Notes under the pieces: model-generated
What the model was told of the DNA's origin: nothing
Databases searched by the model: none
Seen by the model: only the letters and a program-made list of their open reading frames with translations
From: Chrysochromulina parva
Lineage: Eukaryota; Haptophyta; Prymnesiales; Chrysochromulinaceae
DNA length: 64,000 nt
Reading direction: 5' to 3'
NCBI GenBank assembly: GCA_002887195.1
Contig: PJAB01000007.1
Coordinates: 1-64,000, forward strand
In this document: piece after piece, positions 1 to 64,000 of the stretch
Position numbering within the stretch: position 1 is the first letter of the stretch
Layout: each line of letters opens with the position of its first letter
Translations under genes and position numbers: made by a program

Positions 1-36
1 CTCGTCGTTGAGGCCGAGCGTGATGGTGACCGCCAT
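1..36 (-). CDS. Possible N-terminus of a minus-strand gene, cut by the left edge
   Basis: An ATG at 36 on the minus strand opens a frame reading MAVTITLGLNDE to the window edge. It would be divergent from the channel gene starting at 332. Twelve codons are too few to name a family, and chance is a real alternative. Confidence 0.25.
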   Translation of the reverse strand, partial: MAVTITLGLNDE

Positions 37-331
37 TGTGCGAGGGTCGGGCTGTGAGAGGGGTGGACGCGCGGCGATCCTGTGTAAGGTCTCTTGGACC
101 ATAAAAAGCCGTTAGGGCTTTTGCCCGAGGCGAGTTTAAGACATATGGGAATTTTTCCTAGGTCTCTCTTGTACAAGCATTCTGAGTGCTGGGCGAGGCC
201 GCGCGGACGACGAGTGTGTTTGCCCGCAGCGCTCAGTACGGCGTTTGGAAACTTTTTGGCCGTAACGCACGCCACGCCCCACTTGTCCGAATCCCACCCT
301 TTCCTAGGTCCAAAACACCGCGCGTGCAGCC

Positions 332-1933
332 ATGGCGGCTGTCGCTGCGAGGCTTGCGAAGCTGACTAGGAGGAGGGGTACTTCGCGTCCTGAAGGGGTC
401 TCCTGGAATGTCTACAAGGCATTCACCAGGATCGACAGAGACGGCAGCGGCATCCTTGAATCGCACGAGATGGTGGCGTGCTTCGAGCAATTGGGTCGGG
501 GCGTCACACAAAAGCAAGCTGATCGCTTGTGCAAAGAGTGCGGGCCGCTCGTCAATCAGAAGAAAGATCTCACGGATGGGGATGGGAATTGTAACGCAGT
601 CGACGTGTTTGGCTTCGCCATGCTGCAGTCAATTATCGATGAATTCAAGCCGCCCGAGCCCTTTTTGAGGCACTCTATCATTTCTGATCTCGGTATCGTA
701 CGAGTCGACCCGGTTACAGGGTATGGTCGACCGCTGCCTTATCAAAAGGAGGTGCGCGAAGCCTACATGCACCCCATTGTCGTGTGGTCCGTCGCGGTCG
801 TCATCGTTGGCAATTTCGTCGTCAACATCCTGGAGAAGGAGTACGACCCCAACCCCAGGATGTTAAAGTACGAGCCCCTTTGGGACGGCTTTGACACCGC
901 GTTCAATGCCATCTTCCTTGTTGAGCTGCTCTGGAACTTGTACGGCTTCGGCTTTGGGAAGCGCTTCTGGTACAGCGGGTGGAACGTCTTCGACTTTGTT
1001 ATCACCGCGGTGGGCGTGGTCCTGTTGTCGGGCGTCTCAGGCCCCATTTCTCAACTCAAGCTGCTGCGAGCGTTCCGCGTCTTCCGCCTCTTCAAGCGGA
1101 TCAAGTCGCTGAACAAGATCGTCGTCTCGCTGCTCGGGGCCGTTCCGGGCGTCGCGAACGCCTTCGTGATCCTCTTCATCTTCTTCTGCATCTACTCCAT
1201 TCTCGCCGTTGAGCTCTTCCGCGACTTTGGCATCAACGGTACGTACCAGGTGGACGATCTAGGCATAGGCGAGTGGCAGCCCGAAAGGCATATTCTGGAT
1301 TCGCATACGCCACGCGGCTACACCCACGGCATTGAGTACTGGGGCCTGTACTCGCGATCGATGCTGACGCTCTTCCAGATCATGACTGGTGATTCTTGGG
1401 CGGAGGGAGTAGCAAGACCGATGACGTTCGGATTGTACCAGAAAAGCACCTTCACCGTGTCCGTCTTCATGGTGAGCTTCTTCATCCTGACGAACATGGT
1501 GCTCGCCAACGTCGTCGTCGCCGTGCTGCTCGACCAGTTTGTCGCGCCGCCCCCCGCGGGCCTGAAAGACAGCGAGGTGACTGACCTCATCGTGTTCATC
1601 AAGGAAACGGTGAAAGAGGTCAGGCACGGCGAAGGAGGCGAGAAGCGTCCAGAGCCGGAAGCGGAGGCGGAGCCCAGCTCCTTGGACACAGGATCATGCC
1701 CCGAATCCCCAACGCAAACGCGTCCTGAGTTTTCGAAGGATGAGCGAGTCGCGAAGCTGGTCGAGCGTATGGAGCAGTCCCTGCTGCGCACCGAGCGCAC
1801 AGACCAGTCGCTCCATCGGCTTGAGTCTAAGCTAGAGCAGCTCTTCGGACGCAAGGGAGTCATCGTCGGTGTGGGAATTCTTCCGTCGAGCCGGCTCAAC
1901 TCGACAAGGCCCCTCGATCCGCTTGAGGCATGA
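332..1933 (+). CDS. Single-domain voltage-gated cation channel with N-terminal EF-hand (EukCat/CatSper-like)
   Basis: 533 residues from ATG 332. An EF-hand loop (about residues 35-46, DRDGSG core) is followed by a degenerate second loop. Next comes one six-helix ion-transport domain: S1 near 148-170, an arginine/lysine-rich S4 near 241-260 (LLRAFRVFRLFKRIK), and a pore helix and filter TLFQIMTGDSW near 346-356. A charged C-terminal segment around residues 465-510 looks coiled-coil. One repeat implies a tetramer, as in NaChBac, CatSper subunits and algal EukCats. The acidic filter residue suggests Ca2+ or Na+ permeation, and the EF-hand suggests Ca2+ feedback. Such channels in algae are linked to fast action potentials or flagellar control; that role is inferred. 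No intron is needed to explain the frame. Confidence 0.85.
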   Translation: MAAVAARLAKLTRRRGTSRPEGVSWNVYKAFTRIDRDGSGILESHEMVACFEQLGRGVTQKQADRLCKECGPLVNQKKDLTDGDGNCNAVDVFGFAMLQSIIDEFKPPEPFLRHSIISDLGIVRVDPVTGYGRPLPYQKEVREAYMHPIVVWSVAVVIVGNFVVNILEKEYDPNPRMLKYEPLWDGFDTAFNAIFLVELLWNLYGFGFGKRFWYSGWNVFDFVITAVGVVLLSGVSGPISQLKLLRAFRVFRLFKRIKSLNKIVVSLLGAVPGVANAFVILFIFFCIYSILAVELFRDFGINGTYQVDDLGIGEWQPERHILDSHTPRGYTHGIEYWGLYSRSMLTLFQIMTGDSWAEGVARPMTFGLYQKSTFTVSVFMVSFFILTNMVLANVVVAVLLDQFVAPPPAGLKDSEVTDLIVFIKETVKEVRHGEGGEKRPEPEAEAEPSSLDTGSCPESPTQTRPEFSKDERVAKLVERMEQSLLRTERTDQSLHRLESKLEQLFGRKGVIVGVGILPSSRLNSTRPLDPLEA

Positions 1934-2372
1934 CAAACGTGGACCGCCATACCAGAGTCGTCGAACTTGAAGGCAAGCATTGAGCTCCGCGATGGGAGGC
2001 CACGGGCGCATCGATTGGCTTGGGCGCACGCACTGAGCGTTGATGTAGATGGCCGCGCCGGCTGCCTCCTAGACGCTTTGGGTGGTTCTGGATGCCTCAG
2101 GAGATCTGATCATTTAGCCTGAGGACGTGGGAGCTGTGTATATGTGTGTATGAGCGGCATGTTTCTCGCCTGTGGATGCCCATCCAGTTGACTGCGCGTT
2201 GACGACGCACGCGTCGTTGATTTAAGCTGAATACAGTACACTCAACACTGAACTTGGCTAACCCAAATTGGCCCACCCGGCAAATTGACGAAATGACAAA
2301 ACCCGAAAACCGAGCGTCGACACATGCAGTGTCGACGGTGGTAGAGTGACAGCAATACCCACGGCGGCGAGC
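1934..2372. other. Intergenic, nothing recognised
   Basis: 3' flank of the channel gene and 5' flank of the carrier gene. A frame on the minus strand crosses it but lacks protein-like composition. No RNA gene or clear repeat seen. Confidence 0.5.
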
Positions 2373-3191
2373 ATGACGTCGACCGAACGGAGAGGAAGCA
2401 AGGCCATTCGCGAATACGCCATCGCAGTGGGCACGGGCGCGCTGTTTGGCGCTACAAACACAATCGTGGGTCATCCATTTGACACGGTCAAGACAAAGAT
2501 GCAGGCGCAGAGGGGCTTTGGAGGCTCCGTGCATGAAGCTGTTCGCACCATCGTGGCCACAGACGGCTTGCGCGGTTTTTTCCATGGCTGCATACCTCCG
2601 ATGTGGGGCTCGGCCGTTTATCGCTCCGCTCAGTTCGCCGTGTACAACGAGCTGCATGGTGCTCTCGGATCGAGGCCAGCATTGTGTCAGCATGTAGACC
2701 CATTCGGTGTGGGCTCAGAAATGGAGCTGAGAGTCCCCATCGCGGGTGTGGTGGGTGCGACCGCACGCACGATCATCGAGTCGCCGATAGAGTACGCCAA
2801 GGTCAAAGGGCAGACTGGCCAGACATGGCGGTTTGGCGAGATCTATCAAGGTGCACATCTGCAGTGGGCGAGGACTGGTCCGATGATGACGTTTTACTTC
2901 TGCGCCTTCGACATGTGCAAGCGCAATGGGTACACGCAGACGGCACTCGGACAGTTCATCTCAAGCGGCTGCTGCGCCCTCCTGGGATTCTGGATCGTGT
3001 GGCCATTTGAGACGCTCAAGAACCGGGCGCAGGCGGGGATGGATTCGGTGCACAAGATGCCAGGTGGGCTGTTAGGGCTCTACCGCGGCATCGGTCCAGG
3101 CTCGGTCTCCGTCTTCCTACGCAACGGTGCGGCGATGATCGCTATGCAATTCGCCAATCGCAAGATCACCGAGTGGGGCCTGCGCGACTGA
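2373..3191 (+). CDS. Mitochondrial carrier family (SLC25) transporter
   Basis: 272 residues from ATG 2373; the frame extends upstream only to a GTG, so the ATG is preferred. Three tandem carrier repeats are visible, each with the family signature PX[DE]XX[KR]: PFDTVK near residue 35, PIEYAK near 138 and PFETLK near 211. Each is followed by a predicted helix pair (for example GFFHGCIPPMWGSAVYRS). Length is close to the usual 280-320. The second signature is followed by a tryptophan- and aromatic-rich segment. The substrate cannot be read from sequence; amino-acid or carnitine-type carriers are the nearest in feel. Expected in the inner mitochondrial membrane. Confidence 0.85.
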   Translation: MTSTERRGSKAIREYAIAVGTGALFGATNTIVGHPFDTVKTKMQAQRGFGGSVHEAVRTIVATDGLRGFFHGCIPPMWGSAVYRSAQFAVYNELHGALGSRPALCQHVDPFGVGSEMELRVPIAGVVGATARTIIESPIEYAKVKGQTGQTWRFGEIYQGAHLQWARTGPMMTFYFCAFDMCKRNGYTQTALGQFISSGCCALLGFWIVWPFETLKNRAQAGMDSVHKMPGGLLGLYRGIGPGSVSVFLRNGAAMIAMQFANRKITEWGLRD

Positions 3192-3579
3192 CTTGGGCGA
3201 CTGAGCCTGTGTGCGTTAACGTGTGTCCGCGTGGTGCGTTCTGCGTCCGGCGGGTAGCCGGGTAGGCCGCACGCCAGAGTGTGGCGCGTGCGCATCACGA
3301 TCACCATCAGAGAGGAGTGTCCCGAGGCCCATACAGCGTTTCAGCTTTAGAAGCGGCGCGCGGTATGGGTAACCGTCACATGCAGACGCGAACCGCGGAA
3401 CCCGCGCGCGCGGTGAGGCCACGTTTTGACTCTTGTGGCACGCACCGGCACAGCCGCCACTGATTGCCGCGCGCATGGCGACACAGAGAGAAACTCATCA
3501 GAGGACGCTCTTCGCCGTCGCGGCGACGTTCTCTCTCCTCCTGTGACTCCTCATGTGTGGCGTTGATCCGCTCGCATCT
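3192..3579. other. Intergenic between convergent genes
   Basis: Shared 3' flank of the carrier (plus) and the ShKT gene (minus). It contains CTCTC-rich stretches near 3530 but no supported gene. Confidence 0.5.
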
Positions 3580-4392
3580 TTAGAGCTCATCCTTACCTTC
3601 GCCGCCGATGGCGCCTCGGTAGAAGATCTCGAGGTCGTGGCAAACGCCGCACGCGGCTGGGCATAGCGTCAGCATGCCCTCCGCATTGGATTCACACTGA
3701 CCTTCGACGGCCCACGAAAGACAGCCCTCTTCCTTGTCCTGGCACACCATCGAGCACACGCCGCACGACATCGGGCACTCTGCGTTCATCATGCCCGGGT
3801 TTTTGAGGCATTCGTCATCGAGCGCCCAGATGGCACACGCCGTCTCGTTGTGGTCGACGCACTTGCCCGTGGCGCACTTGCCCACCTTGCAGCTTTTCGG
3901 GCAGGCCTTGAGCGCGTGGCCAGGGTTCTTCACGCACTCGCCCTCACGCGACCAACCCGGACAGCTATCGTGCGTGTCGCGGCACGCGCCCTCGCACACG
4001 CCGCAACTGACGGGGCAGTGCATGTTCATGAAGCCCGGGTTCTCCTGGCACTGACCCTTCTTGGCCCAATGGTTACAGTTCGTGTGGATGTCGGCACAGC
4101 GCGGCGTGCACAAACCGCAACTGGTTGGGCATTCCCTGTGCATGAATGCCGTCGCCGTTGCGCACTCGCCGGCCTTCGCCCACAAAGCGCAGGTCTCATT
4201 TCGGTCAGAGCAGATCATGGTGCACACGCCGCACGATTGCGGGCAGAGGGTCTTCACGTGCTCGCCGTTGGTGCCGTCGCACTCGCCGTCCAGCGCCCAT
4301 GAGGAGCACGACGTGTCCTTGTCATTGCAGAACCCGATCGTCGCTTCGACTCCCGAGAGCGTGACGAGGACGAAGACAGCGACGGTACGCAT
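3580..4392 (-). CDS. Secretory-pathway protein with six ShKT domains and a C-terminal KDEL
   Basis: 270 residues from ATG 4392 (an upstream in-frame GTG is not needed). Residues 1-17 form a signal peptide (MRTVAVFVLVTLSGVEA). Six ShKT-type cysteine modules then follow with almost no linker. Each fits C-x-D-x(3-5)-C-x(2)-W-x(3)-G/D-x-C-x(6-10)-C-P-x-S/A-C-x-x-C. Module four is irregular (CKVGKC). The tail after the last module ends GGEGKDEL, the classical ER-retention signal. ShKT modules occur in animal and algal secreted proteins and in metallopeptidases and prolyl hydroxylases. Here no catalytic domain is attached, and there is no evidence of toxin function. A role in ER folding, redox or binding is inference. 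Confidence 0.85.
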   Translation of the reverse strand: MRTVAVFVLVTLSGVEATIGFCNDKDTSCSSWALDGECDGTNGEHVKTLCPQSCGVCTMICSDRNETCALWAKAGECATATAFMHRECPTSCGLCTPRCADIHTNCNHWAKKGQCQENPGFMNMHCPVSCGVCEGACRDTHDSCPGWSREGECVKNPGHALKACPKSCKVGKCATGKCVDHNETACAIWALDDECLKNPGMMNAECPMSCGVCSMVCQDKEEGCLSWAVEGQCESNAEGMLTLCPAACGVCHDLEIFYRGAIGGEGKDEL

Positions 4393-4652
4393 GCGATGTC
4401 GCAGCACTAATTGTCGCACTCCTCCATTTTAGCGAGAATGCTGATGACGCTTCTCGATTTCCAAGGAATCGCAAATGGCGTCTCGCACAAAATGCTGTCG
4501 TGTGCATGCAAGCTCACGTGGGGCTGCCCAAGACCCCAACCAAACGCGTCGTGTCGAACGACCGGTACAGTAAGTTTACCGGTCATGTTTTCAGTGCAAG
4601 TTGTCGGAGCTGTTCGTGTCGCTCGCTCGCACGCAGCCCGGAAGCGGGAACA

Positions 4653-5916
4653 ATGGCGCGCATCGGGAGCCTAGGCCCGACTGGCCTACCCGAAGCGAAG
4701 CAGCTGAGCACGTATGCGCTGCTGCCAATCACCGCAGCATACCGGTCGGGCATCGAATTGGCCAAGACCGTCGATCGTGGAGTGTGGTCTGCTAGCATGC
4801 ATGATCAAATCTCCCCTATCCGACCAGAACTGCTGGCTCCAGAGCTTCGAGGAATGAAGGACTTTGAGCTCAAAATTTTGAGTCCACGGCCACACGCCAG
4901 TGCGCCTGGGGACCTGGCTGTTGCAACTCTTTCACAAGAGGGCGCAGGGTCACCGACACTATCGCCTCGAGAAGGTGCAGAGGGTCAAGTCTGGGAGACC
5001 GAACTCTTCGGAATTCACCGAATCGAGCCCATCGCGCCTCGGAGTGTAAAACCACGAGAGTGCCGCCAACCACGCCGAGCTGACACGTGCGCAATAAACG
5101 CACCGACAAGCACGCCAGTGACTGCCACTAGCGCCGCTGCTGACTTCGGTAGTAAACCGAAACGCGAGTTGGCACAGTGCGAGATGCCGAGGAGCAGTAG
5201 GTCCTCACGCTCTTCTTCCCGCTCTTCAAGATCCGCTGCCGCTGGTGCCAACGCTGTGAACAAGGGCGGCACCCAACCTACCGGTAGCACCACTCCTCGG
5301 GGCTGTCCTGAAGACGAAGCTTGGCGAAGGGTCGTTTCGGCGGCTCAGAAGGAAAAAGTGGAGGAACCTCAACTGCAAACTGGTGGCGTGAACTCCGCTC
5401 CTGTCGCTGCTGGCGTTGCGACCTCCAGTGGCGCCTTGCAGCCCCGCAGAGGCCCGAGGGCAGAGGCTTCACCGCGCATGCCAGCGCAGCTCGCCATCGT
5501 CTCAGCGCCACTGCCACCCCGGCGAGCTACCGGTACTGCCACTGGGGACTTTGAGCCAGTGCCACCCGAGGACGCTGCGCCCCTCCCACCCCGGCGAGCC
5601 GCGATCCATTATGTCGGCTCAGTGTACACAGAGCCGTATGTGGAGCCGGCCGTCGCGCAGAACCGTATGGAGGTGGCCGTCGCGCGTGCTGTCGGCGCTC
5701 CTCGTAGCAGCCTCCCCGCGGGCGCTGGTCGAGCCTCGGGCCGCAAGCTGTCGCCGCGCCGTCCACCACACGCTGCGGACATCTCGTCACAGAAAGGAAG
5801 GCCTTTGCCGACACAGCCGTTACAGCCTACACAGCTGACCAAGGGAAAGGCTTCGCCCCGACCGGTCGTAAACGCCTCCTTGTCGCCCCCTTCGTCGCCC
5901 TCTTCGTTGCGCCGTT

Positions 5917-5976
<60 letters not shown>

Positions 5977-6956
5977 AGTTGGCGGAGTTGGTGGCGGCGT
6001 CGGCGTCGGTGGCCTTCGGGTCCGTGGCCACGGCGCCATCTGCCATTGCGGAGATTGCGGAGATTGAGGAGATTGAGGAGATTGAGGAGGGCAAGCCCGC
6101 GCGGCTGCCTATACTGCCTCCGTCGAGCCTACGCCAATGGGCGCGCCAACGGGTGATCAAGGACGAGGACTTGCCCGCGTGCACTTTCAACCCGGGCGAG
6201 GTCATCATGTTCGGAGGCTCCGCACAAGAAAGGGCGGCTCTCGGGCGGATGCTGGTTCGAATGGGAGAGGCGCATACCTTCAGCCGGCACGCGCCACGAG
6301 CGCGCGCGTTGGGCAGCCGAGGCGCTCTCCTGAGCAGCAGAAGCAACCGCAGCAGCCGCGGCTGCCGCAGCCGCAAAGCCTCTCGGCAAGGTTCCCCGGA
6401 GGGCCTCTCGGGGTGCCATTCTAGGCAAGGATCTTCGGAGGGCCTCTCAGGGAGCCATTCGGCACGTGAAGCCTTGCCTAATTTGGCACCAGAGCCACAT
6501 GATGGCATCAGAGCTCCTCGACCGCCTGTGCACAGCGATGCAGCCATCGCTGCCGGACCGTGGCCGCCACGACCGCCTCCGCACCCGGCACCGCCGATTT
6601 CGGGCGGAGACACCAAAGTATACCGTCGGCTGCCAAAGTTCGGCATCCAAACCGCTAACTTGCAGCCCGACCAGTGGCACATCGAGTCGGCCGCCTCGCC
6701 CGCAGCCGCCGCGATGCTGCCGCCGCCTCCGGAGCGGTTTGCGAACGCAGGCCGCGCCAGTGGAGCCCGTGCGGGGCGGCCCATGCTGCATTCCGTCGAA
6801 CAGGCGTCTCCGGCGCTCACGTCCATGCAGGGCGCCCTGCGAGCGCGGCAGGTGAAGGATGTGGTGGAAGGATACGAATCTGCTGGCGGCGGTGAAGATC
6901 AAGATGCCATCGCTGGTTGGCCATCAGCTTGGTTAGTACAGCCGACTGTAGCTTAG
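4653..6956 (+). CDS. Large disordered Ser/Pro/Ala/Arg-rich protein of unknown function
   Basis: 767 residues from ATG 4653, which sits in the context aacaATGgcg. The frame extends 5' to another ATG at 4506. No known domain is recognised. Composition is low-complexity: SSRSSRSSSRSS near residue 190, repeated LPPRRA motifs near 285-320, a poly-alanine run near 422-441 encoded by GCG repeats, an EIEEIEEI tract near 470, and repeated (R/Q)GSxEGLSGxHS units near 580-605. Short less-disordered segments (PKFGIQTANLQPDQWHIE) may be binding motifs. The minus-strand frame opposite is its shadow. Coding status is inferred from frame length and codon bias. Confidence 0.6.
5918..5976 (+). repeat. (GCG)n trinucleotide tract coding poly-alanine
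   Basis: About 59 bp of nearly perfect GGC/GCG repeats inside the disordered-protein gene, read as about 20 alanines. Likely length-polymorphic. Confidence 0.9.
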
Positions 6957-7384
6957 AGTACACTGGTCCCGTCGGTGAGTGAGTGTACATTTTTTTCACG
7001 CTCAGGACACTATCCGCACAGCCGCGCATGAACCACAAGAGACGGCCACCGAGTCCGAGACGAGAAGTGCGAAGCCCAACGATCGAATGCACAACGCGCA
7101 ACGCTTGAGGCGAGGATGGAACGATGCTCGATGGATCTCCACGCTCCTGGGCGACGCTCCGGCTCGGCGCACGGGGCGGTCGGGGGGGGGCCACGGGCGC
7201 GGATAAAACTAAGAGAGAGATAGAGAGAGATTTGGAGAGGGGTGAGGACCCAATAAACACACTACCGGTACACATTTCACAGCCATTTGGTCGCCTTCTC
7301 GCGGGCCAATCGCGCACTTTTGTCCCTCCACTTTGACACAATCGCGTGAATGACGACTGACATTGGGCGACGACGGCTCGCCCA
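6957..7384. other. Intergenic, low-complexity pieces only
   Basis: Holds a G-run near 7180-7190, an AGAGAGATAGAGAGAG stretch near 7209-7230, and the leader of the next gene. No supported gene. Confidence 0.5.
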
Positions 7385-10300
7385 ATGGCTGAGTTGACCC
7401 TACCCTCCAAGTTCAAGACTCTTTGGCAGCACTGCTCCGCACTCTCGAATGCAAACTACTGGGTCAGTGTGGATGGGCTCGGCAATGCGGAGCTGGAGGA
7501 CGACATGCGCTCGGCGGCTCACGTCGTGCATGGCGGCATGCTGCACAAGTTCCGCAAGTCTGGCCGCGAGAAGCCGCACCGGCGTTTCGTGCGCGCGACG
7601 GGCGGCACAACTGCCCCGGATGGACGGCGCTCACCTGTCGTGCTTCAGTGGGACAAGAAGGCCGCGCCGGTGGTGCGCGCTGACGAGCAGGTGTACGAGT
7701 CGTGCTTCCAGGGCGGCCCGGCGCCGGACGCCCCTGGTTGCTTCCAGGTCATCCTCGACAAGCGGATGGTCTTCCTCGTCGCCGACTCCGCTGAGGAGAA
7801 GCAGATCTGGGTGCTTGGTGACCCTAAATGGAACCCTAACCCCAACCCAAACTCTCACCTTAACCCGGAACCCGAACCCTAACCCTAGGTGCGCGGCATT
7901 AACGCGCTCGTCGCCCAAGGGATCTGCATGCTGCAGCGTGACGACGAGCGGCTGGGCGCCGAAGTGGCCCCCGACGGGCCGGGCGAGTGGAGCGCAGTCG
8001 TCGATGCCGAGACTGGCGCCGTCTACCTTCGCGACTACTCGAGTGCGTACGAGCACTGGATCATTCCCAACCAGAGTACGCTCTCGATCCGCAAGGCTGA
8101 CCCATGATGACCTCTGATGACCTCTGAAGACCTATTAGGACATCCGATGACCTCTGATGACCTCTGATGACCTCTGATGACCTTCCCGCTCAGGTGCTGC
8201 CGGGCTGCCACCGCCGCCACAGGCCGCTGGCCGGTTGGGTGCACGCCCACCGCCGCTGCCGCCCGAGGCGTACGAGGCCGAGCCGGACCAGAGCGCCCAG
8301 AGCGAGGTTGGAGACTATAATGAGGGCGAAGGCCCAAATATGGACGGAGACCCAAACATGGACGGAGACCCACGCCGCAATTCGCGCCTCACGCGTCCGT
8401 GCTCATCACAGCGCGCGTGCCTGGAGAGCGCACCCGCGCTCAAGCCATCGGTGCTCCGCACAGCACTCCCGCCGCCGGGGCTCATGCAGGAGGCGCCGCG
8501 CCGTGATGACTCGCACGTGCGGGATCCACTGGCTAATTGGATGATCAATCAGGCCGAGGAGCGCGCGCGCGTCTTCCGCGACCTGCAGGCTCAGGTGGAC
8601 TGATTGCCTCTCTGATGGCGTGCATGTGATTGCAATCGATTGGCATCCCTGAGTGCCTCCCTGCGGGCTTGCATGCTGGTCTCCATGGTGGGTTCTGATG
8701 GCCTCCGATGGCGCCTGATGGCCTCGGATGACCTCGGATGACCTCGGATGACCTCGGATGGCCTCGGATGACCTCTGATGACCTCTTATTGACCTCTGAT
8801 GACCTCTGATGACCTCTGATGACCTCGAGTCCGCAGGTGGACGAGGAGGAGGAGCGCCGGAGATTCGATCTCGAGGAGGACGAGCGACGCCAGCGCGAAG
8901 CAATCAGGGAGGCAATCAGGGAGGTGAAGGGCAGGGAGCAGAGGCAGCGCGAAGCCGCCGACGAGGCCGAGAGACAGCGCCGGATGGCGGAGGAGCATGC
9001 GATCGCTCAGGCCAAGTACTGAGTACCTCTGATTACCCCGGATCGGCACACAGATTGGCACTGATGGTCCCTGAATGCTCAAGTGAGCACCCTAGATTAC
9101 CCCTGATTGCATTGCAAGGCATGCAGGCTCAAACAGGACAAGTACCTCTGATTACCCCTGGATGCACCTGGTGGTTTGCAGGTACGAACAGGAAAAGGCT
9201 GCCTGGGAGGCGGCTGAGAAGATTCGTCACACGGCGACGGCGACCGACCAGCTGCAGGGGGCGTTGATGACACGGGACGCGCCCACGCTGCGAGCCGCGA
9301 TCTCAACGTACGGGCCGATCCTCGAGGACGCCGGAGCGTCGTCCCGGGCGGACTTGGAGTTGGCCAAGGAGTACCTGACGAAGCTCGATGCCGCAGCGGC
9401 CACCTTTGCCAGGCAGTACGCTGGATGACCTGATTGAGCCTGATTGCCCCTGAGTAGCCCCTGAGTACGCTGGATGGCCTGATTGAGCTCGGACGGGGAG
9501 ATTGAGCCGCTGAGTACGATGGGTTGCTTCGTACGACTCAGCCGCTGAGTGCCCTCTGAGTTCTTGCTTTCGGATCAAGGAGTGCTTGCTTTCGGATGCT
9601 TGCAGGTACAACGCGGCAGTTGCAGAGCTCCACCAGCTGACCCATGTGGACGTGTCGCAGCTCGAGGCCGGGGCGACGTTGACGAGACTCGGCCACGTGG
9701 CGGAGCGCGCCGCGGCGCTCGGCGCACCCGATGATTTGATGCATGCAGCGCAGGTGCGCGCGAATGCGCTGCATGCAAGCCACGTGGAGCTGCTGCACGC
9801 GCGCGCGCGCGCCGAAGCGGAGGTGCTCGACACGGCGCGCGCGACGCATGCCATCGGGATCGCGGGGGCAGACGCATTGCGCGCGGCGCTCGCACACGCC
9901 GCCTCGGTGCAGCTCGAGGGCGAAGTGCTCACCACGGCGCAGGCGACGCTCGAGGCGCTCCTTCGTGCCGAAGCCGAGCGTGAGCTTGAGCACGCCGCGG
10001 CGACACGCGCGCTGGAGGAGGCGACGGCGGCGGCACAAGCCGAGCTCATGCGAGCTGCGGAGACGGGTGAGACGCTGCGTGAGTTTGGACGCTGCGCCAC
10101 CCTCCGTGAGGCCCTCGAACGCGCTCTCGCTCATAATCTCGCTGTGCCCGTCGAGCGCCGTGTCGAGCACCGTGGGACCGAAGAGGCGCGGCAGACGCTG
10201 ATCTCCCTCGAGCTCGCCGAGCGTGCGCACCTCGACGAGGTGCGCCTGGGATTGCCACTGAGTGCCCTTGATTGCATCGCTCATTCACCATGAGGCAGTC

Positions 10301-12000
10301 TCTGATGGCCTCTGATGGCTTCCCACTAGCATTCCACAGATGGCCTCTCAATTGCCTCCCTCATCAGGTACGGCTCGCCTCCGAGGCCCTCCACGTGGCG
10401 CTCGCGAGGGACGACGAGGAGGCGCTCGCCCTCTGCATGCCCCACGCGCTGCCCCTACGCCCGTACATCTCGCTGATCTCGCCGGGCCTGATCGAGACCG
10501 CGGAGCAGCGCATGCATCTGCTCGCGACGGCGCGTGCCACGAGGGCGCTCGAGACGGCGCTCGCCCATGCGGAGGAGATCGGAGCCGAGAGCGTCCCCGA
10601 GGGCGCGTGGGCGGCGCTCGAGACGGCGCTCCGGCTGGCCGAGCGGGTGGGCTTGCAAGGGTTGCTCGTGCGCAAGGCGGCGGCCAAGCTCAAGGAGATG
10701 ACCGAGGCCGAGGAGGCGGCGCGGCGGGAAGCAGAGGCACTCGAGTACCTTCGCCAGGCAGAGGCAACCAAACGTGAGCAGGCGGAGCGCAGGCGACAGG
10801 TAACGTCCTCTGATGGACTCCTGATGGACTCCTGATTGGCTCATGATGGACTCCTGATTGGCTCGTGCTGGACTCCTAATGGACTCCTAATGGACTCCTG
10901 ATGGACTCCTAATGGACTCCTGATTGGCTCGTGCTGGACTCCTGATGGACTCCTAATGGACTCCTGATTGGCTCGTGCTGGACTCCTAATGGACTCCTAA
11001 TGGACTCCTGATGGACTCCTAATGGACTCCTGATTGGCTGATGATGGACACACTCATACTGGCCTTCATGCTTGGCTCATGTGGTTGACCTCGTGATGAT
11101 TGACCACTTGATGACCTCGTGATTGGCCTGGTGATGACCTCGTGATTGACCTCTTGATTGGTCTGGCAGGAGGAGGGGAAGAAGGAGAAGGAGAAGGAGG
11201 CGCGCCGTCGTGAGCGCAAGGAGGCCGAGCGAGCGGCGAAGATCAAAGAGGACGATGCACTCACGCGCGCTGCGGCGGCGCAGTCGTGGAGCATGCACAC
11301 CGCCCCCGATGGACGCAAGTACTATCACAATCCGATCACCAGCGTGACCACGTGGGACATGCCCGACGAGCTCAGGGCGAGATCGAGATCGGACGAGCTC
11401 AAGGAGCGGCAGGCAGACGAGGCGGCCGCCTCCCCGGCTCCACGGTCAAGCCACGCCTCCTCGAGCACGGCCGTGCAGCAGCCCCCGACCGAGGCGCCGC
11501 GGGCTGTGCAGCAGCCCCCCACCGAGGTGCAGCAGCCCCCCACCGAGGTGCAGCAGGCAGCATACGTCTCTCGTGTGGGCAAGCTCGATGGCGGCGACCA
11601 CGACGGCGCCTCTCGTGTGGGCAAGCTCGATGGCGGCGACCACGACGGCGCCTCTCGTGTGGGCAAGCTCGACGGCGGCGACCACGACGGCGCGACCAAC
11701 GACCCGTCGAATACGAGCGCGACCAAGGTCGAATATGAGGTCGAATATTCGAATATGAGCGCTAAGCAGCTCCGAAAGTTTTGCGCAGCGCGCAACGTCG
11801 AAGTCCCCGACGGCGCGGGTGTGGAGCAGGTGCGCGTACTCGCGCTCGCCCACCGGAACTTGCCCCCCGTGACGTGGCAGCGCACCAAGGCGCCCGACGG
11901 CCGCGACTACTACTACAACCCGAAGACCAAGATGACGAGCTGGACCAACCCCGAGCCACTCGTCTCGGACCAGCCATCCTGCCATGAGTCAGCTAGATGA
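7385..12000 (+). CDS. Eight-exon gene: PH domain, long coiled coil, SAP-like segment and two WW domains
   Basis: Exons 7385-7810, 7889-8090, 8194-8594, 8837-9015, 9182-9415, 9606-10239, 10368-10799 and 11170-12000 join in frame to 1112 residues. Exon 1 plus the start of exon 2 form a PH-like fold (GGMLHKFRKSG to EEKQIWVRGINALV). Exons 3-7 code proline-rich and then alanine/glutamate-rich coiled coil. Exon 8 has WW1 near 875-902 (QSWSMHTAPDGRKYYHNP), three 14-residue repeats near 969-1010, a SAP-like segment (MSAKQLRKFCAARNVEV), and WW2 near 1069-1098 (PDGRDYYYNPKTKMTSW). Intron 2 needs a GC donor (GCAAGG) to stay in frame and is the least certain join. The architecture suggests a phosphoinositide- and proline-motif-binding scaffold; the role is unknown. 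Confidence 0.7.
7811..7888 (+). repeat. Intron 1 of the PH/WW gene, built from telomere-like CCCTAA units
   Basis: 78 bp, GTGCTT donor and CCCTAG acceptor. The body is degenerate CCCTAA/AACCCT repeats. The acceptor AG is supplied by the last repeat (CCCTAG). Splicing restores the C-terminal helix of the PH domain (IWVRGINALV). It is interstitial, not a chromosome end, because genes continue on both sides. Confidence 0.75.
8595..8836 (+). repeat. Intron 3 of the PH/WW gene, TGATGACCTC-type tandem repeats
   Basis: 242 bp. Much of it is short repeats of the form (C)TCTGATGAC or CTCGGATGAC. The 9-mer CAGGTGGAC spans both the donor (8592-8600) and the acceptor (8834-8842), so either copy codes Val-Asp. 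Intron 2 (8091-8193) has the same repeat type. Confidence 0.8.
10800..11169 (+). repeat. Intron 7 of the PH/WW gene, TGGACTCCTRAT minisatellite
   Basis: 370 bp, the longest intron in this gene. From about 10805 to 11045 it is tandem copies of TGATGGACTCC, TAATGGACTCC and TGATTGGCTCGTGC, followed by TGATGACCTC-like units. Donor GTAACG and acceptor GGCAG; phase 0. Confidence 0.8.
11569..11694 (+). repeat. Three tandem 42-bp coding repeats
   Basis: Three near-identical 42-bp units in exon 8 of the PH/WW gene, coding the 14-mer SRVGKLDGGDHDGA three times. High identity implies recent expansion. Confidence 0.9.
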
Positions 12001-12461
12001 GGGCGCGCCCGTCGTCTCGTGGGAAGGGGGAGGGCGGGATTTGTGGCAGTGGGGGGGAGGGGGTGTGCGCGCGTGGCAATGACAACTGCTGAGACAAGAG
12101 CCAAGACCAATTGCAATACCTGTCGCGGTGTCTGGATTGCAGAACAACGGGAACGTCGCCGGCGTGTCTCGTCTGTGGGCGGCGGCAGCGCGTGAGGTGC
12201 TTGCCGTTTTCGTCTCGTGGTAGCGTAGAACGGCCGCGGCAGCCGGATTTTTTTCGAAAGGCGAAAGGCGAAAGACGAAAGGCGAAAGACGAAAGGCCAC
12301 GATTCCACAATGACGATCCGCGTACCACGATTCCACAATGTGATGAATCGGTCAAGTCCGCGTTACACGAAGCTGACTCGCCCCCGGTCACCTACACAGG
12401 TCACCACCCCTTGCAGATGCGCCATTCGGGGCCATTAGAGGTCATTAGGGGCCATGAGAGG
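12001..12461. other. Intergenic between convergent genes
   Basis: Shared 3' flank of the PH/WW gene and the dehydratase gene. It holds a GGCGAAA/GACGAAA array at 12255-12297, two copies of ACGATTCCACAATG near 12298-12340, and a 27-bp segment (12399-12425) that repeats the dehydratase gene end at 12460-12486. No separate gene. Confidence 0.6.
12255..12297. repeat. GGCGAAA/GACGAAA heptamer array
   Basis: About six tandem heptamers, intergenic, of no known function. Confidence 0.85.
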
Positions 12462-13933
12462 TCACCACCCCTTGCAGATGCGCCATGTATCGATGATCGT
12501 GCGGTCGGTCGGCTCGGCGACGACGTACACGTGCTGGTGCTGGTGCGTCGCGGCGCACGAGTGGTGCGGCGCGATGGCGAGCAGGCTACCAATCGGGTAC
12601 CGAGCGTACTCGAGAGGAGCGCCATCCGCCGTGCTCACCTCACCGCACTCCTGCTTGAGATTGGAGATGCAATTAGGGAGGCAATCAGGGAGGCAATCAG
12701 GGATCATCATCTCACCTGCTTGAGATTGGAGATGCGTAGCTCGGGGTGCTCGGGGAACCCGCCGTAGCCGGTGGCAGCGCCCTGTCAGAGGTCATTAGGG
12801 GCCATTAGAGGTCAGTCCAGCCGTCCGAGGTCATTCGAGGCCATTAGAGGTCATTCGACGCAATCAGAAGCGATTCGCACTCGGGTGGAGCATCCTGTCA
12901 TTAGAGCCATTAGAGGTCATTAGAGGCAATCAGAGGCGATTCGCACTTGGGCGGAGCATCCTGTCATTAGAGCCATTAGAGGTCATTAGAGGCAATCAGA
13001 GGCGATTCGCACTTGGGCGGAGCATCCTGTCCAGCCACAGTCGATGAGGAGGGTGTTCGAGGACGGGTAGTGACCAACGACGCGAGTGAGGACCCTGACT
13101 GCCACGTCGCGCACCGCACACGTGCCGAGCGCCACTTGCGTCATGTCATAGTACAGAAAGTTGCCCGGGTGCATCTCGTCGATCCCATCGAGGTGACTCG
13201 GGGCAAGGCAGCACGTGGGAGTCGACCCCACTCCCGCCAAAGGCACATTGAGGCCGATGGAACGCAGCTTGTGTGCGAAGCCCACGGTGACGTCGCGCTC
13301 CTGCTCGGCAATGCGCACGATCTCGGCCGCGTTCGCCGCGTCATACGAGTGGCCGCCATGCGTGTAGATGCCCGCGAGCGTCGTCACGCCGCTCTCCGCG
13401 AGCATGTGCACCAGCGCCACACTCGACGGATCGTTGGGATCGCAGCCATCGCGGTGGTACCCGCAGTCGACGCCCACGAAGACGCTGAGCGGGCGCGCGA
13501 GCATCTGCTCACGCACCTCGGGCCGTGACAAGCGCGCGATCAGAGCGGCCGCCTGCTCAGCGTGGTCTATCATCACGTGAAATTGTGCAAGCCCAGCGTG
13601 CAGCTTCTCCACGTCGTCCACCTTGTCGGCGGTGAGTGGCACCGCGTAGAGGATGTCATCGAAGCCAGCATCCGCAAAAAACTTGGCCTCAGCAATCGTG
13701 GAGACGGTCACACGCCGGCGCGTCCCGCCAGTTGCAATCACCCCTGCTTCAACCGTCTTGCAAGTTTTCAGGTGCGGCCGCAAGGAGCAGCCTAGTTCCT
13801 CTGCGCGCACTCGCATTCGTGCCGCATTCGCTTCCAGCGTAGAGCGATAGCACACTAGCGCAGGCGTCCTAACGTCGTCGAGCGTTAGTGCCTTGATAAC
13901 GACGAGAGTCGAGAAGATGAAAGCAAGCAGCAT
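12462..13933 (-). CDS. D-serine dehydratase-like PLP/Zn enzyme (DSD1 family, alanine-racemase fold)
   Basis: Exons 13933-13013, 12781-12716 and 12650-12462 join to 391 residues. ATG 13933 opens a hydrophobic N-terminus (MLLAFIFSTLVVIKAL), either a signal anchor or a leader. The fold-type III PLP motif RPHLKTCK (Lys near residue 56) is the family hallmark; it is usually PHxKTHK. VGVDCGYHRDGCDP, GIYTHGGHSYD and LIDCGWTG follow. The spliced C-terminal domain reads GYGGFPEHPELRISNLKQ and then APHHSCAAT, whose His and Cys match the Zn ligands of eukaryotic D-serine dehydratases. Likely reaction: D-serine (or D-threonine) to an oxo-acid plus ammonia. Without splicing the C-terminal domain is lost, which supports both introns. 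The terminal exon may have one more alternative ending. Confidence 0.85.
12651..12715 (-). repeat. 65-bp intron ending in a copy of the preceding exon end (dehydratase intron 2)
   Basis: On the minus strand the last 20 exon bases (12735-12716) recur exactly as the last 20 intron bases (12670-12651). The intron starts GTGAGA and ends AAGCAG. The middle is three AATCAGGGAGGC-type units. Splicing at the two identical copies gives the conserved frame. Confidence 0.9.
12782..13012 (-). repeat. Dehydratase intron 1 with 66-bp tandem units
   Basis: 231 bp. Units 12871-12936 and 12937-13002 are 66-bp tandem copies, and a third partial copy (13003-13031) runs across the donor into exon 1. Each unit therefore carries a copy of the last exon bases (GATGCTCCGCCCAA core) plus the donor GTGCGAATCG, preceded by an AG. 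The donor is in the copy next to the exon; the acceptor is GACAG at 12786-12782. Confidence 0.8.
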
Positions 13934-14041
13934 GCTGGGCCAATGCAGCACAAGCGCTTCGAGGGTTTGTGAATTCACAGTCCACCTCAAGCGCCGTTAC
14001 GGGCACATCTGCGTCACACCAAAACACCGCGGCAACTGCCA

Positions 14042-15898
14042 CTACCGTACCGCATCCGATGCCATGTGCGAGGCGAGCTTGGGATCCACGAAGCCGTGCA
14101 TGCACGCCATCAGCTCATCCTCTGTGGCCTCCTCCTGAGCCGTCTGCAGGGCCTGTAGGGCTGCCTCCGCCGAGGGGTGCTCGCTGAGCAAGAGCCACGG
14201 CCTCGAGCGGAAGCACTCGACGAACGCCACGCAAAAGTGCGCCCAGCGCACGATGAGCGTTGCGTCGAGCGATCCGTGGAATCGACGAAACTCAAGGGTG
14301 CCGTGCTTGCGGATCGCCATCAGGTTGATCGAGCACTGGCGTGTCAGTGCCTCTGCGGGGCTACTCAGTCCAAAGAGGCGTCCGATCTTGTGCTGCTCCG
14401 AGAGCTCCTCGAAGCCGTCCGCGTGCACCACCGTCCACACCGCGCGCACGAAGCTCGGCACATCGTATCTCGCTCGCATCTCGGCATCTGAGATCATCTC
14501 CGGGTTCATCTCCGGGGTTATCTCCGGGGCCTCTGCTGGAGCATCGCCCGCAACGGCGCTCGCACTTGTGGCAGGCCTCGGACCCTCTGCGGCAGAGTTG
14601 CCACTGGGAGGCATCCCGACGTCTCCAGCGTAGACCCATGGGTCCTCGAGCGAGCCCATCTCTGCACCCGTCGCGAGCAGCGGCGCGCACGAAGGCTCAC
14701 TCCACATCCACGAGCGAGCAAACCGGAGCGTCACCTGATCGAAGCGGATCCACGCGAACAGCACGCCGAGTAGCTCCACGGCGCTCAGAAGGGTGCCTCC
14801 CGCAGCGGGGTTGCGCACATTGACGTGGACGTGGATCGCTGTTGCGGAATGGCCCACGGCCGAGATCGAGGTCGCCGCTGCACCCGTCGAAGCAAGGGCC
14901 CCGCTCACAAATGCGGCAATCTCGAGGGCCGCGTCGGCCACAAAGCGCAGCTCGTGGGGCGGCGACGGCGATTGGAATTCGGACTTCATGATCGCGCCGC
15001 GCCGTAACAGCATGTGCAGGCTGCGCATTCGCGCATCGGCTCGAACGCGCGGGTCGCTGATGGTGTTGAGGCCTTCGGTCGCCTCCAGCATGCGCTCCGC
15101 CAACCCCTCGGGCGTCGCTAAGATGGCTGGATCTATGGTAGCGGTCCAGGCCTCGCAGCGCCGCAGCGCAGAGCGCAGTGGCTCAAGGGAAGCATGCCCG
15201 TCAGGTGCTCCGGCGGTCGGTTCAAGCAGATGGTGGAGCGCCGCACGCATCTGCGCGACCTTGAGAGAGTTGCCAATCGCATCACGCGCAGCCTCCGTGA
15301 GGTACTCGAGCTCAAGACCGAAGCCTCGCGCGAGCGTGGCCGGGTGCGCGGGCAGTGGAGGCGCGCGGGCCTCGGCGGATTGGATGCGCGAGAGGAGGCT
15401 CCACGCGTCCATGGGCGAGCAGAGCACGGGATCAAAGGTGGTGGACTCTGCCATTGAAATCGAAGTGGACGGCTTGGCACCCAACGGTGGCAGCACTAGC
15501 CCGTGCAAACTGGCGCCGGCTGTCGGTGGCGCCAGCACATGGAGCCAGCGAGAGCCACCGTGCCATCGCAACTCGGCCAGGTACGAAGTTCCTGCGCATG
15601 CACCATGCCGACCAAACTTTACGCTAAGAGGTTGCGAGCACTCGCCGGTCACACCTGACACCTCCTTGCCGAGTAAGCGAATGGTAAGCCGGCACGAGCC
15701 GTGCCAACGAACGGCGGATCCCCACTCGACCCAAACGGCCATTTCAGGAGCATTGAGTAAAGCACTCCGCGCATCAGTCGGGAGCAGTTCCTGCTGCATG
15801 GACAGAGCTTGCGGGCACGAGCATCGAAGGAATGGTGCGCCATCGTAAAAGTTTGAGCAGATATCGCCGACACGGTTAGCTGGCAGGTCGTCGTTCAT
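14042..15898 (-). CDS. Putative amidoligase (COOH-NH2 ligase, Amidoligase_2-like)
   Basis: 618 residues from ATG 15898, no intron needed. Motifs fit the amidoligase branch of the glutamine-synthetase/GCS superfamily: FGLELEYL near residue 192, EFQSPSPPHELRF near 312, HVHVNVRNP near 355 and GTLEFRRFHGSLDATLIVRW near 530. The acidic, histidine and arginine positions are those expected for Mg-ATP and substrate binding. The first 150 residues are unlike the family and may be a separate domain. Family members are thought to form peptide or isopeptide amide bonds, often in bacterial modification operons. The substrate here is unknown. It lies about 110 bp upstream of, and on the same strand as, the D-amino-acid dehydratase-like gene. 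Confidence 0.65.
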   Translation of the reverse strand: MNDDLPANRVGDICSNFYDGAPFLRCSCPQALSMQQELLPTDARSALLNAPEMAVWVEWGSAVRWHGSCRLTIRLLGKEVSGVTGECSQPLSVKFGRHGACAGTSYLAELRWHGGSRWLHVLAPPTAGASLHGLVLPPLGAKPSTSISMAESTTFDPVLCSPMDAWSLLSRIQSAEARAPPLPAHPATLARGFGLELEYLTEAARDAIGNSLKVAQMRAALHHLLEPTAGAPDGHASLEPLRSALRRCEAWTATIDPAILATPEGLAERMLEATEGLNTISDPRVRADARMRSLHMLLRRGAIMKSEFQSPSPPHELRFVADAALEIAAFVSGALASTGAAATSISAVGHSATAIHVHVNVRNPAAGGTLLSAVELLGVLFAWIRFDQVTLRFARSWMWSEPSCAPLLATGAEMGSLEDPWVYAGDVGMPPSGNSAAEGPRPATSASAVAGDAPAEAPEITPEMNPEMISDAEMRARYDVPSFVRAVWTVVHADGFEELSEQHKIGRLFGLSSPAEALTRQCSINLMAIRKHGTLEFRRFHGSLDATLIVRWAHFCVAFVECFRSRPWLLLSEHPSAEAALQALQTAQEEATEDELMACMHGFVDPKLASHMASDAVR

Positions 15899-16144
15899 AT
15901 TGAGATTGTGGCTGTCGGTCGGTCGGTGTCAAGAGGTCAAGGAGCGCGTGCGTCGCGTCGGCCCTTCATTTTGCGTTGCGACGATTCCTCCATAAGGCAA
16001 GTCGATCCATTTGGCCTTCACAGTCTGTCCGATGCGGATGCTCAGACAAGGACTTTATGATTTGTCGAGTTGGCGTCGGCAAATTAACGTGAACGTGAAC
16101 GGCGGCAAAGGAGCGGTTATTTCTTTCCGAACTCTTGTAACGTC
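15899..16144. promoter_or_regulatory. Probable shared divergent promoter region
   Basis: 246 bp separate the ATGs of the amidoligase-like gene (minus) and the EF-hand gene (plus). Divergence and spacing are seen; promoter function is inferred. No TATA box stands out. Confidence 0.4.
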
Positions 16145-18475
16145 ATGTCGGCTGGACCCTCTCCGCTGCCCACTCTCGCGGAGAGCGGGGTTCGGGTTCG
16201 GGTGACATCAGATAGCGCACAGGAGACGTCTGCCAGGGAAGTATCGGAGTTGCCATCACCGCATTTCGGGTGGAAACTGCTCCGCGCGAATTTCGATGAG
16301 GATGAGCTCGCGGCGTCCTGGTCAGAAGTGATGACGAGTGCCCGGGATGCAGCAGCAGCCGCGCGTGCAGCCGCCGCGGCGGCGGCAAAGCGACCGCCGC
16401 CGCCGCCGCAAAAGCTTTCGGCACTGCCTGCGAGCCTTTCACCTCCAAAAGGGGTTCCCTTGACCCACGCTGTGCCTGCTGCCGATGAGTCAACGGACGT
16501 GTCGCACTGGAAGTGGGCTTTCAAGGCGCTCGAGCAGCGCAACCGTGAGCTCCTGAGCGAGAACACGGCCCTGCACGCGAAGAACAAGGAGCTCGAGAAG
16601 CAGTCGAGCTTGGTGCAAGCAGCGCTGAACGCTGCGGTCGAGGCGAAGCTGCCTGCGCAACGAAGTGGTGGAGTCCTATCGCCACGCCGGCCATCCGTCG
16701 CATTCCTTACGGATGGCGCCAGCCCCGGCGCTGAGTCGCCTCGTGTCGTCATCGTCGTCGGTGGCGGCGGCAGCGGCGGCGGCGGCAGCGGCGGCAGCTT
16801 TGCCACCCCGGGCGGCGCAGCCTCGCGCGCGGCGCGGGCGGCGCGCGCGCTGCCAGCACTACCAGAGCCGGGATCGGGCAGCCGGGCAGCCGGGTACGCG
16901 GCCAGACACGCCGGGCAGAAAGCCTCGCCGTCGCCGCCGCCGCCGTCGCAGAAGAAGCCAGAAGAAGGCGCAGCTTCCATACCGGTAGCTACTAGGGCTC
17001 GGTATGGTGGCAGAGCGAAGGAAGACATGGGAGGAGGAGGAGGAGGTGGATTGCCTCCGCTGCCGACGCCGGGTCGCGGGCGGCGGGGCGCGCCCGAACC
17101 TGTCGGGCCATCTAAGGATGCTCGTGCGCGCGCGTATGCTGCCAAGCAGCGCGAGCTTCTACGATGGCGCGCCGAGAGGCATGCTCGCGTGCAGCTGGAC
17201 GAGGAAGGGGACGAAGCCAACGACGCCGCTCATCAGGCCGATGACGAGGCCGGCTCGCCGAGTCCAAAGCTCAGCGTGCCGCGCCGGCGACAGCAGCCTC
17301 GGCCGTTGCAGGCGGCCACCGGGGCGCAGCCGGGAGAGTCGCAGGCGCCGGCGCCACCGCCTCCGCCAGCGCCGAGGTCCGAAGCACCGGCCCGTCGATA
17401 CATTCCACCGCCCGAGGGTCGTAAGCCGAAGCCAAAGCCCGTCGCCGCACCCGAGCCTGCGGATACCTTCGTCGATGACTCAACGCTCTCATTCGACGAG
17501 TTCACTGCGCTCGTGGCCACCCTCGAGCCCAAGCGCGACTTTTCCGACGCGGACCTCTCGCGTCGGTTTGATGAGCTCAAGCCGAGTGCAGACGGGCGCG
17601 TGTTTGCGCAGGACGTGCGACTCACCTTGCTCTGGGAGGCATTGTCGCGCAAGGCCGGGCGCGTGATCGACCTCTTCCGAAAATGGGACGACGACGGCTC
17701 GGGTAGCGTCGATGCAGACGAGTTCGGACGCGCACTCTCGCAGCTTGGATTCGTATTCTCGTCCAGGGACACCGCATTCATCTTTGAGCACCTCGACGTC
17801 GACGGCTCGGGAACGGTCGACTACAACGAGCTCAACTCGCGGCTGCGCCCAAAGACGATGGCCCGGCAACTGTACAAGCTGCGCACCGACGCGAGTCTCA
17901 AGCGCGGCGCCGCGCGCATGAACCTTCAGGGCGGCAAGCAGACTTTGGACCTGTCGCCGGGCGCGCCTCCCGTGCAGGAACAGATCCAGGCGATCATCAT
18001 GGCCAATCGGCTGCGCATCCTCGATACCTTTCGTATGTGGGACGTGGACGGAGACGGCGCCATCTCTTGCGAGGAATTTGCCGACGCCTTCGCTGCCCTC
18101 GGCTACGCCGCGGCGCGTGCGGACCTCGATGCGGTCTTCGACCGCTTTGATCAGGACGGCTCTGGGCGTGTGGACTACCTTGAGATGTCCGCGCAGCTCC
18201 GTCCAGGTAAGCGCCACCACAACGCGCCACGACCACAACGACCACCAGCCGCCACGCCCGCCGCAGCGCCCGCCGCAGCGCCTGCCGCAGCGCCTGCCGC
18301 AGCGCCCGCCGCTGGCCCCGCCGCTGGCGCCGTCGCTGGCGAAAGTAGTAGCTCTCCGCAGAACGCGGCGGCGGCAGACCAGGCAAGCACCGAGGCCGCT
18401 GCAACCGACGGGCTACCTGCCGTAGACGCCTCGGCTGAGGCGCCGCCCGAGGCTGCGGAAGCGCTGCTTGAATGA
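16145..18475 (+). CDS. Calmodulin-like protein with four EF-hands and a long disordered N-terminus
   Basis: 776 residues from ATG 16145. Residues 1-420 are Ala/Pro/Gly-rich, with one short coiled coil near 120-165 (ALEQRNRELLSENTALHAKNKELEKQ). Four canonical EF-hands follow, in two pairs: DDDGSGSVDADE near 514, DVDGSGTVDYNE near 552, DVDGDGAISCEE near 631 and DQDGSGRVDYLE near 668. All loops keep the position 1, 3, 5 and 12 ligands. The tail is a PAAA repeat then acidic. Likely a Ca2+ sensor or cytoskeletal adaptor; the partner is unknown. Confidence 0.8.
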   Translation: MSAGPSPLPTLAESGVRVRVTSDSAQETSAREVSELPSPHFGWKLLRANFDEDELAASWSEVMTSARDAAAAARAAAAAAAKRPPPPPQKLSALPASLSPPKGVPLTHAVPAADESTDVSHWKWAFKALEQRNRELLSENTALHAKNKELEKQSSLVQAALNAAVEAKLPAQRSGGVLSPRRPSVAFLTDGASPGAESPRVVIVVGGGGSGGGGSGGSFATPGGAASRAARAARALPALPEPGSGSRAAGYAARHAGQKASPSPPPPSQKKPEEGAASIPVATRARYGGRAKEDMGGGGGGGLPPLPTPGRGRRGAPEPVGPSKDARARAYAAKQRELLRWRAERHARVQLDEEGDEANDAAHQADDEAGSPSPKLSVPRRRQQPRPLQAATGAQPGESQAPAPPPPPAPRSEAPARRYIPPPEGRKPKPKPVAAPEPADTFVDDSTLSFDEFTALVATLEPKRDFSDADLSRRFDELKPSADGRVFAQDVRLTLLWEALSRKAGRVIDLFRKWDDDGSGSVDADEFGRALSQLGFVFSSRDTAFIFEHLDVDGSGTVDYNELNSRLRPKTMARQLYKLRTDASLKRGAARMNLQGGKQTLDLSPGAPPVQEQIQAIIMANRLRILDTFRMWDVDGDGAISCEEFADAFAALGYAAARADLDAVFDRFDQDGSGRVDYLEMSAQLRPGKRHHNAPRPQRPPAATPAAAPAAAPAAAPAAAPAAGPAAGAVAGESSSSPQNAAAADQASTEAAATDGLPAVDASAEAPPEAAEALLE

Positions 18476-18892
18476 GTACGATCACCATCGTGAGCGAGTT
18501 CGTCTCCGGCGGCTACAACCTATGTGAACTGAAGTATCCCGAGCGTTCGAGGCTTTTCAGCGCCCATGCCGATAGTCGGTCATGAAAAGGTGTGCTTGTC
18601 GCGGCTGTGTGTTCGTACCGACCGTGAAGAGGCTCTAGTCGTCAGCAAAATATATCGTGAGGTTGGCGAGAATATTCAATATATCGGCGCATTTAATCCA
18701 ACCGTCGTCGCGAGATACAGCCTAGGTGCGGTGGGACTCGAGTCTCGGACAGTCGACTGTGTTAGTCAAGCCAGAACCGGGTGGGCGGTGGCCGGGCGGA
18801 CCGACCGCGCCGGAACTCCAGCTGCACCGCAGCAGCGCCAAACGGACCCGACCCTGTGCACCGACCCCATCAGAGGGTAACGGTCGGCTCCA
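18476..18892. other. Intergenic between convergent genes
   Basis: 3' flanks of the EF-hand and kinase genes. An AT-richer patch near 18645-18700 (ATATATCG, GAATATTCAATATATC) stands out from the GC-rich surroundings and might hold cleavage signals. No gene supported. Confidence 0.5.
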
Positions 18893-20409
18893 TCATCGAT
18901 CCGTAATGCCCATGAGCACGACGCCTTCCAACAGGCCCTCGGGCCTGCCCAGAGCCTCGCCGCCGCGGCGTCCACGTCCTTGAAAGTGGCCACGCGATGC
19001 TTGCTTATGGAACGAGCGTTGAAGCCGTGCTGCTGCTGCATGTGCCTCGATGCCATATGTGCTCTCTCCCGCAGCGTGCTCCTGCGCGTCGCGTCTGCCT
19101 AAGAGCTCCTGGAGCCACTCCCTCACCTCCCCTAACCAGCCAATCGTGCCCTCCATCTGCGCCGCGGGCTGCGCCTCGCGCACGATGCGCTGAATCTCGA
19201 CCATCTTGTGAGCCTCCTCGAGGTCCTCGCGCGAGACGATCGCTTGGATCTGGCTCTTGAGCTGTGGGTGCTCCCGCATGACCTGGATGAGCTCTGGCAT
19301 GGGAAGCCCGGCGGCCTTGGGCTGCGTCGCTTTTGTGTGCGGAGTGTTCAGAAGCAGTGGATTCTTGAGTATCTCCCGCGATGCTGGCCGCTGTGTACTG
19401 TCTTTCGTGACCATGGCGGCTAGTAGGCCGCATAGCTCGAACGAGTAGTGGGCACGCAGTGATTGGAGGTCGAGTGGTTGTTTGCAGATCACGCGCATCA
19501 GGTTCATCACGTACGCTGCGCCCTTGGCCTTCACAGCCTGTGATGGAGACGTGCGGGCAATCAGTGAGGTTGAAACAAAGAGCCGTAGGTCAAGCGGGTC
19601 AGACGAGCCCAGCAGACGAGCGTGGCAGGGGAGCATGGCCGCGGGCATATATATGGGCTTGCCTGGTCTGTCCAGGGAGGCTTCAGTGCCATGACGTGGT
19701 ACAATGTGCAGCCTAGCGCCCAGATGTCAGCGCCACGATCGTATGCAAGGCCCTGACAGAGCTCCGGGCTCATGTACAGCGGAGTGCCGCACTGAGTCTG
19801 CGCTTGCATGTGCGAGGCCGTCAGGGACTTTGACATGCCAAAGTCGCCGATCTTGATGTCGTCCTCCTGTGTTAGCAAGAGATTGGCTGGCTTTATGTCC
19901 CTGTGAAGCAGCTTCAGATGATGGTGACAATATTCGAGTGCAAGAAGGCTCTGTGCAGCCCACTTGAGGACCACGAGCTCTGGAAAAGGGCATGCTGGGC
20001 GGATTTTTGCTTGTCGCTTTATCCGAGTGTCAAGGTCGCCACCTTCAGCAAACTCCATGAACATGTATAGCGACAAAGTAGACTCCTCGAGGTAGGATGC
20101 ATGGTACTCGATGAGATGGGGGTGGTGCAGCTTCTTCAGGCAGTTGATTTCTTCAACCTGACGAACAGCTGCACTGATGCTTAGCCCGCGACACGGCACC
20201 TCCTTCATCACGAGCTTCTTGCCAGTCATGCGATGGACCACGAGGAAGACCGTCCCAAACGATCCCGCTCCGAGTTTCTTCAACTTCTTGTACGCCTTGG
20301 CATTTTCTGGCTCATCGTGAACGGGTGAGGTTTGGCTCTCTGGCAACTGGACGAACGCTGGCGCATCGAAGGACACCTGGCGCGGTGGCGCCGCTGGCTG
20401 TCGTCGCAT
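18893..20409 (-). CDS. NEK (NIMA-related)-like Ser/Thr protein kinase
   Basis: Exons 20409-19663 and 19537-18893 join to 463 residues. All kinase landmarks are present: GAGSFGTV near 48, VMK near 71, the HRDIKPANLLL catalytic loop, DFGMSKS, GTPLYMSPEL, and DIWALGCTLYHVMALKPPW. The APE-equivalent and GCxLYE style are typical of NEK kinases. Splicing at the GC donor continues helix F-I correctly (PPWTDQAVKAKGAAYVMNLMRVI); unspliced, the frame runs into unrelated sequence. The C-terminus has a helical region and an IQ-like stretch (AAARLQRSFHKQASRGHFQ). NEKs act in cilia and cell cycle. Confidence 0.85.
19538..19662 (-). other. GC-AG intron in the NEK-like kinase gene
   Basis: 125 bp. Donor CAG|GCAAGC, acceptor ATCACAG|GCTGTG, phase 0. 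No GT donor nearby keeps the kinase frame, so the GC donor is well supported. Confidence 0.85.
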
Positions 20410-20565
20410 AGCAGAAGGGTTGCCGTGCGTCTCCCTGCAACACGGTGCTCGCTTTTCCTGAAAACCTTGGATAACTTATCTTCATGTTTCACCACGTTCG
20501 TTGGCCGCGTCATCTTTTACAGCGGTCTTTCCTGATGGGGAATTCGAGACCGGTTTCTTCTTATC
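20410..20565. promoter_or_regulatory. Probable shared divergent promoter region
   Basis: 156 bp between the kinase ATG (minus) and the F-box-like ATG (plus). Locally less GC-rich than the flanking exons. Promoter role inferred. Confidence 0.4.
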
Positions 20566-22335
20566 ATGTGGGCCCTCTTGGTAGGACTAGGACTGCTCGC
20601 TTTGATCACGGTGCTCGCAGTTTTCGGCGTCGTACATCGGCGCTCATCAGCTATCCGCCGCCGTGAAGATCTGAGGCCCCTCCACCCGAACGGGTCCTTC
20701 TCGCTCCGCCGCGCCTTTGGCGTCCTCCTGCAGAGCTCCGGCCGCAGGAGCACTCGCCGGACCCATCCGCCGTGGTATGCTGCGCCGTCGCGTGGCCCGG
20801 GCCGCATCGTGCGCACCTCGAGTACCCTCTCGTTGAAGGACATCGATAATGTAGCGGCAGACGACAGCTCCGACGATGGTATCAACTCCGATGTCGAGGA
20901 CGCACGCGACATCGAGGACTCGTTCGGCGTGCCCCCATCCGCGAACGACGAACCGTGCGCGCCTTCGCGCGGCGACGCGCTGCTGTGCGCGGTGCCTCCG
21001 GAACTCTGGGTTGACGTGCTCTGCGCCGCGGGCCCGCACGCGGTCCGCGCCCTGCGCGTCACGTGCCGGCAGATGCACAGCCATCTCGACGGCGCATGCT
21101 TTTGGCAGTCGCTGTGCAAGCGCGTCTTCGCGCCGTGGGCGGTGGCGCTGCAGCCCACCTCGCTCGGCTGGGAGCTGGCGGCGCGCCCGGGCGGCTCCTT
21201 TTTCAGCGCTCCCCAGCACAACCTGGGCCGCGCATGGCGGCTTCGGTACCTCACGTGCTGCCGTGATCACCACACGCTGCGTCAGGCGGCCAGTCATGTG
21301 GGCTACCGGCCGCCTCCACCGCCCGCACCGGTGGCGCGCCGGCGCCCGCCCGCGCCGCCGCCGCCGCCGCCGCCGGACGCATTCGCGGATGGAGCGGCAG
21401 CCAACGGCTCGAGCGGAGATGAAACAACTGATGAGACCGAAGAGGGGCCTCGTCCAACTGCCGCCGGCTCGGGCGCGGCCGCCTCGTGTGTCGCGATCGA
21501 CCTCGAGTCGAGTGGCGGGCTGCCGAGCGATGAGACGGAGGACGAGGCGGTGGGCCGCGGCGGCGGCGGTGACGAGGCGTCCGAGGTGGCGGCCCTGGCG
21601 GCGGCAGCCTCGAGATCTGAGCTCGACCTCGAGATCTCGATCTCGCCCACCGAGCTCGCCGAGCTCGGTGCGTCCACGGCGTCTCTTCACACCATGACGT
21701 CTCTTCACACCATCGGCGACGAGCCATCGACCATCTCGAGCTACCTGCCGCACTTGTTGCTCATGGCGTGTCACGCAGCGGAGTTGCCCTCATTACGGCA
21801 GTCGTGGGGAGGGCGAGGGCCCTCAGCGGCACAGGTGGCTCGTGCCCTGATGCGAGAGCAGCAGCCGCGTATCGAGACGCTCGTGGCGCTCGTGGCACGC
21901 TCGTGCCGCACGCAGCGCCGCCTCGTCCCAGTCTGGCGACGGGCGCGCGTCGATGAGCTACCGGAGATTCCGCTGCCCGACGGCAGCGGCGGCGGCGGCA
22001 GCGGCGGCAGCGGCGGCGGCGAGGACGAGGACGAGGATGAGGACGGTGGCAGCGGCCGCATCGGCAGCGGCCGCATCGGCAGCGGCGCTGGCGGCAGGTG
22101 CGCCACGCGCAGCGGCCGCGTGCGACAACTCCTTAGCTTGCTCGCGCACGCGGGGGCGGGGCCGCCCGAGTGCTGGGTGGCGCACCTCGCCAAGGGCGGC
22201 GGCCAGGGCGCGGGAGCCGATGGGCTGCTTCCGTCCACGGCAGTCGCGCGCACGACTTGCTGGATGCTCGTCGTGTCGACGAGCCGCCATGCCGTGTGGC
22301 TCGACTTCCTCATGCTGAGGCAGGAGGGCTGGTAG
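20566..22335 (+). CDS. F-box-like protein with an N-terminal membrane anchor
   Basis: 589 residues from ATG 20566. Residues 1-23 are a strong hydrophobic helix (MWALLVGLGLLALITVLAVF) followed by a basic stretch, a signal-anchor pattern. An F-box-like motif lies near 142-190: AVPPELWVDVLCAAGPHAVRALRVTCRQMHSHLDGACFWQSLCKRVF. The rest is low-complexity, with poly-proline, Gly-Ser and acidic runs and one more ordered helical segment near 395-470. F-box proteins recruit targets to SCF ubiquitin ligases; anchoring suggests a membrane substrate. The match is by eye and moderate. Confidence 0.6.
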   Translation: MWALLVGLGLLALITVLAVFGVVHRRSSAIRRREDLRPLHPNGSFSLRRAFGVLLQSSGRRSTRRTHPPWYAAPSRGPGRIVRTSSTLSLKDIDNVAADDSSDDGINSDVEDARDIEDSFGVPPSANDEPCAPSRGDALLCAVPPELWVDVLCAAGPHAVRALRVTCRQMHSHLDGACFWQSLCKRVFAPWAVALQPTSLGWELAARPGGSFFSAPQHNLGRAWRLRYLTCCRDHHTLRQAASHVGYRPPPPPAPVARRRPPAPPPPPPPDAFADGAAANGSSGDETTDETEEGPRPTAAGSGAAASCVAIDLESSGGLPSDETEDEAVGRGGGGDEASEVAALAAAASRSELDLEISISPTELAELGASTASLHTMTSLHTIGDEPSTISSYLPHLLLMACHAAELPSLRQSWGGRGPSAAQVARALMREQQPRIETLVALVARSCRTQRRLVPVWRRARVDELPEIPLPDGSGGGGSGGSGGGEDEDEDEDGGSGRIGSGRIGSGAGGRCATRSGRVRQLLSLLAHAGAGPPECWVAHLAKGGGQGAGADGLLPSTAVARTTCWMLVVSTSRHAVWLDFLMLRQEGW

Positions 22336-22529
22336 GTAGGCTTCTCAGATTTCTTGAAAGTGCGCATGGTACTTAGTTAAGTGAAAAGTATAGCGGGTCC
22401 TCACCAGATCCGCCCAATGCTCCGCTGATAAGCGCCTGCGACGCGCTCAACGCGGCGCCCAAGTTGGCGCGGCAGCGGGAAGGTCCATTGCGAGTCGCTT
22501 ACCACGTGGTGGAGACGGCGCCGAGCGCG

Positions 22530-23020
22530 ATGTCAAAGACTGCTGAGGACCACAAGGCGGATGGCAACAAAGCCTTCCGCGGGGGTGAGTACGCCGAGGC
22601 TGTGCGCAGCTTCACCGAGTCGCTGCGGCTCAACCCGCATGATGCCCTCGTTCTCGGCAACCGCGCTGCAGCTTTCGACAAGCTGGGCGAGCATGAGCGC
22701 GCGATCACGGACTCGATGGCGTCGCTCCGGATCGACCCAACATATCTCAAAGGCTATTTTAGGTTGGCGACGGCGTACATCGCCGTCAACCGGCCGCGCG
22801 AGGCGCTCGAAGCGGTGAAGCAGGGTCTCATGATCCAGCGCACCAATAGCCAGCTGAGGCAGCTTGAAGAGCAGGCGACAGCGATGATCGCAGCGCAGGA
22901 TGGGGCAGAGGAAGACGGCGAAGTGGACGAGGAGGATGACGAGGACGAGGACGAAGACGAGGACGAGGAGGACGACGAGGACGACGACGACGACGACGAC
23001 GACGACGATGAGGGGTATCT

Positions 23021-23065
<45 letters not shown>

Positions 23066-24753
23066 CTCGCAGCCGATGGACACGAGCAGCAGTAGCCGTA
23101 CGCGAGCACGGGTGCCCGCCGAGAGCCCCGAGCCGGCCGCGCCGTCCGACCCGGCCGAGGCGGCAGAGGCCGCCAAGGCGCGCGGCAACGACCTGTACAA
23201 GCGCGGCGAGTACAGCAACGCTGTCGACTACTACTCGAAGGCGGTGCGGCTGCAACCCACGAACGCTACGTACCGGATCAACCGGGCGGCGGCGGCGCTG
23301 ATGCTCGAGCGCGCGGAGGACGCGCTCTCGGACTGCCAGGCGGCGCTCGAGTCCGAGCCGACGAACATCAAGGCGCACGTTCGAGGGGCTAAGGCCCGCA
23401 TCATGCTTGGTCAGCTGTCCGAGGCGCGCCGGCACCTCGAGCGGGCAGCGACGCTGCCCACCGCCGACGCGACAGTCGCGACGGAGCTTGCGGGGCTGGG
23501 CGAGCTCGAGGCGTCGCTCAAGTCCGGCAAGGAGGCGCTAGAGCAGGTGGGTGGCGCGGCTGCGCGGGAGGCTTTGAGGCTCTTCACCTCGCTCTCGCAG
23601 CGCTGCCCTTGCTCCGAAACGGTCGCGTGCCTGCAGATGGAGGCGCTCATGCGGGCACGTCCCGACCAGGGGCCGCAGCAGGTGGTGGCCGAGTCGGCGC
23701 GCTGGCTGCGCAAGTCGGCGGACAACCCCGACCTGCTCTGCGTGCGCGGCAAGAGCCTGTACAAAACAGGCCAGCTCGAATCGGCTCTCAAGCACTTTGC
23801 AGAGGCGCTGCGGCAGGATCCGGACCACTCGGCGTCTCGTCAGATGCGAGCTCAGCTTCGTCAGATCGAGGAGGCGAAAAAGGCGGGGAATGAGGCCTTC
23901 TCTGCCGGCCGGTACGCCGAGGCGATCCAAAAGTACACCGAGGCACTCGAGATCGACCCCGAGAACGCTGACCTGAACGTGACGTTTTGGACGAATCGAG
24001 CGACGGCGCGCTTCAAGAACGGCGAGTACACGGCGGCGGTGGCGGATTGCGACGCGGCGCTCGCGGCGGCGCCGCGCCACATCAAGGCGCTGCTGCGGCG
24101 CGCGGCGTGCAAGCTCGAGCTCGAGGACTACAAGGGCGCCATCAGTGATTACGAGGAGGCGCAAGCCATCGAGCCAGAGGACCAGACCATCCGCCAGGGG
24201 CTGCGCAACGCGAAGCTCGAGCTCAAAAAGTCAAGTCGCAAGGACCTGTACAAGGTGCTCGGGATCACGAAGAACGCGACGGACCACGAGATCAAGAAGG
24301 CATATAAGAAGAAGGCGCTCGAGTGCCATCCGGACCGTTTGGGCAGGTCTGATGGCCCCTCATTGCCTGCTGTTCCGCATGCCTTTGTCCCTCCCTCAAT
24401 GCATGCTGACCTCGAGCATGCATCCGGACCGTCTGGGCAGTGCCCTGATTGCCCTCCCTCAATGCATGCTGACCTCGAGCATGCATCCGGACCGTCTGTG
24501 CAGTGCCACACCCGAAGAGAAGGCCGTCGCCGAGAAGCGGTTCAAGGAGGTAGGCGAGGCGTTCGAAGTCCTCTCCGACCCAGCGAAAAAGCAGCGCTGG
24601 GATAGCGGGGAGACTCTCGACGAGCTCAACGGGAACGGCGGCGGGCGCGGCGGCGGCGGCTTTGGCGGCATCGACCCGTCGGATCTCTTCCGCGCCTATG
24701 CGCAGCAGGGCGGCGGTGGCTTCGGCCGGGGGGGCGGCTCCCGAGGCTTCTGA
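22530..24753 (+). CDS. TPR/J-domain co-chaperone (DNAJC7/TPR2-like)
   Basis: Exons 22530-24346 and 24504-24753 join to 688 residues. ATG 22530 (MSKTAEDHKADGNKAF) starts right before the first TPR; upstream only a TTG extends the frame. Two or more TPR blocks precede an acidic run and a poly-glutamine run near 165-180, and further TPRs follow to about 560. The J domain is LYKVLGITKNATDHEIKKAYKKKALECHPDR (HPD near 600). The splice gives [42 protein letters not shown], as in DNAJC7, and then a Gly-rich tail. DNAJC7 shuttles clients between Hsp70 and Hsp90. The acidic/polyQ insert between TPRs is unusual for the family. Confidence 0.9.
22911..23063 (+). repeat. GAC/GAG acidic tract followed by (CAG)n
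   Basis: In-frame simple repeats in the J-domain gene: Asp/Glu codons to about 23010, then about 14 CAG codons (23022-23063). Confidence 0.9.
24347..24503 (+). repeat. J-domain gene intron made of two 63-bp units, each ending in a copy of the exon end
   Basis: 157 bp, donor GTCTGA, acceptor TGTGCAG, phase 2. Units 24389-24451 and 24452-24514 are tandem copies. The exon-end 20-mer at 24327-24346 recurs at 24421-24440 (one mismatch) and 24484-24503 (two mismatches), so the acceptor AG is the end of the third copy. The middle copy is a possible alternative acceptor. Confidence 0.85.
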
Positions 24754-25112
24754 CCACCAGGCGCAACACGAACGAGACTGGCCGTTTGTCTCGTAGCGCG
24801 CGGACGGGGGCGCGTGTCTGTTGGGACAGTCGGGGCATGCTGCAGGGATTTGTACACCGACGCTGAAACGTCTCGCTCGGCAAGGCGCTCGCGAGTAATC
24901 CCGCGTGGCGCGATGACGTGCATAATTTGGCGTGTCGACGGCTCGCCGCGTGCTCACCGCCTCATTCGATAGGATAACTATTCGACGCGAATGTCGAGCT
25001 CTGTCGACTTCATGTGAACATCAAATTGAAACGCCCGTGTCGTGCGACGAAACTTCTCGCGTCGCGACATGCTTGGGCTGGGAGTTCCCACCACTGGCCG
25101 CGACGGAGTCGC
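24754..25112. other. Intergenic, with one upstream ORF
   Basis: 3' flank of the J-domain gene and leader of the sulfotransferase gene. An eight-codon ORF (24991-25017, ATG to TGA) lies ahead of the chosen start and could be a uORF. Confidence 0.45.
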
Positions 25113-26746
25113 ATGAAAAACGCGCAAGAGCTCATCAGCACGTGGTCAGGTCTTCCCGAGTGCTCGCTCGTCGTTTTCCGACACTTGCAGAAGACGGGCG
25201 GTTCATCCATCGTGCGTGCCTTCCATGAACTGGAGCGCGACATGCTATGGACCATCTACGGCTACTGGAGCCCATGTTGGCAAGGCCGCTCGCAGCTCGT
25301 GGCCCGTGGGCGAATGCGCTGGCTGCGCATCGTGCGAATGCTCGGCGAGCGCGCCAACTCGTCAGCCGCAGGCACACGCATGCCGCAGAGCTGGCTGCGC
25401 GAGTTAGAGTCCATGCCATGGCCGACGCGAATGCTCTTCCATTTGCACCATCCAGACTCGATGGTCTGCGGTGGTCTCGAGTCTGTGCAGGCGGAGCTTG
25501 CCAAGCTGCGCCCGGTGTTACCTGCGCTGGGCTGCCGCGTAACCGTGGCCATGGTCGTGCGCGAGCCATGGTCCTTTTTTGTGAGCTGGTACTATTATAT
25601 TGGCGCCGCACGCTGCGGCTGGTGCACCTTTGAGCGCTTCGTCGCGCTCAACCCGAACGCACAGTCGCACTTGACGCTGGGCGGCGCGCCGCGCATTTAC
25701 AGCGACAAGCTGCGTGCTCAGCATGCGCGGCGCGACCCTGTGCTGCTCGCGCGCGTGCACAAGATCGTCGCAGGCATCGACGTGATCGGCGTGACTGAAA
25801 AGCTTGACGAGTTCATGCTCGAGCTGTGCGACGCTGCCGGGCTGCGCGTGTGCCCGAGGCTGAGCGTGCGCAACGTGCGCAGCCCAGGGGCGGCCTTGGG
25901 CGCGCTGCGGGAGGTCGCGTTGCGCGCCAACGCCTCGGTGCTCGACGTCCGCCCTGACGAGAGCTCAGGCTCGTTACACCGACGCGCCGTTGCGCTCGCT
26001 GGCTGGCTTGACGAGGCTCTGTACAGTCTCGCCTCGACTCGTGCTCGCCGTCGTGGGCAACCGGACCGCGCGAGGCTCGAGGCGTGGCGGATGCAGCCGA
26101 TGTTCGAGAGTAGCGGCTGCTTCGGTTTCGCGCCCGTCACGGCGCCCGCACACAGCGCGCGCAAGATGAAGCCGTCCATCGCATCTTCAGCCCGTTCCAT
26201 AATAGGATCAACCCGTTCCGAGGCCATGACGAGTGCGTTCCCCGTGGCGCCCAGAGACGGTGCGGGTGGGCGCAAGGAGAGCCAGGGCGTCTTCGCCGTG
26301 CCGTTTGAGCACACGTCGTCCCGACAGCACGCCTTCGCCCTCGAGTTGATGCAGAACCTGAGCGTCGTTCCGATGGCAGAGCGCGAGCAGGTGAAGCGCG
26401 AGCTGCTACGATTCCAGGCCGAGCACGCATGCAAGTGCTCACCACGGCGCCCCCCTTCCCCCCACAGGTGAAGCGCGAGCTGCGCGAACAGCTGCGATGC
26501 GCTGACGTGCGTGCGGCGCTGGCGGGTGTGGGGGCGCGGGCGACGCGCGACCTGCCCGCCGTCCTGCGTCCATGGTTGCTGCCAGAGCGTGCGCAGCCAC
26601 TGCAGCAGGGGCACGGCGGCGAGCTGGCCGGGTCTGGAGATTGGCGCGAGATCGTGCAGCACCAGGGCGAGCTCGTCGCCATGTGCTGCACGAAGGTACA
26701 CTATGCGCATGCGCCACGTTTGGATAAGGCGAGCTGCTCGACGTGA
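25113..26746 (+). CDS. PAPS-dependent sulfotransferase (membrane/glycan family-like)
   Basis: Exons 25113-26390 and 26468-26746 join to 518 residues; an unspliced form would stop at 26471. The start is ATG 25113 (MKNAQELISTWSG). The 5'-phosphosulfate loop is FRHLQKTGGSSIV near residues 21-33, and the 3'-phosphate motif is VVREPWSFFVSWYYY near 148-162. Between them is LFHLHHPDSMV. These fit the sulfotransferase-2/Gal3ST-like fold rather than cytosolic SULTs. The C-terminal half past about 320 is poorly conserved-looking. No clear signal anchor is seen, so an upstream exon is possible. The acceptor is probably a carbohydrate. Confidence 0.75.
26391..26467 (+). repeat. 77-bp intron bounded by 19-bp direct repeats (sulfotransferase)
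   Basis: The 19-mer at 26388-26406 recurs exactly at 26465-26483. Each copy contains CAG|GTGAAG, so the first gives the donor and the second the acceptor junction. Phase 0, and the spliced frame is the same whichever copy is used. The last 40 bp (26428-26467) are a sequence found again near 45.7 kb. Confidence 0.8.
26428..26467 (+). mobile_element. Candidate introner-like element, copy 1
   Basis: CATGCAAGTGCTCAC, then C/T, then ACGGCGCCC, a pyrimidine run and CCCCACAG. It matches 45671-45707 almost base for base, apart from the pyrimidine run. Here it forms the 3' end of an intron. Two copies in 64 kb suggest a family; mobility is inferred. Confidence 0.45.
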
Positions 26747-27114
26747 GCCTCTTTCTCGACGTTTTAACGACGTAGTCGTAAAGACGGCCGGTCGGGGACG
26801 AGTGGTGTACCGGGTCGTAGAACGGTTGCGTGTATGGCGGTGTGGGGCGGCGAAGACGGTACGGGACGCGGCTGCCTTTCGAGCGTACGTTGGGGAGGCT
26901 CAGAGATAGATACCTTCACGCTTATGACGTAGAACTGCACCGCCACCCTAGAGTGCTAGAGGTACTATCAGAGATACTATGTGATCTTCAGGGTCAGAGC
27001 ATTGGGCCAATCATATTCGGATGGGGTCGTCGGATTCGGGATAAACTCGCGGCGTGTTTCCTGTGGCCGGCAGGTGCGGCGAAGGTACAGGTGTGGGTTG
27101 ACCACGGGTCCATG
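26747..27114. other. Intergenic between convergent genes, nothing recognised
   Basis: 3' flanks of the sulfotransferase and a minus-strand unknown. No repeats or RNA signals stand out. Confidence 0.5.
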
Positions 27115-27690
27115 TTAAATCTTCCATCCAGCGTGTCCGAGCCCCTGCAATTTCGGTGGCGCTCGTCGAGAATGCACCTCCTGCGCGGATAGCCTCATCC
27201 CACGCTCAACCTCATCGCGGGCCGCCCGCACAAGGTCGGCAGAGGTGTCCACTGGCGTGGGCTGGTACAGAGCGCGCTGCTGATTGGGCGACCGATATGT
27301 TGGTGAGCTGTCGCCCAGGTGTGCCGTGGCTGCCGCCATCACCTCCGCGCGCGCCATCAGCCGCTGCTCGCGCGCACCAATCATTGACCGCAGCGGTCCT
27401 ACGCGAGCAATGTTTCGTCGCAGGAAGTCAACATTCTCAGGCGGTGGGTCTACTCGAATTGCCAGCGACGCCTTCAGGCCCGCAATCATCTTCATGTTGT
27501 TCGCCACGATGTGGTCCGCGACGGCCGTCACGGCCTTGGCACGCCTGACATGCGCTTCACACTCCTCCTTCTGCTGCCGCAGCGCCTCGCGCTCCTGCTC
27601 AGCCCGCGTCTTGCCCGCGCCGTAGGCCGGCCGATTGGTGGCGTAGGTCGCATACGGCGTCATCGAGTGCTCCATCGAGCAGAGTGGCAT
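27115..27690 (-). CDS. Unknown helical protein, 191 residues
   Basis: ATG 27690 gives MPLCSMEHSMTPYATYATNRP, then a charged helix (AGKTRAEQEREALRQQKEECEAHVRRAK) and VADHIVANNMKMIAGLKASLAIRVDPPPENVDFLRRNI. Composition and codon use look coding, and the frame is clean. No family recognised; a small cytoskeletal or flagellar coiled-coil protein is one possibility. Start uncertain among several Met codons. Confidence 0.5.
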   Translation of the reverse strand: MPLCSMEHSMTPYATYATNRPAYGAGKTRAEQEREALRQQKEECEAHVRRAKAVTAVADHIVANNMKMIAGLKASLAIRVDPPPENVDFLRRNIARVGPLRSMIGAREQRLMARAEVMAAATAHLGDSSPTYRSPNQQRALYQPTPVDTSADLVRAARDEVERGMRLSAQEVHSRRAPPKLQGLGHAGWKI

Positions 27691-27838
27691 GCTGGTGAGC
27701 CACAAGGTGCGGCACGAACAGCTTTCGAGCGCCCGGGGACTGGGCCTGGAACAAGCCTTCGAGAGAGGTTGTTGAGGCGGGCGGACGGCAGTTATGAAGT
27801 CTTCGACTTCACAGACTTAAAATCATATCAGTGACTGG

Positions 27839-28993
27839 TCACACAGGCCCCCTCCGTAGCATCTCCTCGGCCACCGCTGAAGGTGTCAACACGCCCACGT
27901 CCGTGATCAGCAACGTGATCAGATGGGGAGGCGTCGCGTCGCGTCGCGGCTCTTCCAACATGATGGCTGTGGCGCTGCCAGATGCAGATCCCCCCCCCGC
28001 GGCCGCGCTGCTCGTGCTCCTGGGCGGCATCGGCGCCGGCCTGGCGCGCGCCCTTGTCTGCGCCGCCGCGTCCACGTGGTGCGTCGACGAGAACGCGTAG
28101 TGCGCTGCCACCGCGTAAAACGGGCGTCCATGCGCTTGCGCGGCGTAGGCCATGGTGAGCGTGCCCACGGGTGCGAGGACACCGCCATCGCCCAGGACGG
28201 CGTGCGCGCCGCACAGCACCAGCCGGCACTGCGCCATGCAGCGTGCCACCGCACCTGGCTCGATTATGCGCACAGGGACGCCTGCCTGCATGAGCTCGCT
28301 CGCGGTGCGGTGGCCGTCGCCGTCGGGCCGGCCCTCAGAGACGACGAGCGTGAAGTGCGCCTGCGCGGCCGTCCGCAGCAGCAGCTCCGTCACGTGCGGG
28401 CAGTAACCGTGGGTCAGCACACACGAGACCGTACCCGAGGCAGCGCCAGGTAGGCCGCCTGGGAGTGCTGCTGTCGCCAGGCTGCCAATCGAGAGACTCT
28501 CAAACGATGCTGGCATGGCGCTACTCGAGCTGTTGCGCTCTCGGGCGGAGGAGGCGATGCAATCGTCGAGGCTCGCGCTTCGCCCGCTCGCGCCGCGCAG
28601 CAGCGAGCCGAGCAGGCTGCTGCCGTTTGCTACCACGCGGCATGAGCTCTCCCCAACCAACTTCAAATAGCGATCGCTGCGCTGCTGCAACCAATCATGC
28701 AAGGCGCCACCATCAGTGGACGCACCCGATGGCACCGGACGCAGCATCAGCTCGAGATACGCTTGGCAGCCGAGCAGCACCTCATTGCGCCGTTGCTCGC
28801 TCGACTCGGCGGAGATCAGCTGGTCAGCAGCCGCACGGAGGCGCACCTGTGTGGCCAGCAACGTGAGCTGCGGTGCGCGGCAAGCATTGCGCATCTCGAG
28901 CGCGAGCGAGTGCATGGCTGCCACCGCGGGTGGTGGTGCCACCGGCTCCTGCACCACGACCGTAGTCGGCTCTTGCGAGCCGTGGGCCACCAT
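27839..28993 (-). CDS. Translation initiation factor eIF2B alpha-like subunit
   Basis: 384 residues from ATG 28993 (an upstream GTG extends the frame but is not preferred). The C-terminal IF-2B Rossmann-like domain is clear: VLTHGYCPHVTELLL, FTLVVSEGRPDGDGHRTASEL, GVPVRIIE, LVLCGAHAVLGDGGVLAPVGT, PFYAVAAHYAFSS, PHLITLLITDVGVLTPSAVAEEMLR. This matches eIF2B alpha more than beta or delta (short N-terminus, and the ending ITLLFTDLGVLTPSAV type). A Ser/Ala-rich insert near 305-345 is extra. eIF2B is the GDP/GTP exchange factor for eIF2; the alpha subunit senses eIF2 phosphorylation. No intron seen. Confidence 0.85.
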   Translation of the reverse strand: MVAHGSQEPTTVVVQEPVAPPPAVAAMHSLALEMRNACRAPQLTLLATQVRLRAAADQLISAESSEQRRNEVLLGCQAYLELMLRPVPSGASTDGGALHDWLQQRSDRYLKLVGESSCRVVANGSSLLGSLLRGASGRSASLDDCIASSARERNSSSSAMPASFESLSIGSLATAALPGGLPGAASGTVSCVLTHGYCPHVTELLLRTAAQAHFTLVVSEGRPDGDGHRTASELMQAGVPVRIIEPGAVARCMAQCRLVLCGAHAVLGDGGVLAPVGTLTMAYAAQAHGRPFYAVAAHYAFSSTHHVDAAAQTRARARPAPMPPRSTSSAAAGGGSASGSATAIMLEEPRRDATPPHLITLLITDVGVLTPSAVAEEMLRRGPV

Positions 28994-29539
28994 GAAAAGC
29001 GCAGTGTGAACAAGATCGAAATTGTGATGCACGGGAGACCAAAACTTCGAAGTGTCTTCCTAATGCACGGCCAGATACAGCCTGTCCGCGTGCCCGACGA
29101 GAGCGGAACAGAGGGTAAACAGAGGGCGGATAGAGGGCGGAGGCCGAGGCGGCCAGTGCGCAGTGAGTGAGTGAGTGAGCACTCACTCACGAGGCGGCCA
29201 CAGTGCTGCAGCGCACGTGGAGGCAGCGCACGCTCAGGCGCACGGCTCGCCAGCCAACTCCTACTCCACGTCCTACCGCCGACGCGCGACGGGGCCGCGG
29301 CAATACTCACGACTCAGCCGCAAACGGCTTGCACCGGGCGCTGACGGCGAGCAAGGGACGGCGAGTCGCACCTTAGTCGACACGTACATGTACGTGAGCC
29401 ACGCGCTGCATCAGCACACCAGCCCCGTCTGCCGTCACGCCCGTGACGACGCGTCGTCGAGTCCGCGCGTCGGTGCTCGACGTGCACTGAGCCAGCCGGG
29501 CGGCGCGTCGCTAGACCTAGAGCGATTCTTATGGGCCCA
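28994..29539. other. Intergenic with a GTGAGTGAGT palindrome
   Basis: 5' flank of the eIF2B gene and 3' flank of the bestrophin gene. Contains the inverted repeat at 29167-29190. No gene supported. Confidence 0.5.
29167..29190. repeat. Perfect 10-bp inverted repeat, 4-base loop
   Basis: GTGAGTGAGT (29167-29176), loop GAGC, ACTCACTCAC (29181-29190), within a GTGA tandem run. Could form a hairpin near the eIF2B gene 5' side. Function unknown. Confidence 0.8.
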
Positions 29540-30958
29540 TCACTTACCCCCCGAAGACAACTTGACCACTCCTGGCGTGGCCACCATCCCCTTGCCACGA
29601 TAGGATGGGGCCCTGATTTCCCGAACGTTCAGGTCGGAGAGAGACTCGTGCGAGCGCCACTGTTTGAGGAAGCGATTTGTCGCGCGGCGCACATCGGCCG
29701 CCTCCAGCTCGGCACACTCGCCCCAGTACTTGTCGACGTCCTCTTCCTCGTCGCTTTTGTTCACGACCGCGTCCGCGGGCCGGCGGACGGCATCGAGGGT
29801 GGTGAGCAGGCGGTTGTTGAACGCGCACTGCATCGCGTTTCCGGGCAGGTCGTTGGGCGGATGGACGCAGGGGTCCTCGAGGGCTCGTGAGACAATGTCG
29901 AGGGTCACGTAGGAGGTGCTCGTGATGAACCCCAAGAACGGGCCGACCCAATAGTTGGGGGCAATGCACGTCTTATCCGAGCCGCAGTTGGCGAAGTGCG
30001 CGAGGACGAGTGGGAAGACGACGATGAACAAATATGTCATGGCCGTGACGGCCTGCGTGTACGGCCACGGGAAGGGGATGTCCTCGATCTTGCGCGCCTG
30101 CCGCATCCCGATACTCCCGTCGCCGAGAACCTGCCAGTAGCGCGAGAGCACTGGCGGGTCCGAGCCCAGACCGCCGTCGCAGCGCCGCTGTGCGCTGATG
30201 TGCATGATCTGGGCAAAGATGAAGCCGACGCGGTCGGCACTATTCTCGAGCGTCTGGATCTCGGACTCTGTGAGGCCACCGAGCACCTCGAGCTGCTGCC
30301 ACTTGGGGTCCGCACGGCTCGATGGCTGATTCATGCCGCCAAACGCACCCGGCCCCATCGGCACCGACGGCTTGCGCCCAGCTTCCGGGGCCTCCACCAG
30401 GTTGCTCAGGCTGTCATCGCGGCGCACGTACTGCAGCGCGAGCGCGTGACAGAGCGAGTAGCGGCGGGCCATGAGCATCTGGTACCGCCGCCGCACCTCG
30501 AGCCACTTCGCGCCGGCCTCGCCATACTCACGCTTGTTGGTGTTGATGAGCTCATCGAAGGTGATGGCTTCGGTGAACGCGTCGCCCCACTTGCCTGACA
30601 TCAAGGTGAGAGCGGTGGCGCACTCCCAGAAGCGGTTGTACGCAACTTGGGTGCGGAAGACAAGCGCAAACGCCGAGATGTACGCAAACGGCTGGAATGG
30701 GTAAGGGTGCTGCATCAGGTTGCTCAAAACCGACGCGGGCACGAACAACTCGATCAGGAGCGTGAAGATGGCTGTATACAGCCCAAAGGGAATCGCCTGG
30801 GGGATGGCCGAGCCTGTCAACCGAAACATGTGCAGAAAGGGCGTGCCTTTGCGGTAGATCAGCATGGTTGCTGGGCGGCCTGAACACGGGTGCGCAGTGA
30901 AGAAGATCGGCACTCGGCAGCTTCGCGTGAATGTGCAGAGCGTCGTGTTGGGCGACAT
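29540..30958 (-). CDS. Bestrophin-family anion channel
   Basis: 472 residues from ATG 30958; a second candidate is Met32 (MLIYRKGTPFLHMFRL). Bestrophin landmarks: FALVFRTQVAYNRFWECATAL after the first membrane pair, a central amphipathic region, then IPFPWPYTQAVTAMTYLFIVVFPLVL and YVTLDIVSRALEDPCVHPPNDLP, the last replacing the usual EDPF-type gate/acidic cluster. Algal and plant members carry chloride or bicarbonate in thylakoid or plasma membranes. The first 31 residues are Cys/Thr-rich and could be a targeting leader. No intron seen. Confidence 0.85.
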   Translation of the reverse strand: MSPNTTLCTFTRSCRVPIFFTAHPCSGRPATMLIYRKGTPFLHMFRLTGSAIPQAIPFGLYTAIFTLLIELFVPASVLSNLMQHPYPFQPFAYISAFALVFRTQVAYNRFWECATALTLMSGKWGDAFTEAITFDELINTNKREYGEAGAKWLEVRRRYQMLMARRYSLCHALALQYVRRDDSLSNLVEAPEAGRKPSVPMGPGAFGGMNQPSSRADPKWQQLEVLGGLTESEIQTLENSADRVGFIFAQIMHISAQRRCDGGLGSDPPVLSRYWQVLGDGSIGMRQARKIEDIPFPWPYTQAVTAMTYLFIVVFPLVLAHFANCGSDKTCIAPNYWVGPFLGFITSTSYVTLDIVSRALEDPCVHPPNDLPGNAMQCAFNNRLLTTLDAVRRPADAVVNKSDEEEDVDKYWGECAELEAADVRRATNRFLKQWRSHESLSDLNVREIRAPSYRGKGMVATPGVVKLSSGGK

Positions 30959-31452
30959 CTCGACGCCGCAGAGAGGACTCGTCTGCCCCCTTTTGTTCCT
31001 GACCAGGTTTAACCAGGTTTACTGTAACTATCGATTGTCCAAACATGTAATGAGGTTTTCAGCCCAAAAGCCCGCGTGAATCTTATGAATCGACGACATG
31101 CCATGAAATACCGACCGACCGACCCTTCAAAGCACAAAGGGCCTAAAGCTAACAACAGAGACGGGGCGCTGGAGAGAAAGAACAAATACATACGGTAAGG
31201 GCTGGCAAGGGTGATGCTCGATTGCTCGTTGGCTGCGCGCTGCGGCCCCGCCCCCGGCCCCCCCGCCTCATCGTGCTCATCCAGATCCACGCGATCTGGT
31301 CGACGCCTCTGGTCGCCCGGGCATTAACACACGCAAAACTCGCTCCACTATGTGTGTAGTGTACAAACAATGGCGCGTACGATATTTTGCGCCCGTACTT
31401 GTAAGCGAACGTATACATGTAACGATGTGATGACTGATGTCAACGACCGCGA
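30959..31452. other. Intergenic, nothing recognised
   Basis: 5' flank of the bestrophin gene and 3' flank of the CNG-like channel gene, less GC-rich than the flanking genes. No RNA gene or repeat identified. Confidence 0.5.
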
Positions 31453-34379
31453 TCATGCAGTCAACTGAACTACCAATATTTTCCCCTTCGACGTGGCCCT
31501 TTTGATTATAGGGGGCGTTTGTAGAGGCGGCACTTGGGGCCTCTCAGCTGGAGGCGAGGCTTGCCGCGCAGCGGGGAGCGAGCCTTGCCGCGGTGTCCTG
31601 GCAGGGGGCTCGGTGGCTGATGCGTTCTCCGAGCGGTCTCCGATGCGACCGATGCGGTCGGTTGCCAAGCCAGCCATTGCCGAGGGTACATGCTGCGCCG
31701 TCGGCAGTGGCAGCCTAACATGGCCTTCTACCGCTTTCTGGAGTGCAAGAAGCTGCGCCGAAAGTGCTCGCATGCCATCGACGACCGTTGTGTCGAGCGC
31801 ATGTTGCTTCTGTGTGACAGCCTGCAGCTCGATCTGCAGCTTGGCATGGGCCTGCTCCAAAAGCTTCTCCATCTCCACCAGCGGCTCCGCCTGCATCAGC
31901 GCCGCCCGTCGTATCCTTTGCGCTCCGAAGAGCCTCGCGGCCTCCTCGATCTCGATCTGGTGCGCCTTCTCCTCTCGTTCTTTGGTGATCCGCTTCTCTC
32001 GCGTCGACTCGCGGCGTCGCGCTTGCGACGACTTATCTTTCGAAATCCGTGATAATTGCCGTCGGGAGACCGATCGCAACTGCGCATCGACCACAGCCGG
32101 AGTAGACTGCATATCGACCACCTCTGATACCGTTTCATTGTTGCCGTCATCCATCCACCACTCGCTGGTCTCCTTCACACCCTTCGAGTGGCGCCCAAGC
32201 GTGCCCACGTGCGTGAGGCCGGGCTTGCCGTACAGAGGGTAATTGCGGCCAAAGAACGTCAGCCCTTGCCCGAACATGGCGAGCTCCGCGGCGTGCACGA
32301 TCATGCGGCGGCATGCCCAACGTAAGCGCACTCGGTCCAGTTTCTTACTCAGCTCGGGGAGGCTCGCGAAGATGGATGCGAGGGACGATGGATCCATCAC
32401 GTACAGTGTGATGTAGCTCATCGCTAGAGCCGACACATGCAGCTGAAGCGACTCGTTGCCCAGTAAGATGTCCTCTCCCCATGCCACCGTCGCGCGCTTC
32501 ACTTTGCCAGCGTAGAGAGCGACGCCGCGATTCAGTATGTACATGTAGCCCGGCGGCACGTGCTCACCTTGCGGCAGCATGAGCAGGCGCAGCTTGCTTG
32601 CCAGCTCGATCTTGAGCACGGGGTGTTGCTCATGCACATACCACACGCAATCGAGACGATGCGCCGACACGTTCATGGCCACCTCGCCTTGGAGAGACTG
32701 TGTGGGCATGGGGCAGTCACACACACTCTCAGAGCCCAGCGCAGTCAGAGGGCGCACAGTCAGAGCGCAATGACAGCTCGCTGTCAGAGCGCGATCAATC
32801 CTCACATCAATCTTCTCATCTCTTCATCTGAGATCATCTCACCGGCGAGAAGAGATCCATCAAGACATGAGCCTTGTGTTCCTTGAAGGCTTCGTTCGCC
32901 TCAAAGATGTACTCGCGCAGTCGGTAGCGGAGGAAGCTTGGCAGCCCCGCGTCATGCATGAACGCGTTGAGGGTGCTCAATCGCTCCCGCTTCTCTCGCG
33001 TATCCGGATCGATGGACGCCGCGAGCCCGCAGAAGGTGCCCACCAAATTGGCCCAAAGGAGTCCGCCGAAGAGGACCATGCACGTACAGACTGCGCGGGC
33101 ACACAGGACGTGGGTTGGTGCGCTGAGTCAGGTAAGAGGTCAGACGGACCTGAGTGCTGAGACGGACCTCAAGGTTGGGCACAGCGCGCACACAAGCGGA
33201 AGGTAGGGCATGCAGCCAGTATGCAGCCAGGGAGGGGATCTCGATAGGGCATGCAGCCAGGGAGGGGATCTCGATAGGGCATGCAGCCAGGGAGGGGATC
33301 TCGACTCAGAGTGTCACTCCACAGCACACTCTATCTCCACTCACAACTCAGGCTCACGCACTGATTTGTTCGACGCTGTTATGGCGCGAGGCGCTCACGT
33401 CGCCGTAGCCAACGCTCACGATTGTCACCGTCGCGAAGTAGATCGAGATGATGTACGACTCGAAAGCGCCCTTGCATATGGTGCCGTCCGAGCACTCGAG
33501 CGCATTGCAGCTCTGAAAGTCGCACTGCATGTTGGAGGGGCAGGTTGCGAGCAGAGCTCTGGCTTCGACAGGGCTGACTGTGCACGCTGATCCCGCGTCC
33601 TGCACGCCGCTCCCAGAGTCTCCCTCGAAGCAGAGTGGAGTGCAAAAACCGATGGTGCCCAGCCAGGTGCCAAGTGGATTAAAGCTTGCCTGGAGGCCCC
33701 ATATGCATGCAAACCAGTGGATTGTCGTCAGAATCGACACAAGCGTCTGTACCAGGCCGAGGTACGCGTAGTTGATGCTCATGCGCTTCTCCCAGCGCAG
33801 CAGCATGCGCGAGCCGCGCAGGAGACGTATGAGCTTGATGAGACGAAGCGCACGCAGTGAGCGGAGTGCAAAGAGGTCGGGAGTCGCGTTGTCTCCGCCG
33901 CCGCCGGTGATGTCAAGAACAGAGGTGGCGATGGCGAGCAAGTCGAGCAGAAACCACCACGATGTTGAATAATGAAAAACAATCTCTCGCGCGTTGAAAA
34001 CCCAACGCTTGCCCGAGCGCTCGATGATGTTATCCTCTTCATACCCCAAGCAAAACTGCAGGAGCATGTCACTGAGAAACACGATGTCGATGGCGCGATT
34101 CACCAAGAAGAGAACGTTCGAGTCACGCTCGTCGGGAGGCACCGGCGACAAGAACCCGACCTCAAAGGGTGTGACGAAGGCGGTGAATATGAGGGCGAGC
34201 GACGCTATGAAGTCCCAATAGCCGATGCCCCGGCTGGTCCGCGGGTCTATGACCCATGGCATTCTTGTCGCAGTGTTCGGGTCGGTCTTCTTCTGGTGGT
34301 ACATGTTCAATAGTTTTGTGCGCGTGGTTTCCTTGCTGAGCTTCTTCCCCTTGTGCTGATGCACTCCCTCTACGCGCAT
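31453..34379 (-). CDS. EAG/CNG-like potassium channel with cysteine-rich turret
   Basis: Exons 34379-33362, 33090-32843 and 32697-31453 join to 836 residues. Six helices: S1 after DFIASLALIFTAFVTPFEV, S4 LRSLRALRLIKLIRLLRG near 167-184, and pore IYFATVTIVSVGYGDV near 312-327, with the GYGD potassium filter. Between S5 and the pore is an insert of roughly 70 residues with seven or eight cysteines. Exon 2 gives S6 (VLFGGLLWANLVGTFC) and the C-linker; exon 3 gives LQGEVAMNVSAHRL and a cyclic-nucleotide-binding-like beta roll, then a coiled coil and a Pro/Ala-rich tail. The frame is open upstream of ATG 34379, so an extra 5' exon is possible. Neighbouring channel and sensor genes fit excitable-membrane biology. 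Confidence 0.85.
33091..33361 (-). repeat. CNG-channel intron 1 with a 30-bp tandem repeat
   Basis: 271 bp intron, donor GTGCGT, acceptor GCGCAG, phase 1. Positions 33221-33305 are nearly three identical 30-bp units (ATGCAGCCAGGGAGGGGATC plus ten bases). Confidence 0.85.
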
Positions 34380-34736
34380 GATTTCGTAGTCGTGGGTCGT
34401 GCCGGGCACGTAGGAGAGCAGGTCGGTGTTACTGAATTTTGGGTTGGTTGCGCGCGATGTTGATTAAATATGGCTTTTGGGTAATTAACTTTACGGCGCG
34501 CATGCACCTGTAGCTGGTCGAATCAGGTTGGCGCGATTGGCCGGATGCACGTTGTGCGTCCGACTCAAACTTCTTCGTGAACATCGTGCGGCCAATTTAT
34601 TGGAAGTTTGCTCGACGCCCCGGCACGCGATTTTTGCTCAACTTCGTGGCGAGGTGCTTCCCAATCCGCGTGGCTCGCTGCTGCGGCTCACCCATACGCC
34701 GCGGTTTCGAAACAGTTTGGTGATTACCACATTGCC
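34380..34736. promoter_or_regulatory. Divergent intergenic region between channel and EF-hand genes
   Basis: 357 bp between the CNG-like channel ATG (minus) and an EF-hand ATG (plus). AT-richer around 34455-34495. May also contain an unrecognised first exon of the channel. Confidence 0.4.
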
Positions 34737-36452
34737 ATGGCACCTAAGAAGGACAAGCTCAAGAAGGACGTGACCAAGCTGCCAGCATCAGGTGCCAGCT
34801 CGCACCGCAGCGACGCCCCGAGCCATCGTGGCGACACCCCGAGCAAGGAGAAGAAATCCAGCCGCGGCAAAGCCGAGAAAAAGGGTAAGAGCGAGAAGAA
34901 GAAGTCTGCGTTGGACACTGTCTCAGAGGAAGGCGTGCTGGAGCAGGAGACCTCCCGGGTTGAGCCGCTGAACGAGCTGCTCGCCCCTCTAGAGGAGCTG
35001 CTCGAAGCGAAGCGGGCCGAGCTTGGCCAGGTGGAGAACGAGCTTGAGAGCATCAATGAGGAGCTCGAGGAGCCCGAGGAGCCCGGCGGCGGCGGCAGCG
35101 TGCCGGACGAGGCCACACCACGCAAACTGGTCCCCTCGGAGTCCTTTGTCATCAAGCGCACGCAAGCTATCAAGATTTGGAAGAGCTTTGCGAACGCCAA
35201 GCTCGCCGAGATGGCCTCGAGCCTGGACGCGGCGCTGCACAACGACGAGAAGCTGCGCACGCTGTTTGCGCACATGGATGCGGACCTGGGCGGTAGCATC
35301 GACAAGGACGAGCTCAAGGGCGCGCTCGATGCCGCAGGAAAGAAGGTCACCGACGAGCAGCTCCAGCACATGTTCGACCACGCGGATGAGGACGGAGGCG
35401 GCGACATCGATTACGACGAGTTTGCGAAAGTGGTCAAGGGCGTCAAGGCGAGCAGGGCCGCCTTCATCATTGAGCGCGGCGTGCGCCGGCATCAGGAGGC
35501 GGCGACCAAGAAGCGGACGAAACTGACTATGGAGGAGCTCGAATCGGCGCTTCGGAGGGCCCTGCTCACCAAGACGCCCAAGGAGGTACTCGCCGAGTTC
35601 GATGTGAACAAGAACGGGGTGATCTCACGCGCCGAGTTCCGCGATGGCGTGAGTAACATCCTGAAGCTCGAGTTCAAGCCAAAAGACCTCGACGCGCTCT
35701 TCGACACGTTTGATCACAATCGTGACCACAACATTGACATCAACGAGCTACAAGAGAGCTTTAAGAGCCTCAGGGAGGTGACCAAGCGAATCAAGGCACA
35801 GGTGGCCAACTTGCGCGCGCAGCGCGCGAAGCTCAAGACGGCGCTAGTCGTGCTCGAGGCGCGGCGCGCCGACGTGAGCGCCGTGACGCAAGCTTCGTTC
35901 GACGAGGACGCTCTGCTGGTCGCACACCGTTCAGCGCAGCGCGTGGACGCGAAGGTGGGCGCGGTGCTCAACGGCCGGATCAAGTCCGAGAGCAACCCGA
36001 AGGGCGTGTTCTCCTTCGAAGATATGGTCGCGAAGTGGGATAATCGGCGCAAGGTGGAGGGGTTCATGGACCTTGACGAGTTCACAACGCTCGTCAAGGC
36101 TGAATTGACGGCCAGCAAGTCCAAGCTGACGGCTGCACAAACGTTGTTTAACTTGGGGCAGACGGCGCTCGATCCGAGCGAGATCCAGGCGCAGTTTGCG
36201 GCGCTGGACCCGGAGGGCACGGGGAGCATCCAGATTCGGCAGAGCCTCAAGAGGATGATAGACGCCGAGTTCGCACGTGCAGTCAAGGATGCGGCCCTCG
36301 TCACCTCATGCGCGGAACGCAAGGCGGCAGCTCTCGAGGCGCAAGCTGCCTTCAAAAAGCTCGTGTTTGAGTTTGTGCAGCAAGAGCAAGAGGCGGCGGA
36401 TGCGGCGATGCAGACCCCGCTAGCGCTGGCGGACGCTGCCGAGATCAACTGA
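34737..36452 (+). CDS. Multi-EF-hand coiled-coil protein
   Basis: 571 residues from ATG 34737 in context gccATGGc. A Lys/Ser-rich N-terminus and a coiled coil (LLEAKRAELGQVENELESINEELEEPEEP) precede EF-hands near 181 (DADLGGSIDKDE), 217 (DEDGGGDIDYDE), 288 (DVNKNGVISRAE) and 325 (DHNRDHNIDINE). Degenerate loops follow near 445 and 490 (DPEGTGSIQIRQ). Loops 1 and 2 keep the main ligands, so Ca2+ binding is likely. Helical linkers suggest an elongated, perhaps axonemal, protein. No intron seen. Confidence 0.8.
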   Translation: MAPKKDKLKKDVTKLPASGASSHRSDAPSHRGDTPSKEKKSSRGKAEKKGKSEKKKSALDTVSEEGVLEQETSRVEPLNELLAPLEELLEAKRAELGQVENELESINEELEEPEEPGGGGSVPDEATPRKLVPSESFVIKRTQAIKIWKSFANAKLAEMASSLDAALHNDEKLRTLFAHMDADLGGSIDKDELKGALDAAGKKVTDEQLQHMFDHADEDGGGDIDYDEFAKVVKGVKASRAAFIIERGVRRHQEAATKKRTKLTMEELESALRRALLTKTPKEVLAEFDVNKNGVISRAEFRDGVSNILKLEFKPKDLDALFDTFDHNRDHNIDINELQESFKSLREVTKRIKAQVANLRAQRAKLKTALVVLEARRADVSAVTQASFDEDALLVAHRSAQRVDAKVGAVLNGRIKSESNPKGVFSFEDMVAKWDNRRKVEGFMDLDEFTTLVKAELTASKSKLTAAQTLFNLGQTALDPSEIQAQFAALDPEGTGSIQIRQSLKRMIDAEFARAVKDAALVTSCAERKAAALEAQAAFKKLVFEFVQQEQEAADAAMQTPLALADAAEIN

Positions 36453-36671
36453 GATCGTGCCCGAGACGAGATCGTAGCCGAGCATTCGCCATGACAGAAC
36501 CTCAGAAGCATGTTTGGAAGGGGTGGGAACGCGGCAACGTGCAACGTGGAATGAGAGTCCCAGCCGTGGCGTGTAGCCATGGGTGTGGTCGACGTAGCGT
36601 CTTCAAACTGTTTCAGAATCGGCCAAAAGCAAACATAAACTTTCGCGATCCTTCGCGGCACTCACACACAC

Positions 36672-39600
36672 ATGGACGGCAAAAGGGCGTCGCCCCTCAC
36701 TATCGGGCGGCCCGAATGGGATATCTTCCTCGTGGACGCTTCAGAGGATCGGCTGTACCATGCCATTGGATCGGGCCCGCTCCACGGCAAGGCGTCGTTG
36801 CTGCTACGTGGCAAACGTGGAAGCCCTAAGAGCTCAGAGTTAAGTATGGCCACAGGTGCGCCGTCATCGCTCCCACGCTTGGCCTTTCCTGGCGTCGCCG
36901 GCACGCCTGCCAAGGCAAAATCGGACGATCAGCCAACCAAGGCCAAACCGGTCTCACTCACCAAGAGCACGCCAGGCAAGACCAGCAAGGCCGGCAAGGC
37001 CGGTAGGACCAGAGAGACGTTGGAAAGTGAGACATGGGACGATGTGCGGTACACGAGCGCCGTGCGTATGCAGAAGATGCAGCGCGGCCACTCGACGCGC
37101 CTAAGGCTGCGCGCCGAGCACCTGACTGTTGAGGATGCTCGCGCCGTCACGAAGATCCAGGCAGTCGCGCGCGGTCGCATGGTGCGAAGGCGCGAGGCGG
37201 CCAAAGAGGCGGCGAAGCAGGCCAAAGCAGCGACGAAGCTGGCCACAGTGATGCGGGGTAAGCTCGAGCGACGCGCGGTCCGAAAGGCCAAAGAGATCAT
37301 CGAGCTCGAGGTGACGAAACTGGTGCGGCAGGCAGAGGAGCGGGCGGCACATCAAGCGAGTCTCGTGTCCAAGGGGCGAAAGGCGCAAGCGGAACTGCAT
37401 GCCCTGGTGGCGTCGACGCAGCAAGGCCCCAACGCCAGCTGGTCCGAGAGCATTGGGATGCGCATGCGTGCGGCTGAAGCGACGCGTGACAAGCAGTTGG
37501 AACTATTGTGCAAGGAAAAGAAGGAACGCGCGCTGGTGGAGCTGTTGCAGATGGTGGCGGAGTCGGAGGAGGCGGTGGCCTCACGGGAGGTCCACACGGC
37601 CACGGCGGCGGCGGTACAGGGTCGGTTGCTCGGTCTCGTGAGCCAGGCGCAGACGGCGATGGCCGCTGAGGCCGAGGGTGGTCGGAAGGTCAACGAGGGC
37701 GCACGTCGTTGCGCGTTGCACGACCTCGTCTCACTCGCCAAAGTGGAGGCCGAGGCCGAGGCGGCCGCCGAAGCCGAGAGGATGGCGCGCGCCAAGTCGG
37801 AGGCCGTGCTCGGCCGGCTAGGGATCCTGCTCTCGCTTGTGCAGACGCTCGTGCAAGCGGCGGCGACGATGCAGCTCGGAGCGACGCAGGAGAAGCTGCG
37901 CGAGATCGTGAAGCTTGCGCGGAGCGTCGGTGAGGCTGAGCTCGCTGAGGCCGCGGGCGCCGAGGCAGCAGGCGCCGCGGCCGATGCAGCGGCCAACGCG
38001 GCGGCGGTGCGCGTGCGGCTCCATAAGCTGGTGGGCCTAGCACAGGAAGTGGCGGCGGCGGCGGGGGATGCAGTGCCGAGGGAGCTGAAGCTACGCGAGC
38101 TCCTGAGGATGGCTCAGGAGGTATGCCGGTCTCAGAAGGCCAGCGAGGCCGAGGCGACCGTGCGCGCGAAGGCGTCCGCCGTGCGCTCCTGCATCCCGAA
38201 GGCGACCGCTGAGGCGCAGGCGCTGGTGGCAGAGGGAGCTGATGCGTCGCGGGAGCAGCTCCGCTCGCTGGTCGAGATGGCGAGTGAGGTCAAGTTGCGG
38301 GAGATGGCCGATCATGCTGCACGCGAGGTGAACGCCAAGGCCGCCGGCGTACGCACGCAGCTTGCAAACCTGCTCAGCGCGACCAAAACAGCCCAGGCTG
38401 AGGACGCCAGTGGAGTCCATTCTTCTACAGAGCTGGGCGACCAGATGAGAGAGCTCATCAGCCTGGCGAAACAAGTGGCCAAGGCGGAGGTGGCGGCCGA
38501 GTCGGAGGCGACCAAAGCGGCGGAGGCGGCGGAGATGGCAGCGTGTGCCAAGGCGGTTGCGGTTCACGGGCACCTCGAGGCGCTCGTTCGCGTCGCCGCG
38601 GCGATCGCCGACTCGGACGACGTGCGATCGCCGACAGCAGATCCGCAGTTTAAGCAACTCGCGCTGCAGCTTCGTGTGCTCGCGCGCGAACTGCTACGTA
38701 TGGACGGCGACGTGGACGCCGAAGCGCGCGCCGTGCTGGGCGAGCACGTGGGTGGGCCGCGTGCGGAGCACCTAGGCGAGTTCATCCTAGGGCCGAAGGC
38801 GTCGGCTTTGCGTAGCAAGCTGCAACACCTTGTAGCGATGGCGAGCGCTTGCGAGCTAAGAGTGGCGAATGACATGACGCTCGTCTCCCGCGCCGCCGCA
38901 GCCGGGGCCGCCGCCGCCCTCGCCGTAGCCGCCCTCCCTGGCTATCTCTTTTCTGCCGCCACAAGTAAAGCCAGCGCCCTCCCTCGTGCCGCCTCCGTGG
39001 CCGCTGGGGACATTCGAACCCTTCCCTCCGGCGAGTCCGCCGAGGGGGCTACGGTGCAAGAGCAGCTGCGCGCGCTCTTATCTCTTGCCATGGAGGTGGC
39101 TCGAATGGAGAATGAGCTCTTCGGCGTCTCGGACATCGAGGCGGCGGCCAACGAGGCCATCCAGAACACGTTGGGAGGTAGCTCGGAGGCCAGCAAGTTG
39201 GCCAGCCGTGTGCTCTCCGCGGCCACCACTCGCATGGCCGCCCAGCGTGCCAAGGCAGCGACCAAGATCGAGGCGGTCTGCAGGGGAAAGCACGCGCGCA
39301 AGGAGGTGGCTGAGGGGCTCACTAGGCAACAGCTCAAGCTCCAACGGTACGTTGCGTTCACCGGAGGCGAGGCTGGCATGGGCGGCCTGCTCAGCGGCGG
39401 CACTGACAGTTTCCTAATATGGGCGGCCACGCGCCCCACGGTGGCGTACCCCGAGGTGATCCTGAACGATCTGTTCTCGCAGCGCAAGACGTGCGTCGCG
39501 CGGCTGCGCACGAACTCCGACCTGACGCGCCTGCTTCGCAACGGAGACTACTATGTTGCCGTGCCAGAGCAGGGCGGCGAGGGAGGGGCCGGCGCAGGGC

Positions 39601-40295
39601 CCCTTCTGACGTACAAGCAGGCATCGGATGCGACGGTGCCGGGGTCGGCGGAGGCCAAGGCAGCGATCACGGCCGTCGTGGCGCACGAGTCGGCGAACGC
39701 GTACGACAACTCGCACAAGCCGTGGCGCGTGCCCGCCAACACCAAGAGTGCTCCGCCCATGTACAAGGGTCAGCACCTGCTGCTGCGCTGCTGGGCCATT
39801 GAGTCGCATGCCGAGTTTGGGTCGGCGTGGCGGAGCCCTAATATGGGAAGCCACCTTGTGACGCCCAACATGCAGAAGGCGTGCGGCATCGAGGTGCACG
39901 ACGCCTCCGATGTGCAGCGGCTCTACGACCGGCTGTATCCCGATGACGACCTCACTGAGATCCTGCCCAAGCCCGATGCGGTCATCTGCCACGTCGTCGA
40001 GCTCGTCGCCGTGCTCTCGCTACCACACGAAGCCACCGCAGCATCCACGCGAGACTACAGAGTGACCAAGGCACTCGAGCCGAGCACACAGGCCATCCTC
40101 GCGAGTAAAGAGAAGGCCAAGAAGAAGAAGAAGAAGGTCCTCAAGGCACTCCCCGAGCCGCTCTCATCCGGTGCCGTTGCCGCCCCCGAACCGCCGCCCT
40201 CAAAACGATCACCAACGACGTCCATGACGGCGGCCAAATCGCCGACGGCCAAAGCGACCCCCAAAGCGACCCCCCCGCCGAGCTTTCGCCGATGA
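36672..40295 (+). CDS. Large IQ-motif protein with repeated alanine-rich helices
   Basis: 1207 residues from ATG 36672. N-terminal IQ-like motifs: AVRMQKMQRGHSTRLRLR, VTKIQAVARGRMVRRR and ATKLATVMRGKLERR near 135-200, plus ATKIEAVCRGKHARKEV near 860. Between them at least seven degenerate repeats follow the plan A-V-x-x-x-L-x-x-L-V-x-L-A-x-x-V, each about 45-60 residues. The C-terminal 300 residues look globular (AYPEVILNDLFSQRKTCVARLRTNSDLTRLL, YKGQHLLLRCWAIESHAEFGSAWRSPNMG, IEVHDASDVQRLYDRLYPDDDLTEILPKPDAVICHVVELVAVL) and end in a Lys/Pro tail. The family is not recognised. IQ motifs imply calmodulin binding. Confidence 0.7.
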   Translation: MDGKRASPLTIGRPEWDIFLVDASEDRLYHAIGSGPLHGKASLLLRGKRGSPKSSELSMATGAPSSLPRLAFPGVAGTPAKAKSDDQPTKAKPVSLTKSTPGKTSKAGKAGRTRETLESETWDDVRYTSAVRMQKMQRGHSTRLRLRAEHLTVEDARAVTKIQAVARGRMVRRREAAKEAAKQAKAATKLATVMRGKLERRAVRKAKEIIELEVTKLVRQAEERAAHQASLVSKGRKAQAELHALVASTQQGPNASWSESIGMRMRAAEATRDKQLELLCKEKKERALVELLQMVAESEEAVASREVHTATAAAVQGRLLGLVSQAQTAMAAEAEGGRKVNEGARRCALHDLVSLAKVEAEAEAAAEAERMARAKSEAVLGRLGILLSLVQTLVQAAATMQLGATQEKLREIVKLARSVGEAELAEAAGAEAAGAAADAAANAAAVRVRLHKLVGLAQEVAAAAGDAVPRELKLRELLRMAQEVCRSQKASEAEATVRAKASAVRSCIPKATAEAQALVAEGADASREQLRSLVEMASEVKLREMADHAAREVNAKAAGVRTQLANLLSATKTAQAEDASGVHSSTELGDQMRELISLAKQVAKAEVAAESEATKAAEAAEMAACAKAVAVHGHLEALVRVAAAIADSDDVRSPTADPQFKQLALQLRVLARELLRMDGDVDAEARAVLGEHVGGPRAEHLGEFILGPKASALRSKLQHLVAMASACELRVANDMTLVSRAAAAGAAAALAVAALPGYLFSAATSKASALPRAASVAAGDIRTLPSGESAEGATVQEQLRALLSLAMEVARMENELFGVSDIEAAANEAIQNTLGGSSEASKLASRVLSAATTRMAAQRAKAATKIEAVCRGKHARKEVAEGLTRQQLKLQRYVAFTGGEAGMGGLLSGGTDSFLIWAATRPTVAYPEVILNDLFSQRKTCVARLRTNSDLTRLLRNGDYYVAVPEQGGEGGAGAGPLLTYKQASDATVPGSAEAKAAITAVVAHESANAYDNSHKPWRVPANTKSAPPMYKGQHLLLRCWAIESHAEFGSAWRSPNMGSHLVTPNMQKACGIEVHDASDVQRLYDRLYPDDDLTEILPKPDAVICHVVELVAVLSLPHEATAASTRDYRVTKALEPSTQAILASKEKAKKKKKKVLKALPEPLSSGAVAAPEPPPSKRSPTTSMTAAKSPTAKATPKATPPPSFRR

Positions 40296-40851
40296 GAAGA
40301 CTGAAATGAGAGTCGAGGGTCTCTCTCGGCGTATCTTGGACACGAGGTGTACCTGAAGGTGGATCCTCTAGGGACACAGGGGGTTCCGGTTCCCAGTGCA
40401 AGAACCAAGATCGGCTGAAGATCGGTTACAGATTGCAGTAAGGTAGTACCGGCAATGTGCGTCGATAGGACGTAGGTCATTCCGCTGTCTCATTCGTCAT
40501 TGAAAAGGACTGCTTTTTTACGAAAGCTCGTTCGGGATATACGTCGGGGTAAATTATTATTTCGTCAACCGACGAACCCGACGAACCCGACGAACCTGAG
40601 CACCTACGCGCCAAAGTTCTCAACTTGTCGACCGTTACGCGTTTTAGACGAGCGGAGCGCGGATCGTTTGGCTCGTTCGTCACGACTCAAGTTCAAGACG
40701 CGTTTCGACTTTCATCAACTCCGGGTTCGAGGGGAACTCGTAAAAGAAACGAACTGTGAATGATCGTGGGGTCGCGAAAGAAGGAAGGAAGGCGAGAGAA
40801 AAGCCCAGGCTTTCGATCACGTCGCCCGACGGCCTTTCCGAGATCCTCACA
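40296..40851. other. Intergenic with a CGACGAACC triplet repeat
   Basis: Near 40567-40599 the unit CGACGAACC occurs three to four times in tandem. A 73-codon frame with ATG at 40760 overlaps the next gene start and could be a long uORF if transcribed. Nothing else recognised. Confidence 0.5.
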
Positions 40852-41645
40852 ATGCAGTTCAACCGTGCACCGGCGGACCGTGTGTGCAAACCGTGCGGGC
40901 CGCAGCCGCTGGTGGAGAAGGCCGCATCCTCAACGTCCGTCTCGGATCAGCAGCTCGAGGCGGCTTATGAGATTATCCTAAGGGCAATCGGCGAGGATCC
41001 CAGTCGCGAGGGCTTGAGGAAGACTCCTGCGCGCGCGGCCAAAGCGATGCGAGCGCTGACGTCGGGGTATTCTGTCGAGCCCAGCGAATTGGCGCGCGAC
41101 GCACTCTTCACTGTCGAACCTCGAAGTGAAGAGCCGCTTGGGATGGTCGTCGTGGTGCGTTACCCCTATCTTTTGCCTATCTTTCGCCCATGCACTTTCG
41201 CCCGTATGCACGACGCCACATTCTAGCTCACCCTCGCATTCGTCTCGGCTGTCCCTCCTGCTCGCAGCGCGACATCCGAATCAACTCCTTGTGCGAGCAC
41301 CACCTGCTACCCTTTTACGGCCGGTGCCACATCGGCTACCTGCCCGACCGCGCTGTGCTTGGCCTCTCGAAGTTTGCGCGCGTGGCGGACGTGTGCGCGC
41401 GCCGGCTGCAGATGCAGGAGCGGCTCACAGAACAGATTGCCGACGCGCTCATGGAGGCCTCAGCAGCGCGCGGCGTGATAGTAGCAGTCGAGTGCGCACA
41501 TATGTGCATGTGCTCTCGTGGCGTCAAGCAGACGGAAACAACGACGTTCACGGCGGCGCAGCGCGGTGCCTTCGCAAAGGATGAGGCGCTGCGCCGCGAC
41601 TTTTGGCAGCAGGTCAATTCGGGCACGCCCACCTCGCGACTGTAA
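40852..41645 (+). CDS. folE/GCH1: GTP cyclohydrolase I
   Basis: Exons 40852-41154 and 41268-41645 join to 226 residues, the usual length. ATG 40852 is the first in-frame ATG. Exon 1: [30 protein letters not shown], the typical start of the domain. Exon 2: [52 protein letters not shown], and [29 protein letters not shown]. Zn ligands Cys and His (CEHH) and the HxCM cysteine are present. Makes dihydroneopterin triphosphate from GTP, the first step of tetrahydrobiopterin or folate synthesis. Unspliced, exon 1 loses the active site. No signal peptide seen, so likely cytosolic. Confidence 0.93.
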
Positions 41646-41784
41646 CCATGTTGCGGTGGCGCCACATCGCTCAAATCGAGTGTGAGGTTTTGTTCCAAGT
41701 TGTTTCCCGGTCTCTCGAGGTAATCAGGAGGCGGCCGAACTCCTTTCACGGTTCACTCCTTAGTTCAGAATTCACAGCACAAAT

Positions 41785-42492
41785 ATGCGCTGTCAGGCGC
41801 TCACCATCGCGGTCACGCTCGTTGCGGGCGACGGCGCCAGCCTAAGCAAGGTGAGCATGCGTCCTGCCGATGGTTCGCCGCGTGTGAGCAGCAGCAGCAG
41901 TAGCAGCAGCAGTAGCATTTATCATGAGCTGAGTGCCATTTCGCAGCGCCTTCTTGTTCAGCACCAAAATGCGCAACAGCAGCAACACCAGCAGCAGGAA
42001 CCGAATGCGCCGCCGCCACATGCGCCACCGAGCACTATGACTCCAGCAGACGTAGACGCTACTACTTACGACGATTCCGTCGCCATGACGTACGATGCGT
42101 ATGGAGGGGATGAGGGTGAGGGTGAGGAGCTGGACGATGCCGCCTTGGACGGCCACCTGTACGAAGACACGCTCAAGGACGAGCTGGACGTGGACGATGA
42201 GCGTCACGAGCCCATTCTGAAGACGGCAGTCGTTCTCGTCGCGCTGGCGATGCTCTTCATGGGATGGCGCATGCATTGCAGCAGCAACGCCTCAGCGGTC
42301 GATGCATACTCAGGCGTCGGCGGAGGGCGGCACTTACCATTTCCGTTCGACGCGAGCGACGATTTGGATCTCGACGATTTTGGCGACTCGACGCGGCGGC
42401 ATCGGGTGGACGCTCCACCCAGACGAACGGCTGACGCGCAAGATGTTGTCTCGGTTGTGCCTATGCTTCGAACTCACTGGGACATAGAGTAA
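41785..42492 (+). CDS. Small acidic single-pass membrane protein, unknown
   Basis: 235 residues from ATG 41785. A weak hydrophobic N-terminus (RCQALTIAVTLVAG), poly-Ser and Gln/Pro-rich stretches, an acidic region, then one membrane helix near 148-165 (TAVVLVALAMLFMGW) and a short acidic tail. No family recognised. AAG|GTGAGC at 41850 is a good-looking splice donor, so an intron inside the Ser-rich part is possible. Confidence 0.5.
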   Translation: MRCQALTIAVTLVAGDGASLSKVSMRPADGSPRVSSSSSSSSSSIYHELSAISQRLLVQHQNAQQQQHQQQEPNAPPPHAPPSTMTPADVDATTYDDSVAMTYDAYGGDEGEGEELDDAALDGHLYEDTLKDELDVDDERHEPILKTAVVLVALAMLFMGWRMHCSSNASAVDAYSGVGGGRHLPFPFDASDDLDLDDFGDSTRRHRVDAPPRRTADAQDVVSVVPMLRTHWDIE

Positions 42493-43284
42493 AATTGTAC
42501 ATCTACATGACGCTCTTGTCTTTTGCTTGACGAGATGATTTAAGATACCATTTCCTATAACCGGCTTGCGGTTGTAGCCTCTCGGCCTCGCTCTGAGGGC
42601 CTGTTTTTCTGCTTCTGAATTCTGGATTGGACTTTGGACAATGTTTGAATTTTTTGATAGATTTCATATGCATTTGCGTTAGCTGGAAGCTGCTTGCTTG
42701 TACGAACGGTTCATGCGCGCTCAACAGCTACATTTCACTGGCCGATCGCGCGCGTCCGGGGTCCGGCGCCCGCCGCCTGCCGTCACGACATGTTGACGTC
42801 GGTCAGAGAAATAGAAAGCGATCTCTCCCGTTTGGCCAAAGAACCACTCCACCAGACTCCACTGCGCTGGGCGGCTGGGGAAGTGGCGGATGAACGTGCA
42901 TGCTCACACTGTTGCATGGGACTCACTACACTCTTGCCGACCACGCCACTGTCTTGGGACTGGACGGGATTTTCGGGCACCAGCGGTCGGGTACGAAGCT
43001 ACGAACCACAGATCATCGCGGCGCCTGACCTGTGTACCGGTAGCGGTTGAGGTAGCGGTACCCCGGTGTCTTTTTACTAGAGGTACCCTCTCCGCCGGAC
43101 TTGTACTCCAGCTTGTACTCTGCTTGTACTCGAGAGATATGAAAAAATAAATTCGATAAGAGGTGAGCCCTGTTTAAGCCTGGACCCCTTTTTACGTTCC
43201 GCTCGATCGCGCCGTTACGAGCACACATCCTGCGGCACCGTGTTTTCCATCTCGACGCATCTCGATAGTCCGCTCCGACGAGAA
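42493..43284. other. Longest gene-free stretch, nothing recognised
   Basis: Leader and promoter region of the IspG gene and 3' flank of the membrane protein gene. AT-richer at 42530-42690. GGTACC-type repeats near 43030-43090. No RNA gene or conserved frame seen. Confidence 0.5.
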
Positions 43285-45639
43285 ATGATCTATCCGACCG
43301 CCCGCGCCATTGCCCTCGGACTGCTGTGCGCTCCGACGGCGGCCCTACTGCTCGGGCCATCGCCGGCGCCCGTGTGCCGTGCGTCGCCGCGCGCCGCGAG
43401 CGCGGCCCTGCGCATGGCGGAGGGCTTCACGAGCAAGGAGGAGCTGCTGCTCGTTGACGAGGTGGATCGCAGCGGCGTTGAGGTTGATGCGACCAGGGAG
43501 TCGGTGACGGCAGTGGATACGTCTCTGGTCAACGCGGTCAAGTGGACGCCGTCGGCGCGCGGTGAGCCCGGCAAGACGCCGCGCGACCTCGCCTTTGGCC
43601 CCATCAAGGCCTACTGCGCCGACCTAAAAGAGGTGAAGCGGCGGCCGACGCGCACGGTCGAGTGCGGCCCGATCAAATTTGGCTCGGAGCACCGGCTCGT
43701 GCGCCAGACTATGGCGACGACGCTCACCTCCGACGTGGAGGGCACCATCGAGCAGGTCATCCGCTGCGCCGACGAGGGCTTCGACCTCGTGCGCGTTACG
43801 GTCGTCGGCATGAAGGACGCGATTGCGTGCAAGAAGATCCGTGAGGGCCTCGACGCGCGCGGGTACAATATCCCGCTGGCCGCTGACATGCACTTCGCGC
43901 CCAAGGTTGCGCTCGCCGTTGCCGACGCCGTCGAGAAGATCCGTATCAACCCGGGCAACTTCGTGGATGGGCGCAAGACGTTCGAGACGATGGTGTACGA
44001 GACGGATGAGGACTACTTCAAGGAACGCGCCTTTTTCGTCGAGGCGTTCACGCCGCTCGTGAAGAAGTGCAAGGAGCTCAACCGGTGCATGCGCATCGGC
44101 ACCAACCACGGCTCGCTCTCGGCGCGCGTCCTCTCCTTTTACGGCGACACGCCGCGCGGCATGGTCGAGAGCGCGATCGAGTTCGCCGACATCTGCCGCT
44201 CGCTCGACTTCCACAACTTCGTTTTCTCGATGAAGGCGTCCAACCCGCTGGTGATGGTGCAGGCGTACCGGCTGCTCGCGGCCGAGATGGACCGGCTCGG
44301 CTGGGACTACCCCCTCCACCTCGGCGTCACCGAGGCGGGCGAGGGTGAAGATGGGCGAATGAAGAGCGCCATCGGCATCGGCGCTCTCCTCGCGGACGGT
44401 CTGGGCGATACGATCCGCGTGTCGCTCACGGAGGACCCCGAGTTCGAGTACGCGCCGTGCAACCGGCTGGCCGAGATTGCGGACGCCAAGCTCTTGCCCT
44501 CCGCGCTGGCCACCCAGCGCGCCGTGCCTCCGTACGTCGACATCCGCGACATTACCTCGTTCGCGCGCCGCTCGGGCCGCCTTCCAGCTCAGAAGGAGGG
44601 CGACACCTTCGACTACCGTGGGCTGCTCAACCGCGACGGCTCGGTGCTGTCGGCGGTGACGGCCAAGGAGCTGCGCGAGCCGAACACTCTGTACAACGCT
44701 CTTGGGTGCAAGACCGTCGTCGGCCTCCCCTTCAAGGACATTGCGACCTCCGACACGCTCATGCTCCGCGAGCCGCCGGCTCTCGATGACGAGATCGCGC
44801 GCCGCACGCTCAAGCGGCTGATGGACGTGGCGGTGCTGCCGGTCGTGCCCGCGGATGCGCTGGCCAAGGCCCCGATCGAGGGCGCGGTCGCGCTCATGTC
44901 CCTCGACGAGGCGGCCTCCGGTGCCAAGAAGCCCGCGTGCGCGTCGCGCGTCGTCCTGTCCGTGCGCGGCGACGAGTCCGCAGAGCTGATGAACAAGATC
45001 AAGGGGATCGAGCACGCGTTCGTGCTGCTCGACCCGCCCCCGACGCTCTCGCGCCTGCACGCCGCGCGCCGCCTCTTCAGCCTCTTCGGCGCGCTCAACA
45101 TCGACTCGGCGGTGATCCATCATTTCCGTCCCGTCCCGTCGGACAGCAGCGAGCTCGCCCTCCAGATGGGCACCGAGGTGGGTGGGCTGCTCGTCGACGG
45201 TCTGGGCGATGGCGTGCTCGTCGAGCCGCAGACGCCGGGCAGCTTCGAGCTCAGCATGCTGCGCACGGTCTCATTCGGGCTCCTTCAGGGAAGCCGCATG
45301 CGTTCCGTCAAGACCGAGTTCGTCTCGTGCCCCTCGTGCGGCCGCACCCTGTTCAACTTGCAGGAGGTGACGGCGCAGATCTCGGAGCGCACGGGCCACC
45401 TGCCCGGCGTGACGGTCGCCATCATGGGGTGCATCGTCAACGGCCCCGGCGAGATGGCCGACGCCGACTTCGGCTACGTGGGCGGTGCACCTGGCAAGGT
45501 CGATCTCTACGTCGGCAAGGAGGTTGTGCGCCGTGGAGTGGACAACGAGGTTGCATGCGACCAGCTGATTGAGCTCATCAAGGAGTACGGTATGTGGAAG
45601 GACCCCGAGGAGAAGGAGGCGATGGAGGCCGTCGCATAG
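43285..45639 (+). CDS. ispG: Plastid 4-hydroxy-3-methylbut-2-enyl-diphosphate synthase
   Basis: 784 residues from ATG 43285 (only a GTG lies upstream in frame). N-terminus MIYPTARAIALGLLCAPTAALLLG is signal-like and is followed by an Arg/Ala/Ser-rich transit-like stretch, as expected for a plastid of secondary origin. The mature enzyme begins near 90. VECGPIKFGSEHRLVRQTMATT, LAADMHFAPKVALAVADAVEKIRINPGN and LGVTEAGEGEDGRMKSAIGIGALLADGLGDTIRVSLTEDP are GcpE hallmarks. The large central insertion is the plant/algal form. The 4Fe-4S cysteines are in CPSCGRTLF near 682 and GCIVNGPGE near 714. Converts MEcPP to HMBPP in the MEP isoprenoid pathway. No intron needed. Confidence 0.95.
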   Translation: MIYPTARAIALGLLCAPTAALLLGPSPAPVCRASPRAASAALRMAEGFTSKEELLLVDEVDRSGVEVDATRESVTAVDTSLVNAVKWTPSARGEPGKTPRDLAFGPIKAYCADLKEVKRRPTRTVECGPIKFGSEHRLVRQTMATTLTSDVEGTIEQVIRCADEGFDLVRVTVVGMKDAIACKKIREGLDARGYNIPLAADMHFAPKVALAVADAVEKIRINPGNFVDGRKTFETMVYETDEDYFKERAFFVEAFTPLVKKCKELNRCMRIGTNHGSLSARVLSFYGDTPRGMVESAIEFADICRSLDFHNFVFSMKASNPLVMVQAYRLLAAEMDRLGWDYPLHLGVTEAGEGEDGRMKSAIGIGALLADGLGDTIRVSLTEDPEFEYAPCNRLAEIADAKLLPSALATQRAVPPYVDIRDITSFARRSGRLPAQKEGDTFDYRGLLNRDGSVLSAVTAKELREPNTLYNALGCKTVVGLPFKDIATSDTLMLREPPALDDEIARRTLKRLMDVAVLPVVPADALAKAPIEGAVALMSLDEAASGAKKPACASRVVLSVRGDESAELMNKIKGIEHAFVLLDPPPTLSRLHAARRLFSLFGALNIDSAVIHHFRPVPSDSSELALQMGTEVGGLLVDGLGDGVLVEPQTPGSFELSMLRTVSFGLLQGSRMRSVKTEFVSCPSCGRTLFNLQEVTAQISERTGHLPGVTVAIMGCIVNGPGEMADADFGYVGGAPGKVDLYVGKEVVRRGVDNEVACDQLIELIKEYGMWKDPEEKEAMEAVA

Positions 45640-45670
45640 GCGACAATCGAGTCCAGCGCAGCAGCAGCAG

Positions 45671-45707
45671 CATGCAAGTGCTCACTACGGCGCCCTCTCC
45701 TCCCCAG
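45671..45707 (+). mobile_element. Candidate introner-like element, copy 2
   Basis: Matches 26428-26467: CATGCAAGTGCTCAC, T in place of C, ACGGCGCCC, a shorter pyrimidine run and CCCCAG. It lies 32 bp past the ispG stop, so it would be a 3'-UTR intron or an intergenic insertion. CAG repeats flank it. Confidence 0.45.
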
Positions 45708-45722
45708 CTCTTGCACGGGAGC

Positions 45723-45723
<1 letters not shown>

Positions 45724-45768
<45 letters not shown>
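45724..45768. repeat. (CAG)n microsatellite
   Basis: About 15 CAG units downstream of ispG; a shorter run lies just before the element at 45658-45671. Confidence 0.9.
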
Positions 45769-45769
<1 letters not shown>

Positions 45770-46371
45770 GCAGCGGCGAGGGGCGCATCGGAGCATGAAG
45801 CATGAGCACGAGGGCGGGGCGGTCAGAGTCTCTTAAGGGCGCACGAGATGCCGTGCCAAGAAAAGGGAGCGAGTGAGGAGGAAAAGGGGCGGTTTGCGTG
45901 AGGCGCCTTGGGCGAACGCTGCCCTTGCGCCTTGGGCTGGCAAGGATGCACGAAGATGCGATGGACGGAGCGGGGGGTTGGTTGTTGCTTGTTCGTTAGT
46001 ATCGGTGTGTCGTGTGTGGACTTGTTGTCTTGCGCAATGTCATGATTGTAGATTGATTTGTCAATTGAAACCGCTGCCGCCCCCGGCGTCCCCGCGGGTC
46101 GGTCCGCACCATCCGCATCGTCCGGTCAGGGTGGCGTCACGAGTGTGTCGGCCTCCGGACTCGCGACTGCCGACATGCGACATGTGATTCACGCACACAC
46201 AGACGCCGGCTTCACACACCGGCACGACAGAGTGCCAGGTCTCTGCGTGGGTGGCACACGATACACAGTCACAGGCTGCTCCCCGTCGGCGGAGCCGCCA
46301 TCGGCCCATCGCGGCCGTTCCCGCTGGGGTTCCCGCCGAGAGCGCACGGAGGTACGTACCCCCGCTCGCGT

Positions 46372-49092
46372 TCACGCTTTGCACTTCGGGGGGGGTGGCA
46401 CTGCATCGCCGAAGAGTCCATCGTAGTATTGCTTGGCCGAGGTGGCGTCGACGGCGGTGCCCGCGGGCAGCGGCTCGGTGCGCTTGATGTACGTGGACTG
46501 GAGCGACGCAAAGGCGAATTCGTCGATACGCATGTAACGGCGCGCCGCGTCCGAGCCGAGCGGGTGGAGCGTGCCGGGTGCATGCATGACGTCCACGAGC
46601 ACCTCCTTCCTATTTAGGATCATCGTGTTCCACGCATGGTGCGCGTGTGCGCCGCGCACGCACGCGCCCATTTCATAGCTCGCCTGCAGCCCCAGCTTGT
46701 CGCAGAGCACCTTAAAGAGCAGTGCGCGATGGCGCGTGGCGCCCGCCTTGACCTCGCCGAGAGGCACGACGCGCGTGCCCGAGACGACGCGCAGAGCGGC
46801 CAGCTGCTCTTCGGGCTCCGTGTAGTACTCGTACTCCAGGTACTCCACGGCTCCGCCCATCTGCTGGCACACAAACGTGGCAAGCGTGCTCGCAAGCGCG
46901 GCCGGCGTCGCGCCCTTTTTGGCGTGCGTCTGCAGCAGGGCGCGCGCGCTCGTGATGAGGGCAGCGAGGGGCGGGTCGTCGGCGGCGTCCACCGAGAGTA
47001 CCTCGGGCCCCGCATTGGAAGTGGCCAGATCCTCAAGGGCGAGGAAGGCGGTGTCGCGCGTGCAGCCGTAGAAGCCATCCGAGGTGGGTAGGGAGAGAGG
47101 GATGGAGCCCTTGTACCACAACTGTGCGGCCGGGACCGCGTTACAGATCGCGAGGATGGACGCGCGAGCCGCCGCCGCCAGGCTGAGCGGCTCCGTCGCC
47201 ATCGCCGCACCGGGCGCGCCCGAGGCGGCGCCCGTCGCGACGGTGAGCTGCTGGAGCAGCGGCAGCGCGCCGAGCTTGATGAGGCTACCGGCACTGACGG
47301 CGTCGGAGCACGCGGCCTGGACGAGCGAGCAGCCCGCACGCTGCATCGAGGGCAACGCGTGCGCGAGGAGCGTGATGGCGATCGCAATCGGCGGCGGCGG
47401 CGGCGGCGGCGGCGGCGCAGCGGCCTCGCCGAGCTCGCCTCCTTCCTTGCTCTCGGGTGCTGCGTCCTCCGGCGCCGTCTCGGGCGAGCTCGCGGGCGCC
47501 GGAGGGCCCTTGAGCATGGCGCAGGCGGTCGGGTGCGACGCGAGCGCGGCGAACGCGGCCGCGGCGGCCTCTAGCAGAGCGGGTGGCTGGCTCGCGTCGA
47601 AGAACGAGAGCAGTGCCGTCGCGGCGCCCGCCGCCATCAGGGTCTCCCGGCCGGACGCCTCACTCGCGCACTGGCCTACAATGTCCGCCGCTGTCGCGAG
47701 CAGCCCGCTATCCTGCAATGCGGAGAGGGGGTTGGCCAGCAGTGCGACGACCGTCTCGATGCCCGCCGCCGCCGCTGAGTCGTCCTTGGACTCAGGCGCC
47801 GCGTCGGGCGCATCGACCTCGCCAACGGACGAGGAGGGCGACGGCGGCGGCGCGAGCAGCGCCACGCGCCCAGAGGGCTGATGCACCAAATGGAGGAGCG
47901 CTGTGCATGCATTGCCTCGTACGGCGGACCAGCCAGGCACGCACCCTTCCGTGGGAGGCGCGAGCAGCGCCACGAGCGCCGGCAGCGTCGTGGGCACGCT
48001 CGCCATCGTCACCGCCGCCGCGCCGTCGATCGCCATGTGCGCGACTCCGAGCGTCAGGTTGGCGATCAGCGCGGCGGAGGCAGCGTCCTTGGAGGCAGCT
48101 GCAGCCCCGCCCGCGATGGCGCAGGGCGCGCCCGGCGCGCCGAGGGCGTACACGATCTCGTGCAGCCCGCCCGCCGCGACGATCGCCCTGCGCCCAGCGA
48201 GCGACTGGCCGGCGATCGCGAGCACGGTCGCTGCGTTGGAGCGGAGCTCAGCGGCGCACTGGATTGCCTCGGCCGAAAGCGGCGGCGCGTCGGGCTCGAC
48301 CGGCAGCACCTTGAGGAGCGCGAGCGCTGCGTCCACGAGCCCGCCCTCGATCAGAGCGGGCAGCAGCGCGCCGTCGTACAGGCAGAAGCCGAGCAATAGA
48401 AGCACCTTCGATCGGGCGCGCAGCCGGGGCGCGTCGGCGGCGGGCAGCGCCGTCGCGAGCGGTTCGAGCAGCGCGAGAAGCAAGGGGAGCTTATCGGGCG
48501 CGCCGAAGCTCGCGCGGCACATGGGCGCCTCGGCCAGCCGCGAGAGCGCGAGCGCCGCCTGCGCTTGCAGCGCCGGCTGCGTGCTCATTGACGGCTGCAC
48601 GATCGCAAGCAGTGGCGAGACCGTCTCACCGCGCCGCAGCGTGAGGCGACCCTCGGCCGAGCCCGCGAGCGCCGCGAGCGCGGCACAAGCGCCCGCCAAC
48701 AGCACGCAGCACGGGTCGCTCGCGGCCGCCGAGACGGGCTGCCTCACGATCGACATGAGCGACGCGCCGCAGGTCGCGAGCGCCACAGAGCCTGCGCCCG
48801 CCTCGCACAGGCCGTTGACGAGCTTGGTGGCGGTGTCGACCGCCTGCGCCGACTCAGGCGTCGCACTTTCCGCCGGCGTCAATGCCGCCTCGGCGTAGAC
48901 GGCCGCGGCCACCTGGAAGATGGACACAGCCTTCTCGAGCATGATCGGCAGCTTCTCGGGTTCGTTGAGCATCACGACCAGAGGCTCGAGGGCCGCAGCC
49001 TTGGCGGCGCCGCTCGCGCCGTCGGCCGCCGCGATAGCTGCTATAATGGCCTCCGCAGGGTCGGCCGGGGGCGGGGGTGCTTTCGGAGCCAT
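46372..49092 (-). CDS. ARMC3-like armadillo-repeat protein with C-terminal EDR1-type domain
   Basis: 906 residues from ATG 49092. Residues 20-640 are Ala/Leu-rich armadillo-type helices (for example QAQAALALSRLAEAP, LRSNAATVLAIAGQSLAGRRAIVAAGGLHEIV, VRGNACTALLHLVHQPSGRVAL). The last 200 residues form an EDR1/transglutaminase-like domain: LGEVKAGATRHRALLFKVLCDKLGLQASYEMG, HHAWNTMILNRKEVLVDVMHAPGTLHPLGS, AARRYMRI. This order is that of animal and algal ARMC3, linked to cilia and sperm flagella. Length is close to human ARMC3. The family is known; the role in this cell is inferred. Confidence 0.85.
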   Translation of the reverse strand: MAPKAPPPPADPAEAIIAAIAAADGASGAAKAAALEPLVVMLNEPEKLPIMLEKAVSIFQVAAAVYAEAALTPAESATPESAQAVDTATKLVNGLCEAGAGSVALATCGASLMSIVRQPVSAAASDPCCVLLAGACAALAALAGSAEGRLTLRRGETVSPLLAIVQPSMSTQPALQAQAALALSRLAEAPMCRASFGAPDKLPLLLALLEPLATALPAADAPRLRARSKVLLLLGFCLYDGALLPALIEGGLVDAALALLKVLPVEPDAPPLSAEAIQCAAELRSNAATVLAIAGQSLAGRRAIVAAGGLHEIVYALGAPGAPCAIAGGAAAASKDAASAALIANLTLGVAHMAIDGAAAVTMASVPTTLPALVALLAPPTEGCVPGWSAVRGNACTALLHLVHQPSGRVALLAPPPSPSSSVGEVDAPDAAPESKDDSAAAAGIETVVALLANPLSALQDSGLLATAADIVGQCASEASGRETLMAAGAATALLSFFDASQPPALLEAAAAAFAALASHPTACAMLKGPPAPASSPETAPEDAAPESKEGGELGEAAAPPPPPPPPPIAIAITLLAHALPSMQRAGCSLVQAACSDAVSAGSLIKLGALPLLQQLTVATGAASGAPGAAMATEPLSLAAAARASILAICNAVPAAQLWYKGSIPLSLPTSDGFYGCTRDTAFLALEDLATSNAGPEVLSVDAADDPPLAALITSARALLQTHAKKGATPAALASTLATFVCQQMGGAVEYLEYEYYTEPEEQLAALRVVSGTRVVPLGEVKAGATRHRALLFKVLCDKLGLQASYEMGACVRGAHAHHAWNTMILNRKEVLVDVMHAPGTLHPLGSDAARRYMRIDEFAFASLQSTYIKRTEPLPAGTAVDATSAKQYYDGLFGDAVPPPPKCKA

Positions 49093-49402
49093 AGTGACCG
49101 GGGAGGCTGAGCGAAGGTGCCGGAGGACAGCGGAACAGCGGAAGCGATCGCAACAGCTCCAACAACACTGTGCTGTGAACCTCTCAATTCACCTTCCCAA
49201 ACACATGACACAGAAGTACAAATGCCGGCGATTTCGTCAGGCTGAACGTCATACGTTTCATAGACATTGGTTTTTCGTTGTCCCTCGAGAGTCGACGTCG
49301 AAGGGGTACTTAAGAGAGCATCGCCACTCTCACGTCGCCCACTTCGCGTGAGAGTGCCCCGCACTCTACCCATCCGACGAGAGCATTAGATCGGCCCTTC
49401 GA
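49093..49402. promoter_or_regulatory. Divergent intergenic region
   Basis: 310 bp between the ARMC3-like ATG (minus) and a small plus-strand gene. No distinct box recognised; promoter role inferred from arrangement. Confidence 0.35.
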
Positions 49403-49789
49403 ATGGGAAAAGGAAGCTGCTCCACCAAGCAGAAGCAGATCAGGCGAAAGGCGGCCGAGCGCGCTGGAACAATGAAGTGCCATGGCTTCAAGGTACCTGC
49501 CCGCACCGGCATTGCCAAGGAGCGATTGAACCACCCGGCATCCTTGGCAACAGCGGCTGCGCTGGAGGCGGCGAGTGCGTCGTCGAGCGCAGAATTGAAG
49601 GGATTGAAGGGATTCGGTGGCGGTGGCGCAACCGCGTGCATCGGCGTCAGCGAGGAGCAGAAACTGCGTCGCAAAATTCGTGCCCGCGAGGCCGAGGCCG
49701 AAAAGGCTGCCGCGCAGACGATCACGCCCGCGGCAGCCAGCCTACTGGCGTCCTTGCGCGCAGAGCTAGGCGTCACGAAAAAGATATGA
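49403..49789 (+). CDS. Small basic protein of unknown function
   Basis: 128 residues from ATG 49403. MGKGSCSTKQKQIRRKAAE could be N-myristoylated at Gly2, with Cys6 as a palmitoylation site; this is only motif-level. ARTGIAKERLNHPASLATAAALEAA and a terminal helix (EQKLRRKIRAREAEAEKAAAQTITPAAASLLASLRAEL) follow. No family recognised, but the composition and clean frame support coding. Confidence 0.5.
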   Translation: MGKGSCSTKQKQIRRKAAERAGTMKCHGFKVPARTGIAKERLNHPASLATAAALEAASASSSAELKGLKGFGGGGATACIGVSEEQKLRRKIRAREAEAEKAAAQTITPAAASLLASLRAELGVTKKI

Positions 49790-50299
49790 AAAATTTTCTA
49801 ACGCTTGTTCTAACGAGTACATGTAACGTGAAACGTCTGTAATAATACGTCTTTCATGAACTATGAACTATCTGTACTCTCGACGTCTCTCGAGGCGTGC
49901 GTGCGCCGTGCGTGAACGTGAACACGACAGACACGACAACCGGTGCTGTGCTACTGTGCTAGTGTGCTTCCGAGAGACCGCGGACCGGGGCGCCGTCTCA
50001 AGCGTCAACCCGCCGTCCCCGCCCTCCCGGCTCCCTGCCTCTCGCCTCTCCTGCCGTGCGTGGAATGCTAGTGGAATGCCGGAGGCTTGTACGTGTTCAC
50101 GAGAGCCAGGCCATACCGTGTAGCAACAGCACACGTTGCACACGTCTCGGCAAAGCATTTCCCACAGCGGCCCCACGACTTTTCGATGAAATGAGCAATC
50201 CACACGCGGAAAGTTATCGACCGCGCCACCAAGCGCCGCGCGACCAAGTCCGCTACGCCTCCCAAGCTCATTGACCACTACGGGTGCCTCCCTCCGAGA
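49790..50299. other. Intergenic, nothing recognised
   Basis: 3' flank of the small gene (AT-rich at 49785-49870) and leader of UBE2N. Frames here are short and unlike proteins. Confidence 0.5.
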
Positions 50300-51045
50300 A
50301 TGGCCGATGCATCACTGCTACCAAGGCGCATCGTCAAGGAGACGCAGCGACTGATGACAGAGCCAGGTGCGCGACGCCAACCCCAATAATCCTCAAGCAC
50401 GCTCCCTGCGGTCCCGCACGTGCGCTGACCTGGGCGCTTGCGTGCGTTCGCAGCTCCCGGCGTCGCTGCAACCCCATTTACAGACAACCTGCGCTACTTC
50501 AACGTGGTCATGCAGGGCCCCTCTGAATCTCCCTACGAAGGTGGGACTCCTTCACACCTGCTCACAGCACCAGGAGCGCCCCTCACCATGGCGACACCAA
50601 CACGGTGCTGACGCACCCGGCGGCCCACTCCCATACCGCAGGCGGCACGTTCAAGCTGGAGCTCTTCTTACCGGAGGAGTACCCGATGGCCCCGCCCAAG
50701 GTGCGCTTCCTCACCAAGATGTACCACCCCAACATCGACAAACTCGGTCGCATCTGCCTAGACATTCTGAAGGACAAGTGGAGCCCGGCGCTTCAGATCC
50801 GGACGGTGCTCCTCTCGATCCAGGCGCTGCTCTCCGCGCCCAACCCCGACGATCCGCTCGCGAACGACGTGGCCGAGATGTGGAAGACGAACGAGCCGGA
50901 GGCGATCCGGAACGGTGCGCAGCCCGCGATGCGCGCTCGCCCGTTGCTCTGCGTCGTGTCTGTGCTGACGCGCCGTCGCCTCACCCCGTGCTATGCGCGC
51001 CTGTGCGCAGCCAAAGAGTGGACGAGGCTGCATGCGACAGGCTGA
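50300..51045 (+). CDS. UBE2N: Ubiquitin-conjugating enzyme E2 N (Ubc13)
   Basis: Exons 50300-50366, 50454-50540, 50642-50914 and 51011-51045 join to 153 residues, one more than human UBE2N. Reads [78 protein letters not shown] (catalytic Cys90), [18 protein letters not shown] and a short C-terminus [11 protein letters not shown]. The match to Ubc13 is near-continuous, so all three introns (phase 1, GT-AG) are firmly placed. With an Mms2/Uev partner it builds Lys63-linked ubiquitin chains in DNA-damage tolerance and signalling. Confidence 0.96.
50915..51010 (+). repeat. UBE2N intron 3, bounded by 10-bp direct repeats and lacking stops
   Basis: 96 bp. GTGCGCAGCC occurs at 50915-50924 (donor) and 51003-51012 (acceptor inside it, GTGCGCAG|CC). 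The intron is a multiple of three with no in-frame stop, so retention would insert 32 residues before the C-terminal helix. Confidence 0.9.
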
Positions 51046-51293
51046 CTGGCCACGTTAAGGCCGACCGTTCCAGGTTGACTGTGCCACGAGACTGTGTGAC
51101 ACGACGCCGCGCGACGAGCGCTCTCTCTCTCGCCGTTCATGATACACCGCACGGCCGCGTGTAGGCTTTATTGCACGGCTTTTCCGCACGAGAGCGATCT
51201 GGCCCTAGATCGAACGACCCGCAGCATGGTTGTAGTCGGGTGTAATAATTTTGATATAGCTGGGTTGCAAACTCCTCAGCTCTACCGTGCCTG
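51046..51293. other. 3' flank of UBE2N
   Basis: No gene seen; an AT-rich patch (TGTAATAATTTTGATATAGC) lies near 51241-51260. Confidence 0.45.
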
Positions 51294-51725
51294 ATGTTCA
51301 CCGTATCCGATCATCGTTCTCCGGGCGGCACGCGCCTCGCGCGCCGCGGGCTCCCGCGCACCGGCGCGGGCTTCTTCCGGACGCGCGTAGGACGCGCGCC
51401 CTCAGCGGCACCGCACGACGCGATTCCATTCGTCACGACCGGATCGGTCGTGCCGAGCGCGCGTCGAAAACCCGCGTCGCCACGCTGCGCACCACAGGTC
51501 TCAAAGCCCGGCGCAGTGGGCCGTGGTCTGCTGTCGCTCGCTCCCACTCTCGCGGCTCCGCCTCCGGGTCCGGCCTTCTCGCCATTTCGAAACCATGTTC
51601 GACGCGTGCTGACGTCGTCTCCGCCCAACGTCGTCTCCGCCGTTGGCTCCGTCTCCGTTTCGGGGCGCGTCGCGTACCCCCCGAAGTGGAACTCTTCGAG
51701 TGACCCTGTGCCACCGATGGCGTAG
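51294..51725 (+). CDS. Weak candidate gene, 143-residue frame
   Basis: ATG 51294 to TAG 51725, Arg/Pro/Ser-rich, ending GRVAYPPKWNSSSDPVPPMA. Third-position GC bias and the absence of a better frame favour coding, but a minus-strand frame of equal length overlaps it and no family is recognised. Could be a small organelle-targeted protein or noise. Confidence 0.3.
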   Translation: MFTVSDHRSPGGTRLARRGLPRTGAGFFRTRVGRAPSAAPHDAIPFVTTGSVVPSARRKPASPRCAPQVSKPGAVGRGLLSLAPTLAAPPPGPAFSPFRNHVRRVLTSSPPNVVSAVGSVSVSGRVAYPPKWNSSSDPVPPMA

Positions 51726-51818
51726 CTCGCGGTCACCGGGCTCTCTGAGCTCTCGAGGCTCTCGAGGCTCTCGCACTCGCTGCGCCGATGCGAATCTTGA
51801 ATGCCTGAAGTCTGATCT

Positions 51819-53667
51819 CTAGGCGCTCATATTGTGGCTCAGCATCAGCTGTGACTTGAGGCGTGGATCCCAAGGGGTCGGTGTCCAAGTCAAGCTACGC
51901 GCCGCTCGCGCCGTGCCGAGCGGCAGCGCAAAGTTCATCGAGAAGTCGTTGACGAAGACGGCGAAGAAGGCATGCGTGGGCTCCTGCCCGTCGGACGAGA
52001 AGAGGAGCTGCGGACGCTCCACTGCGGCGGAAAGAGGTTGGGGGAGGGTCCGAGAAAGGTTGGGGGTTTGGGGGAGGGTCCGAGGAAGGTTGGGGGAGGG
52101 ACCGGGAGAGGTTGGGGGAGGCGTGGCGCATCGGCGGCGTACTGCGACCGACGCTGATCGTACCGACGGGTTGCGGAGCGTCGTATTGAGCGCGGGCGGA
52201 TTGCGGTCGATTGCGACGCCGGCGGTATCCGACAGGGCGTTCGATGTGCACCGTCGTCGCGCGATCAACGAGCATCCGCTCGACAGCTTCCTCTTCCTCC
52301 TCGTCCTCCTCCTCCTCCTCGTCCTCGTCCTCGTCCTCATCTTCCTCGTCGTCCATCGCTCCATGCTTCTGCTCATCCTCTCCAATACTGTCCACCTCCG
52401 CCTGCTCCAACGTCGCATTGTATAGCTTCGACGTCGCCTTGCCCTTACCGAGAGAGCGCCCCCACGCCCCAAGCGCTCGGTACGGCGCCGCTCCGCCACG
52501 GGCGCTCGGCACGGCGCGCCTTGGGCATCCCGCACGGCAGGCACGGCGCGCGCGCCGGAGCCGCGCGGCGGCAGCCGCCTCAGCTTCAGGAGCATCACGG
52601 TATACGCTCACCGTCCGGTTGAACGCAGGCCGTGGCATCGCCCAACGAAATCCGGCGGAGCCTTTGCCGGCGATCGTGTGCGTATACGCGAGCTCCCCGG
52701 CTCTCAGCGACGACTGCCCCGAACGCTTCAAGGAGGCCATGTTCTTGAAGAGCAGGTGCCACACGCCCGTTCGAGTGCACCTCCAAGCAAACGGATCCTC
52801 CGCCACCAACGGCACAGCACCCCAAACCAAAATGGGCGCGGAGCCCACGCGCGTGTACGGGCCGGCTGCCGTGGGAGCTCGCGCAGCACCTATGTGGAAG
52901 CGCACGCCCTTGCGCTGGTTGCGCTCTGGGTAGCCACAGGCGATCGACTTGTAGAAGAGAGTCACTGAGCCATCAGCTGCTACGTACGGTGCCGCATTGC
53001 TTGTGATGCCCGCGTCCCACGCGCCTGCAGGGCTTGTGGGCAGAACGGGGGCATCGAGTCGGCGCCAAGGTCCGTCGAGGGTGCGCGAGAAGGCCACACC
53101 TATCCGCTTCGAGTTCCACGCGAGCTCGTACGCGCTGCGGTTCGCAAACAGGCCGGCCGCCGGCTCGGGCGGCGGGAAGCTGTACGTGATGCCGGTATAA
53201 AAGAGTGCATACTCACGCCTCGAGGGGTCCCAGTGAACGGTTGGGTTGTGCGTCGCCATGCCATCCCAGTAGGCGGGCCCGCGACGAGGCAGCACGACGG
53301 CGCGAAACTCAAACGGGCCGAGTGGGCTCGGCGAGGTGCCGTGCACCACCTCGGATGACATCACCCACGCACCGTGGCCCAGCCTCTCATCCCATCGCGA
53401 AGCAAACATATGGAACAGACTATCGGGGCCGCGAATGGCCGAGCCGCCCCACACTAAAGAGCCGCGGATTCCAAATCCGCTGTCCTGAGCAGTGATCGCC
53501 GTGCTAAACTTGCGGCGCAGCACCCGATTGCAGCAGCACGGAGTTGTCGTGAACAGTTGCGGTCTGTCGCCGCCATCCTCCTGACGTTGCGCACGACCCA
53601 CATTGCTGAGCGAGAAGTAGGTGAGGACTACGATAGTGCTCACTATCGTGTACGGCCACCACCGCAT
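51819..53667 (-). CDS. Membrane-anchored five-bladed beta-propeller (GH43/GH32-clan-like) protein
   Basis: Exons 53667-52164 and 52021-51819 join to about 568 residues. ATG 53667 gives a type II anchor (YTIVSTIVVLTYFSLSNVG). The propeller has repeated sheets of the sugar-hydrolase clan: GSAIRGPDSLFHMFASRW, MATHNPTVHWDPSRREYALFYTG, AWDAGITSNAAPYVAADGSVTLFYKS, LVAEDPFAWRCTRTGVWHLLFKNM. An acidic low-complexity segment lies near 430-460. The terminal exon restores VERPQLLFSSDGQEPTHAFFAV, typical of these proteins. The donor (G|GTACGA at 52163) is my best choice of several; the acceptor is firmer. Likely acts on glycans in the secretory pathway. Confidence 0.65.
52022..52163 (-). repeat. Propeller-gene intron with CCTCCCCCAACC repeats
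   Basis: About 142 bp. Four degenerate units of TCGGACCCTCCCCCAACC type (52033-52118). On the plus strand these read as GGGGGAGGG / GGTTGGGGG runs that could form a G-quadruplex. Donor position uncertain. Confidence 0.65.
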
Positions 53668-53809
53668 CGTGTATCTCTTCGGGCGTGTGGTGGCCCGACA
53701 ACCTACTCAGCGGTCATGTGAACCCCATCCATCATTTTCGCGCGTTTCCAATTTGAGGTGTGCTCGTGGCTTAAGATCGTTCTGGGAGGGTTCATGTAGA
53801 TGCGGCTTC
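53668..53809. promoter_or_regulatory. Divergent promoter with two short uORFs
   Basis: 142 bp between a glycan hydrolase-like gene (minus) and a glycosyltransferase-like gene (plus). On the plus side ATG-TAG (53794-53799) is a minimal start-stop uORF, and a five-codon uORF (53800-53817) overlaps the main ATG at 53810. Confidence 0.5.
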
Positions 53810-55738
53810 ATGCATAACCACAAATGGCCTTTTTCACACCCCATGTCGGCGAGAATGGGAGCCGTGACGGCAGCCTTCGTGCCCTCGTGCCCTGCCAACG
53901 GCGACTTGCACAATGACGCCGCACTCGAAGCCATGCTGTCCGCCCGTGCCTCGACGGCGCGCGAGCTGCTCATCATGGTGCTCGGCTGGACAAACGGCAA
54001 GTCGCAGATAAATATGCGTGATGAAGGTGTTCGCTTCATAGAGGCGCAGATCGCGTCGCTCCGAAGGCACTCGGTCGAAAACTACCTCGTACTCACGCCC
54101 CAGCTCGGTCAGCAGAATCGCAGGGCCGGCACCGACAACATGTGCCTCAACAGGCTCCGCCCACGCGGCGTGTGCTGCGCCTACTCGAGCGTGGGCATGC
54201 GTGAGGTCGGTGTGACCATCGACCGCGGCAACGCGTCTTGGGGCATGTTCACGACGCACCCTTACATGCTCTTCCTGCAGCGGTGGTGGTTCACTACGCA
54301 CGCCCTCGTGCGTGGCTACTCGATCCTCTCTATCGATTCCGACTTGCAGCTCTCGACCAACCCCTTTGTAGTGGTGCACGCGCCGGCATATGCGTGGTTC
54401 GACGTCCTCTTCCAGGGCGACGGCGGCTGGCCCGTGCGCCAGTGGCGCGTACCGCTGCTCGAGCGCAGCAGCAGAGCCGGCGGCGCGGCGCGCAAGGCGG
54501 GCGCCGCTGGCGCCACCTCCTATCGGGATGGCGATGAGGTCGGTGTCACATGCACGCGGACGGCACATCGAGCGAAGCCCGAAGGCCATCCTTGCCCCTG
54601 TGACGTAACGGCCGCGCCAAGCTTGAACACGGGCTTCGTGTTTGCGCGTGCGGCCGCAGGCGCGCGCGCCGCCGGCCTCTTCAATGCCACCGTACAGACG
54701 ATCCTGCGGCGCTTGACGCATGCACCATTTCGCGACCCCAAAGGGGTCATTCATCAAGGACGCCTTTGGCCGCAGGCGGTGATGAACGAGCAAGTGTTTG
54801 AGCGTGCGGGGCTGCCGGAGTGGTTCTCACACGCTCGCGCGCAGCACGAGGGTGCGCGCGTGCACGCCGGCTGCCATCCGCTCGACGTCGATTGCCAGCC
54901 CTTCGTCACACCGCACACACCCGACCCACTAGGTGTTCTCATGCCTCGTGCCTGGTGGGTCACCACGCCACGTACACATTCGGTGTGGCTCGCGAGCGAG
55001 TGGCAAGCGGGCACGGGGCAGGCGTGCAGGGGTGGTTTCGTTAACGGTTTCGACGACAGCAGCGGCGGCGGCGGCAGCAGCAGTAGCAGCGGCAGTAGCA
55101 GCGACGGCGGCGGCGACGTGGACAAGGGCGGAGGCGGCGACGCGAGGGCGAGGGCGAGGGCGAGTGACGAGGCCGTCGGTACGCTTCGGCCGTTGGCTGA
55201 TCATCTCATCGCCCATACGGAGGTACGTACCGGTGTCGGCGACGCTTCGAGTGCGCCCGTGCGCGTGGCGGTGCTGCCACGACCGGCCGTCGGTCGCCTG
55301 TGCGGTGTGCGAAAGATCCCACTGGCATCGCTGCATGCCATCCAGTCCGCACCGCTGCCGTGCGCCGCATTTGGAAAGCCGAGCTTCTTGGGCATGCAAG
55401 TACAGCACCTGCAGTTCATGAGCATCTTCACGCGCCTGCACATCTTCCACGCACTGCGCTGGTTTACGAGCAACCGCACGGCGGGCGCGGCTGAAGGCTC
55501 CGACGCGCGCACGCCAGACTGCCCTGCGACGCCACAAGCTCTCGAGGCGGCTCTCGAGGTGCGGCTGCCACCCGCGGCTCGAATCGCCGTGCTCATCGGC
55601 ACCGCCGTCTCCAACGTGAGCATTGTCTGCGCGACCCGCGACGACCAGGCGTCCTTCCGCTGCCCGTGCTGCTGGATCGCACCCGAGTCTCTCGCGAAAG
55701 AGACGACCGGGTGCCCAACCTGGAATCCAAATGTTTGA
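53810..55738 (+). CDS. Glycosyltransferase-like protein (nucleotide-diphospho-sugar transferase fold)
   Basis: 642 residues from ATG 53810; further in-frame ATGs at 53843 and 53855. ARELLIMVLGWTNG, EGVRFIEAQIASLRRHSVENYLVLT, GYSILSIDSDLQLSTNPF (a DxD motif near 180) and SLNTGFVFARAAAGA, then VMNEQVFERAGLP, fit the GT77-like nucleotide-sugar transferase fold. A Ser/Gly/Asp-rich spacer near 415-455 separates a Cys-containing C-terminal part (FLGMQVQHLQFMSIFTRLHIFHALRWF). No clear anchor at this start, so an upstream exon is possible. Adjacent and divergent to the propeller gene, suggesting a shared glycan pathway. Confidence 0.6.
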   Translation: MHNHKWPFSHPMSARMGAVTAAFVPSCPANGDLHNDAALEAMLSARASTARELLIMVLGWTNGKSQINMRDEGVRFIEAQIASLRRHSVENYLVLTPQLGQQNRRAGTDNMCLNRLRPRGVCCAYSSVGMREVGVTIDRGNASWGMFTTHPYMLFLQRWWFTTHALVRGYSILSIDSDLQLSTNPFVVVHAPAYAWFDVLFQGDGGWPVRQWRVPLLERSSRAGGAARKAGAAGATSYRDGDEVGVTCTRTAHRAKPEGHPCPCDVTAAPSLNTGFVFARAAAGARAAGLFNATVQTILRRLTHAPFRDPKGVIHQGRLWPQAVMNEQVFERAGLPEWFSHARAQHEGARVHAGCHPLDVDCQPFVTPHTPDPLGVLMPRAWWVTTPRTHSVWLASEWQAGTGQACRGGFVNGFDDSSGGGGSSSSSGSSSDGGGDVDKGGGGDARARARASDEAVGTLRPLADHLIAHTEVRTGVGDASSAPVRVAVLPRPAVGRLCGVRKIPLASLHAIQSAPLPCAAFGKPSFLGMQVQHLQFMSIFTRLHIFHALRWFTSNRTAGAAEGSDARTPDCPATPQALEAALEVRLPPAARIAVLIGTAVSNVSIVCATRDDQASFRCPCCWIAPESLAKETTGCPTWNPNV

Positions 55739-56278
55739 GCCGGGGCCGTACTTTATCGTGTATGCCGTACGTGCCGCGTACGCGCCGTAGGAGAGAGCAC
55801 GGACATGCCGTTGCGCGCGCCGTGGCGGCGCGCCTCTGCATCGCTGGCGTACGCCGGCGCCTCGTCTCGCGTCTCCGCCGTCTATGCCTCTCGAGTCTAC
55901 AGTCTTGCGGTCCCACCGGCGCACGCGGGGAGGGTCCCTCGGCGTTCGATCGGTCTCTCTCTCGCCGCGCCGGGTACGTCTCGCCGGCGGGGGCGTGTGT
56001 GTACCGACCTCTACCCCTCTAGGGTAGCACCATTTTATCCTCAGTGAGTCCTTTTGCTGTTCACGACGCGAGGCAGGCACACTCATTCGACACACAACCC
56101 GCCACACAATATTGTGCTAGACTGGCACCAAGCACGCCCCACCCCCGGAAACATTTCACACTGTCACTGACTGGCATGCACCAGCCAATACCCCTCGTCA
56201 GGCGCGCGCGTTGGACAGGGTTTCACGCGACACTAAGTGGAGAGTGAGAGAGGAAGAGGTCGTTTGACGAGACCCGCT
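55739..56278. other. Intergenic between convergent genes
   Basis: 3' flanks of the transferase and a mitochondrial gene. Nothing recognised beyond CTCTC-rich stretches. Confidence 0.5.
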
Positions 56279-56872
56279 CTACTCCTCCTTGTTGTAGTCG
56301 ACGAAGCGCTTCTCCGCGATCTTGTGCATGGGGACGAAGTTGAACGGGAACATGCGCACGTCGCGCTTGTTGCGATCGCGCATGCCGGGGTAGAGGAGGC
56401 GGCGGGAGTGCGAGTCTGCGCGCGAATCGTCCAGGCCCGTGTGGTCGTACGTGCCACGCAGGCTCTTGCTCCACGCGATCTCAGTGTGGCGGGTAAAGTA
56501 CTTCCACATGAAGAAGAACATGAGGAGGGTCGCAAGGCCGATCACAGCGTACAGCGGCGTGACAGCGTGGTTGTACCAGATCTTCCAGATGATCTGCTTG
56601 CGGTTCATGCCCTTGTACAGGAGGCCGCCCTTGGGAATCTCCTGCCATGTCGTCACAGTCGGCGCCTCAAGAACGTGGATGGAGCCCAGCGACTTGCCCT
56701 CCGCCAGCATCGCACGGGTGGTGTGCAGCGAGCGCACGGGGTTGACCGCGCGAACAATAGGGCTGGTGATCGGCGCCTTCGGGGCGAGGAGGGCACGGGT
56801 CGAAATGCTGCGGGCGAGCACGGACGCCGTCGAGAGGCGCGGAACGGAGGCGAAGAGTCTCTTGGCAAACAT
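56279..56872 (-). CDS. Mitochondrial single-pass inner-membrane protein, NDUFA4/B12D-like
   Basis: 197 residues from ATG 56872. N-terminus MFAKRLFASVPRLSTASVLARSISTRALLAP is a typical mitochondrial presequence. One membrane helix near 107-125 (LYAVIGLATLLMFFFMWKYF) follows NRKQIIWKIWYNHAVTP. The layout 'short segment, helix, then TRHTEIAWSKSLRG' resembles the MLRQ/NDUFA4 respiratory-chain family, but the soluble tail (RRLLYPGMRDRNKRDVRMFPFNFVP) is longer. Assignment to a complex is tentative. Confidence 0.55.
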   Translation of the reverse strand: MFAKRLFASVPRLSTASVLARSISTRALLAPKAPITSPIVRAVNPVRSLHTTRAMLAEGKSLGSIHVLEAPTVTTWQEIPKGGLLYKGMNRKQIIWKIWYNHAVTPLYAVIGLATLLMFFFMWKYFTRHTEIAWSKSLRGTYDHTGLDDSRADSHSRRLLYPGMRDRNKRDVRMFPFNFVPMHKIAEKRFVDYNKEE

Positions 56873-56994
56873 TGTTTTTTTGTCACCTCCACTCGCCTGC
56901 TTGCGGAATTTGGAATCCAGTTAGAATCTGTCCGCGCACAAGTCCTGGATTTGACGGCGATCTCGGTCGCGCTCTGCACCCCAGGGCCAGCGAC
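56873..56994. promoter_or_regulatory. Short divergent promoter for two mitochondrial-type genes
   Basis: 122 bp between ATG 56872 (minus) and ATG 56995 (plus). Spacing seen; shared control inferred. Confidence 0.4.
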
Positions 56995-57753
56995 ATGTTC
57001 GGGCATATCGTACCAGCGATGGCGAGGAGCATGCGCAAACTCAGCTGTCGGCCCTCTTGGATAGCCGCTGTGGATGTGTTCATTCAGCCGATGGTCGAGG
57101 ATTTTGTCTTCCGCGAAGCTCTGCGCCTTGGTCAGCAGGAGTTTTTGATCGGTGCCCAGCATGCCGCCCTGATCGTTGCAAGTGCTTATACTGAGGCAAT
57201 GCGCGGCGACACCACACTCCTCGACGCGCTTTGCAGAGACGGTGGCCTGACAAAACCGCTCCATGAGGCGTTATGCGACGACGCGCGCCTGAGGCAAGCA
57301 GCTGGCAAGATTGAGGTAGAAAAGGCCCTCCTGCAGCTCGGAATGGCCATGGAGGAGCTGCGAGGTGCGCCGTGCGTCTCGGACTCACGCTTGGTGATCG
57401 GCGCCCAGCGCGAGCTCGTGCCGTCGAGTGATCTGCAATCGCCGTTCGTCGCCATCGGCTCCTCCCTCATCGTCTGTGGTGAGACGGCGGAAAGGACAGA
57501 GTGCCTGTGGCACCCGCGGCGTCAGAGCGAGCTGCTGGCTGATAACGGCTGCTTGGTGCAAGTTGCCGTCTCCTTTGGCGACGCGACGACAGCGGGGCAC
57601 ACGTACCTGTTCGAGGCTGCAGTCAACGGCGAATGCCTGCTCGATGCAGAGGAGCGAACCGATGACAACTTGCAAGTAGTTGTTGCCGACGTCAATGGAC
57701 GCATGGCCAGGAACGGCCGGCACGCCTTTTGGTTGGCCTCCGGCACCAAGTGA
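56995..57753 (+). CDS. Tim44/mL45-domain-like protein
   Basis: 252 residues from ATG 56995 (the frame starts upstream only at TTG). After MFGHIVPAMARSMRKLSCRP, possibly a weak presequence, comes FREALRLGQQEFLIGAQHAALIVASAYTEAMRGDTTLLDALCRDGGLTKPLHEAL. This matches the 'FLxGAxxA...YxxGD...L..L' helix pair of Tim44/MAIP1/mL45 domains, followed by a beta-rich half ending GRHAFWLASGTK. Likely mitochondrial matrix, in import, ribosome or protease assembly. The match is by eye. Confidence 0.5.
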   Translation: MFGHIVPAMARSMRKLSCRPSWIAAVDVFIQPMVEDFVFREALRLGQQEFLIGAQHAALIVASAYTEAMRGDTTLLDALCRDGGLTKPLHEALCDDARLRQAAGKIEVEKALLQLGMAMEELRGAPCVSDSRLVIGAQRELVPSSDLQSPFVAIGSSLIVCGETAERTECLWHPRRQSELLADNGCLVQVAVSFGDATTAGHTYLFEAAVNGECLLDAEERTDDNLQVVVADVNGRMARNGRHAFWLASGTK

Positions 57754-58439
57754 AGCGGGGCCCACAGCACATTGTATACTTGAGTTCGAGAAAGGGTGCT
57801 CCGGCCCTTGGTGACTGGACCCCGGGGACCACACGCCAAGGGATGAGCGAGCGCGTGGGGCGTTGCCGAGTGCCGAGCCGAGTCGGCCACGTCCGCGGGC
57901 TGCACGCGCGCCGGTGTGTACGAGTACAGCCTGTTGGTGTCGCGGCCGTGCCCAAGCGTGTGCGGCAGCTCGCGCGCCGCGGGCACGGCGGCACCGTACG
58001 GGCAAACGGGTAGCGTGTTCGCGGCACCAAACCCCACCCAGAAACGGCGGGGCGGGGCGCCCATGATGCTACCGCCGTACCCGGGAGTGCGGCGCGGGCG
58101 CGCGGTCTCGATGTAATCAATGTTAAATCAAGACCATTATAAATCAAGAACGAAAGTGGTTACCTTTACTACGTGTTGGAACTTGGATCTCACTTCTCAG
58201 ATGCCCACCTCAGGGAGAGTAGCGCAGCCGATTAGAGGCGAGGCGCCCGGACAGGCACCAGTGACGCACGCGACCCCTGCGGGGCCGTCCGGACGGCGCG
58301 GCTGGCGGGCGCGCGCCGGACGGGCCACGAGCCGGTCGGGGCTCTGCGCTGACGACCTCAGTCAAACCGTGATCCGTGTTCCGTCACCCGGTTGCGTGTA
58401 CAACAGCAGACGCATGCGAGAGTCCAGCCTGTAGGACAG
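57754..58439. other. Intergenic between convergent genes, nothing recognised
   Basis: 686 bp, GC-rich except for an AT patch near 58115-58200. Frames here are arginine-rich shadows. No RNA gene identified. Confidence 0.5.
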
Positions 58440-59102
58440 TCATTGTGGATGCAGCTCGACCGAATCGTCGGCCACAATCCACTTTATGTCGGCGACCTGC
58501 CATTCCGTTCCTTCGGCTGCATCTCCCGTCGCGCTCAGCTTCCTCTCGAACGTCCACTTGCTCTGCTGCAGCCTGGGCGGGTCGGAGAGGGTCGAGTAGC
58601 AGCGCCCATGACGAAAGTCGTCCAGCGTCTCAGTCTGCAGAACTCGGAAGGAGACTTCGAGATGCGCGAGGCTGTGATCGGTGTTCGCGGTACGTGCTCG
58701 GCTCAAAACTGCTGACAATATGGTGTAGTCCTCTGGCTCGGAAGGAGCCAAGCTCCCCTTGGTGAAGGTCTCGGCGAGCAGGCACGAGGGCTGAACAAGG
58801 CTCTCAAGTGCTGACCAGTCTCTCCGGCCGATGAGTTGATGGCAGGTCACGTATGCCTGCCGGGTGCCGACCAGGAAGTCCTCAAGGTTGAATTCGTGCT
58901 CTGAATGTATAGCCCTGAGCGAAAGCCTTGTCAGTGTGCGCTCCCAGAGCGAAAGCCCTGGTTCGACAAACTTTGGATTATCCATCCAGCAGCTGACTTG
59001 TTTCTCGGGTCCCAGGGTGCGCGAGAGCTCATGCAGGGAGAGCAGGCTGCGCACGCGCCGGAGGCCGCTAACCGCAAGGCCTCTGGCAGAGAGGCATCGC
59101 AT
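58440..59102 (-). CDS. Second Tim44/mL45-domain-like mitochondrial protein
   Basis: 220 residues from ATG 59102. A basic presequence-like start (MRCLSARGLAVSGLRRVRSLLSLHELSRTL), then LSLRAIHSEHEFNLEDFLVGTRQAYVTCHQLIGRRDWSALESLVQPSCL. This is the same FLxGxxxAY...W..L..LV pattern as the gene at 56995. A beta-rich half follows (HLEVSFRVLQTETL, KWTFERKL, WQVADIKWIVADDSVELHPQ), typical of MAIP1/Tim44-like folds. Convergent to its neighbour, 686 bp apart; too diverged to be a recent duplicate. Confidence 0.55.
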   Translation of the reverse strand: MRCLSARGLAVSGLRRVRSLLSLHELSRTLGPEKQVSCWMDNPKFVEPGLSLWERTLTRLSLRAIHSEHEFNLEDFLVGTRQAYVTCHQLIGRRDWSALESLVQPSCLLAETFTKGSLAPSEPEDYTILSAVLSRARTANTDHSLAHLEVSFRVLQTETLDDFRHGRCYSTLSDPPRLQQSKWTFERKLSATGDAAEGTEWQVADIKWIVADDSVELHPQ

Positions 59103-59351
59103 TCGTCCCGCCACTATGGGCGAAAATCAACGAAACACCGAAAAATTAATTTCCTCTCCTCAGCCCTAAGTGAAACGGCTGAGAGAACGCACGGTCGCAG
59201 CGGGGGACAGCGTGCTTGTGTATCAGTTCAGGGACGTAGCGTTGCTGGAGCGCTCGCAACAGCGCGTCTTCACGTGAAAAATCACGCAACACCCACGATG
59301 CGCGGCAACACAAGCGCATAAAGCCGCTCGATCGGCCTTGGACACCGGACC
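59103..59351. promoter_or_regulatory. Divergent intergenic region
   Basis: 249 bp between the mitochondrial gene (minus) and the TBC gene (plus). No box recognised. Confidence 0.35.
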
Positions 59352-62300
59352 ATGCGGTCTGCAGTCTCTTCATTCTTCGCCGAAGACCCCGACAAGGTGC
59401 ACGACAGGAAGGTGAGCGGTCTGCCGATCGACTTGAATGTGACCGCTGCCAAGACCTCGCTGCGCCGACTGCGGGATGCCATCGAGGCCACCGTCACCCT
59501 GTACACATTGAGGCCGCCGCCGAAGAAAAAGGGGGGGGTGCCGCAGCTCTTGCTGCCAGAGATGGCAGAGTGGAGCCGTCACGAGGCCTTCTGCGGCGGC
59601 ATCGCGAGCGGTGAGCTGATGCACCGCACCGCAGCGCGACTGGCGGCAATAGAGGAACTGATCATAACCCAGCGCACTGCCGTCAGCGCGGTCGTGTCGA
59701 TCTGTCTGGGCGACGAGGCCAAGGCACTGTGCAAGAAGGGGCTTGATGCGATCTATGCCTTCGAGCTGATGATACGCGACGCGAGCGACGCGAAGGAGGC
59801 GGCGAACAAGGCCCTCAAGCGGGCAACGTCGTCGCGAGACTCCGCGTTAGACGGTGAGCTCAAGGCGGCCAGCATAAAGGACGAGAGGAAGATGGTGGCG
59901 GCGCATCAGGCGGCGAAGGCCGAGCTCGAGAAAGCGATGGCCGCGATCGAGCAGGCTGAGGCAACGCTCGCGCGTGCCGATGCGGAGCTCGTTCGCCTCG
60001 TGGAAGAGGCGCAGCCAGTGGCGCTCAAGGTGGCCTCCTCCGCTCGGCGCGACGCGGAGAACGGACCCCTGAGCCAAGCGGCGGAGGAGCTGGCCAAGGT
60101 CTATCGCTCTTTTGCGCGCGGCGTAGTGACGGTGCGACAGGGCGACAGTTTGCCTACAGATTACAACCCGAGTGTGAAGCGCCTCGCGCCAAAGGAGACA
60201 ACAGCGCGCTACGCGGCGTATGTGGTCCAGTGGACGCTGGCCAAGCGCCGCTGCAAGGAGTCGGCGGCGCTGATCGAGGAGTTCAGCAAGGCGACCCTCG
60301 ACACGCTGCTCGCACCGGCCCAAGAGAAGGCCACCATCGAAGCGCTCGCGCATGAGTGTGAAGGCGCACAGCTCATCTCGAGCCTCCGCGCTGTACCATT
60401 CGAGGGCAAGCCAGCCCATGAGGAGGCCGAGCGCGCCTGCAGAATGGCGCTCGCCGCTCTGGTCGCGGTGTTGGGCGACTTCCGAGTCCTGCTCAAGGGG
60501 CAGGTGACCCTGGCCGAGGAGTATGAGAAGAAGGACAAAGCTCTGAAGCTACTCGTCGGGAAGCGCGACGAGGCCGCTCATCAAGTGAGCAAGCTCGAGG
60601 GCGAGCTGGGCAAGTTGATCGACAAGAGGGAGGAGGAGTGGCACGCTGCGGGCAGCAAGGAGGGGGCCAAGGCGGTCGCCGCCGTCGAGAGGGCGAGCGC
60701 TTCCCTCGAGAAGAAGAGCGCGGAGCATGCGAAGCTCGTCGAGGAGGTCGCGCTCAAGACGACAGCTCTCGAGCAAGCGGCGGCTGAGATCGAGGCCTTT
60801 GCAGCCGGCCTCTCTGCAGACGGCTCCGGCTCGGTACGAATGCATTCTCGCCTGGTCGAATTCATTCTCACCTCCCTTGCTCATCTTCTCCGCATCTCCC
60901 CGCGTCTCCCCGCATCTGACCCGCATCTGACCCGTTTCTGCGGGTGTATCTCGCACGTATCTGCGCCTTCCAGGTGATGGAGCTCGTCGCGTACCCGTTC
61001 GCCGAGGGCGTGCGTGCCTTTACGACCTTGTGTGCGAGCCGGGCCGAGCAGGCGGGCACCAACCAGCCTTTCTTCGAGCACGCATCGGCTGCAGCGCTGT
61101 GGGCCATCAAGCTTTATGAGCAGAAGGAGCGCGAGGCCGCGGCGAAGGCGTTGGCGGAGGGTCCGTCGCTCGCGCTCCGGGCCCTCGCCTTTGCTTCCCA
61201 ACGTGCAGAGGAGGCGGGTGCACGTGCAAGGGCGCGGGCGGCCGAGAAGCTGAGCGAGCTGCAGGCGCGGAATGCCGCGCGACAGGGACGCGTCAACAGC
61301 GCTATGAGCGATGAGGCTGGCACGGGCAACCGTCGGGCGAACCAGGGTGACGTGCCTCCGAAGCCGCTGCTGCTTGCCGTCTTGAAGCCGCCGTGCAGCG
61401 CGCTCGAGTGGGAAGAGATGCTCCCGGCGCTTCGTCAGGCGGCGGCGAGCAGGGGGGGGATAGGGAGTGGGGTGGCGGGGAGCACGGACGCGGGCCTCGT
61501 CGTGGTGGGTGCGGGCTTGGACGTGTGTAATGGCTTCTACAAGCACGTGCCGGACGACGCACTCGCCAACGGCAAGCCCTTCTTTCGCAACGATGATCGC
61601 AGCGTGCCTTTCTTCCAGCAAACGACCATCGGCTGGTCCGACACTGAATGGACGCGTAAGAAGGGATACCCCGAGGGTGTTGGCTGTTGGGGCATTGCGT
61701 ATGACGGCCATCATCGGTACATGGCGCGCGGCGACTCACCCTTCCCGCCCACGACGGGCTGGGAGGTGCGAGAGGATCCCAAATGGAAGTATCCTTCGGT
61801 GGCACCCACGCTCGACCTTGCGCATATGGCCGTGCCTCACACCGAGCGGCTGCTCAGGGGTGTCCACCCCGAGGCTGTCGCCAAGGTGCTGCTGGCGTTG
61901 ATGCAGCTCGACGATTGTGATGAGTCGGGCCTGGATGCGGCTGCAGCCTCTGCCGCTCACATACGTAGCCAGCTGGTCGATGACAGCAGCGCCGAGAGCG
62001 TCTCGATGAGAGAGGCCAAGCCGGAGATGTGCGGAGATCTAGACGTCATCCTCAACGATATCCCTCGAACGTGGCCAGACTGGCAGATCGAGACAGTCGG
62101 CGAATCCGGACGCTTTTCTGCCGAAGACTTGAGGGTCATCCTCGATGCGCAGGTCTGTGCTGCCGAGTCCGACCTCGGAGCTGTCGGCTACTCTCAGGGG
62201 ATGGCGGACCTAGCAGCATGGCTCCTGATGAGACCGCTCTCTCGAACGGCAGCCTATAGCGCGCTCCGTCGCTTCTCGTCTCTCCCGCTGCTGCGCCTCT

Positions 62301-62965
62301 GCTGGAGGCTCGATCTCGATGAGTGGGATGCGCTAGGTGCGGCGGCGCGCGCGCTCCCGTGCATTTGCCGGTGTATCACCCGTGCCCTCAACCCCACATC
62401 TCTGCCCGTCGCCCGTACGCTCCCCATCTCCCCCGCAGGAGAGCTCCATACAGCCCTCATCCGACGAGATCGGCCGGTGGTCGCCGCGCACCTGGACCGG
62501 ATCGGTATCTCCGCCGCCATCTACCTGCCCGAGTGGCTCATGCCGATCTGGTGCCGATCGCTCTCCGAGGAATGCGTCGCTGTCGTCTTTTCGCTCATGC
62601 TCCTCGAGGGCGATGCGGTCATCCTCCTCGTCGCAAGCGCCGTCATCGCATGCATCGAGGCGGAGCTCCTCGCGACGCGCGACATTGCGGTCGCTAGGAA
62701 GCTCATGTCCGATGCACCTCAACGCATCTCGCTCCCAGCTCTCGTCGGCGCTCTTGCGGCTTGCACGCTGACCCAGGCCGATTTGGCGCCGCTGTGCGCC
62801 TTTCCTAATATGGAAGGCCTGGCGCCGCCTGGCCTGGCACGCACATTATCGAGCTTGCAGCTCATGACGAATCTTGCTTGGGACAGAAGCAGCTTGCAGC
62901 CATCACCGACCTCGCCGGCAAGCCACGGAGAACCGGAGAGCAAGGCTGCGATTGACATGGATTGA
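59352..62965 (+). CDS. TBC-domain RabGAP with long coiled-coil N-terminus
   Basis: Exons 59352-60833, 60974-62336 and 62439-62965 join to 1123 residues. Residues 1-590 are helical, charged coiled coil that could be BAR-like. Near 670-780 lies a WW-like/NGxY domain: VVGAGLDVCNGFYKHVPD, GWSDTEWTRKK, GCWGIAYDGHHRYMARG, GWEV. The TBC domain near 845-1060 has both catalytic fingers: ILNDIPRTWP (IxxDxxR) and GYSQGMADL (YxQ). Then IGISAAIYLPEWLMPIWCRSLS and LMLLEGDAVILLVASAVI. It would stimulate GTP hydrolysis on a Rab. Intron 2 (62337-62438) is 3n with no stop, so a retained form adds 34 residues inside the TBC domain. Confidence 0.8.
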
Positions 62966-63317
62966 ACGTGGAAACGAGGAGAGATTGGTGATGGCGTTCT
63001 GGCCACGTTATATTGGAGGTTTCAGGCACGTGAGGGCGCGCGAGGACCGGCCGGCCGGCCGGTGGGCGAACAGCCAAGCGTCCGTTTCAAAAACACGCCC
63101 CGAGGGGTGTGTGCGTGACTGCTGCCGTGTGAGCGGAGGCGGTTGCATTTGCGCCTGTGTTACAGAGTTAGACTGCGCCTAATTTTACACACTTACGCAG
63201 CTACCATTTGGCTCATCGCGCGCCGTGAAAAGAACGTGAAAAGTCCCGTCCTGGGCTCAGCAACTCTTCAGACACGTTCAGTCTGACACCCCGGGGCGGC
63301 GGGGCGCGGGCCGATCG
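62966..63317. other. Intergenic between convergent genes
   Basis: 3' flanks of the TBC and bZIP genes. A GGCCGGCCGGCCGG run lies at 63049-63062. Nothing else. Confidence 0.5.
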
Positions 63318-64000
63318 TCAGATACGCAAGTGCGAATCGGCCGTCAGCCACTCCGAGACGCCAAAGTCAGCATCGCACTCCCCGGAGGAGGATGCGCCGA
63401 TCTCGGGCGGCTTGACGTGTCCGTACGAGACGAAGCTGGCGGACGTGCCATGGGACGAGGCGCTCGATTCGTGGCGATGGGAGCTGCCGTGCATCGGTAG
63501 AAAGGGCTGCTCGCGATTCATAGCGGCGTGTAGCTTTGGAGAGGAATATGGAGGAGGGATGCACGAGACGGGCGCGGAAGCAGCCGCACCCCCTCCTCCA
63601 GGGCTCCATGGTGGCGGCCGGGTCGGCGGCGGTCGGGTCGGCGGCGGTCGCGGCGGCGGCGGCGCAGGAGGCCCCGAGGTGGCAAGAGCGCCGCAACCGG
63701 AGGTCGCACAGTTCCGATGTGGCGCGGGCGCCGGAGCCGGCGGTTGCGCCGGTGTTGACACCGCGGCGGTACCATCGCCCGGGATGCCCGCGCCGCCGAC
63801 GCCGTTCTGCAGCATCGACTGCAGGAACGACATTTGCTGCTTGAGCAGCTGATTCTCTGCCGAGAGGACTGAGTTCTGTGTGGCGAGTGCGTTCAGTTGA
63901 GTGCGGAGCTGGCTGTTCTCCTGAAGTACCTGCTGCATAGACATGGTCTTGCGCGCACGGTACTTGACCGACGCCTTCTTGTTCGACTCCCGCCTCCGCT
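63318..64000 (-). CDS. bZIP transcription factor, 5' end beyond the right edge
   Basis: Open from the window edge to TGA 63318-63320. At the edge the frame reads RRESNKKASVKYRARK, a bZIP basic region with the N-x7-R signature. It runs straight into a zipper: QQVLQENSQLRTQLNALATQNSVLSAENQLLKQQMSFLQSML, with Leu/Val/Asn at heptad positions. The rest is a Pro/Gly/Ser-rich tail. An internal ATG at 63944 is after the basic region, so the true start is upstream, outside the window. DNA-binding activator or repressor, nuclear. Confidence 0.85.
   Translation of the reverse strand, partial: RRRESNKKASVKYRARKTMSMQQVLQENSQLRTQLNALATQNSVLSAENQLLKQQMSFLQSMLQNGVGGAGIPGDGTAAVSTPAQPPAPAPAPHRNCATSGCGALATSGPPAPPPPRPPPTRPPPTRPPPWSPGGGGAAASAPVSCIPPPYSSPKLHAAMNREQPFLPMHGSSHRHESSASSHGTSASFVSYGHVKPPEIGASSSGECDADFGVSEWLTADSHLRI

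Follow-up and report, generated by a model that had tools for sequence, protein, structure and literature searches.

Repeat-bounded introns in the window

The window, a stretch of 64,000 nt from contig PJAB01000007.1 of the haptophyte Chrysochromulina parva, includes a WW gene, D-serine-dehydratase-like, J-domain and sulfotransferase-like genes, and genes for UBE2N, GTP cyclohydrolase I and IspG. IspG gave a misleading taxonomic signal, since the legible named organisms among the 120 hits listed were diatoms (best 68%); GTP cyclohydrolase I matched a Chrysochromulina gene model. A preliminary description of this DNA had proposed that introns throughout the window are bounded by direct repeats that include both splice junctions; several such cases are real, but most other introns have no clear repeat. 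The relevant features are listed below, with T denoting the repeated target stretch, E the module between its copies, and run the length of in-register identity through a junction.

8595..8836, + strand: WW-gene intron with a minisatellite body and a 9-nt repeat, CAG|GTGGAC; a run of at least 8 occurs in 0.9% of mismatched pairs
10240..10367, + strand: WW-gene intron with a family B-like 3' end (AATTGCCTCCCTCATCAG|GT) and a weak repeat (run 4)
12398..12486, - strand: T-E-T in the 3' end of the dehydratase gene, read as lying at the stop codon or beyond it; T 28/28, unit 61, spacer of TAATGACCTC type
12651..12715, - strand: D-serine-dehydratase-like intron, 65 nt; T (GCATCTCCAATCTCAAGCAGG) at 12650-12670 and 12715-12735, 21/21
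24347..24503, + strand: J-domain intron, 157 nt; T at 24327-24346, inner copy from 24421, end copy at 24484-24503
26388..26406, + strand: T copy 1 (CAGGTGAAGCGCGAGCTGC) of the sulfotransferase intron; its GT is the putative 5' splice site
26391..26467, + strand: family C introner intron of the sulfotransferase-like gene; 77 nt made up of a T copy, a spacer and a 41-nt module, ending CCCCCCACAG; 19-nt exact repeat
26427..26451, + strand: exact family C core GCATGCAAGTGCTCACCACGGCGCC within that intron; 157 + 121 exact copies genome-wide, control 0
26465..26483, + strand: T copy 2 of the sulfotransferase intron, spanning the 3' junction into the downstream exon
41155..41267, + strand: ordinary intron (run 1) of GTP cyclohydrolase I; our splice agrees with a public Chrysochromulina gene model at 226/226 aa
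45670..45707, + strand: second family C module, past the IspG stop codon; T repeat not found (score 1)

Three introns singled out in the preliminary description proved to be repeat-bounded as claimed. The sulfotransferase intron is flanked by CAG|GTGAAGCGCGAGCTGC (19/19), and the dehydratase repeat falls almost entirely to the exon side of its donor. Because this T ends one base beyond the junction, most of the 5' splice site probably comes with the dehydratase module and the 3' splice site with T. The J-domain intron contains a 63-nt tandem unit, matches at 18/20 positions with a third copy inside the intron, and gives CHPDRLGSATPEE on splicing; the junction originally proposed for it, giving ECHPDRLGSATPEEKAV, is better than that of our gene finder. 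Support claimed from the WW gene holds for the intron at 8595-8836 (9/9), but most introns of that gene are weak. For the UBE2N introns, which the gene finder did not call and which were located by eye, the runs are 3, 3 and 1 (8, 10 and 5 of 22 junction positions matching), and they lend the claim no support.

To set these cases against introns at large, an HMM gene finder of our own supplied 45 usable introns (19 from the window, 25 from 200 kb of C1-C5 and 1 from L002), with two introns near sequence ends and L004, which is part of the window, dropped. Identical runs of at least 8 through the junction occurred in 4/45 introns and in 1/19 of those in the window. The predicted excess of flank identity over shuffled introns was evident in the mean junction run (2.98 versus 2.06 ± 0.14 for shuffled pairs, reached by 0/5,000 shuffles) but slight once AG|GT was set aside (0.307 versus 0.283, reached by 243/5,000 shuffles). 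The gene finder misplaced three repeat-bearing window junctions and one in L002: the donor was wrong in L002 and in the sulfotransferase and J-domain genes, and the dehydratase acceptor was off by 3 nt. In a non-introner APC2 intron its acceptor was ~5 residues off by comparison with relatives, and some of its introns are surely false, such as 45631-45726, which crosses the IspG stop. With the three window junctions mended, runs of at least 8 are present in 4/19 window introns, the J-domain case with 2 mismatches allowed. Independently of gene models, exact repeats of at least 14 nt were sought in the window and C1-C5 (264 kb) with a low-complexity filter; 23 were found at a spacing of 45-134 and none at a control spacing of 445-534. 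Of these, 12 touch predicted introns, 1 is intergenic and 10 lie wholly in predicted exons, the last being mostly ordinary coding repeats with a spacing divisible by 3 in 10/10.

Module families and their target repeats

Groups of similar introns were found at nonhomologous gene positions, as expected of introners. The family C module is ~40 nt long and reads GCATGC..GTGCTCAC..GGCGCC followed by a pyrimidine tract and CAG; its core is matched 849 + 848 times genome-wide (~1,700). Family B (..GATTGCCTCCCTCATCAG|GT, with the GT part of the search pattern) is matched 921 + 821 times (~1,740), and reversed-pattern controls gave 0 for both families. The loci studied followed list order and were not a random sample. 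Sixty family C loci came from 100 listed places, leaving out C77, three places of C210, two of C184 and the two in the window, and a second 20, picked by the 3' half of the core, were absent from the first list, places near chosen loci being skipped. Twenty family B loci came from 100 listed places, excluding a C42 array, C5 (already included) and later C43 copies.

Anchored at the module end, the sequence downstream recurs upstream with a score of at least 10 in 40/54 family C copies, versus 1.5% with shuffled flanks. The 54 were drawn from 75 core hits, 21 being dropped (11 with no [CT]AG end within 60 nt, 10 with a module longer than 50 nt). T starts with GT in 33/40 of the scoring copies, GT being absent from the family C search pattern; no T of this score was found in 14/54, among them the window's second copy. 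Full-span repeats in this family reach 47/47, 35/35, 30/31, 27/27 and 22/22, and the 28 near-identical T repeats span 13-48 nt, outside the 3-9 bp duplications cited for earlier families in the relevant section of the introner survey of Gozashti et al. 2022 (PMC9860276). An unanchored search of 79 of the 80 loci (L124 dropped) gave a score of at least 12 at 55/79 (null 1.3%), and in 31/41 loci with an acceptor the start of the repeat falls 0-4 nt ahead of the end of that acceptor. For family B, a score of at least 10 was reached at 17/29 ends (shuffled 2.8%; first end per locus 11/23) and was missing at 12/29. Whole units stand in tandem at L050, L052 and L055.

In one IMG/VR contig (L065), the core lies close to the contig end; this end is likely chimeric, because the rest of the contig looks phage-like by its open reading frames, judged by eye. 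Family B had 0 matches in IMG/VR.

Homologous proteins, an empty site and copies within exons

Conserved proteins anchor several of these junctions. In APC2, 112 aa align ungapped to a solved APC2 chain across two family C junctions, and five of six relatives (P0241-P0246) are ungapped at all four introner junctions, two of family C and two of family B; the other, P0242, has one 1-residue gap beside the last of them. The ERO1 alignment is likewise ungapped at its junction, and a Pfam hit with E of at most 0.001 overlaps the junction in 8/10 spliced segments, two of them under Pfam's cut-off. An intron at a position where a relative's gene is uninterrupted was found at one locus, read from a translated metagenome protein and not from DNA: a 92%-identical APC2 relative lacks exactly 25 aa, or 75 nt, equal to one T plus the module. 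The neighbouring introner, with T copies that differ more from each other, is retained in that relative. The empty site supports, at this single locus, the claim of recent gain made in the preliminary description.

Some copies have no acceptor. Unit length is divisible by 3 in 13/14 acceptor-less copies, as classified by rule, versus 9/41 with an acceptor (Fisher p = 3.8e-6). Inspected by eye, L027, the one exception, is a mirrored intron, and L100 and L113, both among the 13, are introns that the rule missed, so that 11/11 remain; one of the 11, L076, has no positive sense coding score. Since the acceptor-less copies have units divisible by 3 and lie mostly in open reading frames, insertion needs no splicing. 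The frame rule shows translation and not module origin, however, because exonic repeats lacking the module are also in frame (10/10). The core occurs in exons in both orientations, and a GH38 insert places 91 residues on 71 profile positions, with T not found there. Among acceptor-less copies with a DR of at least 12, T overlaps or abuts the core end in 8/14 (four by 4 nt, the search maximum, one by 2, two by 1 and one by 0), the sole null applied being a GGCG background of 1.8% in these loci.

Taken together, the repeat-bounded introns are very probably introner insertions with target duplication, a judgement that leaves the mover aside; the approximately 1,700 genome-wide matches and the APC2 empty site favor this alternative of the two offered in the preliminary description. 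A short module E would land in a gene and leave the target stretch T (13-48 nt where near-identical) on both sides. The family C module has a pyrimidine tract, a terminal CAG and a GCTCAC resembling a branch point, which it may well be. Judged from sequence, T-E-T introns would be spliced from mRNA between the GT opening the first T and the CAG closing E, such that the target supplies the 5' splice site, E supplies the 3' splice site, and the mRNA regains one T and its reading frame. Indirect indications of such splicing are the junctions anchored on homologues and the lengths not divisible by 3. In a mirrored form (dehydratase, J domain and L027), T lies on the exon side, and E would give the 5' site and T the 3' site. 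An E lacking tract and CAG could leave the same core in an exon as an in-frame insert in either orientation.

Candidate movers and relation to known introners

The likeliest mover, proposed tentatively, is LINE-type machinery acting on a short RNA by target-primed reverse transcription. At a nick in exon DNA, a LINE-type endonuclease/reverse transcriptase would copy in an RNA of ~40 nt holding little beyond a branch point and 3' splice site, and the 5' splice site would come from the long target duplication. Insertions of SINEs and LINEs made in this way have target duplications of variable length, and T is likewise variable; in contrast, the A-rich or repeat tail of such elements is absent here and the module is shorter than SINEs generally are. 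No poly(A) or simple-repeat 3' tail was seen on family C, which ends in its pyrimidine tract and CAG. An endonuclease (PF03372) and a reverse transcriptase (PF00078) occur together in L128. The core counts (278 full, 513 3' halves) reveal no clear excess of the 5' truncation expected under this process and are what ~7% change per site would give by our own arithmetic; the 20 loci picked by the 3' half mostly retain GCATGC, and L027, L069, L106 and L107 have a 5' extension. No core or B end was found in 2.9-3.0-kb flanks of five reverse transcriptase loci, where the reverse transcriptase 3' ends are not established, and a search for a LINE partner by 3'-end match yielded only three 9-nt B-unit matches. 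Break repair with templated filler, in which a copy of another introner would seal a staggered break and so give both duplication and insert, would fit the overlap or abutment of T with the core end in those 8/14 acceptor-less copies. Random filler, however, does not predict one module with a constant GCATGC start at very many places; we regard this process as unlikely. A cut-and-paste DNA transposon (MITE) with an exceptionally long target duplication, which appears rather improbable, is consistent with the head-to-head core pair at L090 and with exon copies in both orientations, and with the view, in the pertinent part of PMC9860276, that most introners propagate as DNA transposons. Against it, terminal inverted repeats were not seen on reading single modules, and T varies from 13 to 48 nt in place of a fixed length.

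The remaining explanations fare worse. Tandem duplication of AGGT-containing exon DNA with no mobile element, the other alternative of the preliminary description, would account for repeats that begin at the splice junction and for the whole tandem units at L050, L052 and L055. The whole intron should then be a copy of exon, however, and what lies between the T copies is not exon but, in family C, the same repeated module; moreover, the APC2 relative has one T and no module. This process is accordingly very improbable; for families B and C, to the extent that they were read, it is rejected. The known pathway of reverse splicing of an excised intron into mRNA, followed by reverse transcription and recombination, would transfer an entire intron instead of the 3' ~40 nt alone, and gives no long duplication. 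It would also leave cores in exons or antisense unexplained, and, contradicted by the exon copies and by T, it is rejected as extremely improbable, although PMC9860276 reports that it has been put forward for introner-like elements of fungi. Chance likeness from the AG|GT consensus accounts for weak cases, including UBE2N and most WW-gene introns; for the long repeats it is refuted by the anchored test and by the distance control, though 10 of those 23 repeats are wholly exonic, and has next to no probability.

The preliminary description's phrase "undescribed process" is too strong, since introners are known, including from a Chrysochromulina TARA genome (PMC9860276). As described in the parts of that survey drawn on here, introners are many similar introns at unrelated sites in aquatic microbial eukaryotes, with one splice site carried and the other co-opted from the duplicated target, all of which resembles the present families; a further likeness is to its Aureococcus introners, which lengthen the transcript. 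Target-site duplication is a variable feature of introners, lacking in some known families, and the survey ascribes most introners to DNA transposons. The Chrysochromulina TARA introner has a 4-bp duplication, carries its 5' site and co-opts the 3' site, whereas family C carries the 3' site. T is longer here than in those introners, as compared by published description and not by sequence, and acceptor-less copies persist in exons, unlike the introners in the sections considered. Amoebophrya introner elements (PMC7789003, in the passages cited) similarly combine direct repeats overlapping intron borders with mobile-element-like spread; their repeats are 3-5 nt, their inverted repeats 8-20 nt and their splice sites mostly noncanonical, in contrast to the GT-AG introns here, in which no inverted repeat was seen. 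Rogers and Bendich 2025 (PMC11782384, in its relevant portions) likewise report direct repeats near introns, of 4-30 bp (mean 11.4), close to the borders of 213/213 introns; the search covered up to 80 bp about every border, and the repeats are mostly less than 100% similar; the present work differs in its in-register repeat, shuffled null, named module and empty site. In the literature searched, we did not find the long duplications or the in-frame exon copies described.

The origin of new introns is a long-standing question. Here each intron could be dated from its two copies of a long duplication, a close relative offers at least one empty site, and one module is available for comparison both in introns and in exon inserts. 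What an insertion needs in order to become an intron (a target GT plus the tract and CAG of the module) can therefore be tested directly. Should target-primed reverse transcription prove to be the mover, these families would represent a SINE-like route of retro type by which new introns arise, and the exon copies would be by-products of it that are not spliced.

Repeat-bounded introns in the window

Donor and acceptor flanks of 45 predicted introns (19 in the window) were compared, with shuffled pairings as the control. Gene calls came from a two-strand HMM gene finder whose training set comprised the window, 200 kb drawn from contigs C1–C5, and four short loci, of which one belongs to the window. 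The identical run through the junction averaged 2.98 as compared to 2.06 ± 0.14 in shuffled pairings, a value reached by 0 of 5,000 shuffles. However, the raised mean stems from a minority of introns. Because runs of at least 8 occur in 4 of the 45 and identity without AG|GT is barely raised (0.307 versus 0.283 shuffled, reached by 243 of 5,000 shuffles), direct repeats are not a general feature of introns here. The preliminary description had proposed repeat-bounded introns window-wide, to be checked by scoring flank identity against shuffled introns. The proposal holds for three genes, named by reading of the sequence, but not for most introns, and the excess over shuffled introns is clear in the mean run but slight once AG|GT is set aside. 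UBE2N lends the proposal no support, its introns (placed by eye, uncalled by the gene finder) having runs of just 3, 3 and 1.

Clear repeat-bounded introns in the window (matching/compared positions)
Sulfotransferase-like gene: 19/19
Dehydratase-like gene: 21/21
J-domain gene: 18/20

A model-free scan for exact repeats of at least 14 nt returned 23 at a spacing of 45–134 and 0 at 445–534, the distance control; of these, 12 reach into predicted introns, 10 fall entirely within exons at spacings that are multiples of 3, and 1 is intergenic.

Two recurrent modules in predicted introns

Further copies of the ~41-nt stretch that ends the sulfotransferase-like intron lie 19 kb away, past IspG, and on contigs C2 and C77. 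We refer to this ~40-nt module as family C. The core GCATGCAAGTGCTCACNNNGGCG, allowing at most 2 mismatches, has 849 + 848 matches in the eukaryote assembly of 45.07 Mb and 2,199 contigs to which the window (contig C7, 1–64000; GC 0.635) belongs; read in reverse, the pattern has 0. The module contains GCTCAC, a branch-point-like motif that may serve as the branch point, a pyrimidine tract and CAG. Its anatomy was examined in 54 of the 75 core matches read, namely those whose module ends in [CT]AG and is no longer than 50 nt. Anchoring at this end reveals an upstream repeat scoring at least 10 in 40 of them (1.5% of shuffled flanks), and GT starts the repeat in 33 of these 40. In well-preserved copies the repeat spans the entire space from donor to GCATGC. 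Unanchored comparison gave a score of at least 12 at 55 of 79 loci (null, 1.3%); the repeat starts 0–4 nt before the acceptor's end in 31 of 41 loci with an acceptor, and the duplicated target stretch, T, is 13–48 nt long in the 28 repeats whose mismatches do not exceed 7%. Some copies (L027, L069, L106 and L107) carry a 5' extension resembling units of a second family, B, and 5'-extended copies reading CTTGCATGCAAG place GCATGC within a 12-nt palindrome. Close to its end (4495–4517), a contig filed as viral (L065, IMGVR_UViG_3300027760_000958) bears the family C core together with the tract and CACAG|GTGAG, and this end is probably chimeric.

Allowing at most 1 mismatch, the family B 3' end GATKGCCTCCCTCATCAGGT has 921 + 821 genome matches (control, 0); this pattern contains GT, and GT after CAG is therefore present there by selection. 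Repeats scoring at least 10 flank 17 of 29 family B ends as compared to 2.8% of shuffled flanks, or 11 of 23 when only the first end per locus is counted. Longer family B bodies are CTGATNNCC-type minisatellites, and whole units of T plus module stand in tandem at L050, L052 and L055. In the window, introns 8105–8183, 8694–8826, 10810–11158 and 12787–13031 are packed with 10–12-nt minisatellites (TGATGACCTC and kin), many of whose units hold a branch-point-like CTGAT, and one WW-gene intron (7811–7888) is mostly AACCCT-like, telomere-like repeats.

Repeats at family C and family B copies (matching/compared positions)
Family C, full-span: L080, 47/47; contig C2, 35/35; L073, 30/31 and 27/27; L093, 22/22
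Family B, examples: contig C2, 33/33; L059, 30/30; L057, 25/25; L045, 19/19; contig C5, 14/14

Protein comparisons suggest that copies of both families are spliced as introns. The spliced product of the APC2 gene on contig C2 aligns ungapped over 112 residues to a solved APC2 chain, spanning two family C junctions. Among relatives P0241–P0246 (one named, Prymnesium parvum), five of six are ungapped at all four junctions compared (two of family C, two of family B), whereas P0242 shows a gap of one residue next to the last of them; the B junctions lie outside the coverage of P0248, P0250 and P0251. In the gene model of P0251, one family C site (IIQ|VYV) holds an insertion that looks unspliced, either a shared old intron or a second hit. 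ERO1 is gap-free at the L104 junction. A Pfam match overlaps the junction in 8 of 10 spliced segments, falling short of Pfam's cut-off in two of the 8; the other 2 segments have none. The window's GTP cyclohydrolase I, under our own splicing, equals public gene model jgi/Chrpa1/6120 (Chrysochromulina_OHIO; Chrpa1 we take to be C. parva) over 226/226 residues, the next organism-named match among the 120 listed being Prymnesium parvum at 51%. On this ground the genome is taken to be that of a Chrysochromulina, a haptophyte. For IspG (window 43285–45636), the readable named organisms among the 120 matches listed are diatoms, the best at 68%, even though the genome is a haptophyte's, which may reflect either transfer or a sampling gap.

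Exon copies and an empty site

Family C cores without an acceptor mostly lie between two direct repeats within open reading frames, adding HASAHHGA, MQVLTTAP or ACKCSPRR depending on frame. By rule, 14 of 22 such copies have a repeat score of at least 12, and the unit of T plus module is divisible by three in 13 of the 14, as compared to 9 of 41 copies with an acceptor (Fisher p = 3.8e-6). By eye, the single exception, L027, is an intron of mirrored form (T on the exon side, the module giving the 5' splice site and T the 3' one), and L100 and L113 are introns missed by the rule, leaving 11 of 11 in frame; one of these, L076, has a sense coding score that is not positive. Coding scores place the core in sense at L029, L097, L098 and L103 and antisense at L035, L038 and L040. 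Module insertion therefore does not require splicing. At L090 (~172–300) the core faces its own reverse complement across a ~35-nt spacer within a GH38 alpha-mannosidase frame, where 91 residues correspond to 71 profile positions, and no T was found at this head-to-head pair. On contig C5 (5619–5709, L021) an exact 28-nt repeat flanks an unrelated 35-nt stretch (unit 63) within a predicted exon, possibly another exon insertion.

The presence/absence comparison in relatives that had been proposed proved informative at one locus, read via a translated protein. Metagenome protein P0247 matches the N-terminus of our APC2 product at 92% identity, covering 44% of that product, and reads on out of frame through the APC2 gene. 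Aligned to the APC2 DNA, it falls short by exactly 25 residues, equal to 75 nt, where the introner with T copies of 35/35 sits, and so reads as an empty site with one T and no module. It retains the start of the neighboring APC2 introner, whose T copies agree over just 14 nt with one mismatch.

Mode of insertion and published introners

The repeat-bounded introns are very probably insertions with long target duplication. Target-primed reverse transcription may tentatively be proposed as the mover of the module: it fits the variable length of T, as well as the finding that T overlaps or abuts the end of the core (by at least 0 nt) in 8 of 14 acceptor-less copies, and one locus of this genome (L128) holds both endonuclease (PF03372) and reverse-transcriptase (PF00078) frames. 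However, the modules have no tail, family C ending in its tract and CAG; genome core counts and the loci read display no clear truncation excess; and no 3' end in common with the modules was found in the 2.9–3.0-kb flanks of five reverse-transcriptase loci. Break repair with templated filler and a DNA transposon leaving odd duplications are less likely alternatives. Reverse-transcriptase loci L126–L133 (contigs C1434, C2182, C324, C103 and C34) are of at least two kinds, L129 and L130 aligning at 69% and L131, L132 and L133 at 64–82% in pieces.

Published work describes introners in 175 of 3,325 genomes (PMC9860276), mentions mirusvirus introners (PMC12768974) and gives one intron per gene on average for C. 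tobin (PMC4580454); Rogers and Bendich found repeats near 213/213 introns (PMC11782384). Among the matches listed from open-licence literature (main texts), we recognized no description of long-duplication introners. The target duplications of 13–48 nt found here contrast with the 3–9 bp of earlier introner families and the 4 bp in a Chrysochromulina TARA genome, both given in PMC9860276, and with the 3–5-nt repeats of Amoebophrya introners (PMC7789003).
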